DNA of 64,000 bases from Knoellia sp. Soil729. GTDB lineage: Bacteria; Actinomycetota; Actinomycetes; Actinomycetales; Dermatophilaceae. Both the position numbers and the translations under genes were made by a program. How positions within the stretch are numbered: position 1 is the first letter of the stretch; the number at the start of each line of letters is the position of its first letter. Where the stretch lies: the NCBI RefSeq assembly GCF_001427985.1, contig NZ_LMSA01000001.1, forward strand, positions 5,629 to 69,628, written 5' to 3'. Shown here piece by piece: positions 1 to 64,000 of this stretch. The notes beneath the pieces were generated by a model that saw nothing but the letters and a program-made list of their open reading frames with translations, was not told where the DNA came from and searched no databases.

Positions 1-48
1 GGACACTCACCAGCCACCCCACGAGGACACTCACCAGCCACCCCACGA
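1..48. repeat. Tandem direct repeat, two perfect 24-bp units at the window edge
   Basis: Bases 1-24 and 25-48 are identical (each begins GGACACTCACCAGCC and ends CCCCACGA). The array may continue to the left, outside the window. It lies between the rRNA leader (boxA-like element at about 85-100) and the expected start of the rRNA operon on the minus strand, so it would be transcribed in the pre-rRNA leader. No function is known to me. Confidence 0.85.
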
Positions 49-59
49 CGAGGTAAAAC

Positions 60-240
60 TTGGCATCGATTTTTGACACGCTGTTGAGTTCTCAAGGTTC
101 ACACGCACACCAACACCCAACCCACACAGGGCCAGACACCAGGGCAACTCTCCAAAACTACCCACGGCCACACTTGGGCGTCAAATCCGTGACCCACTCT
201 CAGAGTGACCGGACCCGACGCGCTTGGATCTTCGCGGGTG
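60..240 (-). promoter_or_regulatory. rRNA operon leader with boxA-like antitermination element
   Basis: Read on the minus strand, about 100 down to 66 carries CCTTGAGAACTCAACAGC followed by GTGTCAAAAATCGATGCCAA. This matches the leader seen upstream of 16S rRNA genes in many Actinobacteria (antitermination boxA and RNase III processing region). The 16S gene itself should lie to the left of base 1. Having an rRNA operon downstream of tyrS on the same strand is a layout found in other actinobacteria. The exact leader limits are inferred. Confidence 0.65.
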
Positions 241-244
241 CCCC

Positions 245-273
245 ACCCTAGCAACCTTGCGGCCGCCGTCCAA
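245..273 (-). promoter_or_regulatory. Probable rRNA operon promoter
   Basis: On the minus strand a -35 TTGGAC (plus-strand bases 268-273) is separated by exactly 17 bp from a -10 TAGGGT (245-250), followed by the rRNA leader. Spacing and sequence fit a primary sigma factor promoter. It is the strongest promoter-like element in the 486 bases downstream of tyrS. Confidence 0.6.
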
Positions 274-391
274 ACCGGCGTCTGTCGCCGCTTCGTACTG
301 TGGGAGTCAACCCCGGGACCGGCCTACTTCGTGCGAGGCGCTGGGCCTCACGCGGTGGTGTCCGTTCCTCCCTGTCGGGCTGACATCGAGA

Positions 392-421
392 ACAGTAGAG
401 GACGGCGCGGCCAGAACACAA
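392..421 (-). promoter_or_regulatory. Possible second upstream rRNA promoter
   Basis: On the minus strand TTGTGT (416-421) and TACTGT (392-397) are spaced by 18 bp. rRNA operons often have tandem promoters, so this may be P1 with the 245-273 element as P2. The match is weaker and no transcript data are available. The rest of 274-486 shows no gene. Confidence 0.3.
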
Positions 422-486
422 ATCGGCCGTCGACTGGGGCCCAGGTGAGCACACGGCATACCGATAAGGGTTGTGCCACAACGGAT

Positions 487-1746
487 CTAGGGCTTGCGAG
501 CAGCTGCCATCGACTTGCGTCCGCGCCGGAGGATGGCCACCGAGTCGTGGAGGAAGTGCTCGTCGGCCAGGGGAAACTCGGGATCGGTGACCTTCTGGCC
601 GTTCACGGAGGCGCCGCCGTCGCCGATCGCGCGGCGTGCGGCGTTGCGGGAGTCGACCAGGCCGACGGCGACGAGGGCGTCGGTCATGGTCATGCCGGGA
701 GCCACCTCTCCGCCGGGCAGCTCGGCCGTGGCGTCGTGCAGGGTGCCGGCATCGAGGGTCGCGAGGTCGCCCTTGCCGAAGAGCGCCTCGGAGGCGGCCT
801 GCACCGCAGCAGTGGCCTCGGCTCCGTGCACGAGCGTGGTGACGTCGGCGGCCAGGATGCGCTGCGCGGCACGCCTGAACGGCTCCTCACTGACCTGGCG
901 TTCGAGCTCGGCGACCTCCTCCTGTGATCGGTCGGTGAAGATGCGCACGAGCTTGATCACCGAGGCGTCCTCGACGTTGAGCCAGTACTGGTAGAAGGCG
1001 TAGGGGCTCGTCATGTCGGAGGAGAGCCAGACGGCGTTGCCCTCGCTCTTGCCGAACTTGTTGCCGGCGGAGTCCGTCACCAGCGGCGTCGTGAGAAGGT
1101 GCACCGACTCCCCCTCCACCTTGTGGATGAGGTCGGAGCCGGCGGTGAGGTTGCCCCACTGGTCCTGGCCACCGGTCTGCAGCGTGCACCCGTGGGCGCG
1201 GTAGAGCTCGAGGAAGTCCAGCCCCTGCAGGATCTGGTAGCTGAACTCGGTGTAGGAGATGCCTTCGTCGGAGTTCAGCCGAGCCGCGACGGCGTCCTTC
1301 TTGACCATCTGGTTGACGCGGAAGTGCTTGCCGATGTCGCGCAGGAAGTCCAGCGCCGACATGGGCGAGGTCCAGTCGAGGTTGTTGACCATCATCGCGG
1401 CGTTCTCGCCGTCGAACTCGAGGAAGGGCTGGACCTGGTCCTGGATCCGCGCCACCCACTCGGCGGTCTGCTCCTTGGTCTTGAGCGTGCGCTCGGAGCT
1501 CGGGCGTGGGTCGCCGATGAGACCGGTCGAGCCGCCCACGAGGCAGATGACCCGATGACCCGCGCGCTGGAGGTGCCGCAGCACGATGAGCTGCACGAGG
1601 TTGCCGAAGTGGAGGGAGGGCGCGGTGGGGTCGAAGCCGCAGTACGCGGTGATCGGCCCGGCCGTCAGTGCCTCGCGCAGCGCGTCTTCGTCCGTCGTCT
1701 GGGCGACGAGCCCGCGCCACTGCAGTTCGGCAAGGATGTCTTTCAC
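487..1746 (-). CDS. tyrS: Tyrosyl-tRNA synthetase (class I)
   Basis: Charges tRNA-Tyr with tyrosine using ATP in the cytoplasm. The 419-residue length fits bacterial TyrRS. The Rossmann catalytic domain has the HIGH-type motif HFGN at 46-49 and the KMSKS-type loop KFGKS at 230-234. Between them lies the tyrosine/tRNA recognition stretch TGGQDQWGN at 191-199. The C-terminal 70 residues look like an S4 RNA-binding domain. The start is GTG (M-K-D-I-L-A-E-L). The gene is alone on its transcript side and runs towards the rRNA promoter. Upstream (1747-1859) it is divergent from the metallophosphoesterase gene. Confidence 0.97.
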   Translation of the reverse strand: MKDILAELQWRGLVAQTTDEDALREALTAGPITAYCGFDPTAPSLHFGNLVQLIVLRHLQRAGHRVICLVGGSTGLIGDPRPSSERTLKTKEQTAEWVARIQDQVQPFLEFDGENAAMMVNNLDWTSPMSALDFLRDIGKHFRVNQMVKKDAVAARLNSDEGISYTEFSYQILQGLDFLELYRAHGCTLQTGGQDQWGNLTAGSDLIHKVEGESVHLLTTPLVTDSAGNKFGKSEGNAVWLSSDMTSPYAFYQYWLNVEDASVIKLVRIFTDRSQEEVAELERQVSEEPFRRAAQRILAADVTTLVHGAEATAAVQAASEALFGKGDLATLDAGTLHDATAELPGGEVAPGMTMTDALVAVGLVDSRNAARRAIGDGGASVNGQKVTDPEFPLADEHFLHDSVAILRRGRKSMAAARKP

Positions 1747-1859
1747 AGGCGTCAGCCTGCCATGGGCGCCTCGGGGTCCGGTGCAGCGCTTCGGTGGCTG
1801 GGATGGCCGAACCCTTCCCCGTTCGCGGTGCAGGACCTCGGGAACTGGGAGACTGCCCC

Positions 1860-2618
1860 ATGGTCAGTCGTGTCGCAGTCCTGTCAGACGTCCACGGGGT
1901 GCTGCCGGTGCTCGAGGCCGTGCTCGCCGAGCCCGATGTGGCCGCGGCAGACCTCGTCGTCGTCACCGGCGACCACATGGCCGGTCCGATGCCGGTCGAG
2001 ACCCTGGACGCCCTCACCGCACTCGGGGACCGGGTGGTCATGGTGCGCGGCAACGCCGACCGTGAGGCCGTGGAGATCACTGAGGGTTCCACCAACCCGC
2101 ACCCCGAGTCGGTGTGGGCAGCCGGTCAGCTCCGCAAGGACCAGGTCGCGCTGCTGCGGGACCTCCCCCACCCCGTGACCATCCCAGTCGAAGGTTTCGG
2201 GCCGGTGCTGTTCTGTCACGGCAGCCCTCGCGACGACGACGAGGTCATCCTCGTGGACTCGTCCGTTGCTTCGTGGACTGCGGTGCTCTCCGGAGTTCCG
2301 GAGGACGTGCGCACCATCGTGTGCGGCCACACGCACATGCCCTTCATCCGCTTGCTCGACCGGCGCACGGTCATCAACCCCGGGAGCGTGGGGATGCCCT
2401 ACGGCAAGGTCGGCGGGGCGTGGGCGTTGCTCGACCGGGGGCAGGCCTCGTTGCGGCACACACCGATCGACCCCGAGGCCGTGTGCGAGCGGATCGTCGC
2501 CGAGTCCATGTATCCGGACCGCGCCGCCTGGGCCGACGAGTACGTCCACTCGCGCAACAGCGACCTGGATGCGCTCGCTGCGTTCACGCCGCGGGTCGGG
2601 GACGGGTCGGATGCGTGA
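1860..2618 (+). CDS. Metallophosphoesterase, YfcE/MJ0936-like
   Basis: 252-residue calcineurin-like phosphoesterase. The metal-binding motifs appear in the usual order: SDVHG at 9-13, TGDH, VRGNAD, CHGSPRDDDE, CGHTHMP and NPGSVGMP. Such proteins hydrolyse phosphodiesters with a dinuclear metal centre; the physiological substrate cannot be told from sequence. The ATG at 1860 is chosen because it begins directly before the first motif and has GGGAG upstream. A longer reading from 1668 would run over the start of tyrS on the other strand. The stop TGA overlaps a GTG that may start the deaminase gene, which suggests translational coupling. Confidence 0.9.
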   Translation: MVSRVAVLSDVHGVLPVLEAVLAEPDVAAADLVVVTGDHMAGPMPVETLDALTALGDRVVMVRGNADREAVEITEGSTNPHPESVWAAGQLRKDQVALLRDLPHPVTIPVEGFGPVLFCHGSPRDDDEVILVDSSVASWTAVLSGVPEDVRTIVCGHTHMPFIRLLDRRTVINPGSVGMPYGKVGGAWALLDRGQASLRHTPIDPEAVCERIVAESMYPDRAAWADEYVHSRNSDLDALAAFTPRVGDGSDA

Positions 2619-2635
2619 CTGGCAGACTGCCGCGC

Positions 2636-3629
2636 ATGGGTGAGTGGACGGCATACAGGGACTTCATCGCAGGACTGCCCAAGGCGGAGCTGCACGTGCA
2701 CCACGTCGGGTCGGCCCGGCCCGAGACGGTGGCCCGGCTCGCCGAGCGGCACCCTGACGCCGGTGTGCCCCAGGGCGTGGAGGCACTTCAGGACTTCTAC
2801 ACGTTCAGGGACTTCGACCACTTCATCGACGTCTACCTCGCCGTGGTCGGGCTCCTTCGGACGCCCGAGGACATCCACCTGCTCACCTACGAGGTGGCGG
2901 AAGGGCTTGCGGCACAGCAGGTGCGCTACGCCGAGCTGACCATGACCCCGTTCACGAGCGTGCGCATGGGCATCAGCATCGAGGCCTACACGGAGGCCAT
3001 CGAGGACGCTCGCCGTGCGGCGGAGCGCGACCACGGGATCGTCCTTCGCTGGATCTACGACATCCCCGGCGAGGCTGGGCTCGCCTCTGCCGACGCGACT
3101 CTCGGCTATGCGGTCGACCACGGTCCCGAGTCGCTCATCGGCTTCGGGCTGGGGGGACCAGAGGTTCCGCGGGTGCCGTTCAAGCCGCACTTCGACCGGG
3201 CCAGGGCGGCGGGGCTGCGGTCGCTGCCGCATGCCGGCGAGTCCACGGACGCGCAGTCGGTGTGGGACGCACTGGATGCACTCGGTGCCGAGCGCATCGG
3301 CCATGGCATCCGCTCGATCGAGGACCCCCTGCTGGTCGAGCGGCTTGTCGCAGAGCGCATCCCGCTCGAGGTGTGCCCGACGTCGAACATCGCGACCCGC
3401 TGTGTGGAGAGCCTGGCGGACCACCCCCTGCGGGGGCTGCGAGATGCGGGAGTCGTCGTCACCATCAACAGTGACGACCCGCCGATGTTCGGCACCACCT
3501 TGAACCATGAGTACGAGATCGCGGCCGAGCTGCTCGACCTCGACGAGAGCGGCCTGGCCGCGCTCGCGACGACGGCGGTCGACGTGAGCTGCGCCCCGGA
3601 CGACGTGAAGCAGCGCGTGCGGAGGGAGA

Positions 3630-3652
<23 letters not shown>
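2636..3652 (+). CDS. Adenosine deaminase family protein
   Basis: 338-residue amidohydrolase that deaminates adenosine or a related 6-aminopurine nucleoside. Zinc and catalytic motifs: HVH at 20-22, HAGES at 199-203, IGHGI at 221-225, CPTSN at 247-251 and NSDDPP at 278-283. The first motif reads ELHVHHVGS rather than the common LHLHLxG, typical of one actinobacterial subgroup. Relatives in this superfamily act on aminodeoxyfutalosine, so the substrate is uncertain. The ATG at 2636 is used. An in-frame GTG at 2615 overlaps the upstream stop (GTGA) and would add seven residues. The 3' end overlaps convergent mpg by 23 bp. Confidence 0.85.
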
Positions 3653-6200
<2,548 letters not shown>

Positions 6201-6204
<4 letters not shown>

Positions 6205-7157
6205 CGGCGCTGACCCCCGGACTTCTCGACGAGCCAGGACAGCACGGCCTTCTGCGCGTGGAGCCGGTTCTCGGACTCGTCCCACACCACCGACTGCGGA
6301 CCGTCGATGACCGACGCGTCGACCTCGAAGCCGCGGTAGGCGGGGAGGCAGTGCAGGAAGATGGCGTCCGGCTTGGCCTTGGCCAGGAGCTCCGCGCTCA
6401 CCGCGTAGTTGGCGAAGGGGCTGGTGGACCCCTGGCGGGACTCCTTCTCCTTCTCGAAGCCCATCGACACCCAGGTGTCGGTCGCGACGACGTCGGCGCC
6501 GGCGACGGCTTCGGCGGGGTCCTCGACGATGGTGATGGATCCCCCTGTCCCGAAAGCGATCTCGATCGCGCGCGCGAGCACGGCGGCCTGCGGCTGGTAG
6601 GCGGCCGGCGTGCCGATGCGGACGTGGAGCCCCGAGAGGGCCATGCCGAGAAGGTAGCTGTGGCTCATGTTGTTGGCACCGTCGCCGACGTAGGCGAAGG
6701 TCAGCCCGGCCAGCGTCCCCTTGTGCTCTCGAATCGTGAGGAGGTCGGCGAGGATCTGGCACGGGTGGAACTCGTCAGTCAGCGCGTTGATGACCGGCAC
6801 GCTCGAGTGGGCGGCCATCTCCTCGATGCGCTCCTGCCCGTAGGTCCGCCACACGATGGCCCGCGCCTCGCGCGTGAGCACCCGCGCCACGTCGGCGATC
6901 GACTCCCGGACCCCGACCTGCGCGAGCTTGCCGTCGATGACGAGCGGGAAGCCGCCGAGGTGGGCGATGGCACCGGCGAAGGACACCTGGGTGCGCAGGG
7001 TCTGCTTGTCGAACAGGACGGCCACGACCTCGGGCCCCTCCAGGCAGCGGTCACTGAACGGGCGCGCCTTGATCGCCGCGGCACGCTCGAGGATCTCGGC
7101 CTGCTCCTGGGGCGTGACGTCGTCGTCGCGAAGGAGGTGGCGGACGGCTGTGCTCAT
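6201..7157 (-). CDS. argF: Ornithine carbamoyltransferase
   Basis: 318 residues. Makes citrulline from ornithine and carbamoyl phosphate. Conserved features: HPCQ at 131-134, the ornithine-loop DTWVSMG at 227-233 and HCLP at 269-272 with the catalytic cysteine. The carbamoyl-phosphate loop, usually S-T-R-T-R, reads T-L-R-T-Q at 53-57, keeping the central Arg-Thr. I have the impression that similar variants occur in other actinobacterial enzymes, so this is not taken as loss of function. ATG start at 7157 overlaps the argD stop (ATGA). Confidence 0.95.
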
Positions 7158-8362
7158 GGGGTGGGCTCCTTGGCGATGGCGATGAGCGAGGGAAGCGCGG
7201 TGACGAACAGGTCGAGCTCATCGGCGGTGACGATGAGTGGTGGGACCAGGCGGACGGCGTCGGGCGCGACCGGGTTGACGAGGAAGCCTGCCTCTCGGGC
7301 CGCCGCGGCGATGCCCGCCGCCAGGTCCGATCGCAGGACGATGGCGCGCAACAGCCCACGGCCACGAACACCGACGATGTCCGGGTGGTCCAGACCGGCG
7401 ACAGCGTCGGCCAGGTGCTCACCCATGTCGGTGACGTGCTTGAGCAGGCGGTCACTCTCGATCGTCGAGAGGACGCTCAGGCCGGCTGCCGCGACGAGCG
7501 GGTTGCCACCGAACGTCGATCCGTGCTGCCCTGCGCTGAGGAGGCCGGTCACCTCTGGGCCGAACGTCACCAGGGCCCCGATCGGCAGGCCACCACCGAG
7601 CCCCTTGGCCAGCGTGATGGCGTCCGGGACGACGCCACTCTCGCTGAAGCCGAACCAGTCGCCCGTGCGACCGATGCCGGTCTGGACCTCGTCGATGATG
7701 AGCAGTGCACCCACCGCTGTGGTCACCTCGCGGGCTGCCTGCAGGTATGCCGGGTCCGCGACGATCGCTCCCGCCTCACCCTGGATGGGCTCGAGGACGA
7801 CGGCCGCGGTGTCGCTCGTGACGGCGGACCGCAGCGCCTCGATGTCGTTGTAGGGCACGTGGGCGACGCCCGGGATGAGGGGAGCGAACGGCTCGCGGTA
7901 GGCCGCCTTGTGGGTCAGGGCCAGCGCGCCGGTCGTGCGTCCGTGGAACGCGCCCTCGGCCGCGACGATGTCGGTGCGGCCCGTGCGGCGCGACAGCTTG
8001 ATGGCCGCCTCGATCGCCTCGGCGCCGGAGTTGGCGAAGAAGACACCGGACCCAGCAGGAGCCTGCGCGATCTCGAGGACCCGCTCGGCCAGCTCGACCT
8101 GGACCCGCGAGGTGTAGAAGTTCGAGATGTGGGCCATCTCGCCGACCTGCTTGGACACGGCGGCGACCAGGGCGGGGTGGTTGTGCCCCAACGCGTTGAC
8201 CGCGATGCCACCGACGAGGTCGAGGTAGCGCTTGCCGTCGAGGTCCCACACCCAGGCGCCGTCACCGCGCTCGAGCACGAGCTGCGGCGTGCCGAAGACC
8301 GTGATGAGCGAGTGCGCGTAGCGGTCGAGGACCGCCTGCTGCGACTCGGACTGATTGTTCAT
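7154..8362 (-). CDS. argD: Acetylornithine aminotransferase
   Basis: 402 residues. PLP-dependent class III aminotransferase that converts N-acetylglutamate semialdehyde to N2-acetylornithine; family members often also act in lysine synthesis. NSGAEA at 111-116 binds the cofactor phosphate, [11 protein letters not shown] at 224-234 holds the PLP-nitrogen aspartate, and the Schiff-base lysine is K253 in LAKGLGGG. Start ATG at 8362 (M-N-N-Q-S) overlaps the argB stop codon (ATGA). Longer in-frame readings upstream lie inside argB and are not coding. Confidence 0.96.
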
Positions 8363-9243
8363 GCGTCCTCCTCGATGAGGGTGCCGATGCCGTCCGAGGT
8401 GAATACCTCGAGCAGCAGGGAGTGGGGTTCGCGTCCGTCGATGACGTGGGCCTGGGGTACGCCGTTCTCCACGGCCCGGATGCAGGCCTCGAGCTTGGGG
8501 ATCATGCCCGCGTCGACCTGCGTGACCAGCTCGCGGGCACGGCTCAGGGGCAGGGTCGACAGGAGGGACGAGCGGTCCGGCCACGCGGCATACACGCCCT
8601 CGACGTCGGTGAGCACGACGAGCTTGCGGGCGCCGAGCGCCACGGCCAGGGCGGCAGCTGCGGTGTCGGCGTTGACGTTGAGGACCTGGCCCTCCTGGTC
8701 GAGGTCGGGGGCGATCGTGGACACGACGGGGATCCGGCCCGCATCGAGCAGGTCCATCACCGACTGCGTGTTGACCGAGACGACGTCACCGACCAGCCCG
8801 AGGTCCTCCTCCACGCCGTCGACGACGACCCCGCGACGGCGGGCACCGAAGAGTGCTCCGTCCTCACCCGAGAGCCCAACCGCGAGGGGCCCGTGCTGGT
8901 TGAGCAGGCCGACGAGCTCTCGACCGACCTGACCGGTGAGCACCATGCGCACGACGTCCATGACCTCGGGAGTGGTCACCCGGAGCCCGCCCTTGAACTC
9001 GCTCTCGAGCCCGAGGCGGTCGAGCATCGCCTTGATCTGCGGTCCGCCGCCGTGCACGACGACCGGACGGAGGCCGGCGTAGCGCAGAAAGGCGATGTCC
9101 TGCGCGAAGGCCAGCTTGAGCTCGTCGTCGACCATGGCGTTGCCGCCGTACTTGATGACGATCAGGGCACCACGGAAACGCTCGAGCCATGGGAGCGCCT
9201 CGACGAGGGTGCTCGCCTTGAGCCTGGTCAGGTCGTCGGTCAC
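8359..9243 (-). CDS. argB: Acetylglutamate kinase
   Basis: 294 residues. Phosphorylates N-acetylglutamate, usually the arginine-inhibited step in organisms with cyclic acetyl recycling. Amino acid kinase fold: KYGG at 31-34, HGGGPQI at 64-70, [11 protein letters not shown] in the middle and a LTDVEGVY nucleotide-binding loop. The N-terminal helix before KYGG (about 25 residues) is the type that mediates hexamer formation and arginine inhibition. Start GTG at 9243 has GAGGA about eight bases upstream, which overlaps the argJ stop. Gap to argJ is 10 bp. Confidence 0.95.
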
Positions 9244-9253
9244 CGTCGAGTCC

Positions 9254-10405
9254 TCACGTGCTGTAGGCCGAGTTCTCGTGCACGTACTCATGGGTGAGGT
9301 CGTTGGTCCACACCGTCGCCGTGGCGGCGCCGGCGTGCAGGTCGACGACCACGCGCACCTCCCGCGGCTCGAGGTCGACGAGGTCGCGGTCGTCACCGAC
9401 GCTGGATGCCCGGCACACCTGCACGCCGTTGATCGCGACGTCCAGCGTGGACGGGTCGAAGGACGCGGAGGTCGTGCCGACCGCTGCGAGCACCCGGCCC
9501 CAGTTGGGGTCCTTGCCGAAGATCGCGGCCTTGAACAGGTTGCTGCGGGTGACCGAGCGGGCCACCTCCACGGCCTCCTGCTCGGTCGCGGCGGAACGCA
9601 CCTCGATGGCGATGTCGTGGCTGGCCCCCTCGGCGTCGGCGACGAGCTGGCGGGCGAGCGAGGAGCAGACCTCCGTCACGGCGGCAACGAGGTCGCCGAC
9701 GGCGGGAGCAACCCCGGACGCCCCGGACGCCAGGAGCACCACGGTGTCGTTGGTCGACATGCAGCCGTCGGAGTCGACGCGGTCGAACGTCTGGGTCGTC
9801 GCTGCCCGCAGGGCCGTATCGAGGGTGTCGGCGTCGGCGACGACATCCGTGGTGATGACGCAGAGCATCGTTGCCATTCCCGGCGCAAGCATCCCCGCAC
9901 CCTTGGCCATGCCGCCGACCGTCCAACCGTCGCGCGAGGCGGCCGCCTCCTTGGGAACCGAGTCCGTCGTCATGATGGCCCGCGCCGCATCGGCACCGGC
10001 CGTGCTGGCGAGCGCGCCCACCGTCAGGCCGACTCCCGCTTCGATCTTGTCCATGGGCAGGAACTCCCCGATGAGGCCGGTCGAGCACACGACGACATCG
10101 GTCGCGCTGCAGCCGAGCGCGCCGGCGACGAGCTCGGCCGTGCGGTGACTGTCATGGAAACCCCGAGTGCCGGTGCAGGCGTTGGCTCCCCCGGAGTTGA
10201 GGAAGACCGCGTCGGCACGGCCATCGCTCACGACCTGGCGAGACCACGTGACAGGGGCTGCCTGCACCCGGTTGCTCGTGAACACGGCGGCGGCGGTGTG
10301 GTCAGGCCCGTCATTGACCACGAGGGCGACATCGCTGCCACCCGAGGCCTTGAGCCCTGCGGTGGCGCCGGACGCCCGGAAGCCCTGCGCCGCAGTGACG
10401 CTCAT
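9254..10405 (-). CDS. argJ: Glutamate N-acetyltransferase / amino-acid acetyltransferase
   Basis: 383-residue precursor. Transfers the acetyl group from N-acetylornithine to glutamate and so recycles it. The proenzyme self-cleaves at the conserved A-T-M-L site; here GMATML places the nucleophilic threonine at 179, giving alpha (1-178) and beta (179-383) chains. Oxyanion-hole motif CSTGLIGE at 107-114 is intact. ATG start at 10405 overlaps the ACT-gene stop (ATGA). Whether it also uses acetyl-CoA (bifunctional form) cannot be told from sequence. Confidence 0.95.
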
Positions 10406-10818
10406 GCTCCGCTCCGTCCCGTGAGGATGCTGGGCGTCGCGATGAGACCGGCCTTGCGCCAAACCTTGCACGCCTCGTCGATCTGCTCCTCGGGGACGAG
10501 GACCCAGTCGGTGTCATAGGTGGAGAGGGCGAGGACGCTGATCCCGGCCGGGACCAGGGGCGTGAGGATCTCGGCCATCACTCCCACCGCGTCGAAGGCC
10601 AGCGGACCGGCGACCTCGACACCCCGGAACGGCCCTTCGGTCGTCACCCCGGCGGGCACCGGCTTGGCCAGGCAGATGACCGAGGTCTCGTGCTGGGTGC
10701 GGCTGAGCGAGGCGAACGGACCGGCGGTCCAGTCCCACGTCGGCTCCTCCCCCGGCTCGAGCCGGGCGACCGCCAACGACTCGGGGTGGGTCATCAAATG
10801 CAGTGGCATGGCGCTCAC
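10402..10818 (-). CDS. ACT-domain protein inside the arginine operon
   Basis: 138 residues. Looks like a stand-alone ACT-type ligand-binding protein. The region from about 60 to 138 (FRGVEVAGPLAFDAVGVMAEILTPLV, then ISVLALSTYDTDWVLVP and a terminal helix) has the beta-alpha-beta pattern and the PLAFDxVGVMAxIxxPLAxAGIS-like core of small ACT proteins that bind amino acids. No catalytic motif. GTG start at 10818 overlaps the argC stop (GTGA) and the stop overlaps the argJ ATG (ATGA), so it is fully embedded in the operon. Role unknown; an arginine-pathway sensor is a reasonable guess. ATG at 10809 is an alternative start. Confidence 0.8.
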   Translation of the reverse strand: MSAMPLHLMTHPESLAVARLEPGEEPTWDWTAGPFASLSRTQHETSVICLAKPVPAGVTTEGPFRGVEVAGPLAFDAVGVMAEILTPLVPAGISVLALSTYDTDWVLVPEEQIDEACKVWRKAGLIATPSILTGRSGA

Positions 10819-11858
10819 GGCGCCACCCCCGATCCGAGAAGGCCGGTCGTCTCCGGGAGACCGACGGCGAGGTTGAGGCACTGGACGGCTGCGCCGGCGG
10901 TGCCCTTGGCGAGGTTGTCGATGGCCGCGACCGCGATCACTCGGCCGACGCGCTCGTCGACGGTCACCTGCACGGTCACGTGGTTGCTCCCGACCACGTG
11001 CGCAGTGGCGGGCCAGGCTCCGGGCTCCAGGAGGTGGACGAACGGCTCCTCCGCGTAGGACGCGCGCCAGGCCTCACGGATGTCTGCTGTCGATGCGCCC
11101 GGGGCGACCCTGGCCGTGGCGGTGGCGAGGATGCCGCGGGCCATCGGCGCCAACGTGGGGGTGAACGAGGCCGCGACGGGGACGCCCGCCGCGGCACCGA
11201 GGTTCTGCTCGATCTCCGGAGTGTGCCGGTGCACTCCGCCGACGCCGTAGGGCGACATGGAGCCGATGACCTCGGAGCCGAGCAGGTGTGGCTTGAGCGA
11301 CTTGCCCGCTCCGGAGGTTCCCGAGGCGGCAACGACCACCACGTCATCCGGCTCGACGACCCCCGCCGCCAGGCCAGGTGCCAGCGCCAGGCTCACGGCC
11401 GTCGGGTAGCACCCGGGAACGGCGACACGGTGGCGGCCCTCAATGTCGGTGCGTGCGCGACCCCCGCCGGCGAGTGCGAGCTCCGGGAGCCCGTAGGCCC
11501 AGGACCCGGCATACGGGGTGTCGTAGAAGGTCGTCCAGTCGGTCTCGCTGCGCAGCCGGAAGTCGGCGCCGCAGTCGACGATGACCGTCTCCTCGTCCAG
11601 GCCTTCGGCCACGGCAGCCGAGTGCCCGTGGGGCAGGGCCAGCACGACGACGTCGTGACCGGAGAGGGTCTCGGGCGTGGTCTCGGCGAGAACCCGGTCA
11701 CCCAGTGAAAAGAGGTGTGGGTGAACGGATCCGAGCAGCGCGCCGGCATTTCCGCCGGCCGTGACCGATCCGATTTCAACCTCAGGGTGCTGCAGCAGCC
11801 ATCGGAGGACCTCACCACCGGCGTAGCCACTGGCACCGGCGACCGCAACTCTCAGCAT
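10815..11858 (-). CDS. argC: N-acetyl-gamma-glutamyl-phosphate reductase
   Basis: 347 residues. NADPH-dependent third step of arginine synthesis. NADP-binding GASGYAGGE at 8-16; catalytic cysteine C150 in VPGCYPTA; later HRHTPEIEQ carries the conserved histidine. First gene of the minus-strand arginine operon. ATG at 11858 (M-L-R-V-A-V-A-G) is chosen by family N-termini. An in-frame ATG six bases upstream (11864) lies inside the ArgR-like box. The start is so close to the predicted promoter/operator that the mRNA may be leaderless. Confidence 0.96.
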   Translation of the reverse strand: MLRVAVAGASGYAGGEVLRWLLQHPEVEIGSVTAGGNAGALLGSVHPHLFSLGDRVLAETTPETLSGHDVVVLALPHGHSAAVAEGLDEETVIVDCGADFRLRSETDWTTFYDTPYAGSWAYGLPELALAGGGRARTDIEGRHRVAVPGCYPTAVSLALAPGLAAGVVEPDDVVVVAASGTSGAGKSLKPHLLGSEVIGSMSPYGVGGVHRHTPEIEQNLGAAAGVPVAASFTPTLAPMARGILATATARVAPGASTADIREAWRASYAEEPFVHLLEPGAWPATAHVVGSNHVTVQVTVDERVGRVIAVAAIDNLAKGTAGAAVQCLNLAVGLPETTGLLGSGVAP

Positions 11859-11859
11859 G

Positions 11860-11893
11860 TGCATATTCTTGCATGCGCCGACAACTGTATGCA
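11860..11893 (-). promoter_or_regulatory. ArgR-type operator (two boxes) at argC
   Basis: TGCATATTCTTGCA (11860-11873) is a near-palindromic ArgR-type box, and 11880-11893 holds a weaker one (minus strand TGCATACAGTTGTC). Their centres are 20 bp apart, the two-helical-turn spacing expected for a hexamer on tandem boxes. The strong box matches 12 of 14 bases of TGTATAGTCTTGCA in front of argG, an independent copy 46 kb away. On the minus strand TTGCAT and AAGAAT, 18 bp apart, could be the promoter, so ArgR would cover -10 and start codon. Confidence 0.7.
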
Positions 11894-11983
11894 ATCCGGC
11901 TCGGATGTATCAGTGCCCCTCCTCGTCACTCCTCCCCCGTAGCGCCGCCGCACAGGGCGACGGCACGAACAAGGGAGATCACC

Positions 11984-12787
11984 ATGCCCGGTGTCAACGA
12001 CGCCATTGGCGCCGCCACCGGCCTGAACGAGATCGGTTTCGTCGAGTTCACGACCAAGCTCGTGAGCGACGTCTTCGACACGCTCGTCGCGTCCAACCTG
12101 CGACAGCAGCAGGCCTTCGTCGAGCTGCTGCAGGCGACGAGCAAGAGCCTCACGGCCTACATCAACGAGACCAAGGACGACATCGGTCCCGGCGAGATCA
12201 TGCAGGTCCTCACGGCCATCGCACCTCGCAACAACGACACGCCCGCCGGCAGCGACAGCCCCACCGCGGTCACGACGGGCGGCAAGCTCAGCGCTGACGA
12301 GGCGACGGCGATCAACACCGCTCTCGCGGTCACCGACCCCGGCACCAACGTCGTCTCGAACGACAAGTCGGCCAAGGCGGGCGTGCTCGACGACAAGGCG
12401 ATCGACACGCTGCGCGATGCGGTGGCCACCAGGGTGGCGGCCAACAAGTACACGCTGCTCAAGGAGATGGTCAAGCTGGGCATGCTGCGTCTTGTCGTCA
12501 CCGACGGGACCATCGAGACCGGCCTGAACTTCCACACCTACGGGTCGGACTTCCTGCGCAACAACTCGAGCCGCTACTCGAGCTCGCAGTTCCAGTTCAA
12601 GGCCAACGCGGGGACCGGGAGCATTCTCTCTGCGTGGGTCAAGGCGTCCGCGAGCACCTCGTACACGTCGGTCAACGTCAGCTCGAGCAACACCTCGAGC
12701 GGTTCGAGCTCGGGTGTGGACACCACCATCACCGGGGGCGTGAAGATCAACTTCAAGACGGACTACCTGCCGCTCGACACTCCCTGA
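11984..12787 (+). CDS. Protein of unknown function, paralogue A of a three-gene cassette
   Basis: 267 residues, not recognised with confidence. Helical N-terminal part (14-80) starts with GFVEF at 18-22. A second conserved block around 136-186 contains LRDAVA and RLVVTDGTIETGLNF. The C-terminal third (190-267) is Ser/Thr-rich and strand-like, ending GGVKINFKTD at 251-260. No signal peptide or membrane segment is apparent. The next gene matches it in all three blocks, so the two are full-length paralogues. The layout of helices followed by an S/T-rich beta half recalls DUF2589-type proteins, but I could not verify this. ATG with AAGGGAG seven bases upstream is a clear start. Divergent from argC. 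Confidence 0.85.
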   Translation: MPGVNDAIGAATGLNEIGFVEFTTKLVSDVFDTLVASNLRQQQAFVELLQATSKSLTAYINETKDDIGPGEIMQVLTAIAPRNNDTPAGSDSPTAVTTGGKLSADEATAINTALAVTDPGTNVVSNDKSAKAGVLDDKAIDTLRDAVATRVAANKYTLLKEMVKLGMLRLVVTDGTIETGLNFHTYGSDFLRNNSSRYSSSQFQFKANAGTGSILSAWVKASASTSYTSVNVSSSNTSSGSSSGVDTTITGGVKINFKTDYLPLDTP

Positions 12788-12815
12788 TCCGCCCCATCCG
12801 AAGGAGACTGCAGCC

Positions 12816-13553
12816 ATGCCAGACAGCGATGTCTCGGATGTCGGCTTCGCGGAGTTCGTCGCCGTCCTCCTGGTGGAGACCCTCGACTCGATCGTGGCCT
12901 CCCACGCCAGCCAGGAGGACCGGCTGCGGGCACTCGACGCCGCCGCCGACATGACGGCTGAGGAGGTCGCCGCGACCTCGATCACCGCAGGGATGGTCGA
13001 CCTCGCCCTCGTGGAGCTCTTCCCCGACGGCCAGGGCGGTACGTCGGTCACCGTCGGTGGGCCAACGCCCACCCCGGAGGTCCTCACGGAGCTCGGGGTC
13101 TCGCTGCCCAGCCGGGACGGGGGTCTGTCCAGCTCGGATGTCGGCGCCCTCCGCAACGCCGTCGCGCTGCACCTCGCGCAGAGGCACCTCGAGTCCGTCC
13201 GGGAGGTGCGCCGCCGCGGAGTCCCGCGGGTGCTCGTCGACGGTGGAACCGTACGGGCCAAGCTCGCCTTCAGCACCGTCCGCTCCGCACCCGCCGAGCC
13301 GAGCCCGGCCCGCCGAGCCGCCCCCGGCCTCACGCCCGCCGTGACGCGCTCGGTCCTGAGGGACATCCCCATCAGCCGGATCGGGGACCTCATCGGGCCC
13401 CGCGCCACGGTGCTGCGGCCGGAGGTCCTCGACGGGATCCGTGACCTACGCCTGCGGGTCCGCCCGCCCGTCGCCTCACCGGAGCCGGGCGAGCCGGCCA
13501 ACCGCGCCGACATCTTCGGCGAGGTCGAGATCCGCTTCCGGACCGAGGACTGA
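12816..13553 (+). CDS. Protein of unknown function, paralogue B of the cassette
   Basis: 245 residues. Shares with its neighbour GFAEF at 10-14 plus the following IVAS stretch, ALRNAVA at 111-117 with RVLVDGGTVRAKLAF at 138-152, and the C-terminal GEVEIRFRTE at 235-244. It lacks the Ser/Thr-rich segment; that place is taken by a Pro/Arg-rich linker (160-230) and RIGDLIGPRATVLRPEVLDGI. The extreme C-terminus is acidic. RBS GAAGGAG lies upstream of the ATG at 12816, 28 bp after the previous stop. No catalytic motif was found, and a structural or scaffolding role is only a guess. Confidence 0.83.
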   Translation: MPDSDVSDVGFAEFVAVLLVETLDSIVASHASQEDRLRALDAAADMTAEEVAATSITAGMVDLALVELFPDGQGGTSVTVGGPTPTPEVLTELGVSLPSRDGGLSSSDVGALRNAVALHLAQRHLESVREVRRRGVPRVLVDGGTVRAKLAFSTVRSAPAEPSPARRAAPGLTPAVTRSVLRDIPISRIGDLIGPRATVLRPEVLDGIRDLRLRVRPPVASPEPGEPANRADIFGEVEIRFRTED

Positions 13554-13554
13554 C

Positions 13555-14193
13555 GTGGGCCCGGCAGAGCTCGCCGCGCTCGTCGCCCGTGAGGCGGATG
13601 CCGGTGTCGCCGGCGCCCTCCGCGCGTTCGACGCCTCTGGTGCGCTCACCGTCGACACCGTCATCGGTCGGATCGGATCGAGACCCGCAGCGGACTCGAC
13701 GCCGTGGGAGGACGTCGTCTGGCAGGCGGAGGTGGTCATGCGCCCATCGGGCACCGTTCGCGACCTCCCTCCCACGACCACCGACGCCCCCGCGAACCTC
13801 GACGTGCCCCAGGTCATCGCCGCCCTTGCGGTTGACGCGCTTCGCGGTGTCGGCGACCGGTGGCGCGCTGCCCTGGATCGACGCGGCATCTCCACGGTAG
13901 GTGACCTCGCGTCGGTCTCTCCGGCGTCACTTGCGGCCTGGTCGCGCGAGAGTGACGGCGGGTATGCCGTGCAGCTCGTCGCGCGCGCACGCTCCTGTGC
14001 GGGTGCGTGGCCCAGGGTCGACCGGGGTGATGCCCGCACCCTGCTCGCCGTGTCGGAGTCCGACCCCGGGGACGTCTCCGCCTGGCCCCCCGGCAGCCGC
14101 GCCGAGGCTCACCTGCTCTGGGCAGCGTGCCTGCGCCTACGGGCCGCCCTGGACGACGACGTCCTGGCCCGGATCACCGTCAACGGAACCTGA
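13555..14193 (+). CDS. Helix-hairpin-helix protein of unknown function, third gene of the cassette
   Basis: 212 residues. The recognisable part is a helix-hairpin-helix-like module at about 94-130: DALRGVG, then RAALDRRGISTVGDLASVSPASLAAW, a pattern common in DNA-binding and protein-interaction HhH domains. The N-terminal 90 residues and C-terminal helices (ALDDDVLARITVNGT) match nothing I know. GTG at 13555 is chosen: it follows the previous stop by one base and has GAGG six bases upstream. It is followed by a perfect inverted repeat (14206-14270). Co-transcription with the two paralogues is very likely. Confidence 0.8.
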   Translation: MGPAELAALVAREADAGVAGALRAFDASGALTVDTVIGRIGSRPAADSTPWEDVVWQAEVVMRPSGTVRDLPPTTTDAPANLDVPQVIAALAVDALRGVGDRWRAALDRRGISTVGDLASVSPASLAAWSRESDGGYAVQLVARARSCAGAWPRVDRGDARTLLAVSESDPGDVSAWPPGSRAEAHLLWAACLRLRAALDDDVLARITVNGT

Positions 14194-14205
14194 CCCCCCT
14201 GTCCC

Positions 14206-14270
14206 CGACTTATTGCGCGTTGGGCCAGTGAGGAGCGCAGCGACGAACTGGCCCAACGCGCAATAAGTCG
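14206..14270. repeat. Perfect inverted repeat IR1 (24-bp arms), convergent intergenic
   Basis: Arms 14206-14229 and 14247-14270 are perfectly complementary. The left arm begins CGACTTATTGCGCGTTGGGC, and the 17-nt loop is GAGGAGCGCAGCGACGA. It lies between two convergent stop codons, so a bidirectional terminator is likely, although there is no T-run. It belongs to the same family as the repeats at 52325, 56494 and 63515. Its loop is the reverse complement of the 56494 loop except for two bases. Confidence 0.9.
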
Positions 14271-14285
14271 ATCGGCGAGTGGGCG

Positions 14286-15017
14286 TCAGGCGAGGGGGTC
14301 GTCCTCTCCCCAGGTCTGGAGGGAGAGGGTGCGGTCCAGCTCGTCCAACCCGGCCTGCGCCCGGGCCCGCAGTGACTCCACGGTGTCCGCGCCGGCGCGG
14401 ACCAGGCGCCCACTCCACTCATCGAGCTCGCCGCGGGCCATGGCCAGCAACAACGCACTGACCTCCTCCGGCGCGGTCCACTCGGTGCGGCCGCGATGAG
14501 CCTGCATCGACTCCGTCATGTCGGTGCGCACCACGCCCGGAGCCAGATCGAAGACCAGCGCCGTGCGGTCCGGGCCGAGGCCCAGTCCTGAGGTGATGCG
14601 CGCCAGGGCTCCCTTGCTCACGTTGTAGGCGGTGGCGACATCGGAGTTCCTGTAGGCGGAACCGGAGTTGACGTTGACGATCCGGCCCGTCCCGGCCGTG
14701 AGGTGCGGCAGCACGGCGTGCGTCATGAGGTAGGGACCACGCACGTTGGTCTCCATCGTCGCCCACCACTCGTCGGGGTCGCTGCGCTCCAACGACACCT
14801 CCGCGTCGATGACCCCAGCGTTGTTGACGAGCAGGTCGATGCGCCCGTGGCGAGCCACGACATCAGCCACCCAGGACCTCACGGCGCCCGGATCGGTCAC
14901 CGAGGCCGTGGAGCGCGAGCCACGCTCCACGGCATACCCGTTGTCCTGCAGGGCATCCGCGAGGTGCGCACCGATGCCACGGGAGGCTCCGGTGACGATG
15001 GCGACGAGCTGGCTCAT
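14286..15017 (-). CDS. SDR-family oxidoreductase
   Basis: 243 residues. Classical short-chain dehydrogenase: TGASRGIG at 9-16 binds NAD(P), NNAG at 65-68, and the catalytic YNVSK at 131-135 with serine in NSGS (117-120). The substrate cannot be predicted. ATG at 15017 overlaps the pheT stop codon (ATGA), so it is translated from the pheST transcript; I know of no functional link. The C-terminal 50 residues are rich in Glu/Arg helices. Confidence 0.9.
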   Translation of the reverse strand: MSQLVAIVTGASRGIGAHLADALQDNGYAVERGSRSTASVTDPGAVRSWVADVVARHGRIDLLVNNAGVIDAEVSLERSDPDEWWATMETNVRGPYLMTHAVLPHLTAGTGRIVNVNSGSAYRNSDVATAYNVSKGALARITSGLGLGPDRTALVFDLAPGVVRTDMTESMQAHRGRTEWTAPEEVSALLLAMARGELDEWSGRLVRAGADTVESLRARAQAGLDELDRTLSLQTWGEDDPLA

Positions 15018-17551
15018 CGCTGGACCGCCCCGACGGCGGAGACAGCCGATGCCACCGCGGAGTTCCGCAGGGCCGACACCTCGCCGGTCTTCAGCGTGCG
15101 GTCGGCCCGGAAGGTCAGCCGATAGGCCAGGGACTTCTTGCCGTCGTCGATCTGGTCGCCCCGGTAGATGTCGAACAGCGTGACCGACTCCAAGGTCTCA
15201 CCGGCGCCGCGGCGCAGAGCCGACTCGACCTCGGCCGCCGGCGTCACCTCGTCGACGACGAGCGCGACATCGGTGTGTGCCGATGGGAAGGTGGACAGCT
15301 GGGTTGCCTGGACGGGAGTGCCGCTCGCGGCGACGAGCACGTCGACATCGAGCTCACCGGCGACGGTGGCGTCCGGCAGGTCGAGGGCGGCGACGACCTT
15401 GGGATGGAGCTCACCGACGTGCCCGACCACCGTGCCGTCCGGGAGCGTCAGCGCCGCACAGCGTCCGGGGTGGAACGGTGCCCGGTCGCGCGCAGCCACG
15501 ACCGCCAGGTCGAGACCGACCGCCCGGCCCACGGTCCGCGCCCACTCGACCGCGTCGGCAGCCTCGACCCGGCGCGCGGGGCCCCATGGGCCCCCACGCT
15601 CGACGTCACCCGCTGCGGCGAACGCGACGTGGCGTGGCTGCGTCGGCACGGCCGTCATGATCTGCGACAGGGTGGCGTCGTCAGGACGCGCGTTCGCGGC
15701 GGGTACGGGTGCGGCTTGCGGCGACGAGGACCCGACCGTCACCAGCCCCAGCTCGTAGAGGGCGACGTCGCGCGCCCCCCGGGAGACGTTGCGGCGCAAT
15801 GCGTCGAGCAGCGTGTCGAGGATCGAGGTCCTCATCAGGGGCGCCTCGTCCGAGAGCGGGTTGGCGATCCGCACGCTGAGCCGTCGCGCGTCGTCCGCGG
15901 CATAGCCCAGCTCGTCGAACCTGCCTTCGGCGACGAAGGGGTTGGTGAGCACCTCGACGAGGCCTTGGTGGGCCAACGTGTTGGCGACCGTGCGACGAAC
16001 GCGCTGACCGTGCGTGAGCCCGCGCCCGGCGCTCTTGGGCTGCGGCAGCACCGACGGGATCTGGTCGAACCCGCGCACACGCGCCACCTCCTCGACGAGC
16101 TCCGGACCGTCGGTGAGGTCGGGCCGCCAGGGCGCCGCGAGGACGGAGACGAGGTCGCCGTCGCGCTCCTCGACCTCGCAGCCGATGGCTTGCAGGGTCG
16201 CGAGGACCTCGTCCCTGCTGTAGTCGAGCCCGACGTAACGCGTGGGCAGCGTGACGTCGAAGGTGAACGGTGGCGACGGGACGCGGTGGTCGACGTCGGT
16301 CACCCCGGTGTCGGCGGTCCCACCCCCGTGCTCCACGAGGAGGTCGACCGCCAGCTGGGCCGCAGCCGCCGTGACCGCCGGGTCGACCCCGCGCTCGAAG
16401 CGCTTCGACGCCTCGGTGATGAGCCGATGCCGCCGCGAGGAGCGCGCCACCGTGACGGGGTCGAAGTGCGCGGCCTCGATGAGCACGTTGGTCGTGGAGT
16501 CACTGACCTCGGAGGACTCCCCTCCCATGACGCCGGCGATCGCCAGCGGGGTGTCGGAACCGTCGACGATGAGGAGGTCCTCGGGGTCCAGCGCACGCTC
16601 GGCGTCATCGAGGGTCGTGAACTTCTCCCCCGCCCGCGCCCGACGGGTGCCGATCGAACCCGAGAGGGTGTCGAGGTCGAAGGCGTGCAGCGGCTGGCCG
16701 AGCAGCATCATCACGTAGTTGGTGACGTCGACGGCGAGGGAGATGGGACGCATCCCCACCTGGGTCAGCCGCTTCTGCATCCACTGCGGAGTCGTCGCCG
16801 TGGTGTCGACCCCGCGCACGATGCGAGCGACGTAGCGGTCGCAACCGTCACGGCCCTCGAGCGGTCCATCGTCGGCCAGCGTGACGGCATACCCGTCGTC
16901 GTTCGGCTCGGCGACGTCGAGGTGGGCCGGGTCGCGAAACTCGCGTCCGGTGGACAGGGCGTACTCGCGGGCGATGCCGCGCAGCGAGAAGCAGTAGCCG
17001 CGGTCGGGAGTCACGTTGACCTCGACGACCTCGTCGCCGAGCCCGAGCAGTGCGATGGCGTCCTCACCGGGGGCCAGCTCCGCCGCGGCCTCGGCTCCGA
17101 GGAGCTCGGAAAGCACGATGATCCCGTCGTGGTCCTCGCCCAGTGCGAGCTCGGCAGCGGAGCAGATCATGCCGTTGGACACGTGACCGTAGGTCTTGCG
17201 GGCCGAGATCTCGAACCCGCCGGGGAGCACACCGCCGGGGAGCACGACCACGACCAGGTCGCCAGGACCGAAGTTGTGGGCACCGCAGACGATCTCCTGC
17301 GCCTTGCCCTCGGAGACCCGCTGGCCGTGCTCCCCCACGTCGACGGTGCACCAGTTGATCGTCTTGCCGTTCTTCTGGGGCTCGGGCTCCACGGTGAGCA
17401 CGCGCCCGACGACGAGGGGACCGGCGATGTCACCACCGTGCAGGCCCTCCTCCTCGAGACCGACGCGGACGAGGTCAGCGGCGATGTCGAGGCCGGTGGC
17501 GTCCTTCGGGACGTCGGCGAGCTCACGCAACCACGAGACGGGAGCGCGCAT
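15014..17551 (-). CDS. pheT: Phenylalanyl-tRNA synthetase beta subunit
   Basis: 845 residues, usual for the long bacterial beta chain. N-terminal tRNA-binding (EMAP-like) domain about 40-155; B3/B4 editing domain in the middle (RYVARIVRGV, VDVTNYVMMLLGQPLHAFD); B5 domain (LPTRYVGLDYSRDEV); catalytic-like core; C-terminal anticodon-binding FDX-ACB domain (STFPSAHTDVALVVDE). Partner of pheS in the alpha2-beta2 enzyme. The ATG at 17551 shares one base with the pheS stop (TGATG), so translation is coupled. Confidence 0.97.
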   Translation of the reverse strand: MRAPVSWLRELADVPKDATGLDIAADLVRVGLEEEGLHGGDIAGPLVVGRVLTVEPEPQKNGKTINWCTVDVGEHGQRVSEGKAQEIVCGAHNFGPGDLVVVVLPGGVLPGGFEISARKTYGHVSNGMICSAAELALGEDHDGIIVLSELLGAEAAAELAPGEDAIALLGLGDEVVEVNVTPDRGYCFSLRGIAREYALSTGREFRDPAHLDVAEPNDDGYAVTLADDGPLEGRDGCDRYVARIVRGVDTTATTPQWMQKRLTQVGMRPISLAVDVTNYVMMLLGQPLHAFDLDTLSGSIGTRRARAGEKFTTLDDAERALDPEDLLIVDGSDTPLAIAGVMGGESSEVSDSTTNVLIEAAHFDPVTVARSSRRHRLITEASKRFERGVDPAVTAAAAQLAVDLLVEHGGGTADTGVTDVDHRVPSPPFTFDVTLPTRYVGLDYSRDEVLATLQAIGCEVEERDGDLVSVLAAPWRPDLTDGPELVEEVARVRGFDQIPSVLPQPKSAGRGLTHGQRVRRTVANTLAHQGLVEVLTNPFVAEGRFDELGYAADDARRLSVRIANPLSDEAPLMRTSILDTLLDALRRNVSRGARDVALYELGLVTVGSSSPQAAPVPAANARPDDATLSQIMTAVPTQPRHVAFAAAGDVERGGPWGPARRVEAADAVEWARTVGRAVGLDLAVVAARDRAPFHPGRCAALTLPDGTVVGHVGELHPKVVAALDLPDATVAGELDVDVLVAASGTPVQATQLSTFPSAHTDVALVVDEVTPAAEVESALRRGAGETLESVTLFDIYRGDQIDDGKKSLAYRLTFRADRTLKTGEVSALRNSAVASAVSAVGAVQR

Positions 17552-18645
17552 CAGATCTCCATTCCGAACTGGCGGGAGAAGCGAACGTCTCCCTCGACGA
17601 TGTCGTGCATGTCCCCGATGCCGTGACGCAGCATGAGGGAGCGTTCGATGCCGAGGCCGAACGCGAAGCCGGTGTAGCGGTCGGGGTCGATGCCGGCGCT
17701 GCGGAGCACGCGGCGGTTGACCATGCCGGACCCGCCCAGCTCGATCCATCCGGTGCCACCGCACGAGCGGCAGGACGGGTCCTGGCCGCGGCAGATCCAG
17801 CACTGGCAGTCGATCTCGGCGCTCGGCTCGGTGAACGGGAAGTAGTTGGGACGCAGCCGGGTGACGATGCCGTCGCCGAAGAGGCGCTGGACGAAGGCGT
17901 CGAGCGTGCCTCTCAGGTGCGCCATGGTGATGCCCTCGGCGACGACGAGACCCTCGAACTGGTGGAAGACCGGCGTGTGGGTCGCGTCCAGGTCGTCCGT
18001 GCGGAACGTCTTGCCGGGGCACAGGACGTAGATGGGGGGCTCGCGGTCGAGCATCGTGCGGACCTGCACGGGAGAGGTGTGGGTCCTCAGGACGAGCCCG
18101 GAACCGGTCGGGGCGACATAGAAGGTGTCCGCCTCCTGGCGGGCGGGGTGGTCGGGCCCGATGTTGAGGGCGTCGAAGTTCAGCCACTCCGACTCGATCT
18201 CGGGGCCCTCCGCGATCTCCCAGCCCATGGAGACGAAGATGTCCTCGACGCGCTCGGACACCAGGCTCACGGGGTGGCGGGCGCCGACCGGGCGCCGGGC
18301 CACGCGCACCGTCAGGTCCTGCGTCTCCTGCGCCAGGACCCGCTCGTCGCGCTCGGCCTCGAGCTCGACCTGCCTGGCGGCGAAGGCCTGGCTGACACGG
18401 CCGCGAGCCTGCCCCACGCGCTTGCCTGCCTCGGCCTTGGCGCTCGGGGGCAGGGCGCCGATCTCACGGTTGGCCAGCGCCAGGGGGGACCTGTCGCCGG
18501 TGTGCGTGGGCCGCAGCGCCTTGAGCTCCTCCAGGGAGCCGGCCTCCGCCACCGCGGACAGGGCACTGGCCACTGCCTCGTCGATGGTCCGGGGGTCGAG
18601 GGCAGCTGGCTCGACCGGGTCGTAGTTCGTGTTGGGTCCAGACAT
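17551..18645 (-). CDS. pheS: Phenylalanyl-tRNA synthetase alpha subunit
   Basis: 364 residues. Catalytic subunit of class II PheRS. N-terminal coiled coil (about 20-105), then the class II core: motif 2 around PVFHQFEGLVV, phenylalanine pocket FGLGIERSLMLRHG near the C-terminus. Contains the four-cysteine insert CQCWIC...CRSCGGTGW, as in many actinobacterial PheS proteins. ATG at 18645 (M-S-G-P-N-T) is preceded by a purine-rich stretch. A longer in-frame reading extends upstream, but its residues do not look like PheS. Confidence 0.96.
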   Translation of the reverse strand: MSGPNTNYDPVEPAALDPRTIDEAVASALSAVAEAGSLEELKALRPTHTGDRSPLALANREIGALPPSAKAEAGKRVGQARGRVSQAFAARQVELEAERDERVLAQETQDLTVRVARRPVGARHPVSLVSERVEDIFVSMGWEIAEGPEIESEWLNFDALNIGPDHPARQEADTFYVAPTGSGLVLRTHTSPVQVRTMLDREPPIYVLCPGKTFRTDDLDATHTPVFHQFEGLVVAEGITMAHLRGTLDAFVQRLFGDGIVTRLRPNYFPFTEPSAEIDCQCWICRGQDPSCRSCGGTGWIELGGSGMVNRRVLRSAGIDPDRYTGFAFGLGIERSLMLRHGIGDMHDIVEGDVRFSRQFGMEI

Positions 18646-18861
18646 GGCTTCCACTTCTGATCGCGGGCGCAACGCTTCGCGCCCTGCAGGGCTACCGGAC
18701 AACTGCTGCGTGGGAGGTTCCGCGCCCCCGGGCGTGCCAGGTGAGGTCTGCCGTGCGCCGCTCAGGGGCAGGCGCGCCGCGTCACCGGGCCCGAGGGCAC
18801 GATAAATCGGCTCACGGCACGGGGGGTGCACGAGGCCGAGGCGGGAGACATGGTGCTCAGC
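18646..18861 (-). promoter_or_regulatory. pheS upstream region with a GC hairpin
   Basis: 216 bases between the MFS stop and pheS. On the minus strand a short hairpin (GGGCGC / GCGCCC, plus bases 18665-18684, 8-nt loop) sits 20-40 nt upstream of the pheS start, next to the palindrome GCCCTGCAGGGC (18681-18692). This might be a leader structure or attenuator. I see no T-box and no clear leader peptide with Phe codons. Confidence 0.3.
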
Positions 18862-20043
18862 CTAGCGAACGGGCGCGTGACGGCGCCGTCGGGTTTGGGC
18901 GGCCGAGGCGCCGAGCAGGGCGACGAGCAGTCCGATCGCCGCAGGGGCGACGAAGCCACCTCCCGCTCCGACCTCGTCGATGGCCAGCCCGGCGAACGGC
19001 GCACCCATGGCCCCGCCCAGGGTCAGGGAGGAGCCGTGCCAGCCCATGGCCTCGCCGCGCGCCGACGCCGGCACGATGCGACTCGCCTGGTCCACGCTCG
19101 CGGTGATGGTCGGCGCACAGAGCAGGCCGGCCACGAACGCCAGCAGGGAGAGCGACACGATCCCGTGGGCCAGACCCATGGGCAGGGTCACCAGGGCGAG
19201 GCCTCCCAGCAGCCAGAACGTCGAGATGGGGCGACTCAGGCCACCGTAGACGAGGGCGCCGAGCAGCGAGCCGAGCCCCCACAGCCCCAGGACGACACCG
19301 ATCGAGGTCGGTGCACCCAGCTCGCGCATCCGGGCGACGATCCCGAGGTCCGTCCCCGACAGGACGAACGTGGCGCAGGCTGCGGCACAGCAGACGGCGA
19401 CGAACGGGAGCCCGAACCACGAGGACCGCGACGGGTGCGGTGCCCCGGCCTCGTCCTCGGCGTCGCTGCGCAGCGGGAGGTCGACCAGCCACAGGGTCAC
19501 TCCCCCGACGACGCCGAGCATCTGGACGGCGAAGAGGACCCAGCGGGTGTCCCAGTGGGCCGTCGCCCAGATCGTCGTGCCCGGCCCGATGATGAAGGCG
19601 ATCTCGACCGCGGCGGAGTCGAGCGAGATCGCGGTCCGTCTCTCCTGGCTCGGCACGGCCGCCATGACGGCCTGTCTGATGATCGAGAAGCTGGGGATGA
19701 CGAAGAGGCCGGCGACGCCCGCCAGCACGAGCAACGGCAGGTAGTCGACCCACGGCGCGATGGACCAGCACACGAGTGCCACGGCGGTGGAGGGGAGGAC
19801 GACCCGCCGCAGGCCGATCCGGTCGAGCAGCCTGCCCCGCCAGGGTCCGCTGACCGCGACCGCAACGGTGGCGACTGACGCGAGGAGCCCGGCCGCGGCA
19901 TACGAACGTCCCAGGGTGGACACCACGTGGACGGTGAGCAGGACACCGGCGGAGAACACCGGGATCCGCACGAACGAGCCCAGGATGAGGGCCAGCCGCA
20001 GGTCCCTGCTCGCCAGGGCCACGCGGTAGGGCGCAACCGACAC
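18862..20043 (-). CDS. MFS transporter
   Basis: 393 residues with about 12 hydrophobic segments in two sets of six around a hydrophilic loop (about 200-222, acidic). LLDRIGLRRVVLP in the loop after segment 2 is the MFS motif A-like region. Short basic C-terminus (TRRRRHAP). Substrate unknown; general look of a drug or sugar efflux MFS protein. GTG start at 20043 with GAGAGGGG upstream. It sits between the sensor kinase and pheS, an order I recall as directly adjacent in Streptomyces, so this gene is probably a lineage-specific insertion. Confidence 0.85.
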   Translation of the reverse strand: MSVAPYRVALASRDLRLALILGSFVRIPVFSAGVLLTVHVVSTLGRSYAAAGLLASVATVAVAVSGPWRGRLLDRIGLRRVVLPSTAVALVCWSIAPWVDYLPLLVLAGVAGLFVIPSFSIIRQAVMAAVPSQERRTAISLDSAAVEIAFIIGPGTTIWATAHWDTRWVLFAVQMLGVVGGVTLWLVDLPLRSDAEDEAGAPHPSRSSWFGLPFVAVCCAAACATFVLSGTDLGIVARMRELGAPTSIGVVLGLWGLGSLLGALVYGGLSRPISTFWLLGGLALVTLPMGLAHGIVSLSLLAFVAGLLCAPTITASVDQASRIVPASARGEAMGWHGSSLTLGGAMGAPFAGLAIDEVGAGGGFVAPAAIGLLVALLGASAAQTRRRRHAPVR

Positions 20044-20134
20044 CCCGTGCCCCTCTCGTGAGCAGAATGCGTTGTGGACTCCCGGAGGTTATGCCCCGTG
20101 GTGCGGACGGGTCCAACCCGACGGCAGGGTGGGG

Positions 20135-21223
20135 CTAGACGGGCTCGCCCGGGAAGAACACGCGGACGATGGCACCACCGTCGGGCGCGTCGTCGATCTC
20201 GGTCCACCCGCCGTGGGCCTCGACGATGCCCTTGACGATGTAGAGGCCCAGTCCGGTGCCCGTGCCACTCGGACCGTGCCAGAAGCGGCTGAACACCGCA
20301 CGCCGCTGCTCGGCGGGGATGCCTGCACCGTCGTCGCTCACGCTGATGACCACGCCGCGGTCGTCGCCGTGCACGTGTGGCGCCGCCGTGAGACCCACCC
20401 TGTTCTCGCCGTGCCGGAAGGCGTTCTCGACGAGGTTGGAGATGACCTGGTCCAGGCGGTCGCTGTCGGCGTAGACCTCGTCCGCGCCGTCCTCGACGGT
20501 GATGCTGAAACCGTGGGTGTCCCTCCCGGCTGCGACGGCGCGCTCGAGGTGGCGGGTCAGCATGGGACGCACCGGCACCGGCACCTCGTGGATGCGCAGC
20601 TTGCCCGTGTCGATGCGAGAGACGTCGAGGAGGTCGGTGATGAGGCGGGTCAGCCGGTCGGCGTCGCCGTCGATCGCCTCGAGCATCGTGAGGCGCTGCT
20701 CCTCGGTGAACTGGTCCCACCGGCGCAGCAGGGTCGACGTGAAGCCCTTGATGCCGGTCAGTGGCGAACGCAGCTCATGGGCGATGGTCGAGATGAGCGC
20801 CGCGTGGTCGTGCTCTGCCCGGCGGCGGGCCTCGGCGTCGCGCAGGCCGAGCAGCACCGCACCCAGAGGTCCCGCGCGGCCCGCCCGGAGATACTTCGCG
20901 GTGACGAGGAGCTCGGTGCCCTCGGGCAGCTGGAGCAGCTTCTCGCGGTGGCCGGTGCGGATGCGCAGCCCGCCCCAGGGGTCGGTGAGGGTCCACCAGG
21001 ACTCGCCGTTGCGGGTCTCGAGCGGGAGGACCTCGCGGATGTCGTGCCCCACCAGCTTGGTTGCCGGGCGGGCGAGGATCTGCTCGGCCCGACGGTTGAC
21101 CGACGTCACGATGCCCTCAGCGTCTGCTGCGACGAGCCCGTCCGGGAGCATCTGCGCGGCAGCCGACGCCGCGGACCGGGGCACGGTCAGGACGTGTTCT
21201 TCGGACGTGGATGGTTCGGGCAT
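20135..21223 (-). CDS. Cytosolic PAS sensor histidine kinase, orphan
   Basis: 362 residues, no membrane segment. PAS domain about 18-125 (DGLVAADAEGIVTSVNRRAE); HisKA dimerisation helix with phospho-acceptor H149 in TIAHELRSPLTG; ATPase domain with N-box LVENAFRHGEN, G1 DDGAGIP and G2 GTGLGLYI. No response regulator gene is adjacent. In the common rplT-rRNA methyltransferase-kinase-pheS order of actinobacteria this kinase is conserved. Its start lies 17 bp after the methyltransferase stop, implying one transcript. Confidence 0.92.
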   Translation of the reverse strand: MPEPSTSEEHVLTVPRSAASAAAQMLPDGLVAADAEGIVTSVNRRAEQILARPATKLVGHDIREVLPLETRNGESWWTLTDPWGGLRIRTGHREKLLQLPEGTELLVTAKYLRAGRAGPLGAVLLGLRDAEARRRAEHDHAALISTIAHELRSPLTGIKGFTSTLLRRWDQFTEEQRLTMLEAIDGDADRLTRLITDLLDVSRIDTGKLRIHEVPVPVRPMLTRHLERAVAAGRDTHGFSITVEDGADEVYADSDRLDQVISNLVENAFRHGENRVGLTAAPHVHGDDRGVVISVSDDGAGIPAEQRRAVFSRFWHGPSGTGTGLGLYIVKGIVEAHGGWTEIDDAPDGGAIVRVFFPGEPV

Positions 21224-21240
21224 GACGACATCCCATCACG

Positions 21241-22035
21241 TCATGGGCGCCGCGTGGCACCCGAGGACGTGGCGAGGCAGATCGTCGCCGCCATCGCGAG
21301 GTTGAGCGACTCGACCCGTGGGGAGATGGGGACCCGCACGACGTCGGTGCACCGGTCGCGGATCTCGGCCGGCAGGCCCCAGGCCTCGTTGCCCAGAACC
21401 CAGGCGTGCGGCTGGCTCACGTCGACGTCGGGCAGCAGGGTCTCTCCGACTCCGTCGGCGGCAAACGTCCGTATGCCGTGTGCGGACAGTGCACCCAACG
21501 TCGCGTCGACATCGAGACCGGTCACGACGGGCAGGTGGAAGAGGGAGCCCACGGTCGAGCGCACGACCTTGGGCGACAGCACGTCGACCGAGCCGTCGGA
21601 GACGAGGACCGCGTCTGCGCCGAAGGCGTCGGCGCCCCTGATGACCGTGCCGGCGTTGCCGGGGTCGCGCACATTGCTCAGCAGCACGAGGAGCTGCGGG
21701 CGGCCGGCGAGGACGTCGTCGAGGGTGGGTCGCTCGGACGCGACCACGGCGAGCAGCCCCTGGGGTGACTCCGTGTCGGACATCGCGGCAAGGACGGCGT
21801 CGTCGACCTCGTGCACGTGGATGCCGGCATCCTGCGCCTCGCCGACGAGGTCGTTGTGACGCTCGACCGCGGAGGGGGTGACATAGAGGTCGTCCACCCG
21901 CGGCGCGGCACAGCGGATCGCCTCGCGCACTCCCTGGGGGCCGTCGACGACGAAGCGACCGGTCCGCTCACGCGCCGAGCGCCGGGAGAGCGATCGCACT
22001 GACTTGACCCGATCAGATCGGACATTGGTCAGCAC
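21241..22035 (-). CDS. TrmH/SpoU-family RNA 2'-O-methyltransferase
   Basis: 264 residues. SPOUT-fold methyltransferase, probably acting on 23S rRNA. N-terminal substrate-binding part opens LTNVRSDRVKSVRSLSRRS; the catalytic half has LLSNVRDPGNAGTVIRGADAFGAD (motif 1), VLGNEAWGLP (motif 2) and VRVPISPRVESLNLAMA (motif 3), which together form the knot and SAM pocket. GTG at 22035 has GGGAG just upstream, buried in the left arm of a long hairpin (21977-22051). Follows rplT by 37 bp. Confidence 0.93.
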   Translation of the reverse strand: MLTNVRSDRVKSVRSLSRRSARERTGRFVVDGPQGVREAIRCAAPRVDDLYVTPSAVERHNDLVGEAQDAGIHVHEVDDAVLAAMSDTESPQGLLAVVASERPTLDDVLAGRPQLLVLLSNVRDPGNAGTVIRGADAFGADAVLVSDGSVDVLSPKVVRSTVGSLFHLPVVTGLDVDATLGALSAHGIRTFAADGVGETLLPDVDVSQPHAWVLGNEAWGLPAEIRDRCTDVVRVPISPRVESLNLAMAATICLATSSGATRRP

Positions 22036-22051
22036 GGCTCTCCCGGCGCTC
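21977..22051 (-). promoter_or_regulatory. Long hairpin covering the methyltransferase ribosome binding site
   Basis: Perfect 15-bp arms: minus-strand GAGCGCCGGGAGAGC (22051-22037) immediately before the GTG start, and GCTCTCCCGGCGCTC (21991-21977) inside the coding region around codons 15-20. The SD sequence GGGAG is in the first arm, so folding would hide it. This could couple translation to rplT or attenuate the transcript. The 45-nt loop argues against a simple intrinsic terminator. Confidence 0.55.
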
Positions 22052-22072
22052 TGTGGCGAGGATCTCGCAGGA

Positions 22073-22459
22073 TCAGGCGGAAGCCTTCTCGGCGACCGGC
22101 TGTGCCGGGACGTTGGCCTTGGCGATCTCGACGAGGGCGGCGAAGGCGGCCTCGTCGTTGACGGCCAGCTCGGCCAGCATGCGGCGGTCGACCTCGATCT
22201 CGGCGGCCTTGAGGCCCTGGATGAGGCGGTTGTAGGTCATGCCGTTGGCGCGGGCCGCCGCGTTGATGCGCTGGATCCACAGGCGACGGAAGTCACCCTT
22301 GCGGGCGCGACGGTCGCGGTAGGCGTAGCCGAGGGAGTGGGTGACCTGCTCCTTGGCCTTGCGGTAGAGACGGGACCGCTGACCGCGGTAGCCGCTGGCG
22401 CGCTCGAGGACGACCCGGCGCTTCTTGTGGGCATTGACTGCCCGCTTCACGCGTGCCAC
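22073..22459 (-). CDS. rplT: Ribosomal protein L20
   Basis: 128 residues. Large-subunit assembly protein binding 23S rRNA. Starts [18 protein letters not shown], followed by [17 protein letters not shown] and the [20 protein letters not shown] block, all conserved. The C-terminal 12 residues are an Ala/Pro-rich tail. Third gene of infC-rpmI-rplT. Confidence 0.98.
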
Positions 22460-22501
22460 GTGAGACTCCTTGCTGTTCTTGGACGTTTAAGGGAAATCGG
22501 C

Positions 22502-22696
22502 TCAGATGCCGAGAAGCTTCTTGACCTTCTTGACGTCGGCCTTGGAAACGAGGACGTCCTTGCTGAGGGCGCGGGCCTTCTGGGGGGTCTTCTCGTGGAA
22601 CTTGTGGACGTGACCGGCCTGCTCGCGCATGACCTTGCCGGAACCGGTGACGCGGAAGCGCTTCTTGGTGCCGCTGTGGGTCTTGTTCTTCGGCAT
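22502..22696 (-). CDS. rpmI: Ribosomal protein L35
   Basis: 64 residues, standard length. MPKNKTHSGTKKRFRVTGSG and the K-rich C-terminus ending KKLLGI are typical of L35. Lies between infC (74-bp gap) and rplT (42-bp gap) in the conserved operon. Confidence 0.97.
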   Translation of the reverse strand: MPKNKTHSGTKKRFRVTGSGKVMREQAGHVHKFHEKTPQKARALSKDVLVSKADVKKVKKLLGI

Positions 22697-22770
22697 GGCT
22701 GCCGATCTCCTTCGCTGTCGGTGCTGCTGTGGTGCTGCTTGCGGTGGTGCGGGAAATCTGGGGTCGGCGC

Positions 22771-23478
22771 CTACTCGGCGGCGACGGTCTCCTCGGCGGC
22801 CGGCGTGGCCTGCTCGGCCTGCTCGGCCTGTGCCTCAGGTGCCTCGGGCGAGGCGGTCGTGTCCTCCGCGTCGCCGACCTGGGCGGCGTCGTCGTCGGCG
22901 GCCTCGGCGTTGTGGGTCGCGACCGCGGCGTCATCCTTCTTGCGACGCTGCTCGGCGCGGGCCTCGGACTTCTTCTTGGTCGGGGCCAGCACCATGATCA
23001 TGTTGCGACCGTCCTGCTTGGGTGCCGACTCCACGGTGCCGAGCTCGATGACGTCCTCGGCCAGCTTCTGCAGGAGGCGGTAGCCCAGCTCCGGACGCGA
23101 CTGCTCGCGACCGCGGAACATGATCGTCACCTTGACCTTGTCGCCGCCGCCCAGGAACCGGACGACGTGGCCCTTCTTGGTGGCGTAGTCGTGCGGGTCG
23201 ATCTTCGGGCGGAGCTTGATCTCCTTGATGACCGTGTTGACCTGGTTCTTGCGCGCTTCTCGGGCCTTCATGGCTGCTTCGTACTTGAACTTGCCGAAGT
23301 CCATGAGCTTGGCGACCGGCGGCTTGGCCATGGGGGCCACCTCGACCAGGTCGAGGTCTGCCTCCGCCGCGAGGCGCAGTGCATCCTCGACGCGGACGAT
23401 GCCGACCTGCTCGCCGTTGGGGCCAACCAACCGCACCTCGGGAACCCGGATGCGGTCGTTGATACGAGGCTCGCTGAT
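22771..23478 (-). CDS. infC: Translation initiation factor IF-3, AUC start codon
   Basis: 235 residues. Binds the 30S subunit, blocks 50S joining and checks the start codon. N-domain begins [18 protein letters not shown]; linker K/R-rich; C-domain contains [17 protein letters not shown] 55-residue acidic Ala/Glu tail follows, common in high-GC actinobacteria. No ATG or GTG fits: AAGGAG at 23485-23490 is followed by ATC at 23478 with 6-nt spacing, exactly where homologues begin. IF-3 genes are known for AUU-type starts used in autoregulation. The stop is TAG. Confidence 0.93.
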
Positions 23479-23603
23479 GTCGATCTCCTTCTGAAGGGAA
23501 CTGAAGTCTGTGCGTGGGCCAGGACGAGCTCGTGCTGCCTCCGGAATGCCGAAGAGGCTCCTCGCGCCGCGCACGAGAAGCCTCACATCCGTCCACGACG
23601 GGA

Positions 23604-23628
23604 CCACGACAGCACATGCCTGTCGTGG
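23604..23628 (-). promoter_or_regulatory. Hairpin in the infC 5' leader
   Basis: CCACGACAG (23604-23612) and CTGTCGTGG (23620-23628) form a perfect 9-bp stem with a 7-nt loop, 130 nt upstream of infC and downstream of its predicted promoter. No T-run follows. It could be part of an L20/IF-3 leader control element. The remaining leader bases (23479-23739) hold no other clear structure and no gene. Confidence 0.4.
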
Positions 23629-23739
23629 ACCGTGTGGAGAAACCCGGCGACCCAGAGGTCGACGCGGGTGGAAGCGAGCTTCACTTGCGCACTGTGACCG
23701 TCGTCCGTGAGGGCGGCAGTCGCAGTCGGTCCGTCGACA

Positions 23740-23768
23740 AGGCTAGCAGCCCGGTGCCCGAGCGCCAA
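23740..23768 (-). promoter_or_regulatory. Predicted infC operon promoter
   Basis: On the minus strand a -35 TTGGCG (plus 23763-23768) and a -10 TAGCCT (23740-23745) are spaced by exactly 17 bp, just after the stop codon of the SseB-like gene. Transcription would start near 23733 and give a leader of roughly 250 nt before the AUC start. Confidence 0.55.
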
Positions 23769-23775
23769 CTCGCAC

Positions 23776-24462
23776 TCAGCTGATGCGGAAGGCCAGCCCG
23801 TCGATGCGTGCGCGCAGCTCTCCGTCGGTGGCGAGGCGCTCCCCCACCCTGGTGGCGATCTGCTGGATCTCGGCCGGCTCGAGACCGTCCTCGAGCTCGA
23901 GCGCCAGGCCCAGGATCCCCCGCCGGGCAGGCGCGCCCTCCTCGAGGCGGTGGCCGCGCACGGCGGGCTCGAGGGCCAGGGCACGGCTCACGGAGGTCTC
24001 GACGAAGGGGTCGAGGTGCGGGGCGAGCCACTCCCGCTCCTGCGCGAGCGCCCAGACCATCGAGGGCCGCAGCGCGAAGGTGGTGGGCCCGGCGACGTCG
24101 ATGACGATGACGTCGCAGCGCTCGCTCACGGCGGCCTGCCCGGCCCGCGCAGACGTGACGGGCACGGGGCGAGCCGCTGCGTCCCAGGCCGCGAGCGAGG
24201 CCAGGCTCGTGAACACCGGCAGGGCCCGCTCACCGTCGGGGGCCACGAGGGTCACGGCAGCCATGTCGGTCTGCTTGTCGACCGTGAGGCCACCCTCGGT
24301 CGCGGTCTCGACCGGCTCCGCGACGATCGGCACGAGGAGCCGGGAACCGTGCAGCGCCCGCATGAGCGCAGCCGGGTCCTGCGAGGTCAGCGCGGCAACG
24401 ACGTCCGGCGCCGCCGACCCGTCGTCGCCCTCGAAGCCGGTGAAGACGAGGTCACGCGTCAC
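23776..24462 (-). CDS. SseB-family protein
   Basis: 228 residues. N-terminal SseB-like domain (about 28-150) with a pattern such as [37 protein letters not shown] and [24 protein letters not shown]. No catalytic residues are evident and the biochemical role is unknown. GTG start at 24462 overlaps the hisA stop (GTGA), so it ends the his transcript. Located upstream of infC, as I recall for several actinobacteria. Confidence 0.85.
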
Positions 24463-25193
24463 GGGCGACCGGCCACGTCGAGCGCGTCGGGCAGCGTGAA
24501 CGCGCCGCGATAGAGCGCCGATCCGACGATGGCACCCTCGACTCCCTCCCCGACCATCGTGCGGAGGGCCTCGATGTCGGCGAGGGTCGACACCCCGCCG
24601 GACGCGATGACGGGCCGGTCGGTGCGCGCACAGACGTCCCGCAGGAGCTCGAGGTTGGGTCCCTTGAGCATGCCGTCCTTGTTGACGTCGGTGACGACGT
24701 AGCGCGCGCAGCCCTCGGCGTCGAGGCGGGCGAGCGTCTCCCAGAGGTCACCGCCCTCCTGGGTCCAGCCACGGGCGGCCAGGGTGGTGCCGCGGACATC
24801 GAGGCCGACGGCGATCCGGTCACCGTGCTCGGCGATGGCGGCTGCCGTCCACTCCGGGTCCTCGAGCGCGGCCGTGCCGAGGTTGACCCTGCGACACCCG
24901 GTCGCCAGGGCCCGCTCGAGCGTCTCGGCATCGCGGATGCCACCGCTCATCTCCACGTCGATGTCGAGGCGGCCCACGATCTGCGAGAGGAGCTCGGCGT
25001 TGTCGCCCCGGCCGAAGGCCGCGTCGAGGTCGACGAGGTGGAGCCACTCGGACCCCTGCTCCTGCCAGCGCAACGCGGCCTCGACCGGCTCGCCGAACTC
25101 ACCGCCGGTCCCGGTCACCCCCTGGACGAGCTGGACGGCGCGACCTCCCGCGACGTCGACGGCGGGCAGGAGCTGGAGGCGGGGGGTGGTCAT
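24459..25193 (-). CDS. hisA: Phosphoribosyl isomerase (HisA/PriA)
   Basis: 244-residue (beta/alpha)8 barrel that isomerises ProFAR to PRFAR in histidine synthesis. First catalytic Asp D13 in [13 protein letters not shown]; second in [10 protein letters not shown]; phosphate loops SGGI and ASGGVST. In many actinobacteria the PriA form also serves as TrpF; whether this one does cannot be decided without substrate-loop comparison. hisF does not follow, unlike in many actinobacteria: the next gene is the SseB-like one. Confidence 0.95.
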
Positions 25194-25248
25194 GGCACCT
25201 TCACTGTTCGGCAGTCACGCAGCGCGACTGGGTGGGAGACAAGGGACT

Positions 25249-25893
25249 TCACAAGGAGCTGACCCAGTTCTCGAGCAGGTGGAGCCCTGCCTCGCCCGAC
25301 TTCTCGGGGTGGAACTGGGTGGCGGAGAGCGGGCCGTTCTCGACGGCTGCGACGAAGCGCTCGCCGTGGGTGGCGTGGGTGACACGGGGTGCGACCACCC
25401 TGAAGGCACCGGTGGGCTCGGGAAGCGTCCAGGTGCGCACGGCATACGAGTGCACGAAGTAGAAGCGCTCGGACTCGACCCCCGCAAACAGCACCGACCC
25501 GGAGGCGACGTCGACCTCGGTCCATCCCATGTGCGGGACGACCGGCGCCCGGAGTCGCTCAACGGTGCCGGGCCACTCGGCCAGGCCCTCCTCGCTGATG
25601 TCGTTGGGCTCGGTCGAGGACTCGAAGAGCGCCTGCATGCCCACACAGATGCCGAGGACGGGGCGTCCACCCGAGAGCCGGACGTCGACGATGCGGGGCA
25701 CGTCCGCCGCGCGCATGCCCCGGACGCAGGCGTGGAAGTTGCCGACGCCGGGCAGGAACAGTCCGTGCGCGTCGAGGGCTCGCTGCCGGTCGGCGGTGAG
25801 CTCGACCTGGGCGCCGACGTGCTCGAGGGCCCGCACCGCGCTGTGCACATTGCCGCTGCCGTGGTCGAGGACGACGACGCGCCGGCCGGTCAT
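25249..25893 (-). CDS. hisH: Imidazole glycerol phosphate synthase glutaminase subunit
   Basis: 214 residues. Class I glutamine amidotransferase that feeds ammonia to HisF. Nucleophile C83 in GICVGMQ; His/Glu pair in QFHPEKSG near the C-terminus; oxyanion strand PGVGNF at 48-53. ATG at 25893 overlaps the stop of the upstream unknown gene (ATGA). A longer in-frame reading to 26229 is not HisH-like. The partner hisF is not in this window. Confidence 0.96.
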   Translation of the reverse strand: MTGRRVVVLDHGSGNVHSAVRALEHVGAQVELTADRQRALDAHGLFLPGVGNFHACVRGMRAADVPRIVDVRLSGGRPVLGICVGMQALFESSTEPNDISEEGLAEWPGTVERLRAPVVPHMGWTEVDVASGSVLFAGVESERFYFVHSYAVRTWTLPEPTGAFRVVAPRVTHATHGERFVAAVENGPLSATQFHPEKSGEAGLHLLENWVSSL

Positions 25894-26516
25894 CGCTCGT
25901 TCTCCGAGCGGTGTGCTGCCTCCTCGGCGACCAGCGCGTCGAACGCGGCGACGGACCGTGGGTTGGGCTCGATGCGCTCGTGGGCGTCGTCGGGCCCCTC
26001 GACCAGCAGCTCCTCGCCCGGCAGCCCGAGCAGCCTCACGAGGCCGACGAGGACCTCGAGCGGGCTTCCGTGCGTGTCGGCGAAGTGCTCGGTGACGGCT
26101 GCCGGCGTGGTGCGCGAGCGCGCACCGGCCACGTCGACGACCAGCCCCGAGGGCAGGGCGGGCAGGTCCGGGGTGCGCCGCACACCCGTCCCGGGCTCCC
26201 ACACGATCCAACGCTGCTGGAGCCGCCATCCACGGGTCTGGACCGTCACCACGGCGCAGCCCTCGATGACGAACAGGCCGATGGCGGGGCGGTGTCGCGT
26301 CGGGACCGAGCGAGCCGCGAGGACCTCGAGACCGACGTCGTAGGGCGCGGCGGACAGCGCACGCTCCTCGGCGAGGTAGACACCGGTCCAGCCGGGCAGG
26401 GGGACGACGCGCACGGGCACGAGACCGCGCCTGACCCAGCGGGCAGATGCGGCGGCTCCGCCTCGGACGAGGACGACGCCGTGTCCGAGCTCAGGGCTCT
26501 GTTCGGGGATGGCCAC
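25890..26516 (-). CDS. Conserved hypothetical protein inside the his operon
   Basis: 208 residues. No family recognised. Mixed beta/alpha pattern: WVRRGLVPVRVVPLPGWTGVYLAEE, then RPAIGLFVIEGCAVVTVQTRGW and QRWIVWEPGTG; C-terminus helical and acidic/basic (AEEAAHRSENER). Begins with GTG three bases after the hisB stop, and its stop overlaps the hisH ATG, so it is translated together with histidine enzymes. Possible roles are regulation or an accessory step; both are guesses. Confidence 0.75.
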   Translation of the reverse strand: MAIPEQSPELGHGVVLVRGGAAASARWVRRGLVPVRVVPLPGWTGVYLAEERALSAAPYDVGLEVLAARSVPTRHRPAIGLFVIEGCAVVTVQTRGWRLQQRWIVWEPGTGVRRTPDLPALPSGLVVDVAGARSRTTPAAVTEHFADTHGSPLEVLVGLVRLLGLPGEELLVEGPDDAHERIEPNPRSVAAFDALVAEEAAHRSENER

Positions 26517-26519
26517 GGC

Positions 26520-27125
26520 TCAGAGGGCACCCTTGGCGCTGGGGATGCCCACCACGCGGGGGTCGCGCTCGATGGCGGCACGCAGGGCGCGGGCCACCGC
26601 CTTGAACTGGGCCTCGACGATGTGGTGCGGGTCGCGCCCGGCAAGGACGCGCACGTGCAGCGCGATGCCCGCGTGGTGGGCGAAGGACTCGAGGACGTGG
26701 CGGGTCAGGGAGCCGACGTAGTTCCCGCCGATGACGACGTACTCCTGCCCCTCCGGCTCGCCGGTGTGCACGACGTAGGGGCGTCCGGCGACGTCGACCA
26801 CGGCGTGGACGAGCGCCTCGTCGAGCGGCACGGTCGCGTCGCCGAACCGCGAGATGCCGCGCTTGTCACCCAGGGCCTCACGCAGGGCGTCACCCAGCAC
26901 GATGGCGACGTCCTCGACGGTGTGGTGCGCGTCGACGTCGACGTCTCCGGTGGCTCGCACCCGCAGGTCGATGAGCGAGTGCTTCGCGAGCGACAGCAGC
27001 ATGTGGTCGTAGAACCGGACTCCGGTGCTCACGTCGCCCGCACCCGTGCCGTCGAGGTCGATGCTGAGCTCGACGCTGCTCTCGGAGGTGGAGCGGTTCA
27101 CCGTCGCTGTGCGGTTGCTGGTCAC
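26520..27125 (-). CDS. hisB: Imidazoleglycerol-phosphate dehydratase
   Basis: 201 residues, monofunctional form without the phosphatase domain. Forms imidazole-acetol phosphate. The two metal-binding motifs DAHHTVED and [11 protein letters not shown] are intact, as are the FYDHML and RPYVV blocks. GTG start at 27125 overlaps the hisC stop (GTGA). Confidence 0.97.
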
Positions 27126-28252
27126 GACTGTCCTTCCAGGTGTTCGGGAGCCAGGGCTGCCACGGCATCGAGGAACGCCGTCGTCTCGTCCGGGGTCCCG
27201 GCGGTCACTCGAAGATAGTGCTCGATCCCGACGTCACGAACGAGAACCCCCTGCTCGAGCAGCGCCTGCCACGTCGTGTGGCTGTCACGGAGCCCACCGA
27301 AGAGCACGAAGTTGGCGTCACTGGGCACGGGGTGCAGACCCAGCCCGGGAAGCTCGTGCACGATCCGGTCGCGCTGCTCCTTGATGGCGTCGACGGTGGC
27401 GAGCATCGTGTCGGCGTGGCGCAGCGTCGCCCGGGCGATCGCCTGCGCGGGCGCGGACAGGTGGTAGGGCATGCGCACGAGCCGCAGCGCGTCGACCAGC
27501 TGGGGGTCCGCTGCGAGATAGCCGAGCCGGCCGCCGGCGAAGGCGAACGCCTTGCTCATCGTGCGCGTGACCACGAGCCGAGGACGACCCTCGAGCAGCG
27601 TCAGTGCCGTGGGGGTGCCCGGGCGCGCGAACTCGGTGTAGGCCTCGTCCACGACCACGACCGCGTGGGGTGCGGCGTCATGCACCGCCGTCACGACGTC
27701 GAGGGTCAGCGCCGTGCCGGTCGGGTTGTTGGGCGAGCAGAGAAAGACGATGTTGGGTGAGTGCTCCTCCACCTGGGCCACGGCCGAGCCGACGGACAGG
27801 TCGAACGCTCCCCCGCCGCCCTGCTCGACGTCGACGCCGCGCAGCCCGTCGACCCACGCCGTGCCGGTGGTGGCGGTGATGATCGGGTGCATGGAGTAGG
27901 CCGGGGTGAAGCCGAGAGCCGTGCGCCCCTGCCCACCGAACGCCTGCAACAGGTGCAGGAGAACCTCGTTGGAGCCGTTGCCGGCCCAGACCTGCTCCGG
28001 GCTCACCGTGGTCCGGCTGCGTGAGAGGTATGCCGCGAGGTCACCTCGCAGCTGCGTGAACTCGCGGTCGGGGTAACGGTTCAGGCCCGGGGCGACCGCC
28101 GCCACGGCAGCGACGATCTCGTCGACGACCACCGGCGGCACGGCGTACGAGCTCTCGTTGGTGTTGAGGGCGACCGGGACGTCGAGCTGCGGTGCGCCGT
28201 ACGGGGTACGGCCCCTGAGGTCCTCGCGCAGCAGCTCGTCAATGATGCTCAT
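27122..28252 (-). CDS. hisC: Histidinol-phosphate aminotransferase
   Basis: 376 residues. PLP fold-type I enzyme. Substrate arm [12 protein letters not shown] near residue 30; CSPNNPTGT and DEAYTEF in the cofactor pocket; Schiff-base lysine in [19 protein letters not shown] at 28252 overlaps the hisD stop (ATGA). A long reading upstream of the ATG is a shadow inside hisD. Confidence 0.96.
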
Positions 28253-29574
28253 GCGAGCTCTGGCAGGCGGGCGAGGACGGCCTCGCCGTGCGCCGGCAGG
28301 TCCTCGGCACGAGCCAGCGTCACGACGTGGGCGCCGACCTCGCGCAGCGCGGCCTCGGTGTACTCGACCACGTGGATGCCGCGCAGGAAGGACTGCACAG
28401 ACAGGCCGCTCGAGTGGGCGGCGCACCCGCCCGTGGGGAGGACGTGGTTGGACCCGGCGCAGTAGTCGCCGAGGCTGACCGGGGACCATGTGCCGACGAA
28501 GACGGCGCCGGCGTTGCGCACCTGCGCGGCCACGCCGGCCGCGTCGGCGGTGTGGATCTCGAGGTGCTCGGCGGCGTAGGCGTTGACCACGTCGAGGCCC
28601 ACCTCCATCGAGTCGACGAGGACGACCGCGGACTGGCGACCCGTGAGCGCCTCGGTGACACGCTCGGCGTGCTTGGTCTCCCCGACCCTGCGGGCCACGG
28701 CCGACTGCACCGACCCGGCGAGCTCGGCGCTGTCGGTCACGAGGACGGCCGCGGCCATGGGGTCGTGCTCGGCCTGGCTGATGAGGTCGGCGGCGACGTG
28801 CTCGGAGTCGGCGGTCTCGTCGGCAAGGATCGCGATCTCGGTCGGCCCGGCCTCGGAGTCGATGCCGATGAGGCCCTTGAGGAGGCGCTTGGCCGCCGCG
28901 ACATAGATGTTGCCGGGGCCGGTCACGAGGTTGACCGGCTCGAGGTCGCTCTCGCCGTCGAGCCCGTCCAACCCATGCGCGAACGCAGCCACCGCCTGGG
29001 CGCCACCCATGGCCCACACCTCCTCGATGCCGAGGAGGGCACAGGCAGCGAGGATCGTCGGGTGCGGCCAGCCGCCGAAGTCCTTCTGCGGAGGGCTGGC
29101 CACCGCCAGGGACCCGACCCCGGCGAGCACGGCCGGAACGACGTTCATGACCACGCTGCTGGGGTAGACCGCCCGGCCCCCCGGGACGTAGAGGCCGACC
29201 CGGTCGACCGGCACCCAGCGCTCGGTGACGGTGCCACCGGCCGTGACCGTGGTCGTGGACTCGGTGCGCCGCTGGTCGGCATGGACCAGGCGGGCCCGGC
29301 GGATGGACTCCTCGAGAGCCGCCCGCACCTGCGGGTCGAGGTCGTCCAGCGACGCCCTGATGACGTCGGTCGGGACGCGCAGGCTCTCCGGACGCACTCC
29401 GTCAAAACGTTCGGAGGCGTCGAGCACGGCCTCGGCGCCGCGGGCGGCCACGTCGTCGCACACCGGGCGGACGGCGGCCACTGCCGCCTCGACGTCGAGC
29501 TCGGCCCGGGGCAGGGTTCGCCTGAGCTCACGGACACCGGGCGCCCGGCCACGCAGGTCGAGTACGGGGATCAT
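28249..29574 (-). CDS. hisD: Histidinol dehydrogenase
   Basis: 441 residues. Zinc enzyme that makes histidine from histidinol with two NAD. Landmarks: [53 protein letters not shown], and [19 protein letters not shown], whose His residues bind zinc or act as base. First gene of the his group. The ATG at 29574 lies 7 bases after a -10 sequence TAGACT that includes the glnE stop codon, so the transcript is probably leaderless. Confidence 0.96.
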
Positions 29575-29581
29575 GCGTCCC

Positions 29582-29587
29582 AGTCTA
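29582..29587 (-). promoter_or_regulatory. Predicted hisD -10 element overlapping the glnE stop codon
   Basis: Minus-strand TAGACT, 7 bases before the hisD ATG. Its first three bases are the TAG stop of glnE (29585-29587). No convincing -35 was found. It suggests that the his genes have their own leaderless transcript rather than depending only on read-through from glnE. Confidence 0.5.
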
Positions 29588-32500
29588 GGTAGCGTCCCCA
29601 TAGAAGACGCGCTCGGCCGCATGCCGGGCACGACGGGCCACGCGGCGGTAGCGGTTGGCCAGCTCCTGGCCCGACCGAGCCGGCAGGCCCATGATCCGGG
29701 CCATGCCATCGGCGTCGCGCTGGTCGGAGGGGACGGAGTCCACCGGGCGCCCCCGTGAGAGCATCCCCGCGTTGCGCATCTGGGACGCGAGCCGCCAGGC
29801 CTCGCCCAGGGCCAGGGCGTCCTCCGCGCCCACCAGCCCCTCGGCCTGGGCGGCGGCCAGCGCCGTGAGGGTGGAGGTGGTGCGCAGGCTCGGCACGGCG
29901 TGTGCATGCTGGAGCTGGATGAGCTGCACGCACCACTCGACGTCGGACAGCCCACCGTGACCCAGCTTGAAGTGGGCCTTGCGGTCGGCCCCGCGCGGGA
30001 GCCGCTCGGACTCCATGCGGGCCTTGAGCGTCCGGATCTCGCGCACCTGGCCAGCATCGAGCCCACCCTCGGGCCAGCGCAGGGGGTCGATGACCTCGAG
30101 GAACGTGGCGCCCAACTGCATGTCGCCCGCGACCGGCGCCGCGCGCAGGAGGGCCTGCGACTCCCAGACCAGCGACCATCGCTCGTAGTAGGCACGATAG
30201 GACTCCAGGGAGCGCGTCAGCGGTCCGTTCTTGCCCTCGGGCCGGAGGCCGGCGTCGACCTCGAGCCGCGGGTCCGGTGCCGCGAGCGCGAGCAGCCGGA
30301 TGAGCTCCTTGACCACCTCGAGCGCCTGCTCCTGGGCCTCTCGCGAGTCCGCGCCCTCCACCGGGTCGTGGACGAAGAGGACGTCGGCGTCACTGCCGAA
30401 GGACGACTCCCCACCGCCCAGCCGGCCCATGCCGACGACGAGGTGCCGGCTGAGCGCCGGTGTGCCGGTCCTGTCCTCGACGGTGTCGAGGACGACCTCG
30501 AGGGTGACGTCGATGAGGGCCGCGTTGAGGGCGGCGAGCGCGGTGCCCAGGTCCTCGAGCGTGAGGTGCCCGAGCAGCGAGGCCACCGCAAGCCGGAAGA
30601 GCTCCGAGCGGCGCACGGCACGCGCCGCGAGGACCGCCTTCTCGGAGCCGTCCTTGCGTCGGGCAGCAGAGCGCATGCGCGCCTGCACCTCGTCGCGAGA
30701 GCGCGCCGTGAGACCGCTCGGCTCACCCAGGAACTGGACCGACTCCGGCCCCTGCTCCAGGAGCTCGGCGGCATAACGGCTCCGCCCGAGGGTGTGCGCG
30801 AGCCGCTCGGCGGCGCTGCCCTCGTCGCGCAGCAGCCGCAGGAACCACGGCGTCGTGCCGAGCTCGTCGCTGATCCGCCGGAACGCCAGCAGGCCCGCGT
30901 CGGGGTCCGCCTCGTCGGCGAACCAGCCGAGCATCACCGGGAGCAGCTGGCGCTGGATCGCTGCGCGCCGGCTCACGCCGCCGGACAGCGCCTCGAGGTG
31001 GCTCAGGGCGCCGCGGGGGTCACGGAAGCCCAACGCGGCCAGTCGCTCCCGCGCCGCCTCGGGCGTCAGCCGCACCTCGTCGGGTCCGAGCCGGGCGACG
31101 GCCGACAGCAACGGGCGGTAGAAGATGCGCTCGTGCAGGCGCCGGACCTCACGTGCCGCGGCCCGCCACTGTGCCGTGACCGCCTCGCCGGGGTCGCGCG
31201 TGTGCCCCAGAGCCCGCCCGAGTCGTCGCAGGTCGGCCGGTGCGGTGGGCATGAGGTGCGTGCGCCGCAGCCGGTAGAGCTGGATGCGGTGCTCCAGAGT
31301 GCGCAGGAACCGGTATGCCGTCTCGAGGGTCTGTGCCTCCTCTCGCCCGACATAGCCGCCCCGGGACAGTGCCGCGAGGGCCGGCAGGGTGGTCCCGGAG
31401 CGCAGCGAGCTGTCGGCCCGTCCATGGACGAGCTGGAGCAGCTGGACGCTGAACTCCACGTCGCGCAGCCCACCGGGGCCCAGCTTGAGCTGGCGGTCCG
31501 CCTCACCGGCGGGCACGTTGTCCTCGACGCGGCGACGCATGGCCTGGACGTCCTCGACGAAGTTCTCGCGGGAGGCGGCCGACCACACGAAGGGGGCGAC
31601 CGCGTCCACGTAGGCGCCGCCCAGTGCCCGGTCGCCCGCGATGGGGCGGGCCTTGAGCAGGGCCTGGAACTCCCACGTCTTGGCCCAGCGCTCGTAGTAG
31701 GACACGTGGGACTCGAGGGTGCGCACGAGTGGGCCGTTCTTGCCCTCCGGGCGCAGCGCCGGGTCGACCTGCCACAGGGCGCCGGCAGCAGTCTGGCTCG
31801 AGCAGATCCTGATGAGGCGCGTCGCGAGCTCGGTGCCGACGGCGAGCGCCACGTCCTCGTCCACTCCCGGTGCCGCCTCGGCGACGAAGATGACGTCGAC
31901 GTCACTGATGTAGTTGAGCTCGCGGCCACCGGCCTTGCCCATGCCGATGACGGCGAAGCGGCACTGCTCGGCGGCCTGACCCATGGCCCCACGGGCGATG
32001 ACGAGGGCGGCCTCGAGGGCGGCCTCGGCCAGGTCCGCGAGTGCGGCGGCCGTCTCGGGCAGCCTGGCCTCGGGCTCGGGACGCGACACGTCGAGGGTGG
32101 CGATCCCGAGCAGCTGTCGGCGGTACTCGACCCGCAGGGCGTCCTCGGGCGTCGTGCCCTCGCCGGGGACCGTCACCGCTGCGGTGAGCAGGTCGACGCG
32201 CTCCTCGACCTCGAGCGGGCAGGCCTCGACGACTGAGGTCCAGTGCTCGGGATGGTTGACCAGGTGCTCGCCCAGGGCCGTGGAGGCACCGAGGACGGCG
32301 AAGAGGCGGTCGCGGGCGCGGCCCGGCTCACGCAGCTGCGGGACGAGGGCCTCACGGACGGCGGCGCAGGACGGCGCGGCCAAGGACTCCATGAGTCGCA
32401 CGAGCACGAGCAGGGCCTGGTCCGGGTCGGCGACCCTCGCGAGCGCGACGGCGAGGCCGTCGGGCTCCACCCGGCTGCGGTCCTTGACCAGCGGGACCAG

Positions 32501-32593
32501 GGCATTGTCGGCCAGCAGGCCGCCCGCGCGGCGGGGCTCCGCGAAGCCGAGCCGGGCCAGGTCGACCGGCACGGACGGCATACGGGCGGTCAT
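29585..32593 (-). CDS. glnE: Glutamine synthetase adenylyltransferase/deadenylase
   Basis: 1002 residues. Adds or removes AMP on a tyrosine of type I glutamine synthetase according to nitrogen status. Two nucleotidyltransferase domains: the N-terminal deadenylase half has [18 protein letters not shown] and the C-terminal adenylylase half [18 protein letters not shown], each with the G-S/D-D-x-D metal motif; a helical linker with LRDVEF and LSDVEW follows each. Adjacent to glnA2, as in mycobacteria. The neighbouring synthetase lacks the target tyrosine, so the substrate is presumably a GlnA1 encoded elsewhere. Confidence 0.96.
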
Positions 32594-32603
32594 CCTGCTC
32601 CGC

Positions 32604-33941
32604 TCACAGTCGGGGGAGGTACCGCTCGAGCTCGAAGGCGGTCACCTGGCCGCGGTAGTCCGCCCACTCCGAACGCTTGTTGCGCAGGAAGAAGTCGAAG
32701 GTGTGCTCACCCAGGGTCTCGGCGACGAGCTCGCTCTCCTCCATCGCCTCGATCGCCTCCACGAGGCTGGCCGGCAGGGGCTTGATGCCCATGGCCTTGC
32801 GTTCGGCGTCGGTGAGCCCCCACACGTCGTCCTCGGTCTCGGGCGCGAGCTCGTAGCCCTCCTCGATGCCCTTGAGACCGGCCGCCAGGAGGACGGAGAA
32901 GGCGAGGTAGGGGTTGCAGGCGCTGTCGATCGAGCGGACCTCGACCCGGCTGCTCTGCCCCTTGTTGGGCTTGTACATGGGCACGCGCACGAGCGCCGAC
33001 CGGTTGTTGTGTCCCCAGGTGAGATGGGCCGGAGCCTCGCCGCCACCCCACAGGCGCTTGTAGCTGTTGACCCACTGGTTGGTCACCGCCGCGATCTCGG
33101 CGCCGTGGTGGAGGAGCCCGGCGATGAACTGCCGGCCCGTGCGCGAGAGCTGGTAGGGGGCACCGGCCTCGTAGAAGGCGTTGCTGTCGCCGTCGAACAG
33201 CGACATGTGGGTGTGCATGCCGGACCCGGGGTGCTCGGCGAGCGGCTTGGGCATGAAGGAGGCATAGACCCCCTGTTCGAGCGCGACCTCCTTGATCACC
33301 GTCCGGAACGTCATGATGTTGTCCGCCGTCGACAGTGCGTCGGCGTAGCGCAGGTCGATCTCGTTCTGGCCCGGCGCACCCTCGTGGTGGCTGAACTCGA
33401 CGCTGATGCCCATGGACTCGAGCATCGTGATCGCCGCACGCCGGAAGTCCTGTGCCGAGCCGTGGGGCACGTGGTCGAAGTAGCCGGCCTGGTCGATCGG
33501 CGTCGGCCGCTCCCCCGGCTTGAACCCCGGCTCGAAGAGGAAGAACTCGATCTCGGGGTGGGTGTAGAAGGTGAACCCCTGGTCGGCCGCCTTGGCGAGG
33601 GTGCGCTGCAGCACGTGGCGCGGGTCGGCCATGCTCGGGGCGCCGTCGGGGAGGGTGATGTCGCAGAACATCCGGGCGGTCCCCGGGTTCTCGCCACGCC
33701 AGGGCAGGACCTGGAACGTCGAGGGGTCGGGCTTGGCCAGCATGTCGGCCTCGTAGACCCGCGCGAACCCCTCGATCACCGAGCCGTCGAAGCCGATGCC
33801 CTCGGAGAAGGCGCCCTCGAGCTCGGCCGGCGCCACGGCGACGGACTTGAGGCCACCGAGCACGTCGGTGAACCAGAGCCGGACGAAGCGGATGTCCCGC
33901 TCCTCGATGGTGCGGAGGACGAACTCCTGCTGGCGATCCAT
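32604..33941 (-). CDS. glnA2: Glutamine synthetase, GSI-alpha-like (GlnA2)
   Basis: 445 residues, close in length to mycobacterial GlnA2. ATP-dependent glutamine formation from glutamate and ammonia. Motifs: FDGSVIEGFARVYEADM, HPEIEFFLFEPG, HEGAPGQNEIDLRYADA, KPLAEHPGSGMHTHMSLFDG and PNKGQSSRVEVRSID. The adenylylation site, normally a Tyr in xYDLP, reads EDDVWGL, so it should not be controlled by GlnE. ATG at 33941 lies 6 bases after a TAGGAT -10, which points to a leaderless mRNA. Confidence 0.95.
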   Translation of the reverse strand: MDRQQEFVLRTIEERDIRFVRLWFTDVLGGLKSVAVAPAELEGAFSEGIGFDGSVIEGFARVYEADMLAKPDPSTFQVLPWRGENPGTARMFCDITLPDGAPSMADPRHVLQRTLAKAADQGFTFYTHPEIEFFLFEPGFKPGERPTPIDQAGYFDHVPHGSAQDFRRAAITMLESMGISVEFSHHEGAPGQNEIDLRYADALSTADNIMTFRTVIKEVALEQGVYASFMPKPLAEHPGSGMHTHMSLFDGDSNAFYEAGAPYQLSRTGRQFIAGLLHHGAEIAAVTNQWVNSYKRLWGGGEAPAHLTWGHNNRSALVRVPMYKPNKGQSSRVEVRSIDSACNPYLAFSVLLAAGLKGIEEGYELAPETEDDVWGLTDAERKAMGIKPLPASLVEAIEAMEESELVAETLGEHTFDFFLRNKRSEWADYRGQVTAFELERYLPRL

Positions 33942-33947
33942 GTCGGC

Positions 33948-33953
33948 ATCCTA
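33948..33953 (-). promoter_or_regulatory. Predicted glnA2 -10 element (leaderless start)
   Basis: Minus-strand TAGGAT followed by GCCGAC and then the ATG of glnA2. The 6-nt distance would put the transcription start at or next to the A of the start codon. No clear -35. Confidence 0.5.
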
Positions 33954-33969
33954 GGGGGAGGCAGGGCAA

Positions 33970-33998
33970 GGGCCCCGGAGCATCTCGCTCCGGGGCCC
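33970..33998 (-). terminator. Strong hairpin, likely terminator of the metalloprotease gene
   Basis: GGGCCCCGGAG (33970-33980) and CTCCGGGGCCC (33988-33998), an 11-bp perfect stem with 7-nt loop CATCTCG, 34 nt downstream of the protease stop codon and upstream of the glnA2 promoter. No T-run, as is usual in high-GC actinobacteria. Confidence 0.75.
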
Positions 33999-34031
33999 TC
34001 GTCGTGAGGTGGGAAAACTCTCAGGTCAGGG

Positions 34032-36353
34032 TCACTTGGTGGGGACCGTGATCTTCAGCTCCATCTCGTTGCCACCCTTGGTGGTCTTGGCCACCGTGAT
34101 CTTCGTGCCCGTGCCGGCAACCTTGACCGAGTTCCACGGGTTGTCCGCGGTCCAGTACTTGTTGGGGTCGGTGTCGTCGAAGGTCGGGATCGCGGCCTGC
34201 TTCTTGATCGTCACCGGCACACCGTTGCGGTGGAAGGTGACCTCGTCGGTCTTCTCCTGGCCGAAGGTGGCGTCCCACGGCTGGCGGCGGTTGCCGAGCA
34301 GCTGTCCGGTGGGCCACTTGACCGGGGCGGGCCGAGCGTCGACCGGAAGGGACTGACCGCCACCGGGGTGGGCGGAGGTGTTGTTGTCCGCGTAGGAGCC
34401 GTCGACGTACCAGACGAGCATGCCGTTCTGGTAGGGGAAGCGCTCCACCCAGTCGGGCCTGGTGTTGGCGAACCCGAAGTTGTACGGGCCGGTCTGGAGC
34501 GTCTTGTCGTAGCCGGAGTAGACGCGGTTCTCGGCCATGTAGAAGCGCGGGTAGGTCTTGTCGATCGTGCCGCTGATGATCGAGAACCCGTCAGCCGTCC
34601 AGCCGTTGGTGCCCTTCTCGACGTCGTCGGTGAGGACGGGAGCGCCGTCAGCGGTGATCGTGATGTCGTCGATGAACGCACCCTTGTAGGCGAGTCCACC
34701 GTCGGTGACGTAGCTGAAGCGGAACTTCGCCTTCTGGCCGGCGAACTTGGACAGGTCCCAGGTCTTCTGGACCCAGCCGTTGCTCGCGCCGCCGATCTCG
34801 TCGACCCGGGTCCAGTTGGCCCCAGCATCGGTGGAGGCCTCGACGTAGAGGTAGTCGTAGTCCTGCTCGATCTTGTAGTCGAGCCACGCCGAGACGGAGG
34901 CCGCGGTCTTGCCGGTCAGGTCGACGTCACGAGTCATCGAGTTCGTCAGGCTGTCGCCCGAACCGCTCCACCACTCGGCCGCACCACTGTGGGGGGTGTT
35001 GTACTTCGTGACGACTCGCTTGTCAGGAAGGTTGACGATGACGGCCTGCGGAGTCTTGGCGCCATCGAGGTCGGCCTGGCCGAGCTTGTAGGTGCCGGTC
35101 TTGTCCGCAACGGTGTAGTCGAGCCAGCCGAGGTCGAGCTTCTCCTTCGGACCCATGTATCCCGGGGTCGAGCCGATGTCCTCGCCGCCGTGGTTGAGCC
35201 AGGAGCCACCGGACATCAGAGTCCAGAAGGCGGTGCCGTTGTCGCCACCCGCGGTGTCGTAGTAGTCCGGCAGTCCGAGGTCGTGACCGAACTCGTGGGT
35301 GAAGACGCCGAGGCCACCGTTCTCGGGCTCGGTGGTGTAGTCACCGATCCACATGCCGGAGTCGCCCAGCTGGACACCGCCGGCCTTGTTCTGCGCCGGG
35401 CCGGTCCGACCGATCTGGGTGGAGTAGGCGTACCAACGGTGCGACCAGATGGCGTCCTCCCCCTGCGCGCCGCCACCGGCCTCTTCGCCCTGACCGGCGT
35501 GGATCGCCTGGAAGTGGTCGATGTAGCCGTCGGGCTCGTTGAAGACGCCGTCGCCGTCGTAGTCGTAGCGGTCGACCTTGTCGAACTGCGCGAGGTAGGT
35601 CTTGATCTCCGCGTCGGTCTTGCCGGCAGCCTTCTGGTCGTTGTACCACGCCGTCGCGGTGTCACCGATGTAGTTCCAGTAGCCATCGGCCTCGCTCGTC
35701 CCATCGCCCTCGACGGGGTTGTGGCCGTAGCGCGCCTCGTTGTAGGGCACGGTCACCCAGTTGGAGACGTCGCCCTTGGCGAGGAAGCGGCCGTTGGACT
35801 GCTTCTGGTAGAAGTCCTTGAAGGACTCGCCCTCACCGAACATCAGGTCCATGTAGTGGGCGCGGTCGTAGTTGGCCGACCACTCGGTGGAGTTGTCGTC
35901 GGTGGAGTTGCCGTCCCAGTTGCGGTCGGGCTCGGGGATCTGGTTGTGCACGGGGCCGGCGTCACCGCCGGTGCGCGAGTCGGTCTTGGAGCCGAAGTCG
36001 GTGAGGATCGTGAAGATGTCTTCCTCGCGGTTCACCGGGTAGGACACGAAGCGGTCCTTGGAGGCCTTGGAGCCCTTGGGTGCCTTCTTGTCGCCCTTGA
36101 GCTTGATGACGCGCTGGCCGCCGCGCATCTCGGTGGTCGCCTCGCCCTTGACGAGCTTGGCCACCGCGTCCTGCCGCAGCTTGCGCGCGGCGTCGCCCAG
36201 GGGGTTGGGCAGGTCGTCCTTCTTGAGCGTCGACGCCTTGGCGTCGTGTGCGGGGGGTGTGGTGTCCTTGGCCTGCGCACCCATGGGCGCAAGACTCACC
36301 ACCAACGCTGCCCCGGCCAGGCCGGCCAGGGTGCGAGTGTGTCGTCGTGTCAC
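34032..36353 (-). CDS. Secreted M6 (immune inhibitor A-like) metalloprotease
   Basis: 773 residues. Signal peptide at 1-28 (basic start TRRHTRT, hydrophobic core, AQA cleavage site). Propeptide-like region to about 95, then the M6 catalytic domain with zinc motif HEFGHDLGLPDYYD around the middle and a downstream SGGSW turn. The C-terminal half has jelly-roll repeats of the type KFRFSYVTDGGLAYKGAFIDDI. Likely degrades extracellular proteins; relatives include virulence factors. GTG at 36353 is chosen because GGAGG lies directly upstream and a proper signal peptide follows. A 36371 ATG reading is weaker. Divergent from panB. Confidence 0.9.
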   Translation of the reverse strand: MTRRHTRTLAGLAGAALVVSLAPMGAQAKDTTPPAHDAKASTLKKDDLPNPLGDAARKLRQDAVAKLVKGEATTEMRGGQRVIKLKGDKKAPKGSKASKDRFVSYPVNREEDIFTILTDFGSKTDSRTGGDAGPVHNQIPEPDRNWDGNSTDDNSTEWSANYDRAHYMDLMFGEGESFKDFYQKQSNGRFLAKGDVSNWVTVPYNEARYGHNPVEGDGTSEADGYWNYIGDTATAWYNDQKAAGKTDAEIKTYLAQFDKVDRYDYDGDGVFNEPDGYIDHFQAIHAGQGEEAGGGAQGEDAIWSHRWYAYSTQIGRTGPAQNKAGGVQLGDSGMWIGDYTTEPENGGLGVFTHEFGHDLGLPDYYDTAGGDNGTAFWTLMSGGSWLNHGGEDIGSTPGYMGPKEKLDLGWLDYTVADKTGTYKLGQADLDGAKTPQAVIVNLPDKRVVTKYNTPHSGAAEWWSGSGDSLTNSMTRDVDLTGKTAASVSAWLDYKIEQDYDYLYVEASTDAGANWTRVDEIGGASNGWVQKTWDLSKFAGQKAKFRFSYVTDGGLAYKGAFIDDITITADGAPVLTDDVEKGTNGWTADGFSIISGTIDKTYPRFYMAENRVYSGYDKTLQTGPYNFGFANTRPDWVERFPYQNGMLVWYVDGSYADNNTSAHPGGGQSLPVDARPAPVKWPTGQLLGNRRQPWDATFGQEKTDEVTFHRNGVPVTIKKQAAIPTFDDTDPNKYWTADNPWNSVKVAGTGTKITVAKTTKGGNEMELKITVPTK

Positions 36354-36423
36354 AGTTCCTCCGAGAGTCATAGCCCGCCAGGGGTCAGGCGAAGCCTTGA
36401 GAAGGAAAACACCGGGATCCGGA

Positions 36424-36443
36424 TCGCACAATAGTTTGTGCGA
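36424..36443. promoter_or_regulatory. Operator-like palindrome between the protease gene and panB
   Basis: TCGCACAA-TAGT-TTGTGCGA: perfect 8-bp half-sites with a 4-bp spacer in a locally AT-rich stretch, 71 bp upstream of the protease GTG and 69 bp upstream of the panB ATG. On the minus strand it contains ACTATTGT, a possible -10. Looks like a dimeric repressor site; the regulator is unknown. The rest of 36354-36511 shows no gene. Confidence 0.5.
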
Positions 36444-36511
36444 ATTCTTTGCCTCCCCTTTACCTTCGGCGCTCGGCGACCGATCCGGGTCGCTCTGACA
36501 GGATCAGCGGC

Positions 36512-37381
36512 ATGAGCGATCAGCCGACTTCCTCCGCCGAGACGACCAACCCGTACGGCACCGGTGCCCAGGCCGCACCGCAGAAGCGCATCCGGGTCCC
36601 CCACCTCCAGAAGATGAAGGAGACGGGCGAGAAGTGGGCCATGCTCACGGCCTACGACATGTATGCCGCCGAGATCTTCGACGAGGCGGGCATCCCCTGC
36701 CTCCTCGTCGGTGACTCCGCGGGCAACAACGTCTACGGCTTCGAGACCACGGTCCCGGTGACCGTCGACCACCTGGTTCCCCTGTGCCGCGCCGTGACGT
36801 CCGCAGCCAAGCACGCCATGGTCGTGGCCGACCTCCCCTTCGGGTCCTACCAGGCCAGCCCCCAGCAGGCCCTCGCCACCGCGACGCGGTTCATGAAGGA
36901 AGGCCTCGCGCACGCGGTCAAGCTCGAGGGTGGCAGGGCGATGGTGCCCGAGATCGAGCTGCTCGTGCGCGCGGGGATCCCCGTCATGGGGCACATCGGC
37001 TTCACCCCGCAGAGCGAGCACGTCCTCGGCGGCTACCGCGTCCAGGGTCGCGGCGACGGCGCCGACCGCCTGCTCGAGGACGCCCTGGCGCTCGAGGCGG
37101 CCGGGTGCTTCGCCATCGTCATGGAGATGGTCCCGGCCCCAGCGGCCAGGGCCGTCACCGAGGCCCTGCGCATTCCCACCATCGGCATCGGAGCCGGACC
37201 CGACTGCGACGCCCAGGTGCTCGTCTGGTCGGACATGGCTGGGCTGCGAGGCGGTCGCGCCCCGCGCTTCGTCAAGAAGTACCTCGACATGCGCACGGCC
37301 CTCACCAACGCCGCTCGCGAGTACGCCGCCGAGGTGGCCTCGGGAGCCTTCCCGGCCGCGGAACACTCCTTCGAGGAGTAG
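36512..37381 (+). CDS. panB: 3-methyl-2-oxobutanoate hydroxymethyltransferase
   Basis: 289 residues. Forms ketopantoate, first committed step to pantothenate and CoA. Barrel with [27 protein letters not shown] (metal-binding Asp), VEGG-like [15 protein letters not shown] and [28 protein letters not shown] (catalytic Glu in MEMVPA). ATG at 36512 is preceded by a weak AGGA. The N-terminal 30 residues are a variable extension. panC/panD are not nearby. Confidence 0.96.
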
Positions 37382-37400
37382 GCCGTCCCGCCCGACCCGA

Positions 37401-37616
37401 CTAGTCCTCGAGGTCCTCGGTGCCTGTCCCCGTACCTGTGCTGCCGCTCTCCCAGGCGCGGTCCTCGTCGTCCCACTGCTCGGTGTTCTGCGCCGCGGTG
37501 GCGAGCGCGTTGCGGGCCTCGTCCTCGGTGTCGTACGGGCCCATGACGTCGTCGCTGGAGCTGCGGTCCGCGTCGGTCTCGACCTGCTTGCTCGTGATGT
37601 TGTACCAGTACGCCAC
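37401..37616 (-). CDS. Small conserved actinobacterial protein (71 aa)
   Basis: 71 residues, short acidic soluble protein. Pattern [31 protein letters not shown] and WDDEDRAW resembles a widespread small actinobacterial family with the G-P-Y-x-[ST]-x-x-E-A-x-x-A-L core, recalled from memory. Function unknown. The C-terminus is a Ser/Gly/Thr/Glu tail. GTG start at 37616 with AGGAGGA at the right distance. Lies antisense between panB and map, with stop codons of panB 20 bp away. Confidence 0.8.
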
Positions 37617-37651
37617 GGTGTCCTCCTGAGTGTCCGAGCCGGCGATCTGCC

Positions 37652-37657
37652 TAGACT
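37652..37657 (+). promoter_or_regulatory. Predicted map -10 element (leaderless start)
   Basis: TAGACT ends 7 bases before the ATG at 37665, the spacing of leaderless actinobacterial transcripts. No clear -35 and no RBS is present in front of the ATG. Confidence 0.5.
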
Positions 37658-37664
37658 CCACCGT

Positions 37665-38528
37665 ATGCCGATGACGTACGGAAGTGTCGCTCCCGGTGCG
37701 GTGTCCGCCAGGCGTGCCGTCCCTTCTGGCATCGAGCGACCGGAGTACGTCGACAAGGCGACGCCCGACAAGAACCTCTCCCCCGAGGTCAAGGACGCCG
37801 AGACGATCGAGCTCATGCGGGTTGCCGGGCGCGTCGCGGCCCAGGCCATGGAGGCCGCGGCTGCGGTCATCGCGCCCGGAGTCACGACCGACGAGATCGA
37901 CCGCGTGGGCCACGAGTTCCTCCTCGACCACGGCGCCTACCCCTCGACCCTGGGCTACCGCGGCTTCCCCAAGTCGCTCTGCACGTCGGTCAACGAGGTC
38001 GTGTGCCACGGCATACCCGACTCTCGTCCGCTGGAGGACGGTGACATCGTCAACATCGACATCACCGCCTACCTCGGTGGCGTGCACGGCGACACCGACG
38101 CGACCTACCTGTGCGGCGACGTCGACGAGGAGTCCCGCCTGCTCGTCGAGCGGACCAAGGAGGCGATGATGCGCGGCATCAAGGCCGCTGTCCCGGGTCG
38201 CGAGGTCAACGTCATCGGACGCGTCATCGAGAGCTACGCCAGGCGCTTCGGCTACGGCGTCGTGCGTGACTTCACCGGCCACGGCATCGGGCGCTCGTTC
38301 CACTCGGGCCTCATCATCCCGCACTACGACGCCGCCCCCTCCTACGACACCGTGATCGAGCCCGGCATGACGTTCACCATCGAGCCCATGCTCAACCTGG
38401 GCACCGAACGGTGGCAGATGTGGGACGACGAGTGGACCGTCGTCACGCAGGACCGCCGCCGGTCGGCCCAGTTCGAGCACACCATCCTCATCACCGACCA
38501 CGGCAACGAGATCCTCACCCTCCCCTGA
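37665..38528 (+). CDS. map: Methionine aminopeptidase, type I
   Basis: 287 residues. Removes the initiator methionine from nascent proteins. The five metal ligands of the pita-bread fold are in place: [28 protein letters not shown] and QFEHTI. The N-terminal 40-residue extension includes IERPEYV, as in the longer actinobacterial MAP form. Two in-frame ATGs (37665, 37671) are possible. Confidence 0.96.
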
Positions 38529-38562
38529 CCGGCTCGACGACGACACGGACGAAGGAGTCCCC

Positions 38563-39333
38563 ATGAGCAAGAAGAGCGGCCTGCCACTCGGCATCGACGT
38601 GGGCGGGAGCGGCATCAAGGGCGCACCGGTCGACCTGGGCAAGGGCGAGTTCGCCGGCAAGCGCAAGCGCATCGACACCCCGGCGAAGTCCACTCCGGAA
38701 GCCGTCGGCGACATCATCGGCCAGATCGTCGACCACTTCGACGAGGTGCGCGGTGACTCCCCCATCGGCATCACCATCCCCGGCGTCGTCACCAAGGGCG
38801 TCGTGCGCTCCGCCGCCAACATCGACAAGTCCTGGCTCGACTTCGAGGCCGAGGACATGCTCGAGGAGAAGCTCGGCCACGACATCGTGCTCGTCAACGA
38901 CGCGGACGCCGCTGGTGTCGCCGAGATGCACTACGGCGCGGCCAAGGGCCAGAAGGGTCTCGTCATCGTCACGACGCTGGGCACCGGCATCGGGAGCGCC
39001 CTGATCCACAACGGCACTCTCATTCCCAACTCCGAGCTGGGGCACCTCGAGCTCGACGGATTCGACGCCGAGAAGCGCGCCGCGTCGTCGATCAAGGACG
39101 TCGAGGGCCTGACCTACCCGGAGTGGGCCGAGCGGCTCCAGCGCTACTACAGCCACCTCGAGAACCTCCTGTGGCCCGACCTCTTCGTCGTCGGCGGGGG
39201 CGTGTCCAAGGACCACGAGGAGTTCCTGCCGCTGCTCACGCTGCGCACCAAGATCGTCCCGGCGAAGCTCGAGAACAAGGCCGGCATCATCGGCGCCGCC
39301 CACCTCGCGCAGGAGTACCACGACTCCTTGTGA
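38563..39333 (+). CDS. ppgK: Polyphosphate glucokinase
   Basis: 256 residues. Phosphorylates glucose with polyphosphate and usually ATP. ROK/actin-like fold: LGIDVGGSGIKGAPVDL (phosphate 1), GITIPGVV, NDADAAGVAEMHYGAA and TLGTGIGSALIHNG with the downstream E-L-G-H-L-E block for glucose. RBS GAAGGAG in front of the ATG. A GC hairpin follows the stop codon. Confidence 0.95.
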   Translation: MSKKSGLPLGIDVGGSGIKGAPVDLGKGEFAGKRKRIDTPAKSTPEAVGDIIGQIVDHFDEVRGDSPIGITIPGVVTKGVVRSAANIDKSWLDFEAEDMLEEKLGHDIVLVNDADAAGVAEMHYGAAKGQKGLVIVTTLGTGIGSALIHNGTLIPNSELGHLELDGFDAEKRAASSIKDVEGLTYPEWAERLQRYYSHLENLLWPDLFVVGGGVSKDHEEFLPLLTLRTKIVPAKLENKAGIIGAAHLAQEYHDSL

Positions 39334-39337
39334 CACG

Positions 39338-39354
39338 CCCCGCGCTGCGCGGGG
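39338..39354 (+). terminator. GC hairpin after ppgK
   Basis: CCCCGC-GCTGC-GCGGGG directly after the ppgK TGA, between convergent genes. Short but fully paired; no T-run. May serve both strands. Confidence 0.6.
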
Positions 39355-39380
39355 TGCACGACTCCGTGGCCGGCTGACCC

Positions 39381-40031
39381 TCAGAGGGAGAAGTCCACGG
39401 CACCCGCACCGGCCAGGTCACGCACCGTCGTGTCGGACCCACCGAACGTGCCGGCCTGCTGCAGGTAGAGCTTCCGGCCCCGCACGTTGAGCAGGCCGTC
39501 GTGGATCGGCACGGCCTGCCGCGGGTTGAGCCGGCGCAGGAAGCCGGTCATCTCGCGGCTGCGCTGCCATGGCGCGTTGAGCGGGAAGGCCAGCACGTCG
39601 ATCTCCCCCGGGTCCTGGTCGACGGCGTCGCCGGGGTGGAACAGCACCGGCTCGCCCTCGGCACGCAGGACGACTCCGACGTTGGGGATGCGTGGCAGGT
39701 CGTCATGGATCAGGGCATGGGTCCGGCCGACCGGCGTCAGGGTCACCTCGCCGATGGAGGTCTCGCCGTCGTGGGCCTGTCCCTCGATCCCCAGTGCGGC
39801 GAGCACCTCGACACTGCCCGGGTCGCAGAGCAGGCGCGCACCCTCGTTGGCGCGCACCAGGTCCGGAAACCGCTCGGGGTCCAGGTGGTCCGGGTGCTGG
39901 TGGGTGACGACGATGGCCGAGAGGTCGCGCAGCTCCTCGAAGCCCGCGGTGAAGGTTCCGGGGTCGATGAGGATGCGCTCGTCACCGAGCTCGACGAGCA
40001 GGCAGGCGTGTCCGAGGTGCGTGAGTCGCAT
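39381..40031 (-). CDS. MBL-fold metal-dependent hydrolase
   Basis: 216 residues. Metallo-beta-lactamase fold, UlaG-like. Metal ligands: LTHLGHACLLVE at the N-terminus, THQHPDHLD, FHPGDAVDQD and VPIHDG. Substrate unknown. ATG at 40031 has GAAGG directly upstream and TACCGT, a possible -10, 6 bases away; that hexamer is part of a CGGCATAC octamer copy. Transcribed in the same direction as rnpB just upstream. Confidence 0.88.
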   Translation of the reverse strand: MRLTHLGHACLLVELGDERILIDPGTFTAGFEELRDLSAIVVTHQHPDHLDPERFPDLVRANEGARLLCDPGSVEVLAALGIEGQAHDGETSIGEVTLTPVGRTHALIHDDLPRIPNVGVVLRAEGEPVLFHPGDAVDQDPGEIDVLAFPLNAPWQRSREMTGFLRRLNPRQAVPIHDGLLNVRGRKLYLQQAGTFGGSDTTVRDLAGAGAVDFSL

Positions 40032-40065
40032 GCCTTCACGGTATGCCGTGGACCCGGCGTGGTGC

Positions 40066-40442
40066 GGACGAGTCAGTCATAAGCCGGGTTCTGTCGCGTG
40101 GCCGGTTGCCCGGGTCACGCTGACGGTCATCCATCTCGGACCACTGTTGCCAGTGGCCTCCAGCGCCCTACCCGTGTGCTCGGGCGGGCCGCCCTCGAAC
40201 GCACACTGTCTGAGCTTGCTCCCGGTGGGGTTTACCTAGCCGACTCCGTCACCGGAGCCGCTGGTGGTCTCTTACACCACCGTTTCACCCTTACCGCCCG
40301 ACCGAGGCCGGACGGCGGTCTGTTCTCTGTGGCACTGTCCCGCGGGTCACCCCGGGTGGCTGTTGGCCACCACCGCGCCCTGTGGAGCCCGGACTTTCCT
40401 CGACGTGGTTGCCCACGACGCGACCGTCGGACTGACTCGTCC
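40066..40442 (-). ncRNA. rnpB: RNase P RNA, bacterial type A
   Basis: Catalytic RNA that matures tRNA 5' ends. The minus strand contains AGGAAAGTCCGGGCTCC near the 5' end, AACAGTGGTCCGAGATGGATG late, GGTAAACCCCACCGGGAGCAA in the middle and AGAACCCGGCTTAT at the 3' end, all hallmarks of RNase P RNA. P1 is formed by perfectly complementary 13-base ends (40430-40442 with 40066-40078). A -10-like TATGCT lies at 40451-40456. The ends are placed on the P1 helix and may be off by a few bases. Confidence 0.95.
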
Positions 40443-40465
40443 GCCCGCACAGCATACGGGCAGGG

Positions 40466-41911
40466 TCAGGCAAGGACGAACGTCGTCTGGCCCGCCGCCA
40501 CGTCCACCGACTCCAGACGCACGGAGACCGAGGCACCCAGCTCGGCCTCCCCCTTGGCGCGCGCGAGGATGGGCAGCTCGAGCAGCTGGACCTCGAGGCC
40601 GCGGTCGTCGCGTTCGACGACGACTGCCTTGAAGGACTGACCCACGCGCGGCTGCAGGACGGCTGCCTCCACGGCATTGGCACACAGGCGGTCGGCGGTG
40701 CCGGCACGACGGTCGGACTCCTTCATGATCTCGGGAAGGGTCGGCAGCGCCTCACGCACCCAGGCGGGCACCTCGTCGCCGCGGCTGATCGCCTCGCACA
40801 CCACCAGGCCGAAGCGGTCCACCAGGCGGCGCAGTGGAGCGGTGACGTGTGCATAGGCGTCCGCGACGGCGGCGTGCTCCACCTGCTCGGGGACGTCCCC
40901 GTCGAAGGGCGTGTAGCCGGCTCCGCGGAACAGTGAGGTCGCGGAGTGGATGAGGGCGAGGTGCTTGGGGTCCTCGCGGTCGAGCGTGCGCAGGAAGTCG
41001 CCATAGGTCTGCTCCGCGGGCCAGGGAGCACCGAGCGCCTTGGCCTGGCGGCGGAAGCGCGCGACCGCGCCGTGGTCGGCCTCGGGCATCGTGCGCAGGA
41101 TGCCCACCCCTGCGTGGAGCATCATGTCGGCCGCGGCCATGCCCGTCAGCAACGAGATCTGCGCGTTCCAGTCCTCGCTCGCCCGGGGTGGCCGGAAGGC
41201 GAGCGAGAAGTTGCCGTCGTCCCCCAGGTGGACCTCCTGCTCGGGCATGGGCAGGTTCGCACCGCCGCGCAGCTGCTCCTGACGGATGCGCTTCTCGCCG
41301 ATCTCCCGCAGGAGCACCCAGCGCTCATCGGTGGTGCCCGCGTCGACCTGCTCCTGCACTCCGGCGTAGTCGAACCGCTCGACCGACCTCACCATCGCCC
41401 GGTAGAGCTCGACACTCGTCTCCTCACCCTCGGCGTCCAGCCGGAGGTCCCAGACGAACGCGGGACGCACCTCGCCCGGCAGGAGGCTCGCGGCCCCCTC
41501 GCTGAGGACGGGAGGGTGGAGCGGCACCCTGAGGTCGGGGCAGTAGATCGTCTGGCCGCGCTGACGCGCCTCGCTGTCGATGGCCCCAGCGGGAACGACG
41601 AAGGCCGGGACGTCGGCGATGGCGTAGCGCACCCGATAGCCCTCACCATCGCGCTCGAGGCACATGGCCTGGTCGAGGTCCATCGAGGTCGCCGGGTCGA
41701 GGGTGATGAACGGCACTGCTGTCTCGTCACGCTCGGGCAGGCCGACGGGGTGCGCCGCCACCTCCGCCGCCTCGGTCAGGACCTGCTCCGGGAAGCTCTC
41801 GTCCGCCCCGACCTCCACGCGGATCGCCGCGAAGCGGGCCAGCAACGTCTCGCGGAGGGTCACCGATGTCGTGGCGTCGGCCGGGGCAAGGCTGATCTGG
41901 CGCTGGGGCAT
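40466..41911 (-). CDS. RNB-domain ribonuclease (RNase II-like)
   Basis: 481 residues. 3'-5' exoribonuclease catalytic domain. Active-site block TLDPATSMDLDQAM gives D72, D78 and D80, with Q81 where E. coli RNase II has the fourth Asp; I believe this D-L-D-Q form recurs in actinobacterial members. Later, HVTAPLRRLVDRF is the RNA-binding arginine motif. Lacks the N-terminal cold-shock domains of RNase II/R, so it is a short version. ATG at 41911. Ends 24 bases before rnpB on the same strand, so an RNA-decay enzyme is followed directly by an RNA-processing ribozyme. Confidence 0.9.
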   Translation of the reverse strand: MPQRQISLAPADATTSVTLRETLLARFAAIRVEVGADESFPEQVLTEAAEVAAHPVGLPERDETAVPFITLDPATSMDLDQAMCLERDGEGYRVRYAIADVPAFVVPAGAIDSEARQRGQTIYCPDLRVPLHPPVLSEGAASLLPGEVRPAFVWDLRLDAEGEETSVELYRAMVRSVERFDYAGVQEQVDAGTTDERWVLLREIGEKRIRQEQLRGGANLPMPEQEVHLGDDGNFSLAFRPPRASEDWNAQISLLTGMAAADMMLHAGVGILRTMPEADHGAVARFRRQAKALGAPWPAEQTYGDFLRTLDREDPKHLALIHSATSLFRGAGYTPFDGDVPEQVEHAAVADAYAHVTAPLRRLVDRFGLVVCEAISRGDEVPAWVREALPTLPEIMKESDRRAGTADRLCANAVEAAVLQPRVGQSFKAVVVERDDRGLEVQLLELPILARAKGEAELGASVSVRLESVDVAAGQTTFVLA

Positions 41912-41954
41912 GCCCGCCAACCTACCCAAGCGTGCCCGCGCATAGGGTGACCGC

Positions 41955-42701
41955 GTGCTCATCGTCCTGCCCCCGTCGGAGTCGAAGTCCAACCGTGGTC
42001 GGGGCAAGCCCGTGGACCCACAGACGTGGTCCTTCCCCGAGCTGGCCGACACGCGTTCGACGGTGGCACGACACCTGCGCTCGGTCAGTGAGTCCCCCAC
42101 TGCGACAGCCGATCTCGGTGTCTCTCCCGGTCTGGCCCCAGAGGTCGGCCGCAACCTCACGCTCGAGACGGCACCGGCGACGCCGGCTGCCGAGGTCTAC
42201 ACCGGCGTCCTCTACGACGCGCTCGACCTCGGCTCCATGGACGCCTCGGCGCGGCGCCGCGCCAACCAGTGGATCGTCATCGTCTCGGCGCTGCACGGTG
42301 CCGTCCGGCTCAAGGACCGGATCACGGCCTACCGGCTCTCCATGGACGTGAACCTCCCCGGGCTCGGTCCCGTCGCGGCCACCTGGCGACCGGTCCTCGG
42401 CGGGGTGCTCGCCGCCGCGGCCGGGCGCGAGGTCGTCGTGGACTGCCGGAGCTCGACGTATGCCGCTGCCTGGACTCCCACGGGTCCGGTCGCCGACCGC
42501 TGGGTGCAGGTCCGGGTGCCGGGCGCCAGCCACATGGCCAAGCACACCCGAGGTCTCGTCGCGCGCCACCTCTGCGTGCGCGGCGAGCGTACCCGCACGC
42601 CGGAGCGCCTGGCCGCCGTCGTCGGTGAGGCGTTCGACGTCGCACTCACGCCCCCGGCCCGCAGGGGCAAGCCCTGGGTCCTCGACGTCACTGCTCGCTG
42701 A
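41955..42701 (+). CDS. yaaA: YaaA family peroxide-stress protein
   Basis: 248 residues. YaaA lowers free iron during H2O2 stress in E. coli. Family motifs: LPPSESKSNRG at the N-terminus, YTGVLYDALDL, SALHGAVRLKDRITAYRLSM, VVDCRSSTYAAAW and KHTRGLVARHL. GTG at 41955 lies 6 bases after TAGGGT (41943-41948), suggesting a leaderless mRNA. The 3' end overlaps the convergent 114-residue gene by 14 bp. Confidence 0.92.
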   Translation: MLIVLPPSESKSNRGRGKPVDPQTWSFPELADTRSTVARHLRSVSESPTATADLGVSPGLAPEVGRNLTLETAPATPAAEVYTGVLYDALDLGSMDASARRRANQWIVIVSALHGAVRLKDRITAYRLSMDVNLPGLGPVAATWRPVLGGVLAAAAGREVVVDCRSSTYAAAWTPTGPVADRWVQVRVPGASHMAKHTRGLVARHLCVRGERTRTPERLAAVVGEAFDVALTPPARRGKPWVLDVTAR

Positions 42702-43032
42702 CCGGTCCGCCCGACGCCCGCAGCCTCCAGTGGCGGCCGGGCCCGCGCCGCAGCTCCCACCGTCCGCAGCGGGCGATCTCCTCGAGGTCGCCCACCAGCG
42801 CCCGCGCCACCGACTCGGCCTCGCTGTCCTCGACGTCGGAACCCGTGGCCGGCACGAGGAAGCGCAGCTGGATCCGCGGCTGCGGTCCGGCCGCTGTGCT
42901 CACGACGTCGAGGCGTCGGTCCTCGACGCGGTGCGTGCTGGCGACCACCCGCTCCGCCGCGGGCAGGACCTTCTCCGGAGGGACGCCGGGACGGACATCG
43001 ATGATGTCGACGGTGACGCGGTAGGACGGCAT
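42688..43032 (-). CDS. Conserved hypothetical protein (114 aa) coupled to metZ
   Basis: 114 residues, unknown. Ferredoxin-like alternation: YRVTVDIIDVRPG, then helix PEKVLPAAERVVA, strands RLDVVSTAAG and IQLRFLVPA, and the helix ESVARALVGDLEEI. The ATG at 43032 shares a base with the metZ stop (TGATG). Coupling to metZ is the only functional clue. Confidence 0.75.
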   Translation of the reverse strand: MPSYRVTVDIIDVRPGVPPEKVLPAAERVVASTHRVEDRRLDVVSTAAGPQPRIQLRFLVPATGSDVEDSEAESVARALVGDLEEIARCGRWELRRGPGRHWRLRASGGPVSEQ

Positions 43033-44240
43033 CAGGCCCGCAGGGCGCCGGCCAGCGCCGTCTCGACGTCCTCGATGAGGTCCTCGACCGACTCGAGCCC
43101 GACGGAGATGCGGACCGTGCCGTCGGTGATGCCGACCGCGCTGCGCGCCTGCGTGGTGAGGCGGCGGTGCGTGGTCGTCGCCGGGTGGGTCACCAGGGAC
43201 TTGGAGTCGCCGAGGTTGTTGGAGATGTCCACGAGCTCCAGGGCGTTCATGAACGCGAACGCGACGTCCTTGCCACCGTCGACCTCGAACGTGATGACGG
43301 TGCCGCCACCGGTCATCTGTCGCTGGGCCAGGCCATGCTGCGGGTGGCTCTCGAGCATCGGGTAGACCACCCTGACGACGCCGGCGCGGCTCTCGAGGTG
43401 GTGGGCGAGGCAGAGGGCATTCGAGGCCATCTGCCCGACGCGCAGCGACAGCGTCTCGAGTCCCTTGAGGAGCACCCAGGCATTGAAGGGGGACATTGCC
43501 GGTCCCGTGTGGCGCATGAGGTTCTTCACCGGGCCCCCGATGAAGTCCGCGGGTCCCAGGACTGCGCCGCCGAGCACCCGCCCCTGCCCGTCGATGTGCT
43601 TGGTCGCCGAGTACACGACGATGTCCGCGCCGTGGTCCAGTGGCCGGGAGAAGACAGGAGTGCCGAAGACGTTGTCGACGACCACCTTGGCCCCCACCGC
43701 GTGCGCAAGGCGAGAGACCTCGGCGATGTCGACGAGTTCCTGCATCGGGTTGCTCGGGGTCTCGAAGAAGACGGCGGCCGTCGGCTCGGACAGCGCCTCC
43801 TCCCACTGCGCGAGGTCGGGACCGTCGACGAAGACCGCCTCGACGCCGAACCTGGGCAGGATCTCGTCGATGATGACGAAGCACGAGCCGAAGAGCGCGC
43901 GTGAGGCGACGATGCGGTCGCCCTCGCCGCAGAGCGCTGCCAGGGCGACCCAGACGGCGGCCATCCCGGAGGCGGTCGCGAAGCAGGCCTCGGCCCCCTC
44001 GAGGAGCCGTAGCCGCTCCTCGAACATGCTGACCGTCGGGTTGCCGTAGCGGCTGTAGATGAACTTCTCGACCTCGTCCTTGAAGGCCGCCTCGGCCTGC
44101 TCGGCCGACTCGTAGACGAAGCCCGAGGTGAGGAACATCGCCTCGCTGGTCTCGTCAAAACCCGTGCGGGAGAGCCCTCCTCGCACGGCGAGGGTCTCGG
44201 GGCGGAAGGATCGGCCCGAGCCGTTGGATGCAGCGGTCAC
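43032..44240 (-). CDS. metZ: O-succinylhomoserine sulfhydrylase
   Basis: 402 residues. Cys/Met-metabolism PLP family; direct sulfhydrylation of activated homoserine to homocysteine. FIYSRYGNPT, GMAAVWVALAAL, ETPSNP, VVDNVFGTP and the PLP-lysine motif SATKHIDGQGR are all present. Length and the RPETLAVRGGLSRTGFDETSEAMFLTSGF start match MetZ better than MetB/MetY. GTG at 44240 lies one base after the rhodanese stop, which links it to sulfur supply. Confidence 0.92.
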   Translation of the reverse strand: MTAASNGSGRSFRPETLAVRGGLSRTGFDETSEAMFLTSGFVYESAEQAEAAFKDEVEKFIYSRYGNPTVSMFEERLRLLEGAEACFATASGMAAVWVALAALCGEGDRIVASRALFGSCFVIIDEILPRFGVEAVFVDGPDLAQWEEALSEPTAAVFFETPSNPMQELVDIAEVSRLAHAVGAKVVVDNVFGTPVFSRPLDHGADIVVYSATKHIDGQGRVLGGAVLGPADFIGGPVKNLMRHTGPAMSPFNAWVLLKGLETLSLRVGQMASNALCLAHHLESRAGVVRVVYPMLESHPQHGLAQRQMTGGGTVITFEVDGGKDVAFAFMNALELVDISNNLGDSKSLVTHPATTTHRRLTTQARSAVGITDGTVRISVGLESVEDLIEDVETALAGALRA

Positions 44241-44241
44241 G

Positions 44242-44652
44242 TCAGCCCTGCTTCCACGGGAGGCCGGCGACCTTCCAGCCGGCCACGGTGCGTTGCCCGG
44301 CTCGGTCGTGCGGGCCCTCAAAACCGTCGAGGACGTTGTATGCCGGTCCGAGACCTGCCGCCGTGGCCGCCTCCGCCGCCGCGACGGACCTCACGCCCGA
44401 TCGGCAGAGGAAGTAGATCGGCGCACCATCGGCGAGGCCTGCCTGCCTCAGCTCGTCGACGAAGGTGTCGTTGATGCTGCCGTCCGGGGACCGCTGCCAC
44501 TCCACGAGGATCGGCTGGTGCTCCGAGTCCAGCTGTGGGACACCGACCTGGGCCCACTCGGCTCGCGTGCGCACGTCGACGAGGGCAGCGCCCTGGCCCT
44601 GGGTCACCGCGGCGAACGCTTCGGCGGGGGTGACGTCACCGGCATAGGTCAT
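44242..44652 (-). CDS. Rhodanese-domain sulfurtransferase
   Basis: 136 residues, single rhodanese domain. LVDVRTRAEW near residue 25 and active-site loop FLCRSGVRS with the sulfur-carrying Cys. Probably hands sulfur to or works alongside MetZ. ATG at 44652, with TACGCT (44659-44664) 6 bases upstream as a possible leaderless promoter. The 42-bp gap to the zinc-ribbon gene allows this. Confidence 0.9.
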   Translation of the reverse strand: MTYAGDVTPAEAFAAVTQGQGAALVDVRTRAEWAQVGVPQLDSEHQPILVEWQRSPDGSINDTFVDELRQAGLADGAPIYFLCRSGVRSVAAAEAATAAGLGPAYNVLDGFEGPHDRAGQRTVAGWKVAGLPWKQG

Positions 44653-44694
44653 GGAGCCAGCGTAGGTGCGTGGGTGCGCACGAGAAGGAGTCGC

Positions 44695-45432
44695 TCAGAG
44701 ACCGGACTCGGCCGTGCGCACGAGGATTCGGCGGCACTCCTCGCACCGGTGCACCTCGTCCTGCGGTGCCGCCTTGATGTCGCGCAGGGCAACGGGATTG
44801 AGCTCCAGCTGGCAGCCACCGCAGCGTCGCTGACGCAGCGCGGCCGCACCCGTGCCGCTCGTCGCGCGGATCTTGTCGTAGAGCGCGACAAGCTCGACAC
44901 CCACGGACCTCACCAGCTCCTCGCGAGGCGCACCCACCTCGGCCGCTTCGGTGTCGAGCTCGGCGAACCGCTGGTCACGAGCCGTCACCAGCTCGGTGAG
45001 CCGGTCGGTGATCTCGGCCCGGCCGCGCTCGAGCTCGGCGACGTCGGACTGCACGGCCTCGGCGCGCTCCATCACCTCGAGCTCGACCTCTTCAAGCTCT
45101 GCCTGACGACGGGCCAGGGACTCGAGCTCGTGCTGGATGGCGGTGAGGTCCTTGGCGGAGCCGACGCCGGAGTCGAGACGCTGCTGGTCGCGCGTGGCGC
45201 GGTCGCGAACCTGCTGCACGTCCCCGTCGGCCTTGATGACCTCGCGCTGGATGTCACTGAGCTCCGTGCGCGAACGCACCAGCTGGTCGTCGAGCAGCGC
45301 GGCCTTGCCCTCGAGGTCCGCGATCTCGGCAAGCTGTGGGAGGGTCCTGCGGGCGTGCTCGAGCTGCGACAGGCGGGTGTCGAGGGCCTGGAGGTCGAGC
45401 AGCTTGGCCTGTTGGCCCGGTTCGGCTTTCAC
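44695..45432 (-). CDS. Coiled-coil C4 zinc-ribbon protein (DUF164/zf-RING_7)
   Basis: 245 residues. Long antiparallel coiled coil (about 10-185) rich in Leu/Glu/Arg heptads, then a C-terminal zinc ribbon: CGGC...CEEC (about 205-235). Homologue of M. tuberculosis Rv2229c; no established biochemical function known to me. GTG at 45432 overlaps the Nif3-like stop (GTGA). This gene pair is conserved in actinobacteria. Confidence 0.9.
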   Translation of the reverse strand: MKAEPGQQAKLLDLQALDTRLSQLEHARRTLPQLAEIADLEGKAALLDDQLVRSRTELSDIQREVIKADGDVQQVRDRATRDQQRLDSGVGSAKDLTAIQHELESLARRQAELEEVELEVMERAEAVQSDVAELERGRAEITDRLTELVTARDQRFAELDTEAAEVGAPREELVRSVGVELVALYDKIRATSGTGAAALRQRRCGGCQLELNPVALRDIKAAPQDEVHRCEECRRILVRTAESGL

Positions 45433-46256
45433 GGCATACCTCCGGCTGTTGTTGCCCCGACGGTGAAGGTCCACGGGTCGGTGCGCACTGTGCTGATGTC
45501 GACCTCCACCCTAAGGGCAGCAACCAGAGCGTCGCGCAGGGTCGGCAACCACACCGACTCGCTCGACCAGTGCCCCGCGTCGACGAGGTAGGGCGGGCCA
45601 CCACGCGCCTCCTCTCGCGCCTCGAGAGCGGGATGGTGGCGCAGGTCGGCCGTGACGTAGACGTCGGCCCCGCACGCCCGGACCGCGTCGAACTGGTCGT
45701 CGCCCGCTCCCCCGAGGACGGCGACCGTCTCGACGACCGCGTCGGCGGGACCCGCGACACGCAGGCCCGCAGCGGCAGCGGGCAGGGCGGCATGCAGGGA
45801 GCTGGCGAACGCGGCCAAGGTCGTGGGTGACGCGAGTCGCCCGACCCGCCCGAGCGGCTGGTCCTCGACGTTCACGAGCGGCTCGGTCTCGGACAGACCG
45901 GCCGCGGCCGCGAGCGCCTCGCAGACCCCGGCAGACGCGACGTCGGCGTTGGTGTGGGCGACATAGAGTGCGATGTCCGCCACGACGAGGCCGGTGACGC
46001 TGGCGCCCTTCGCGGTCGTGGTGGCCACGGAGTGGATGCCGCGCATGAGCAGCGGGTGGTGGGTGAGCAGCAGGTCGGCCTGGCTGGCACGCGCCTCCTC
46101 GATGACCTCGAGCGTCGGGTCCAGGGCGAGCAGGATGCGCTCGACGGGCTGGTCGAGGTCACCGGTGACCAGGCCGACCCGGTCCCAGGACTGCGCGGTC
46201 TGCGGAGGGTAGAGGCGTTCCAGGACGGCGACGACGTCGCGCAGGACAAGGCTCAT
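45429..46256 (-). CDS. Nif3-like dinuclear metal centre protein
   Basis: 275 residues. NIF3/DUF34 family, proposed GTP cyclohydrolase I type 2-like or metal chaperone proteins; role unsettled. Metal ligands: LLLTHHPLLMRGI, HTNAD and, near the C-terminus, DAGHWSSE. The N-terminus (VVAVLERLYPPQTAQSWDRVGLVTGD) is characteristic and fixes the ATG at 46256. The start codon follows the 3' end of tRNA-Val with only one base between, so there is no room for a leader or RBS after tRNA processing. Confidence 0.92.
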   Translation of the reverse strand: MSLVLRDVVAVLERLYPPQTAQSWDRVGLVTGDLDQPVERILLALDPTLEVIEEARASQADLLLTHHPLLMRGIHSVATTTAKGASVTGLVVADIALYVAHTNADVASAGVCEALAAAAGLSETEPLVNVEDQPLGRVGRLASPTTLAAFASSLHAALPAAAAGLRVAGPADAVVETVAVLGGAGDDQFDAVRACGADVYVTADLRHHPALEAREEARGGPPYLVDAGHWSSESVWLPTLRDALVAALRVEVDISTVRTDPWTFTVGATTAGGMP

Positions 46257-46257
46257 G

Positions 46258-46330
46258 TGGGCCCGGCCGGCCTCGAACCGACGACACCCGCGGTGTAAAC
46301 GCGGTGCTCTACCAACTGAGCTACAGGCCC
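46258..46330 (-). tRNA. tRNA-Val (anticodon TAC)
   Basis: Complete cloverleaf on the minus strand: acceptor GGGCCTG pairs with CGGGCCC, D-arm AGCTCAGTTGGTAGAGC, anticodon stem CCGCG/CGCGG with loop TTTACAC (anticodon UAC), T-arm GTCGGTTCGAGGCCGGC. 73 nt without encoded CCA. It lies between ahpE and the Nif3-like gene on their strand. CACAAT in the 59-bp upstream gap may be a -10. Confidence 0.95.
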
Positions 46331-46389
46331 TGACGCGGCTCGACGCCGCGATCGGGCGCCATTGTGTCAGGCCGTCGCGGGGCTGTGGG

Positions 46390-46863
46390 TCAGGCGTGCG
46401 ACATGGCGGCGTCGTAACCGCTGAAGTCCCGCCGCTCGCCCAGGCCCGCGACGAGCGACCACCGGATGACGCCGTCACGGCCGACGAGGAAGGTCCCCCG
46501 CCGCGCGACACCTGCCTTGTCGTCGAAGACGTCGTAGGCCTTGGCGACCTCACCGTGGGGCCAGGAGTCGGAGAGCAACGGGAAGAAGTAGCCGTCGCGG
46601 TCTGCGTAGGCGCGCAACGAGAACATCGCGTCACAGGAGATCGTCAGGACCTGGACATCCTCGGTGACGAACCGGCCGAGGTCGTCGCGGATCTCGGTGA
46701 GCTCACCGGTGCAGATCCCCGAGAAGGCCCACGGGAAGAAGACGAGAAGGACGTGGCGCTTGCCGAGGTGGTCGCTGAGCGAGACGTCGGCGCCGTTCTG
46801 GTCGCGCAGGGTGAAGCCGGGGGCGTGCTGCCCCACCTCAAGGCCTGACCCGGCGTCCGTCAT
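46390..46863 (-). CDS. ahpE: Peroxiredoxin, AhpE-like
   Basis: 157 residues. Thioredoxin-fold peroxidase; peroxidatic cysteine C51 in FPWAFSGICTGEL, where AhpE of M. tuberculosis has a similar FFPLAFTGIC. No second resolving cysteine in the usual C-terminal place (the C in TISCDAMF is a candidate). Gene order with DUF3052 and Nif3-like equals that of mycobacteria. ATG at 46863 (M-T-D-A-G-S). Confidence 0.92.
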   Translation of the reverse strand: MTDAGSGLEVGQHAPGFTLRDQNGADVSLSDHLGKRHVLLVFFPWAFSGICTGELTEIRDDLGRFVTEDVQVLTISCDAMFSLRAYADRDGYFFPLLSDSWPHGEVAKAYDVFDDKAGVARRGTFLVGRDGVIRWSLVAGLGERRDFSGYDAAMSHA

Positions 46864-46886
46864 GCCCTGAGTCTGCCCCAGCAAGG

Positions 46887-47327
46887 TCAGAGCCGCCCCT
46901 TCGGTGCACCCAGCTTGGTGGCGCGCCACTGGGGCGAGGCGTGGGAGGCGCCGCCGGCGTGCAGACCGGCGGTCGCCGCAGCCTCGTCGATCTCGGCCGG
47001 GTCGACGGCACCCTTGGCGCGGTCCTTGGGGGTGAGGACCAGAACGAAACCACCCTCGCCCAGGACCCCGACCAGGTCGACGAGGGCGTCGGTGAGGTCA
47101 CCGTCGTCGGCGCGCCACCAGAACACGACCGCGTCGGCCTCGCCGGTGTAGTCCTCGTCCTCGAGGTCGGACCCGATGACGTCCTCCACGGCAAAGCGGA
47201 AGTCGTCGTCCACGTCCTCGTCCCACCCGAGCTCCTGCACGATCTGCTCGGCAGCGAAACCGAGGCGCTCGACGGCTCCCGAGCCGTCGGGCCCGGGGTC
47301 GGCAGGCGATGGAGCAGGGGTGTTCAC
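46887..47327 (-). CDS. DUF3052 family protein
   Basis: 146 residues, acidic. Core LGFAAEQIVQELGWDEDVDDDFR and the strand/helix segments DAVVFWWRADDGDLTDALVDLVGVL and GFVLVLTPK resemble a small nucleoside-binding-like fold. Conserved next to ahpE and aceE in actinobacteria; function unknown. GTG start at 47327, eight bases past the stop of the PH-domain gene. Confidence 0.88.
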   Translation of the reverse strand: MNTPAPSPADPGPDGSGAVERLGFAAEQIVQELGWDEDVDDDFRFAVEDVIGSDLEDEDYTGEADAVVFWWRADDGDLTDALVDLVGVLGEGGFVLVLTPKDRAKGAVDPAEIDEAAATAGLHAGGASHASPQWRATKLGAPKGRL

Positions 47328-47334
47328 GGTGGGA

Positions 47335-48942
47335 CTACCTCTCGTCGGTGTGTGCTGGGGCCCCTAGTTGACTAGGAACTTCGCCGGTCACGCAAGCGCT
47401 TCGCACGAATTGGCGTGCATCACGGGCGCGCGCGGCCTCGTCGACCAGCAGCCGGGTGGCGGTGCCGATCTCGAGATGCGGGACGGTGACGCCCACCGGG
47501 CCGGGAGTCGACACGAGCGTCACGGTCGCCAGGTCGAGGCGCTGGTCGAGGGGTCCCTGCGACAGGGTGAGCGACTGCACGCGGGCGTGGGGCATGACCG
47601 ACACCCGTCGCGACAGCCGGCCGGCGCGGACCATGAGCGAGTGCCGTGACACGGTGAAGCCCGACCGCTGCCAGCTGAGGGCGTCGAAGGTGCGCGCACG
47701 CGGCGACACCAGGGTCCAGCCACCGTGCTCTCCGTCACCGAGTGCGGCCGTGCGCAGCTCCGACTCCGACAGCGCCGGGTCGAGGAGCGTGAGGACCGCG
47801 AGGGCCTGGTCGAGCGTTCCGACGGGGAGCACCGTCGTCTCGTCGTCGGTGTCGCCATCGCCGTCGTGGGCGATGCCGGCGACGTTGACCCTCACCCGCC
47901 ACCAGCCCAGTGGTCGCCACCACAGCGGTTGCACCATTCCGACGGCCTGGATGCGGTGCAGGGGGATGGTCGTCGTGCGCTTGTCGGTGAGCCCGTGCTG
48001 GACCCGCGCGGCGGTGCCCGTCTCGGCCAGGTGGAAGTTGCCGTGCTTGAGGAGCTCGCCGACGCGGTTGACCGCGATGCCCAGCACGAGGGGGCCGAGC
48101 GCGGGCAGGGCGATGGCGGCGCCGGTGAGCGCCTCGAACGTGGACCCGTAGGTCGCGAGGGCCACGCTGCCCGCCACGAGGGCGAGCACGCCCAGGAAGA
48201 TCGTGCCGCCGTGCAGGATCGTGGCGACGAAGAGCCGGGAGTTGGGCACCCGCAGCACCTCACGCCCCTCGCTGGCCTCGAAGCCCGGGGCGCCGGGAAC
48301 GCCCCGGGGGCCGGGAATGGCCTGGCTGCCGGAAACCGGGTCGCCCGGAAGCGCGACCGGTGGCTCGTCCCGGCGACCGGCGAGGGCGAGCAGCTCGTGA
48401 CGGACCTCGTCGGCGCGGCCTGCACCGAGGAAGGCCAGCTTGAGCTGGGCGTCGCCGCCACCCGCCGACTGGACGATCACCTGCGAGAGCCCGGTGAGCT
48501 GCGCGAGGAGGGGCCGGCTGATCTCGATGGCCTGGACACGTTCGAGGGGGACCTGGCGGTGTTCGCGGAAGATCCACCCCTTGCGGAACTCCAGCTGCCC
48601 CTCGGCCACCCGGAACTTCGCGAACCGCCAGGAGAGCCACCCCGCGAGGCCGATGAGCAGCATGCCGGCGACAACCACCGCACTGGCGACCAGGGAGTGC
48701 TCGAACAGGACGGCGAGACCGTCACGCAGCCCTTGCTCACTCTGCTGGTCACCACCCCCGTCCCCACCACCCACGCTCCGGAAGACGTCGTCGACGAGCT
48801 GCGACGCGGCATACCCGAGGATGGCGATGCCGACCACCCCGCCACGCACGATGGGAGACAACGGGTGGAGGTGCTGCCACTGGTGCAATCCGAGGTCTCG
48901 CACGGCAGGCAGGGGCTCGGACGTGCGGTCCGGTGCTGTCAC
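47335..48942 (-). CDS. Bacterial PH-domain membrane protein, YdbT-like
   Basis: 535 residues. Several bPH_2-type domains separated by pairs of membrane helices (about 35-52 and 88-110; again about 250-300). Repeated pattern of a Trp/Leu-rich strand followed by P-L-x-R-[IV]-Q-x-[IV]: VPLERVQAIEI, IPLHRIQAVGM, VMPHARVQSLTL. Homologous to B. subtilis YdbT. GTG at 48942 overlaps the upstream PH gene stop (GTGA). A much longer reading through aceE on this strand is not coding. Confidence 0.9.
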   Translation of the reverse strand: MTAPDRTSEPLPAVRDLGLHQWQHLHPLSPIVRGGVVGIAILGYAASQLVDDVFRSVGGGDGGGDQQSEQGLRDGLAVLFEHSLVASAVVVAGMLLIGLAGWLSWRFAKFRVAEGQLEFRKGWIFREHRQVPLERVQAIEISRPLLAQLTGLSQVIVQSAGGGDAQLKLAFLGAGRADEVRHELLALAGRRDEPPVALPGDPVSGSQAIPGPRGVPGAPGFEASEGREVLRVPNSRLFVATILHGGTIFLGVLALVAGSVALATYGSTFEALTGAAIALPALGPLVLGIAVNRVGELLKHGNFHLAETGTAARVQHGLTDKRTTTIPLHRIQAVGMVQPLWWRPLGWWRVRVNVAGIAHDGDGDTDDETTVLPVGTLDQALAVLTLLDPALSESELRTAALGDGEHGGWTLVSPRARTFDALSWQRSGFTVSRHSLMVRAGRLSRRVSVMPHARVQSLTLSQGPLDQRLDLATVTLVSTPGPVGVTVPHLEIGTATRLLVDEAARARDARQFVRSACVTGEVPSQLGAPAHTDER

Positions 48943-49442
48943 AGGCCGGCTCGCTGGGCTTCTCCACGCGCCGCCAGACGTCCACGCAGGGCTTCGGCCT
49001 CCTCGACGGGCAGCCCCGGCAGCGTGCCACCGCTCTCCGGGGAGGCCGTGTGGAACTCGCAGGAGGCGATTCCGCGCGCACGCATGAGCGGTCCGGACTC
49101 GACGTCGATGTACTGCAGGCGTCCGTAGGGAATGCTCACCAGGGAGCGGAACAGACGGCCCTTGCGGATGACGATCTCGTCGGGCAGCTCGAGCCAGGTG
49201 ATCGCCGAGACCTGCCGGGTGATGAGCCAGGCCCCCCAGGCGGCGAGGGCGGCGACGACGGCCACGCCGAGCCAGAACCACGCCGAGACGAGGATCGCCA
49301 GCGCGCCGAAGGCGAGGAGGAAGGGCAGCAGCCACCCGACGAGGGCGATGAGCCGCACCGTGCGCAAGGCCGGGCTCACGGGCTGCCAGGGCAGCTCGCC
49401 ACCGCGCAGGCTCACGGCGGACGGGTCGAGCTCTGAGGTCAT
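48939..49442 (-). CDS. Bacterial PH-domain membrane protein, YdbS-like
   Basis: 167 residues. Two membrane helices (about 27-48 and 53-72) followed by one bPH_2 domain: ITWLELPDEIVIRKGRLFRS then IPYGRLQYIDVESGPLMRARG. Partner of the downstream YdbT-like protein by a GTGA overlap; both probably form one membrane complex. In B. subtilis YdbST affect sensitivity to certain antimicrobial agents. Divergent from aceE across 106 bp (49443-49548). Confidence 0.9.
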   Translation of the reverse strand: MTSELDPSAVSLRGGELPWQPVSPALRTVRLIALVGWLLPFLLAFGALAILVSAWFWLGVAVVAALAAWGAWLITRQVSAITWLELPDEIVIRKGRLFRSLVSIPYGRLQYIDVESGPLMRARGIASCEFHTASPESGGTLPGLPVEEAEALRGRLAARGEAQRAGL

Positions 49443-49548
49443 GGGACCAGACTGCCAGCAGACCCGAGTGTGACGTCGGGCACTCCCGGTGACAGGATGG
49501 AGAGGTCGATCTCACCGGGTCGACTCCGTCAGTAGAAGGGACATCGTC

Positions 49549-52314
49549 GTGACGTTTCGCGAGGAAGCCGGCCCCATCCTCAATGGCCTTCCCAGCAGCC
49601 TCACCGACATCGACCCCGAGGAGACCTCGGAGTGGCTGGACTCGCTCGACCAGGTGGTCGACGAAGCAGGACGGCAGCGCGCGCGCTACCTGATGCTCCG
49701 CCTGCTCGAACGCGCGCGCGAGAGCCAGATCGGCGTCCCGTCCCTCACGGCGACCGACTATGTCAACACCATCGACCAGGAGCACGAGCCCTGGTTCCCC
49801 GGTGACGAGGACGTCGAGCGGCAGTACCGCCGCTGGATCCGGTGGAACGCCGCGGTCATGGTGCACCGCGCCCAGCGGCCCGGCGTCTCCGTCGGTGGGC
49901 ACATCTCCACCTACGCCTCTGCCGCGACCCTCTATGAGGTCGGCATGAACCACTTCTTCCGCGGCCTGGACCACCCCGGCGGCGGCGACCAGGTCTTCTA
50001 CCAGGGCCACGCCTCCCCCGGCATGTATGCCCGCAGCTTCCTCGAGGGCCACCTCGGCGAGACCGACCTCGACGGCTTCCGTCAGGAGAAGAGCCACATC
50101 GTCGACGGCAAGATCCGGGCGCTGTCCTCCTACCCGCACCCCCGGATGATGCCGGACTACTGGCAGTTCCCGACGGTGTCGATGGGCATCGGCCCGATGA
50201 ACGCGATCTACCAGGCCCAGTTCAACAAGTACCTGCACAACCGCGGCCTCAAGGACACCTCCGAGCAGCGCGTCTGGGCGTTCCTGGGCGACGGCGAGAT
50301 GGACGAGCCCGAGTCGCGCGGCCTGCTGCAGCTCGCGGCCAACGAGGAGCTCGACAACCTCACCTTCGTCATCAACTGCAACCTGCAGCGCCTCGACGGA
50401 CCGGTGCGTGGCAACGGCAAGATCATCCAGGAGCTCGAGGCGTTCTTCCGCGGCGCTGGGTGGAACGTCGTCAAGGTCATCTGGGGCCGCGGCTGGGACC
50501 CGCTGCTCGCCAAGGACCGTGACCACGCCCTGCGGCACATCATGAACACCACGACCGACGGTGACTACCAGACCTTCCGCGCCAACGACGGCGCCTACGT
50601 CCGGGAGCAGTTCTTCGGCCGCGACCCGCGGACCCGCAAGATGGTCGAGGGGCTGACCGACGAGCAGATCTGGCACGACCTTCAGCGCGGTGGCCACGAC
50701 TACCGCAAGGTCTATGCCGGCTACCAGGCCGCGGTCAACCACACCGGCCAGCCGACGGTCATCCTCGCCCACACCATCAAGGGCTACGGCCTGGGCAAGG
50801 GCTTCGCGGGGCGCAACGCGACGCACCAGATGAAGAAGATGTCGGTCGACGACCTCAAGAACTTCCGCGACGCCCTGCGCCTGCCGATCACGGACGCGCA
50901 GATCGACGAGAACCCCTACCAGCCGCCCTACTTCCACCCCGGAGAGGGCGACCCGACGCTCGACTACATGCTCGAGCGCCGGCGGGCCCTGGGCGGCCTG
51001 ATCCCGGAACGACGCAGCAAGTACACCCAGGTCACGCTGCCCGGTGACGAGGCCTACGCCCAGGTCCGCAAGGGCTCGGGCAAGCAGACCATCGCCACGA
51101 CGATGGCGTTCGTCCGGCTGCTCAAGGACCTCATGCGCGACAAGGAGTTCGGCAAGCGGATCGTGCCGATCGTCCCGGACGAGGCCCGCACGTTCGGCAT
51201 GGACTCGTTCTTCCCGACCCTGAAGATCTACAACCCCCACGGGCAGAACTACACGCCGGTCGACCACGACCTCATGCTGAGCTACCGGGAGTCGGTCTCC
51301 GGGCAGATCCTGCACGCCGGCATCAACGAGGCCGGTTCCGTCGCCGCGTTCACCGCCGCGGGGTCGAGCTACTCCACGCACGGCGAGCCGATGATCCCGA
51401 TCTACGTCTTCTACTCGATGTTCGGGTTCCAGCGCACGGGCGACTCCATCTGGGCGGCCACCGACCAGCTGACCCGGGGCTTCCTCATCGGAGCCACGGC
51501 AGGTCGCACGACCCTGACCGGCGAGGGCACGCAGCACGCCGACGGGCACTCGCCGCTGCTGGCATCGACCAACCCCGGCGTCGTCACCTACGACCCTGCC
51601 TACGGCTACGAGATCGCGCACATCATGCGCGAGGGCCTGCGGCGCATGTACGGCGACGACCCCGAGAACGTCATCTACTACCTCACCGTCTACAACGAGC
51701 CCAACGTGCAGCCGCGTGAGCCCGAGAACCTCGACATCGAGGGGGTGCTGCGCGGTGTCTACCGGCTGTCCGAGGCCGACACCTCGGAGTGGACCCACAC
51801 ACCGGCCCACGCACAGCTCCTGGCCTCCGGTGTCGGGGTCCCGTGGGCCCTCGAGGCCCAGCGGCTGCTCGCGGACGACTGGGGCGTCGCCGCCGACGTC
51901 TGGTCCGTCACCTCCTGGGGTGAGTTGCGGCGCGATGGCCTCGCGTGCGACGAGGAGGCCTTCCTCCACCCGGAGAACGAGGTTCGCGTGCCCTACGTGA
52001 CGCAGAAGTTCGCCGACACCAAGGGACCGGTCCTCGCCACGTCCGACTACATGCGGGCCGTGCCCGACCAGATCGCGCAGTACGTCCCCGGTGAGTTCCA
52101 CTCGCTGGGCACGGACGGCTTCGGCTTCGCCGACACCCGCCCCGCAGCGCGACGCTTCTTCCACGTCGACGGGCCCTCGCTCGCCGTGCGCACCCTGCAG
52201 GTGCTCGCAGCGCGCGGCGAGGTCGACGCCGACGTCCCGGGCAAGGCGGCCGACAAGTACGACCTGCTCGACGTGCGGGCCGGCACCAGCGGCAACGAGG
52301 GCGGCGACAGCTAG
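49549..52314 (+). CDS. aceE: Pyruvate dehydrogenase E1 component (homodimeric)
   Basis: 921 residues. TPP-dependent decarboxylation of pyruvate in the PDH complex. TPP/Mg motif [12 protein letters not shown] followed by [20 protein letters not shown]-like [29 protein letters not shown] in the central domain; C-terminal transketolase-like domain. GTG at 49549 (M-T-F-R-E-E-A) with GAAGGG eight bases upstream. Stands alone; E2/E3 are not in the window. Supplies acetyl-CoA to the fab genes further right, as in the mycobacterial order aceE-regulator-fabD. Confidence 0.97.
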
Positions 52315-52324
52315 AACCACCCCC

Positions 52325-52395
52325 ACTGACTGCCCGTTCGGCTCCTCCCCCGGTGACGCCCACTGGCGCCGGGACCAGCCGAACGGGCAATCAGT
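52325..52395. repeat. Inverted repeat IR2, convergent intergenic
   Basis: Arms ACTGACTGCCCGTTCGGCT (52325-52343) and AGCCGAACGGGCAATCAGT (52377-52395) pair over 19 bases with one G-T position. The loop contains an inner hairpin of CCCGG with CCGGG. Sits between the stops of aceE and the response regulator. Same core GCCCGTTCGGC as IR3 at 56494, so it belongs to this family although the outer ACTTATT is changed to ACTGACT. Confidence 0.85.
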
Positions 52396-52434
52396 CTGCG
52401 GTGAGACGGCGTTGGCGTATGCCGTCCGCTCGCC

Positions 52435-53088
52435 TCAGTCCAGCAGGCCCAGTCTTCGTGCCGCCGCCACAGCACCGGTGCGCGAGTCGGCGCCGAGCTT
52501 GCCGAAGAGGTGTCCGAGGTGGGTCTTCACCGTGGCCCGGCTGATGAAGAGCTCCTTGGCGATCTCGTCGTTCGAGAGGCCGTCGGCGACCAGGGTGAGG
52601 ACCTCCATCTCGCGCTCGCTCAACGGGCGCTTGCCCGCACGCATGGTCTGGACGACGCGCTGTGTCAGCTGGGGTGACAGCACGGTCTCACCGACCGCGG
52701 CGGCTCGGATCGCCGCGACGATCTCCTCGGGCAGCGCGTCCTTGAGCAGGTAGCCCGCCGCGCCGGCCTCGACGGCCCGCACGATGTCGACGTCGTGGTC
52801 GAAGGTGGTGATGATGAGCACCGCGACCTCGGGCTGCGAGGCCCGCACCGCCCTGGTGACCGCGACACCGTCGAGTCCCGCGCCCAGGCGCAGGTCGCTG
52901 AGCACGACATCGGGAGCCGTGGACCGCGCGAGCTCCACGGCCTCCTCCCCCGTGCCCGCCTCCCCCACCACCTCGATGCAGGGTGAGGCGCTGAGCAGGG
53001 TGCGCATGCCCGAACGGACGACGGGGTGGTCGTCGACGATGAGCACCCGGATGGCGACGTCCGGGTGGGGATCGGAGCCCGAGGTCAC
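52435..53088 (-). CDS. NarL/LuxR-family response regulator
   Basis: 217 residues. Receiver domain with acidic pair DD at 19-20, phospho-acceptor D65 in LSDLRLG and the conserved Lys in LLKDA; C-terminal LuxR HTH (about 150-215; LSEREMEVLTLVADGLSNDEIAKELFIS). GTG at 53088 overlaps the kinase stop (GTGA), so this is its cognate partner. Confidence 0.95.
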   Translation of the reverse strand: MTSGSDPHPDVAIRVLIVDDHPVVRSGMRTLLSASPCIEVVGEAGTGEEAVELARSTAPDVVLSDLRLGAGLDGVAVTRAVRASQPEVAVLIITTFDHDVDIVRAVEAGAAGYLLKDALPEEIVAAIRAAAVGETVLSPQLTQRVVQTMRAGKRPLSEREMEVLTLVADGLSNDEIAKELFISRATVKTHLGHLFGKLGADSRTGAVAAARRLGLLD

Positions 53089-54311
53089 TGGCGACCTCCC
53101 AAGGGGAGATGGGCAGACAGTGCCGTGCCCTCGCCCGGCGCCGACTCGACGGCGAGGTCTCCCCCGAGCTCGCGCAGCCGCGCCTTGCTCGACGGCAGGC
53201 CGTAGCCACCATGGCTGTACCCGCCCGGTCTCTCGGTCAGCGCTCCGGGGTCGAAACCACGGCCGTCGTCCACCACCTCCAGCAGGACCCGGTCGTCGAG
53301 GCGCGAGAGGGTCACGACCACTCTGCTCGCCTCCGAGTGGGCGCGTACGTTGGCCAGTGCTCCCTGCGCGGTCCGCAGCAGCGCGACCTCGAGAGCCGTC
53401 GGCAAATGAAGTGCCTCACCCTCGACCCGTAGCTCGGTGCGGACGCCCGTCTCCTGATCCAGGGTGCCCAGGATGCGCTCGAGGGCCTGCACCAGCCCGT
53501 TGTCCGTCAGCGACGACGGGGCCAGGGCGCCGACGACACCGCGAGCCTCCGCGAGGTTGGCGCTGGCGGTTGCCTCGACCTGCGCGAGCAGGTCGGCCAG
53601 AGCCCCGTCCTCGCTGAGGACCGCTCGGCCTCGAGCCAGCAGCACGATCGACGAGAACCCCTGGGCAAGGGTGTCGTGGATGTCCCGGGACAGGCGCCCC
53701 CGCTCCTGGAGGACCCCGGCCTCGCGTTGCGCCGACGCGAGCTCGTCGTGCAACGTCGCCATCTCGTCCTGGGTCCTCACGAGCGATTCGACGAGGCGCT
53801 GGCGCTCCACCGCATCGCGGACCAGCTGGTGTTGGCCCCTCGAGAGGGCGAAGGCGAACAGTGCGCCGATGGCCGGACCGAGCACCTCCGCCACGGTCAG
53901 CTCTCCCGTCGCGAACCACGGGCGCCAGATGACCACGGCCAGGACGACGACGCTGAGGGCGGCTGCCCGGCGGACGGCGAAGAAGTGCGGGATGAGCAGC
54001 CACAGGCTGAAGGCGAGCCAGACGTTCTCGGTGGAGACCAGGACGAGGGCGAACCAGCAGACCACGAGCCCGAGCAGCCACCACCGGCCCGCCGTGCTGA
54101 CCGGCACCACGCCGGCGGGGCCGGAGGACGGATCCGGTGCGCGGCCAGCCCACCGCAGGCCCACGGCATACCAGGCAAGAAGGACGGTGGTGGCGACGAT
54201 GAGCGGAAGGCGTGGTGCGCCGGTCGACCACGAACGTGCCACGCAGACGGAGGCCAGCACACCGAAGAGGACGTGCTGGACCACCGTCAACGAGCGCATG
54301 ACGCGGTGCAT
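53085..54311 (-). CDS. Membrane sensor histidine kinase (HisKA_3)
   Basis: 408 residues. Five or six membrane helices in the first 160 residues with almost no extracellular loops, coiled linker 160-205, phospho-acceptor H212 in SRDIHDTLAQG, HATPase with DDGRGFDPG and GGYGLPSSKARL. Of the type of intramembrane-sensing kinases such as LiaS/DesK. ATG at 54311; TAGCGT (54319-54324) 7 bases upstream could be a leaderless promoter. Second gene of the MMPL-HK-RR set. Confidence 0.93.
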   Translation of the reverse strand: MHRVMRSLTVVQHVLFGVLASVCVARSWSTGAPRLPLIVATTVLLAWYAVGLRWAGRAPDPSSGPAGVVPVSTAGRWWLLGLVVCWFALVLVSTENVWLAFSLWLLIPHFFAVRRAAALSVVVLAVVIWRPWFATGELTVAEVLGPAIGALFAFALSRGQHQLVRDAVERQRLVESLVRTQDEMATLHDELASAQREAGVLQERGRLSRDIHDTLAQGFSSIVLLARGRAVLSEDGALADLLAQVEATASANLAEARGVVGALAPSSLTDNGLVQALERILGTLDQETGVRTELRVEGEALHLPTALEVALLRTAQGALANVRAHSEASRVVVTLSRLDDRVLLEVVDDGRGFDPGALTERPGGYSHGGYGLPSSKARLRELGGDLAVESAPGEGTALSAHLPLGGRQ

Positions 54312-54326
54312 GTCCGGGACGCTACT

Positions 54327-56423
54327 TCAGCCCACGAGGGTGGGGACGCGAGGTGTGCCGGCCGGGGCTGCCGCCTGTGCTGCAGGTGCGGAGCCGGGTG
54401 ACCAGACCCGGTCCCCGAGCAGCCCGAAGAGTCCCGGCACGAGGACGGTGCGGACCAAGAAGGTGTCGATGAGGACACCGATCCCGACGATCAACCCGAG
54501 CTGACCCAACGCCACGAGCGGCAGGACTCCGAGGGCGGCAAAGACGGCGGCCAGGACGATGCCCGCACTCGTGATCACGGCACCGGTGCCGGCCACCGCG
54601 CGCACCATGCCCGGGCGGGTGCCGTGGTGGGCTGCCTCGGAGCGGGCGCGATGCACGAGGAAGATCGTGTAGTCGATGCCGAGGGCGACGAGGAACAGGA
54701 ACGACAGCAACGGGACCTGGAGGTCGAGAGCCGGCCAGTCGAGCAGCTGGCGTCCGATCCACGACCCTGCGCCGATCGTGGCGACGGCACTGAGGATGTT
54801 CACGCCCAGGAGGACCAGCGGGGCGACCAGCGAGCGGGTGAGTGCCAGCAGGACGAGGGCGTTGACGAGAAGCACGAGAGGCACGATGAGCGTGAGGTCG
54901 CGCAGGTTGCCGGTGCGTGCGTCGACGTCGGTGGCCTGCTGACCGCCCACGAGGGCCCCAGCATCAGGGACCGAGTGCGCGGCGAGGCGCACGGCCGTCA
55001 CGGTCTCGCGCGCCGCCGCCGTGCCCGGCTCCGCCGCTGTGATGACCGAGAGCCGGACCAGTGGCGAGGCGCCGCCAGTCGTCCCCGGGAGCGGACGCAC
55101 CGAGGTGACGCCCTCCACGGAGGTCACGGCGGCCGTCACGTCCTCGACGTGGTTGGCGCGCGTCATCACGGTGAGCGCCTGTGCTGCTCCGGCCGGGAAG
55201 TGCTCGCTCAGGACGTCGAGACCCCTCGCCGACGGCGAGGCCACACGGAACTGGTCGCCCTGCGCAAGTCCCACCTTCGTGCCGGTCAGGCCCGTGGCGA
55301 AGACACCGAGCGCGAGCACACCGGCGCCCACGACGAGAGCGGGGCGGCGCATCACCGACGTGGCGACGGCACCCCACCCGGAGGTGGCGTGCTCGTCGAC
55401 CCGGTCGACCACGGGAACCACGGGCCAGAACACCTGGCGACCCACGATGGCCAGCGCCGCGGGCAGCAGCGTGAGCACGCCGGCCAGTGCGACGACGAGC
55501 CCGAGCGCCGCGGCCACACCGAGTCCGCGCGTGCCGGGGACGACAGCGAGGGCCAGGGTGGCCAGAGCCACGACGACGGTGGCATTGCTCGCCAGGATCG
55601 CCGGCGCGGTCGCGCGCCAGGCGCTGACGAGAGCGGCTCGGTGGTTCTGGTCGTGACGCAGCTCCTCGCGGTAGCGCGAGATGAGGAGCATGGCGTAGTT
55701 GGTCCCGGCGCCGAAGACGAGAACGCTGACGACTCCGGCGTCGAAGGAGAGGCCGAGCGCAGAGCCGAGGGCCTTCGTCAGGACGGAAGCCACCTGGTCG
55801 GCGAGCCCGACGACGACCACCGGGATGAGCCACAGGATGGGCGAGCGGTAGGTCAGCAGCAGCAGGAGTGCGACGACGCCGATCGTGACGAGGAGGAGCG
55901 TGATGTCGGCGCCGTCAAAGGCTTGGGCGATGTCCGCGCCGAAGGCCGGCCCGCCGGTGACGAGGACGGTGAGGCCGCTGGGCGCATTGGCCTGCACGAG
56001 GTCGCGCAGGTGAGTGATGGTGTCGGCGTTCTCTGCGTTGTCCGGGGAGGTCGTGATCGGCACCTGGAGGATCGCTGCCAGCCCGTCCTCCGACGTGATC
56101 GTGGGGCTCGCGGGGTGGGTCGGCACCGCAGGCAGGGTCGTGCCGAGAGCGGTCAGGGCCGACGTGTCGGCGGACGTCAGGCGAGCTCCATCGGACCGTG
56201 TGGCCACGAGCAGGACGCTCTGCACGTCGGCGTCGGGGAACTGGGAGACGAAGTCGGCGACGCGCGCCGACTCCGAGCTCGTGGGGGCGGCCGCAGCACG
56301 TGGTGGGGCGTCGACCCCGCGCAGGCCGCCGATGACGCCGAGGCTGAGGACGAGGCCGAGCAGCAGGGCGGCCCAGGCTCCGCGACGAGCGGTGAGGGCA
56401 TTGAGAGCGTTGCGAAGGGGCAT
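54327..56423 (-). CDS. MMPL/RND-family membrane transporter
   Basis: 698 residues. Two halves, each with one helix, a large extracytoplasmic loop and five or six more helices. Conserved GIDYTIFLVHRARSE in the second half and GAGTNYAMLLISRYREELR in the first are the MMPL signature segments (the usual D-Y pair is T-N-Y-A in the first). Likely lipid or drug export. The gene is followed at 15 bp by the kinase and its regulator, so a cell-envelope stress or drug response circuit is plausible. TACCGT lies 6 bases before the ATG. Confidence 0.92.
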   Translation of the reverse strand: MPLRNALNALTARRGAWAALLLGLVLSLGVIGGLRGVDAPPRAAAAPTSSESARVADFVSQFPDADVQSVLLVATRSDGARLTSADTSALTALGTTLPAVPTHPASPTITSEDGLAAILQVPITTSPDNAENADTITHLRDLVQANAPSGLTVLVTGGPAFGADIAQAFDGADITLLLVTIGVVALLLLLTYRSPILWLIPVVVVGLADQVASVLTKALGSALGLSFDAGVVSVLVFGAGTNYAMLLISRYREELRHDQNHRAALVSAWRATAPAILASNATVVVALATLALAVVPGTRGLGVAAALGLVVALAGVLTLLPAALAIVGRQVFWPVVPVVDRVDEHATSGWGAVATSVMRRPALVVGAGVLALGVFATGLTGTKVGLAQGDQFRVASPSARGLDVLSEHFPAGAAQALTVMTRANHVEDVTAAVTSVEGVTSVRPLPGTTGGASPLVRLSVITAAEPGTAAARETVTAVRLAAHSVPDAGALVGGQQATDVDARTGNLRDLTLIVPLVLLVNALVLLALTRSLVAPLVLLGVNILSAVATIGAGSWIGRQLLDWPALDLQVPLLSFLFLVALGIDYTIFLVHRARSEAAHHGTRPGMVRAVAGTGAVITSAGIVLAAVFAALGVLPLVALGQLGLIVGIGVLIDTFLVRTVLVPGLFGLLGDRVWSPGSAPAAQAAAPAGTPRVPTLVG

Positions 56424-56493
56424 GTCTCGACGGTAGGAATTCGAGCCCTGTCGCCGCCTCCGCCGGACATCAACCTTTCGGCCGATGGTCGCG

Positions 56494-56554
56494 ACTTATT
56501 GCCCGTTCGGCCAGTTCGTCGGTGCCCTCCTCACTGGCCGAACGGGCAATAAGT
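56494..56554. repeat. Perfect inverted repeat IR3 (22-bp arms)
   Basis: Arms 56494-56515 (ACTTATTGCCCGTTCGGCCA...) and 56533-56554 are perfectly complementary, with loop TCGTCGGTGCCCTCCTC. Compared with IR1, arm positions that differ (G/C swaps in GCGCGTTGGG versus GCCCGTTCGG) are compensated in the other arm. The 17-nt loop equals the reverse complement of the IR1 loop at 15 of 17 positions. Located 11 bp past the end of the glycerophosphodiesterase gene (minus strand), 71 bp upstream of the MMPL start. Confidence 0.9.
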
Positions 56555-56564
56555 TGGAGAAAGA

Positions 56565-57698
56565 TCAATGGGTGAGGAAGGCCTTGCGGGCGGCGACGCA
56601 GATGTCGGGCTGGTCGCAGAAGACGCCGTCGACACCCGTGTCGAGGAAGCGGCCCACCTCGTCGCCCAGGCGGCCGTGCGCCGCGGGGTCGGACCCGGTC
56701 CGGTAGTCCACGGGCAGGAAGGAGTTCTCGGCGCGGAAGGTCCACACCACGACCTCGAGTCCGGCCCGGTGCGCGTCCGCGACGAGTGAGGTCGGGGAAC
56801 CCAGGGTGCCGTCGCCGGCGATCGGGATGACTCGGCGCTTGTCGACGCCGAGACCGTCGATGTCGCCCGCGAGGTCCTTGAGGCTGGCCGGTCGGAGGAG
56901 GTCGGTGTAGGTCCGTGGATCCCCCTTGACCGCAAGGTCGTAGGGGCTCCCGGTCTCGTTGACGAGCAGGATGAGCTTGGCCCGGTAGCCCAGCTCGTTG
57001 TCGAGCCGGACGAGCGGGGCGAGCTCGAAGCTCTGCACCCACAACGGGGCGTCCGGGCGGTTGAGACCGTGCGCGGTGAGCGCCTGCATGAGCGCCTTCT
57101 CGGGGTCGAAGCCGGCGGCGTGCAGCGCGGTCGAGTGCTTGATCTCGGGGATGACCCCCACCGTGCGACCCGTCTGCTCACTGAGCTGCTCGCGCAGGTC
57201 CAGCACCTCCTCGAGGGTCGGCACCTCGAACCTGCCGTCGTAGCCCGCGCTCTCGGGGCGCAGCTGTGGGAGGCGCTCACGGGCCCGCAACGTCTTGAGC
57301 TCGGCCAGAGTGAAGTCCTGCACCCACCACCCCGTCACCGGCTTGCCGTCGAGCTTCCTCGTGGTCCTGCGCCCCGCGAACTCCGGATGGCTGGCCACGT
57401 CGGTCGTTCCACCGATCTCGGGTTCGTGACGGTCGACGAGTATGCCGTCGCGCGTCATGACGAGATCCGGCTCGATGTAGTCGGCCCCCTCCTGGACGGC
57501 GAGCCGGTATGCCGCGAGCGTGTGTTCCGGACGGTAGCCCGACGCGCCGCGGTGCGAGTACACGACGGGCTCGCTGACGATCGCGTGTTCACCGGTGACC
57601 TTCGGTGGGGTCTGAGTGGCCGTCGAGCACGACACCAGCACGGGCGAGGACAGGGCGAGCCCCGCAGCCACGGACAGGGAGATCAGAGCTCGCTTCAC
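56565..57698 (-). CDS. Secreted glycerophosphodiester phosphodiesterase
   Basis: 377 residues. Releases glycerol-3-phosphate from glycerophosphodiesters. N-terminal signal with lipobox-like LVSC (C24), so probably a lipoprotein. Catalytic SHRGASGYRPEHT at 48-60, DLVMTRDGILVDRHEPEIGGTTD and IPEIKH follow, as in GlpQ. GTG at 57698 is preferred: TAGGTT is 7 bases upstream (leaderless). A TTG nine bases further upstream is possible but overlaps that hexamer. Confidence 0.92.
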   Translation of the reverse strand: MKRALISLSVAAGLALSSPVLVSCSTATQTPPKVTGEHAIVSEPVVYSHRGASGYRPEHTLAAYRLAVQEGADYIEPDLVMTRDGILVDRHEPEIGGTTDVASHPEFAGRRTTRKLDGKPVTGWWVQDFTLAELKTLRARERLPQLRPESAGYDGRFEVPTLEEVLDLREQLSEQTGRTVGVIPEIKHSTALHAAGFDPEKALMQALTAHGLNRPDAPLWVQSFELAPLVRLDNELGYRAKLILLVNETGSPYDLAVKGDPRTYTDLLRPASLKDLAGDIDGLGVDKRRVIPIAGDGTLGSPTSLVADAHRAGLEVVVWTFRAENSFLPVDYRTGSDPAAHGRLGDEVGRFLDTGVDGVFCDQPDICVAARKAFLTH

Positions 57699-57815
57699 GA
57701 GACCCAACCTAGGGCTGTCTGCGCGTCAGCTCCGGATCCGGTGCGCGACGGGTGCAGGCGTGTCTCGACCGGCGAGCCGGACGGCATACCCTGTATTTGT
57801 GGTTATGCGTTCGGC

Positions 57816-59259
<1,444 letters not shown>

Positions 59260-59263
59260 GAAC

Positions 59264-59319
59264 CATGCCTCGTGTGCCTCAGCGCGACCTCTGGCTCGCG
59301 CTGGGGCACACAGGGCATG
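59264..59319 (+). terminator. Long hairpin after argG
   Basis: Arm 59264-59287 (CATGCCTCGTGTGCCTCAGC...) pairs with 59296-59319 over 24 positions with about three imperfect ones and an 8-nt loop. It starts 5 bp after the argG stop and ends 8 bp before the next ATG. Most likely terminates argG; it could also influence translation of the small membrane protein. Confidence 0.65.
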
Positions 59320-59327
59320 CTGTCGCC

Positions 59328-59597
59328 ATGAGCGGACAGCGCCTCCTCCAACGTGCGGTAGCGATCGTCGGCGTCCTGGGGCTCGTCGCGGTCCTGCCGT
59401 TCTACGTCTCCTCCGGTCTGGCCGCCCCCCTGTGGGCCATCGTCGTGCTCATGGCCTTTTGGCTGCTGTTGTTCATCCTCGCGATCCGGTGGTTCACCCG
59501 GCGCCCCTGGGTGGTCCTCGCCATGCCGTTCGTCGCGGCGGCCGTGTGGTGGCTGGCGCTGACCCTGGGTGAGCAGGCGCTCGGCTGGCAGGCCTGA
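59328..59597 (+). CDS. Small membrane protein (89 aa)
   Basis: 89 residues, unknown. Two or three hydrophobic segments: VAIVGVLGLVAVLPFYV, LWAIVVLMAFWLLLFILAI and a weaker VLAMPFVAAAVWWLALTLG, joined by RWFTRRP. No motif recognised. ATG at 59328 is used; a longer reading from 59265 would place the hairpin in the coding region. Confidence 0.6.
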   Translation: MSGQRLLQRAVAIVGVLGLVAVLPFYVSSGLAAPLWAIVVLMAFWLLLFILAIRWFTRRPWVVLAMPFVAAAVWWLALTLGEQALGWQA

Positions 59598-59667
59598 GGA
59601 GCCACCCCGCTCCGAACGGGCAACCTGTAGGCCATCGTTGTGCACGGCATACAAATAGACTCCGCAG

Positions 59668-60894
59668 GTGGCCACCTCGCGAACGCGTCCCTCGGCAGCG
59701 ACACGACGCCGGGTCGAGCGCACCGCAGGCGACCTCGGCGCGGCGGCGGTGCAGCAGATGGAGAGCGACCACGAGTGGTACCGCAACCTGCCACCGGAGG
59801 AACGCTCCTGGGTCGGGCTCATCGCCCAGGCCGGCATCAGGTCGTTCATCGAGTGGTTCACCGGCAGCCAGGACAAGGCCCACATCACCGCTGACGTCTT
59901 CGGCACGGCGCCGCGCGAGCTGACCCGGTCGATCAGCCTCGGGCAGACCCTGGACCTCATGCGCACCGTCGTCGACGTGGTCGAACGCGAGTCGAGCGGG
60001 CTGGCGGCGCGCGGCGACGAGACCAAGGTGCGCGAGGCGGTCCTGCGCTACAGCCGCGAGATCGCGTTCTCGGTCGCCGAGGTCTATGCCCACGCCGCCG
60101 AGGCGCGCGGCGCCTGGGATGCCCGGCTCGAGGCCCTCGTCGTCGACGCGGTCATCCGCGGGGAGGCCGACGACTCCATGCAGTCACGCGCGTCGGCCCT
60201 CGGATGGGGCACCACCACCAACGTCTGCGTCATCGTGGGGTCCACCCCCGAGGCCGGAGCCTCACACGTCGTCGACGAGCTGCACCGCAGCGCCAAACGC
60301 CACGGCGTGGAGGTGCTCGTCGCGATCCACGGCCGTCGCGTGGTGAGCATCGTGGGCCGGGTCACCGACGCCCTGCGGACGGCGTCGCACCTCGGCGAAC
60401 ACTTCGGGGACGGCCCGATCGTGGTGGGTCCCGTCGTCCCGCACCTGTATGCCGCGGGGCGCAGCGCGCGTGCCGCGCTCTCGGGCCATACGGCGGCCTT
60501 CGCCTGGCCCGCCGCTCCTCGGCCGGTCCGCAGTGACGACCTGCTCGCCGAACGGGCCCTGCTCGGTGACCTGCCGGCTCGCGCGGCCCTCGTCTCGACC
60601 GTCTATGCGCCGTTGTCCGCCAGCAGCGGGCGCAACCTCCTCGAGACCGCTGCGGCCTATCTCGACGGCGGCCTGGGGCTGGAGGGCACGGCCCGGGCGC
60701 TGTTCGTCCACACCAACACGGTGAGGTACCGACTGGGCAAGATCGCCGAGTCCATCGGCTACGACCTCACCGACCCGCACGATGCGCAGACCGTGCGGCT
60801 CGCGCTGGCCTACGGACGAGTAGCCCCGGAGCCGTCGTTCCGGATGACGCGACTCCCCGAGCCGCCGCTGGAGCCCGGCCCGCACGAATTGTAG
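59668..60894 (+). CDS. fasR: PucR/CdaR-like regulator of fatty acid synthesis (FasR-like)
   Basis: 408 residues. N-terminal helical region to about 150, GGDEF-like central part, C-terminal PucR-type HTH_30 (about 325-395: LLETAAAYLDGGLGLEGTARALFVHTNTVRYRLGKI). The position directly upstream of fabD-fabH-acpP-fabF matches FasR of Streptomyces coelicolor, an activator of that operon, and Rv2242 in mycobacteria. GTG at 59668 follows TAGACT (59656-59661) by 6 bases, so the mRNA is probably leaderless. Confidence 0.88.
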   Translation: MATSRTRPSAATRRRVERTAGDLGAAAVQQMESDHEWYRNLPPEERSWVGLIAQAGIRSFIEWFTGSQDKAHITADVFGTAPRELTRSISLGQTLDLMRTVVDVVERESSGLAARGDETKVREAVLRYSREIAFSVAEVYAHAAEARGAWDARLEALVVDAVIRGEADDSMQSRASALGWGTTTNVCVIVGSTPEAGASHVVDELHRSAKRHGVEVLVAIHGRRVVSIVGRVTDALRTASHLGEHFGDGPIVVGPVVPHLYAAGRSARAALSGHTAAFAWPAAPRPVRSDDLLAERALLGDLPARAALVSTVYAPLSASSGRNLLETAAAYLDGGLGLEGTARALFVHTNTVRYRLGKIAESIGYDLTDPHDAQTVRLALAYGRVAPEPSFRMTRLPEPPLEPGPHEL

Positions 60895-60904
60895 GAACCC
60901 TACA
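60890..60904. promoter_or_regulatory. Palindrome upstream of fabD, possible FasR operator
   Basis: TGTAGG-AAC-CCTACA, perfect 6-bp half-sites, overlapping the fasR stop codon and 69 bp upstream of fabD. A TGTAGG half-site also occurs at 59628-59633, upstream of fasR itself. The region 60905-60972 is the fabD promoter region; no clear -10/-35 pair stands out, as expected for an activated promoter. Confidence 0.4.
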
Positions 60905-60972
60905 GATCTCGGCCCCGGAAATCGTCTCCGTCCATCGGGCCCCCGGCAGCCGTTCACAGCCACTCTGAAGAG

Positions 60973-62151
60973 GTGCTTGTCATCGTGTGCCCTGGACAGG
61001 GCTCCCAGACGCCCGGCTTCCTCACCCCCTGGCTCGACATCCCGGGCCTGCGAGAGCGGATGGGCTGGTTGTCCGCCGTCGCGGGCATGGACCTCGTCAG
61101 ACACGGGACCGAGTCCGACGAGGAGACCATCAAGGACACGGCCATCGCCCAGCCCCTCATCGTCGCCTCGGGCCTCGTCTCGCTGCTGGCGCTCTTCGAG
61201 CACCCGGCCGACGGTTTCCGTCTCGTCGGAGCAGGAGCGGGCCACTCCGTCGGCGAGATCACCGCTGCCGCCGCCGGCGGTGTCATCTCGGCAGAGCAGG
61301 CCATGGTCTTCGTCCGCGAGCGCGGCCGGGCGATGGCCGAGGCCAGCGCGGTGCAGCCCACGGGCATGAGCGCGGTCATGGGCGGTGACCCCGACGAGGT
61401 CATCGCGACCATCGAGCGCCACGGGCTCACCCCCGCCAACATCAACGGTGCCGGCCAGGTCGTCGCGGCCGGGACGATGGACCAGCTCGCCGCCCTGGCT
61501 GCTGAGCCCCCCGCCAAGGCGCGGGTCATCCCGCTCAAGGTGGCCGGCGCCTTCCACACCGAGCACATGGCTCCGGCGGTCGATCTCCTGGACCGCTACG
61601 CCAAGGCCATGTCGACGCACGACGCACGGGTCCCCTTGGTGTCCAACCGTGACGGCGCCGTCGTCCACAGTGGGCGCGAGGTGCTGCGCCGGCTCGTCAG
61701 CCAGGTGAGCAACCCGGTCCGCTGGGACCTCACCATGCAGACGTTCACCGAGCTCGGCGTCACGGGCATCATCGAGGTCCCGCCGGCCGGCGCCCTGACC
61801 GGGCTCGCCAAGCGCGCCCTCAAGGGTGTCGAGATCCTGGCGCTGAAGTCGCCGGACGACCTCGAGCAGGCCCACCGCATGGTCAAGGAGCACGCGGTCT
61901 CGGGCGGCGTCGCCCAGGACCCGACGTGGCGGCTGGTCATCAGCCCCGCCAAGGGCATGGTCTCGTTCACCGCGACCGAGGTCGGCGCGCAGGTCGAGAC
62001 CGGCAGCGTCATCGCGACCGTCGGCACCCTGCGTGACAGCTACGACGTCGTCGCCCCCCACGGTGGCCGCATCGTGGAGTGGCTCGTCGAGGACGGCGAC
62101 CCTGTCTCTCCCGGCCAGCCCATCGTCCGTCTCCACCCCCAGGAAGGCTGA
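60973..62151 (+). CDS. fabD: ACP S-malonyltransferase with C-terminal biotinyl/lipoyl-like domain
   Basis: 392 residues, about 80 longer than usual. Residues 1-310 are the acyltransferase: PGQGSQ at 8-13, nucleophile S92 in GAGHSVGE, and QPLIVASG and GAFHTEHM with the catalytic His. Residues 316-392 resemble a biotinyl/lipoyl hammerhead (VETGSVIATVG, APHGGRIVEWLVEDGDPVSPGQPIV), but the modified Lys position of the usual M-K-M reads L-R-D (353-355). So it should not be biotinylated or lipoylated. I recall similar tails in some other Micrococcales. GTG start at 60973. Confidence 0.93.
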   Translation: MLVIVCPGQGSQTPGFLTPWLDIPGLRERMGWLSAVAGMDLVRHGTESDEETIKDTAIAQPLIVASGLVSLLALFEHPADGFRLVGAGAGHSVGEITAAAAGGVISAEQAMVFVRERGRAMAEASAVQPTGMSAVMGGDPDEVIATIERHGLTPANINGAGQVVAAGTMDQLAALAAEPPAKARVIPLKVAGAFHTEHMAPAVDLLDRYAKAMSTHDARVPLVSNRDGAVVHSGREVLRRLVSQVSNPVRWDLTMQTFTELGVTGIIEVPPAGALTGLAKRALKGVEILALKSPDDLEQAHRMVKEHAVSGGVAQDPTWRLVISPAKGMVSFTATEVGAQVETGSVIATVGTLRDSYDVVAPHGGRIVEWLVEDGDPVSPGQPIVRLHPQEG

Positions 62152-62156
62152 GCCGC

Positions 62157-63158
62157 ATGCCCGGCGTCATCAGCACCAGGACCGGCGCGGCCCACGCGCG
62201 CATCACCGGCATCGGTGCCTACCGTCCCCGACGCGTCGTGCCCAACTCCGAGCTCGTCGAGGCGATCGACTCGTCCGACGAGTGGATCCAGGAGCGGTCC
62301 GGCATCAAGACCCGCCACTTCGCCGGTGAGGGCGAGAGCGTCATCGACATGTCCGAGTTCGCCACTCGCGACGCCCTCGAGATGGCGGGCCTGGAGGCGG
62401 GTGAGGTCGACGCGGTCGTCCTCGCCACGGTCTCGCACCCCTACCAGACGCCCGCCGCCGCACCGGCGCTCGCGGACCGGATGGGGATGGACAAGCCGGT
62501 TGCCTTCGACATCTCGGCAGCGTGCGCCGGCTACTGTCACGGCATCAGCCTGGCCAACGACATGGTCCGCGGTGGCAGCGCCCGCAACGTCGCCGTCATC
62601 GGCGTCGAACGGCTCTCGGACTTCACGAGCCGGACCGACCGCGGGACGGCCTTCATCTTCGGTGACGGCGCGGGCACCGCGATCGTGTCCGCCGCCGAGG
62701 AGCCCGGCATCGGGCCCACGGTCTGGGGCTCCGAGGGTGACAAGTGGGACGTCATCGCCCAGAACGAGAGCTGGATCGACGTCCACGAGCAGAAGCTCGA
62801 CTGGCCCACCATCGGCATGCAGGGCCAGCGCGTCTTCCGCTGGGCGGTCTGGAGCATGGCTCCGGTGGCGCAGCGGGCCCTCGACGTCGCGGGAGTGAGC
62901 GTGGACCAGCTCGACGCTTTCATCCCCCACCAGGCCAACGTCCGCATCATCGACGCCCTGTGCAAGCAGCTCAGGATGCCCGAGCACGTTCCGGTGGCCC
63001 GCGACATCATCGACTCGGCCAACACCTCGGCGGCTTCGGTCCCCCTGGCGACCGAGCGAATGCTGCGGGAGGGCCTCGCCCCACGAGGCGGACTCGCGCT
63101 GCAGATCGGCTTCGGTGCCGGCCTGTCGTATGCCGCCCAGGTCATCACCCTTCCCTAG
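62157..63158 (+). CDS. fabH: Beta-ketoacyl-ACP synthase III
   Basis: 333 residues. Condenses acyl-CoA with malonyl-ACP to start fatty acid synthesis. Catalytic Cys C123 in SAACAGYCHG, His in IPHQANVRI and Asn in DSANTSAAS; GFGAGLSYAAQ at the C-terminus. The W-x-x-x-x-x-G-I-x-x-R segment SDEWIQERSGIKTRHF is present. ATG at 62157, 5 bases after the fabD stop. The starter preference (branched or straight chain) is not evident. Confidence 0.96.
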   Translation: MPGVISTRTGAAHARITGIGAYRPRRVVPNSELVEAIDSSDEWIQERSGIKTRHFAGEGESVIDMSEFATRDALEMAGLEAGEVDAVVLATVSHPYQTPAAAPALADRMGMDKPVAFDISAACAGYCHGISLANDMVRGGSARNVAVIGVERLSDFTSRTDRGTAFIFGDGAGTAIVSAAEEPGIGPTVWGSEGDKWDVIAQNESWIDVHEQKLDWPTIGMQGQRVFRWAVWSMAPVAQRALDVAGVSVDQLDAFIPHQANVRIIDALCKQLRMPEHVPVARDIIDSANTSAASVPLATERMLREGLAPRGGLALQIGFGAGLSYAAQVITLP

Positions 63159-63254
63159 GACTCCCGAGGCCCGCGGGCACCACGGGCCACCGCATCACCC
63201 GCCCCACCCATGAGCGTCCGCAACCGGCGGACCGCAACCACGAAGGAGCAGGAC

Positions 63255-63503
63255 ATGGCTCAGAGTGAGCAGGAGATCCTCGCGGGTCTCGCAGAGATCG
63301 TCAACGAGGAGACCGGACTCGACCCCGAGGCCGTCCAGAGCGACAAGGCGTTCACCGACGACCTCGACATCGACTCCCTCTCGATGATGACCATTGTCGT
63401 CAACGCCGAGGAGAAGTTCGGCGTGCGCATCCCCGACGACGAGGTCAAGAACCTGCGCACCGTCGGCGACGCCGTGACGTTCATCAAGAACAACCAGGCC
63501 TGA
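63255..63503 (+). CDS. acpP: Acyl carrier protein
   Basis: 82 residues, acidic. Phosphopantetheine attachment serine S41 in DIDSLSMM. GAAGGAG at 63242-63248 is the RBS for the ATG at 63255. Longer in-frame reading from 63210 is not ACP-like. 96 bp after fabH. Confidence 0.97.
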   Translation: MAQSEQEILAGLAEIVNEETGLDPEAVQSDKAFTDDLDIDSLSMMTIVVNAEEKFGVRIPDDEVKNLRTVGDAVTFIKNNQA

Positions 63504-63514
63504 CCCCCTCCCTT

Positions 63515-63589
63515 CGACTTATTGCGCTTTTGTGCACCCGGATGAGCGGCCACACCGCTACGGGACATGCACAAAAGCGCAATAAGTCG
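63515..63589. repeat. Perfect inverted repeat IR4 (22-bp arms) between acpP and fabF
   Basis: Arms 63515-63536 (CGACTTATTGCGCTTTTGTG...) and 63568-63589 are perfectly complementary. The 31-nt loop folds into an inner hairpin (CCCG..AGCGG / CCGCT..CGGG). The outer nine bases CGACTTATT match IR1 exactly, but the inner arm differs. Unlike the other copies it lies inside a co-directional operon, so it may set the acpP:fabF ratio by partial termination or stabilise the acpP transcript. Confidence 0.9.
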
Positions 63590-63621
63590 GACACCACCCC
63601 CACGCCAAGGAGTCATCGAAC

Positions 63622-64000
63622 ATGAGCACCGAACGTCGCGTCGTCGTCACCGGTCTCGGCGCCACCACCCCGCTCGGCGGCACGATCACGCAGACGTGGG
63701 ACGCGATCCTCGCCGGGACCTCCGGCGCCCGCCCGCTGACCCAGGACTGGGTGCAGGAGTACGACCTCCCGGTCACCTTCGCCGCCACGATCCACACCTC
63801 TCCCGAAGAGGTGCTCAGCAAGGTCGAGTGCCGCCGGATGGACCCCAGCGCGCAGTACGCCATGGTCGCCTCCCGTGAGGCCTGGGCCGACGCAGGCTCC
63901 CCCGAGGTCGACCCCGACCGCTTCATGGTCGCCATCGGCACCGGGATGGGCGGCGTCAACACCCTCCTGGACCAGTGGGACAACCTGCGCGAGAAGGGCG
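63622..64000 (+). CDS. fabF: Beta-ketoacyl-ACP synthase II, 5' part (cut by window end)
   Basis: First 126 residues are visible. STERRVVVTGLGATTPLGGT is the FabF/KasA N-terminus and VAIGTGMGGVNTLLDQ the conserved start of the next block. Active-site Cys-His-His lie beyond the window. AAGGAG at 63607-63612 in front of the ATG. Elongates acyl-ACP in the fab operon. Confidence 0.95.
   Translation, partial: MSTERRVVVTGLGATTPLGGTITQTWDAILAGTSGARPLTQDWVQEYDLPVTFAATIHTSPEEVLSKVECRRMDPSAQYAMVASREAWADAGSPEVDPDRFMVAIGTGMGGVNTLLDQWDNLREKG

Follow-up and report, generated by a model that had tools for sequence, protein, structure and literature searches.

A short word, CGGCATAC, is kept by selection at about two thousand sites in the genome of the actinobacterium Knoellia. 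In the window, the whole stretch of 64,000 nucleotides that was analyzed, 33 exact copies were found between positions 454 and 63135, 17 on the plus strand and 16 on the minus strand, which confirms the count of the sequence-only reading. The excess is larger than the more than tenfold claimed there, since only 0.53 copies are expected and 100 dinucleotide shuffles gave a maximum of 3. The copies are listed below, with coding or intergenic status taken from a simple gene caller.

454..461, plus strand, intergenic or gene edge; 5′ flank AGGTGAGCACA matches the extended consensus
2649..2656, plus strand, coding
3708..3715, minus strand, coding
4124..4131, plus strand, coding
6006..6013, plus strand, coding
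7745..7752, minus strand, coding
8586..8593, plus strand, coding
11507..11514, plus strand, coding
13962..13969, minus strand, coding
14930..14937, plus strand, coding
16885..16892, plus strand, coding
19896..19903, plus strand, coding
21471..21478, minus strand, coding
25440..25447, plus strand, coding
28028..28035, minus strand, coding
31313..31320, minus strand, coding
32576..32583, plus strand, coding
36661..36668, minus strand, coding
37663..37670, minus strand, overlaps the start of called gene 37665-38528
38009..38016, plus strand, coding
40041..40048, minus strand, intergenic, between the RNase P RNA 3′ end (40065-40439, minus) and the start of called gene 39381-40031 (minus)
42458..42465, minus strand, coding
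44338..44345, minus strand, coding
45432..45439, plus strand, 3′ end of called gene 45429-46256 (minus)
48807..48814, plus strand, coding
52417..52424, minus strand, intergenic
54164..54171, plus strand, coding
57440..57447, minus strand, coding; same-orientation pair with 57507..57514, 67 bp apart
57507..57514, minus strand, coding
57782..57789, plus strand, intergenic
59645..59652, plus strand, intergenic
60447..60454, minus strand, coding
63128..63135, minus strand, coding

Six of the 33 window sites were counted as intergenic or at a gene edge. Three copies had been placed at gene starts, and two of them do lie there, the one at 37663 overlapping the start and the one at 40041 standing 10 bp before a minus-strand gene, whereas the copy at 45432 is at the 3′ end of a gene. 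The heptamer GGCATAC occurs 34 times in the window and 33 of these lie within CGGCATAC, as had been read from the letters for its extension by G. Under an order-1 model CGGCATAC is the most over-represented 8-mer of the window. When the proposed 8-mer count against a Markov model was run on 464 kb of the genome (order-3 model), the same word was again at the top, with 266 copies against 11.4 expected. The whole 3.6 Mb genome contains 2138 copies (1083 plus, 1055 minus), one per 1.69 kb, and the reversed pattern used as control gave 89 (51 and 38). The word is non-palindromic, that is, it differs from its own reverse complement.

Codon usage was inspected at the amino acid pairs that can carry the word. 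GCA-TAC was used in 129 of 228 Ala-Tyr pairs following NCG, compared with 3 of 467 other Ala-Tyr pairs, and TAT-GCC was used in 188 of 234 Tyr-Ala pairs with G on both sides. Codon bias had been judged an unlikely cause, and these counts exclude it as the source of the enrichment, as they exclude one protein motif or codon pair. Aligned sites were identical in G003 (82.8% identity) in 53 of 59 cases and in G002 (81.1% identity) in 26 of 32, compared with approximately 13 of 61 and 8 of 29 for control 8-mers, these control totals being sums over individual rows of the conservation comparison. In addition, the site extends beyond the octamer, approximately as AGGYGRGCRSM-CGGCATAC-V and T-rich beyond, with a GC-rich flank consensus of about 11 bp lying mainly 5′ of the word. 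The codon pairs, the conservation of each site and the extended flank together indicate selection at the DNA level, and this nucleotide-level selection maintains the sites one by one.

The density over 864 kb was 1.87/kb between genes and 0.50/kb inside them. Among motif pairs less than 40 bp apart, 20 of 21 were inverted, and in at least 9 of 12 close pairs inspected by eye the arms were complementary beyond the motif; terminators formed by uptake sequences are likewise hairpin pairs, as described in PMC7811141 and PMC3388099. Strand bias about the origin, another check that had been proposed, was tested in sampled stretches from the two halves of the G003 contig, with the origin assumed near the contig start, and the counts by strand were 68/70 and 65/66, so that no replichore skew of the KOPS or FtsK-orienting kind was seen in this sample. 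A possible depletion of the motif in acquired DNA comes from one island-like stretch with a weak conjugation-gene match.

The orientation of the copies matters, and the spacing rule acts on each orientation separately. Using a codon-constrained null, we found 97 same-orientation pairs at 100-1500 bp where 227.4 (sd 14.5) were expected, whereas opposite-orientation pairs numbered 233 against 228.0 (sd 14.9). Another dialect of the word reproduces the same-orientation avoidance, again without avoidance between opposite orientations. Same-orientation pairs at 40-100 bp showed no depletion in G000 (9 against 9.6). The rule was absent in G012, with 35 opposite and 42 same-orientation pairs and a same-orientation excess at 40-250 bp, and was not visible for the dialect CGGCATTC in L142 (6 and 6). 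Equal strand use had been taken as an argument against a polar signal; this argument fails, because it is orientation that governs spacing. Counts per 20 kb had a variance/mean of 0.75, indicating even spacing. The largest gaps in 864 kb, 9.9 and 10.6 kb, are about those expected from exponential spacing. Two candidate schemes were rejected. Directional import from the motif predicts that one of the opposite arrangements is depleted, and the two stood at about 0.92 and 1.14 of random, as sums over 100-2000 bp in which individual bins range from 0.35 to 1.60; neither is clearly depleted and the scheme was therefore set aside. If DNA were taken up as a double strand, we would expect redundancy to be orientation-blind and opposite pairs to be depleted too, which their observed number contradicts.

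The comparison of density among related genera showed a tag that, with its genus-level dialects, is confined to one family. At least 939 copies of CGGCATAC were present in 21 of 36 genomes of the family, and nothing comparable to this enrichment was found in 351 genomes outside it. Four relatives carry dialects that differ by genus and are one-base changes of the word: CGGCATCC in G033 (3949 copies) and G024 (3816), CCGCATAC in G027 (1204) and CGGCATTC in G020 (3135). Kribbella loci showed an excess of CGNCGTAC-type words. A second repeat element consists of two separated arms, and a palindrome pattern that we composed for it gave no match. Among the papers listed in literature searches, none was an earlier account of the CGGCATAC tag.

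The competence, pilus and nuclease genes were compared with this distribution by model searches and by the ComEA, ComEC and Tad neighbourhoods. G000 encodes two Tad/Flp pilus clusters as well as ComEA, ComEC and DprA. ComEC was found in 36 of 36 family genomes and DprA in 41 of 41, and ComEA adjoins ComEC at 39 of the 41 named loci of the family; the two exceptions are L159 (Janibacter massiliensis, tag-free) and L167, where the locus begins inside comEC. The ComEA C-termini of tag-bearing genera showed no obvious extra domain by eye. A type IVa PilT model scored above cut-off in 1 of 36 genomes, with split matches just below it in one more. None of ComEC, type IVa PilT, RecC, TadE and PDDEXK nucleases (36 genomes) or DprA (41) tracks the tag; ComEC, ComEA, DprA and Tad clusters occur in tag-free relatives too, and thus no searched competence gene follows it. 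As an exception, the tag-free G014 had no match to PilT-family or TadE models. The reader protein of the tag was not found among the competence, pilus and nuclease genes searched. No paper on natural transformation was found under the family name, and in another actinobacterium, Micrococcus luteus, transformation requires Flp pili from two tad clusters, as described in PMC4322843.

The thousands of copies, the lack of replichore bias, the preference for intergenic regions and hairpins and the family-limited dialects support best the reading that CGGCATAC forms the core of a site for recognizing self-DNA, acting in the way of the DNA uptake sequences that PMC7811141 describes for Neisseriaceae and Pasteurellaceae, and we give this reading an even chance. 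Tag-bearing DNA from relatives would be preferred for uptake and recombination, and the reader may be part of the transformation route, perhaps ComEA/ComEC with Tad/Flp pili. Should every incoming strand have to carry a tag of its own, another copy less than about 1.5 kb away on that strand would be redundant, unlike one on the opposite strand; a change of the reader protein would shift the dialect. Against uptake stand the competence genes common to tag-free relatives, the orientation-governed spacing and the exceptions G012 and L142. Known uptake sequences work in either orientation according to PMC3388099 and PMC1939737. Somewhat more tentatively, a tag read along a single strand would be a hybrid of uptake sequence and Chi and the first family-wide self-DNA code in Actinobacteria, with dialects; each strand of incoming or broken DNA would then be spared, and recombined, only if it bore a tag itself.

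The main rival, which we consider unlikely but of real weight, is a Chi-like signal. In this scheme a helicase-nuclease of the AdnAB type would load at a DNA end and read the word in a single orientation on one strand, whereupon it would stop degrading the DNA and promote recombination. Each orientation would serve ends from one side, so that the two sets should be evenly spaced and mutually independent, and a polar reader predicts just such orientation-limited spacing. Two neighboring PDDEXK nuclease proteins, which may be AdnA/AdnB, were found in 35 of 36 genomes (all except the draft G001), but tag-free genomes have this pair too, and RecC is present in only 10 of 36 and in 0 of 9 of genus g1. 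Chi sites are also enriched in the core genome (PMC8022716); however, replichore polarity, a Chi criterion in the same source, is absent here, and the flank consensus with dialect changes in single genera looks more like a double-strand receptor. A directional site for a nucleoid or chromosome-organising protein, for example a one-way barrier to a translocase, is improbable: even spacing and a flank resembling a binding site favor it, but a housekeeping role is difficult to reconcile with a dialect replaced at sites numbering in the thousands and with the lack of the tag in close relatives. Lower still we place a target of methylation or restriction; a Type I-like or BREX-like methylase could target a non-palindromic 8-mer, but methylase targets normally show no enrichment, and neither the conservation in place nor the orientation-limited spacing would be explained. 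Among the uptake, nucleoid and methylation readings first offered for this DNA, uptake is thus the best supported, and methylation alone fails for enrichment and spacing. The chance that codon usage or a protein motif produced the word as a by-product, or that it stems from a mobile repeat or from sequencing adapters, is practically negligible. The string occurs in 2606 papers, and among the 20 listed the one sequence seen to contain it is an Illumina primer given in an abstract, but the codon-pair test, the several phases of coding copies and the presence of intergenic ones, the flanks that differ among window sites, the positions common to other species and a dialect that uses other codons all argue against such origins.

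If the uptake reading is true, monoderm bacteria with genes for Tad/Flp pili evolved sequence-based mate recognition independently, in an actinobacterial family where tag and dialects occur in Knoellia, Phycicoccus, Terrabacter, Ornithinimicrobium and others. The dialects provide a ready-made co-variation experiment toward the reader protein. Orientation-limited spacing can be computed for any genome, including those with known DUS, USS or Chi, and as a quantitative signature it may tell strand-read signals apart from double-strand-read ones.

The cyanobacterial HIP1 is a highly iterated palindromic octamer; the present word is likewise highly iterated, but it is not palindromic and its orientation matters. 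Chi of RecBCD/AddAB is similar in being an over-represented octamer with a spacing consistent with a polar reader, and differs in that the tag has no replichore polarity, genus g1 has no RecC and dialects and losses occur among genera of one family. The USS of Pasteurellaceae also have a core and an extended site, but another core and an AT-rich flank, whereas the flank here is GC-rich and mainly 5′ and spacing depends on orientation. Even spacing and terminator hairpins are shared with USS as described in PMC1939737 and PMC7811141. The DUS of Neisseriaceae, for which the minor type IV pilin ComP is the receptor (PMC6370729), differ in host, since the present case is in Actinobacteria, in the rarity here of PilT matches over the cut-off and in the orientation-limited spacing. 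A comparison of one-off copies with Neisseria was dropped, since the numbers in PMC3630211 are raw and perfect copies may be among them. The likeness to DUS lies in a short non-palindromic word with thousands of copies, no replichore bias and hairpin pairs, and in dialects one or few bases apart between genera of one family.

In the window, and likewise in 464 kb of its genome, CGGCATAC ranks first among 8-mers. The 33 copies counted in the sequence-only reading were found again in the window (17 plus, 16 minus), where 0.53 are expected from dinucleotide shuffles, and the claimed excess held against an order-3 Markov model, with 266 copies observed in the 464 kb and 11.4 expected. The whole genome (3.61 Mb, 8 contigs) contains 1083 forward and 1055 reverse copies, compared with 51 and 38 of the reversed pattern used as control. 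Finer statistics were obtained from 864 kb of one contig (genome G000), with 525 sites (258 plus, 267 minus).

According to a simple gene caller written for the analysis, 395 of these sites are coding (0.50 per kb) and 130 are intergenic or at gene edges (1.87 per kb). Coding sites fall mainly in the phases NNG-TAT-GCC-G (187) and NCG-GCA-TAC (129), leaving 79 in others. Codon bias had been judged an unlikely cause, and the context dependence rules against it: Ala-Tyr is written GCA-TAC in 129 of 228 cases after NCG and in 3 of 467 elsewhere. Tyr-Ala pairs with G on either side use TAT-GCC in 188 of 234 cases. In a comparison limited to well-aligning DNA, a choice that favours conserved regions, CGGCATAC was unchanged at 53 of 59 sites against the family genome G003 (83.7 kb aligned, 82.8% identity) and at 26 of 32 against G002 (47.8 kb, 81.1%). 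Eight control 8-mers were each kept at 0-25% against G003 except ACGGCTAC (5 of 6), summing to about 13 of 61, and seven against G002 summed to about 8 of 29. There was no general excess of one-off variants (592 vs 516.5 expected), the main exceptions being CGGCATAG (50 vs 6.8) and CGGCCTAC (87 vs 39.8).

The site extends beyond the octamer. Across 85 isolated sites between genes, A(-11) G G Y G R G C R S M(-1) was preferred in the 5′ flank, with T enriched at +8 and +11; under a codon-phase null for all 525 sites, A was preferred at -11 and -1, T was avoided at -1 and +1, and T was preferred at +6 to +12. The flank is weaker or different in other genera, and around the CGGCATCC dialect of G033 (30 intergenic contexts) the layout is similar (Y -8, G -7, R -6, C -4) with different bases (C -5, C -1).

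A second repeated element was also seen, made of two inverted arms, ACTKATTGCSCGTTNGGCCAGT, which vary in step and lie mostly about 53 bp apart; it resembles an element of the REP/BIME type. The 864 kb contain 17 ACTTATTG and 22 ACTGATTG matches, 36 of the 39 being intergenic.

Other features of the window
14208-14268, second repeated element
56494-56554, second repeated element
63517-63587, second repeated element
near 52388, half-site of the second repeated element
40065-40439, minus strand, RNase P class A RNA
46258-46330, minus strand, tRNA

Separately, several 9-mers (CAGTTCGAC, CGACGGTCA) occur 24-32 times each in the first 40 kb of the family genome G030 (L034-L035), suggesting a repeat array.

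Across 36 genomes of the family (G000-G035), CGGCATAC has 939-4724 copies in 21, 196-293 in three and 11-95 in twelve. All nine genomes of the window's genus are high (1971-3277 copies, approximately 480-910 per Mb), and five extra family genomes from the class survey gave four high counts (1192-2476) and one low (7). No comparable excess was found outside the family in 351 distinct genomes (22 from the order survey, 337 from the class survey), the surveyed genomes being an even draw from a larger group; the densest, G054, has approximately 62 per Mb, under its own reversed control, and the largest clear ratio to control was 170 vs 27 (G351). On a quick ComEC tree that took in 30 of the 36 family genomes, the label of more than 150 copies per Mb needs 5 changes, 4 of them forced by well-supported branches (shuffled mean 8.6), and the near-empty G009 adjoins the window's genus (support 90). 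The best 80 of a ComEC-profile scan of named genomes comprised Knoellia, Phycicoccus, Janibacter, Terrabacter, Humibacillus, Ornithinimicrobium and other neighbours.

One-base variants beside or replacing the core came to light in unbiased counts of 8-mers, made on stretches of relatives and on named loci. Genome-wide, CGGCATCC reaches 3949 copies in G033 (control 289), where CGGCATAC has only 40, and 3816 in G024 (control 392), where CGGCATAC has 235; CCGCATAC 1204 in G027 (control 107), and CGGCATTC 3135 in G020 (control 27) alongside 1025 CGGCATAC. CGGCATCC is also elevated in the named loci L146 (13 vs 1.8) and L178 (11 vs 1.3), and CGTCATAC and CGCCATAC are in use in G011 and G012. G009 is a weak case, with 1336 CGGCATCC against 260-976 in genomes lacking this dialect, and CCGCATAC is elevated but little over controls in G019 (433, control 461) and G025 (459, control 312). 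No dialect was found in 11 of the 36 (G010, G014, G016, G017, G018, G021, G022, G026, G030, G031, G035), with three variants counted genome-wide and others scanned in at most 6 kb for G010, G021 and G026. As side observations, G010:C17:129291-130273 carries 17 CCGCATAC at 60-61 bp steps in a single orientation, as in a CRISPR array, and CGNCGTAC-type 8-mers are in surplus in the Kribbella loci L188, L195 and L205, with as many as 24 vs 2.4 in 20 kb, possibly codon-driven.

Spacing depended on orientation. In the 864 kb, same-orientation pairs fell to 0.23-0.58 of random in bins across 100-1500 bp and returned to 1 near 2 kb, while opposite pairs hovered around 1 (bins 0.35-1.60, 100-2000 bp), hairpins putting them in excess at less than 40 bp; at 40-100 bp, same-orientation pairs were not depleted (9 vs 9.6). 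A codon-constrained null placed sites on real Ala-Tyr and Tyr-Ala positions and intergenic DNA, every coding site being taken as in the two main phases. At 100-1500 bp it gave 227.4 (sd 14.5) same-orientation pairs vs 97 observed and 228.0 (sd 14.9) opposite pairs vs 233, and neighbouring sites were opposite in 359 of 524 cases vs 270.0 (sd 11.5). The rule was seen again in G003 (161 opposite, 88 same), G015 (79, 52) and G002 (48, 32), and in a set of 22 named loci, each carrying 7 copies or more, that excludes K. subterranea and K. remsis (193, 107). It holds for CGGCATCC in G033 (59, 29), where same-orientation pairs are at 0.20-0.30 of random at 250-1000 bp, and both kinds number 3 vs 5.9 at 100-250 bp. 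It was absent in G012 (35, 42), and a 20-kb locus scored for CGGCATTC did not show it (6, 6).

If one tag sufficed for uptake of a double-stranded fragment, a second would be expected to be redundant in either orientation; redundancy confined to a single orientation suggests a reader that follows one strand. A Chi-like signal read on one strand is an explanation that we consider rather unlikely. Twenty 20-kb stretches of G003 showed no replichore bias, with motif strands 68/70 and 65/66 in the two contig halves when the origin is taken as near the contig start (plus-strand coding shares, 66% and 46%). RecC was found in 10 of the 36 family genomes, none of the window's genus, and a pair of nucleases adjacent to each other, a candidate fit to AdnAB, in all but G001 (230 contigs). 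One G003 stretch, L268 (G003:C1:690001-710000), has 2 copies in 20 kb, the other 19 having 9-19. It codes for a Tad-like protein and one with a TIR domain and has a TrbL/VirB6-like match under cut-off, so this single case may be a conjugative island.

As for uptake machinery, ComEC is present in 36 of 36 and DprA in 41 of 41 family genomes, and of 41 named family loci, 39 have ComEA next to ComEC, with or without the tag. G000 has two Tad/Flp clusters, likewise the tag-free G009, G016 and G018; G014 gave no match to PilT-family or TadE models. Among family genomes, presence of the tag was tracked by none of the genes searched (ComEC, DprA, ComEA, Tad/Flp, PilT-family, TadE, RecC, nuclease pair). 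The cluster pair of G000 resembles that of Micrococcus luteus, described as required for transformation (PMC4322843).

Copy number, dialects, flank, hairpins and non-polarity are compatible with a self-recognition tag of the uptake-sequence type. Among the open-access PubMed Central papers listed, none describes such a tag in the family, judged by title or abstract start. That CGGCATAC works like an uptake sequence is a reading on which we are evenly balanced. We leave it outside the uptake-sequence family because its orientation rule and its hosts' lack of a type IVa pilus set it apart from the known members.
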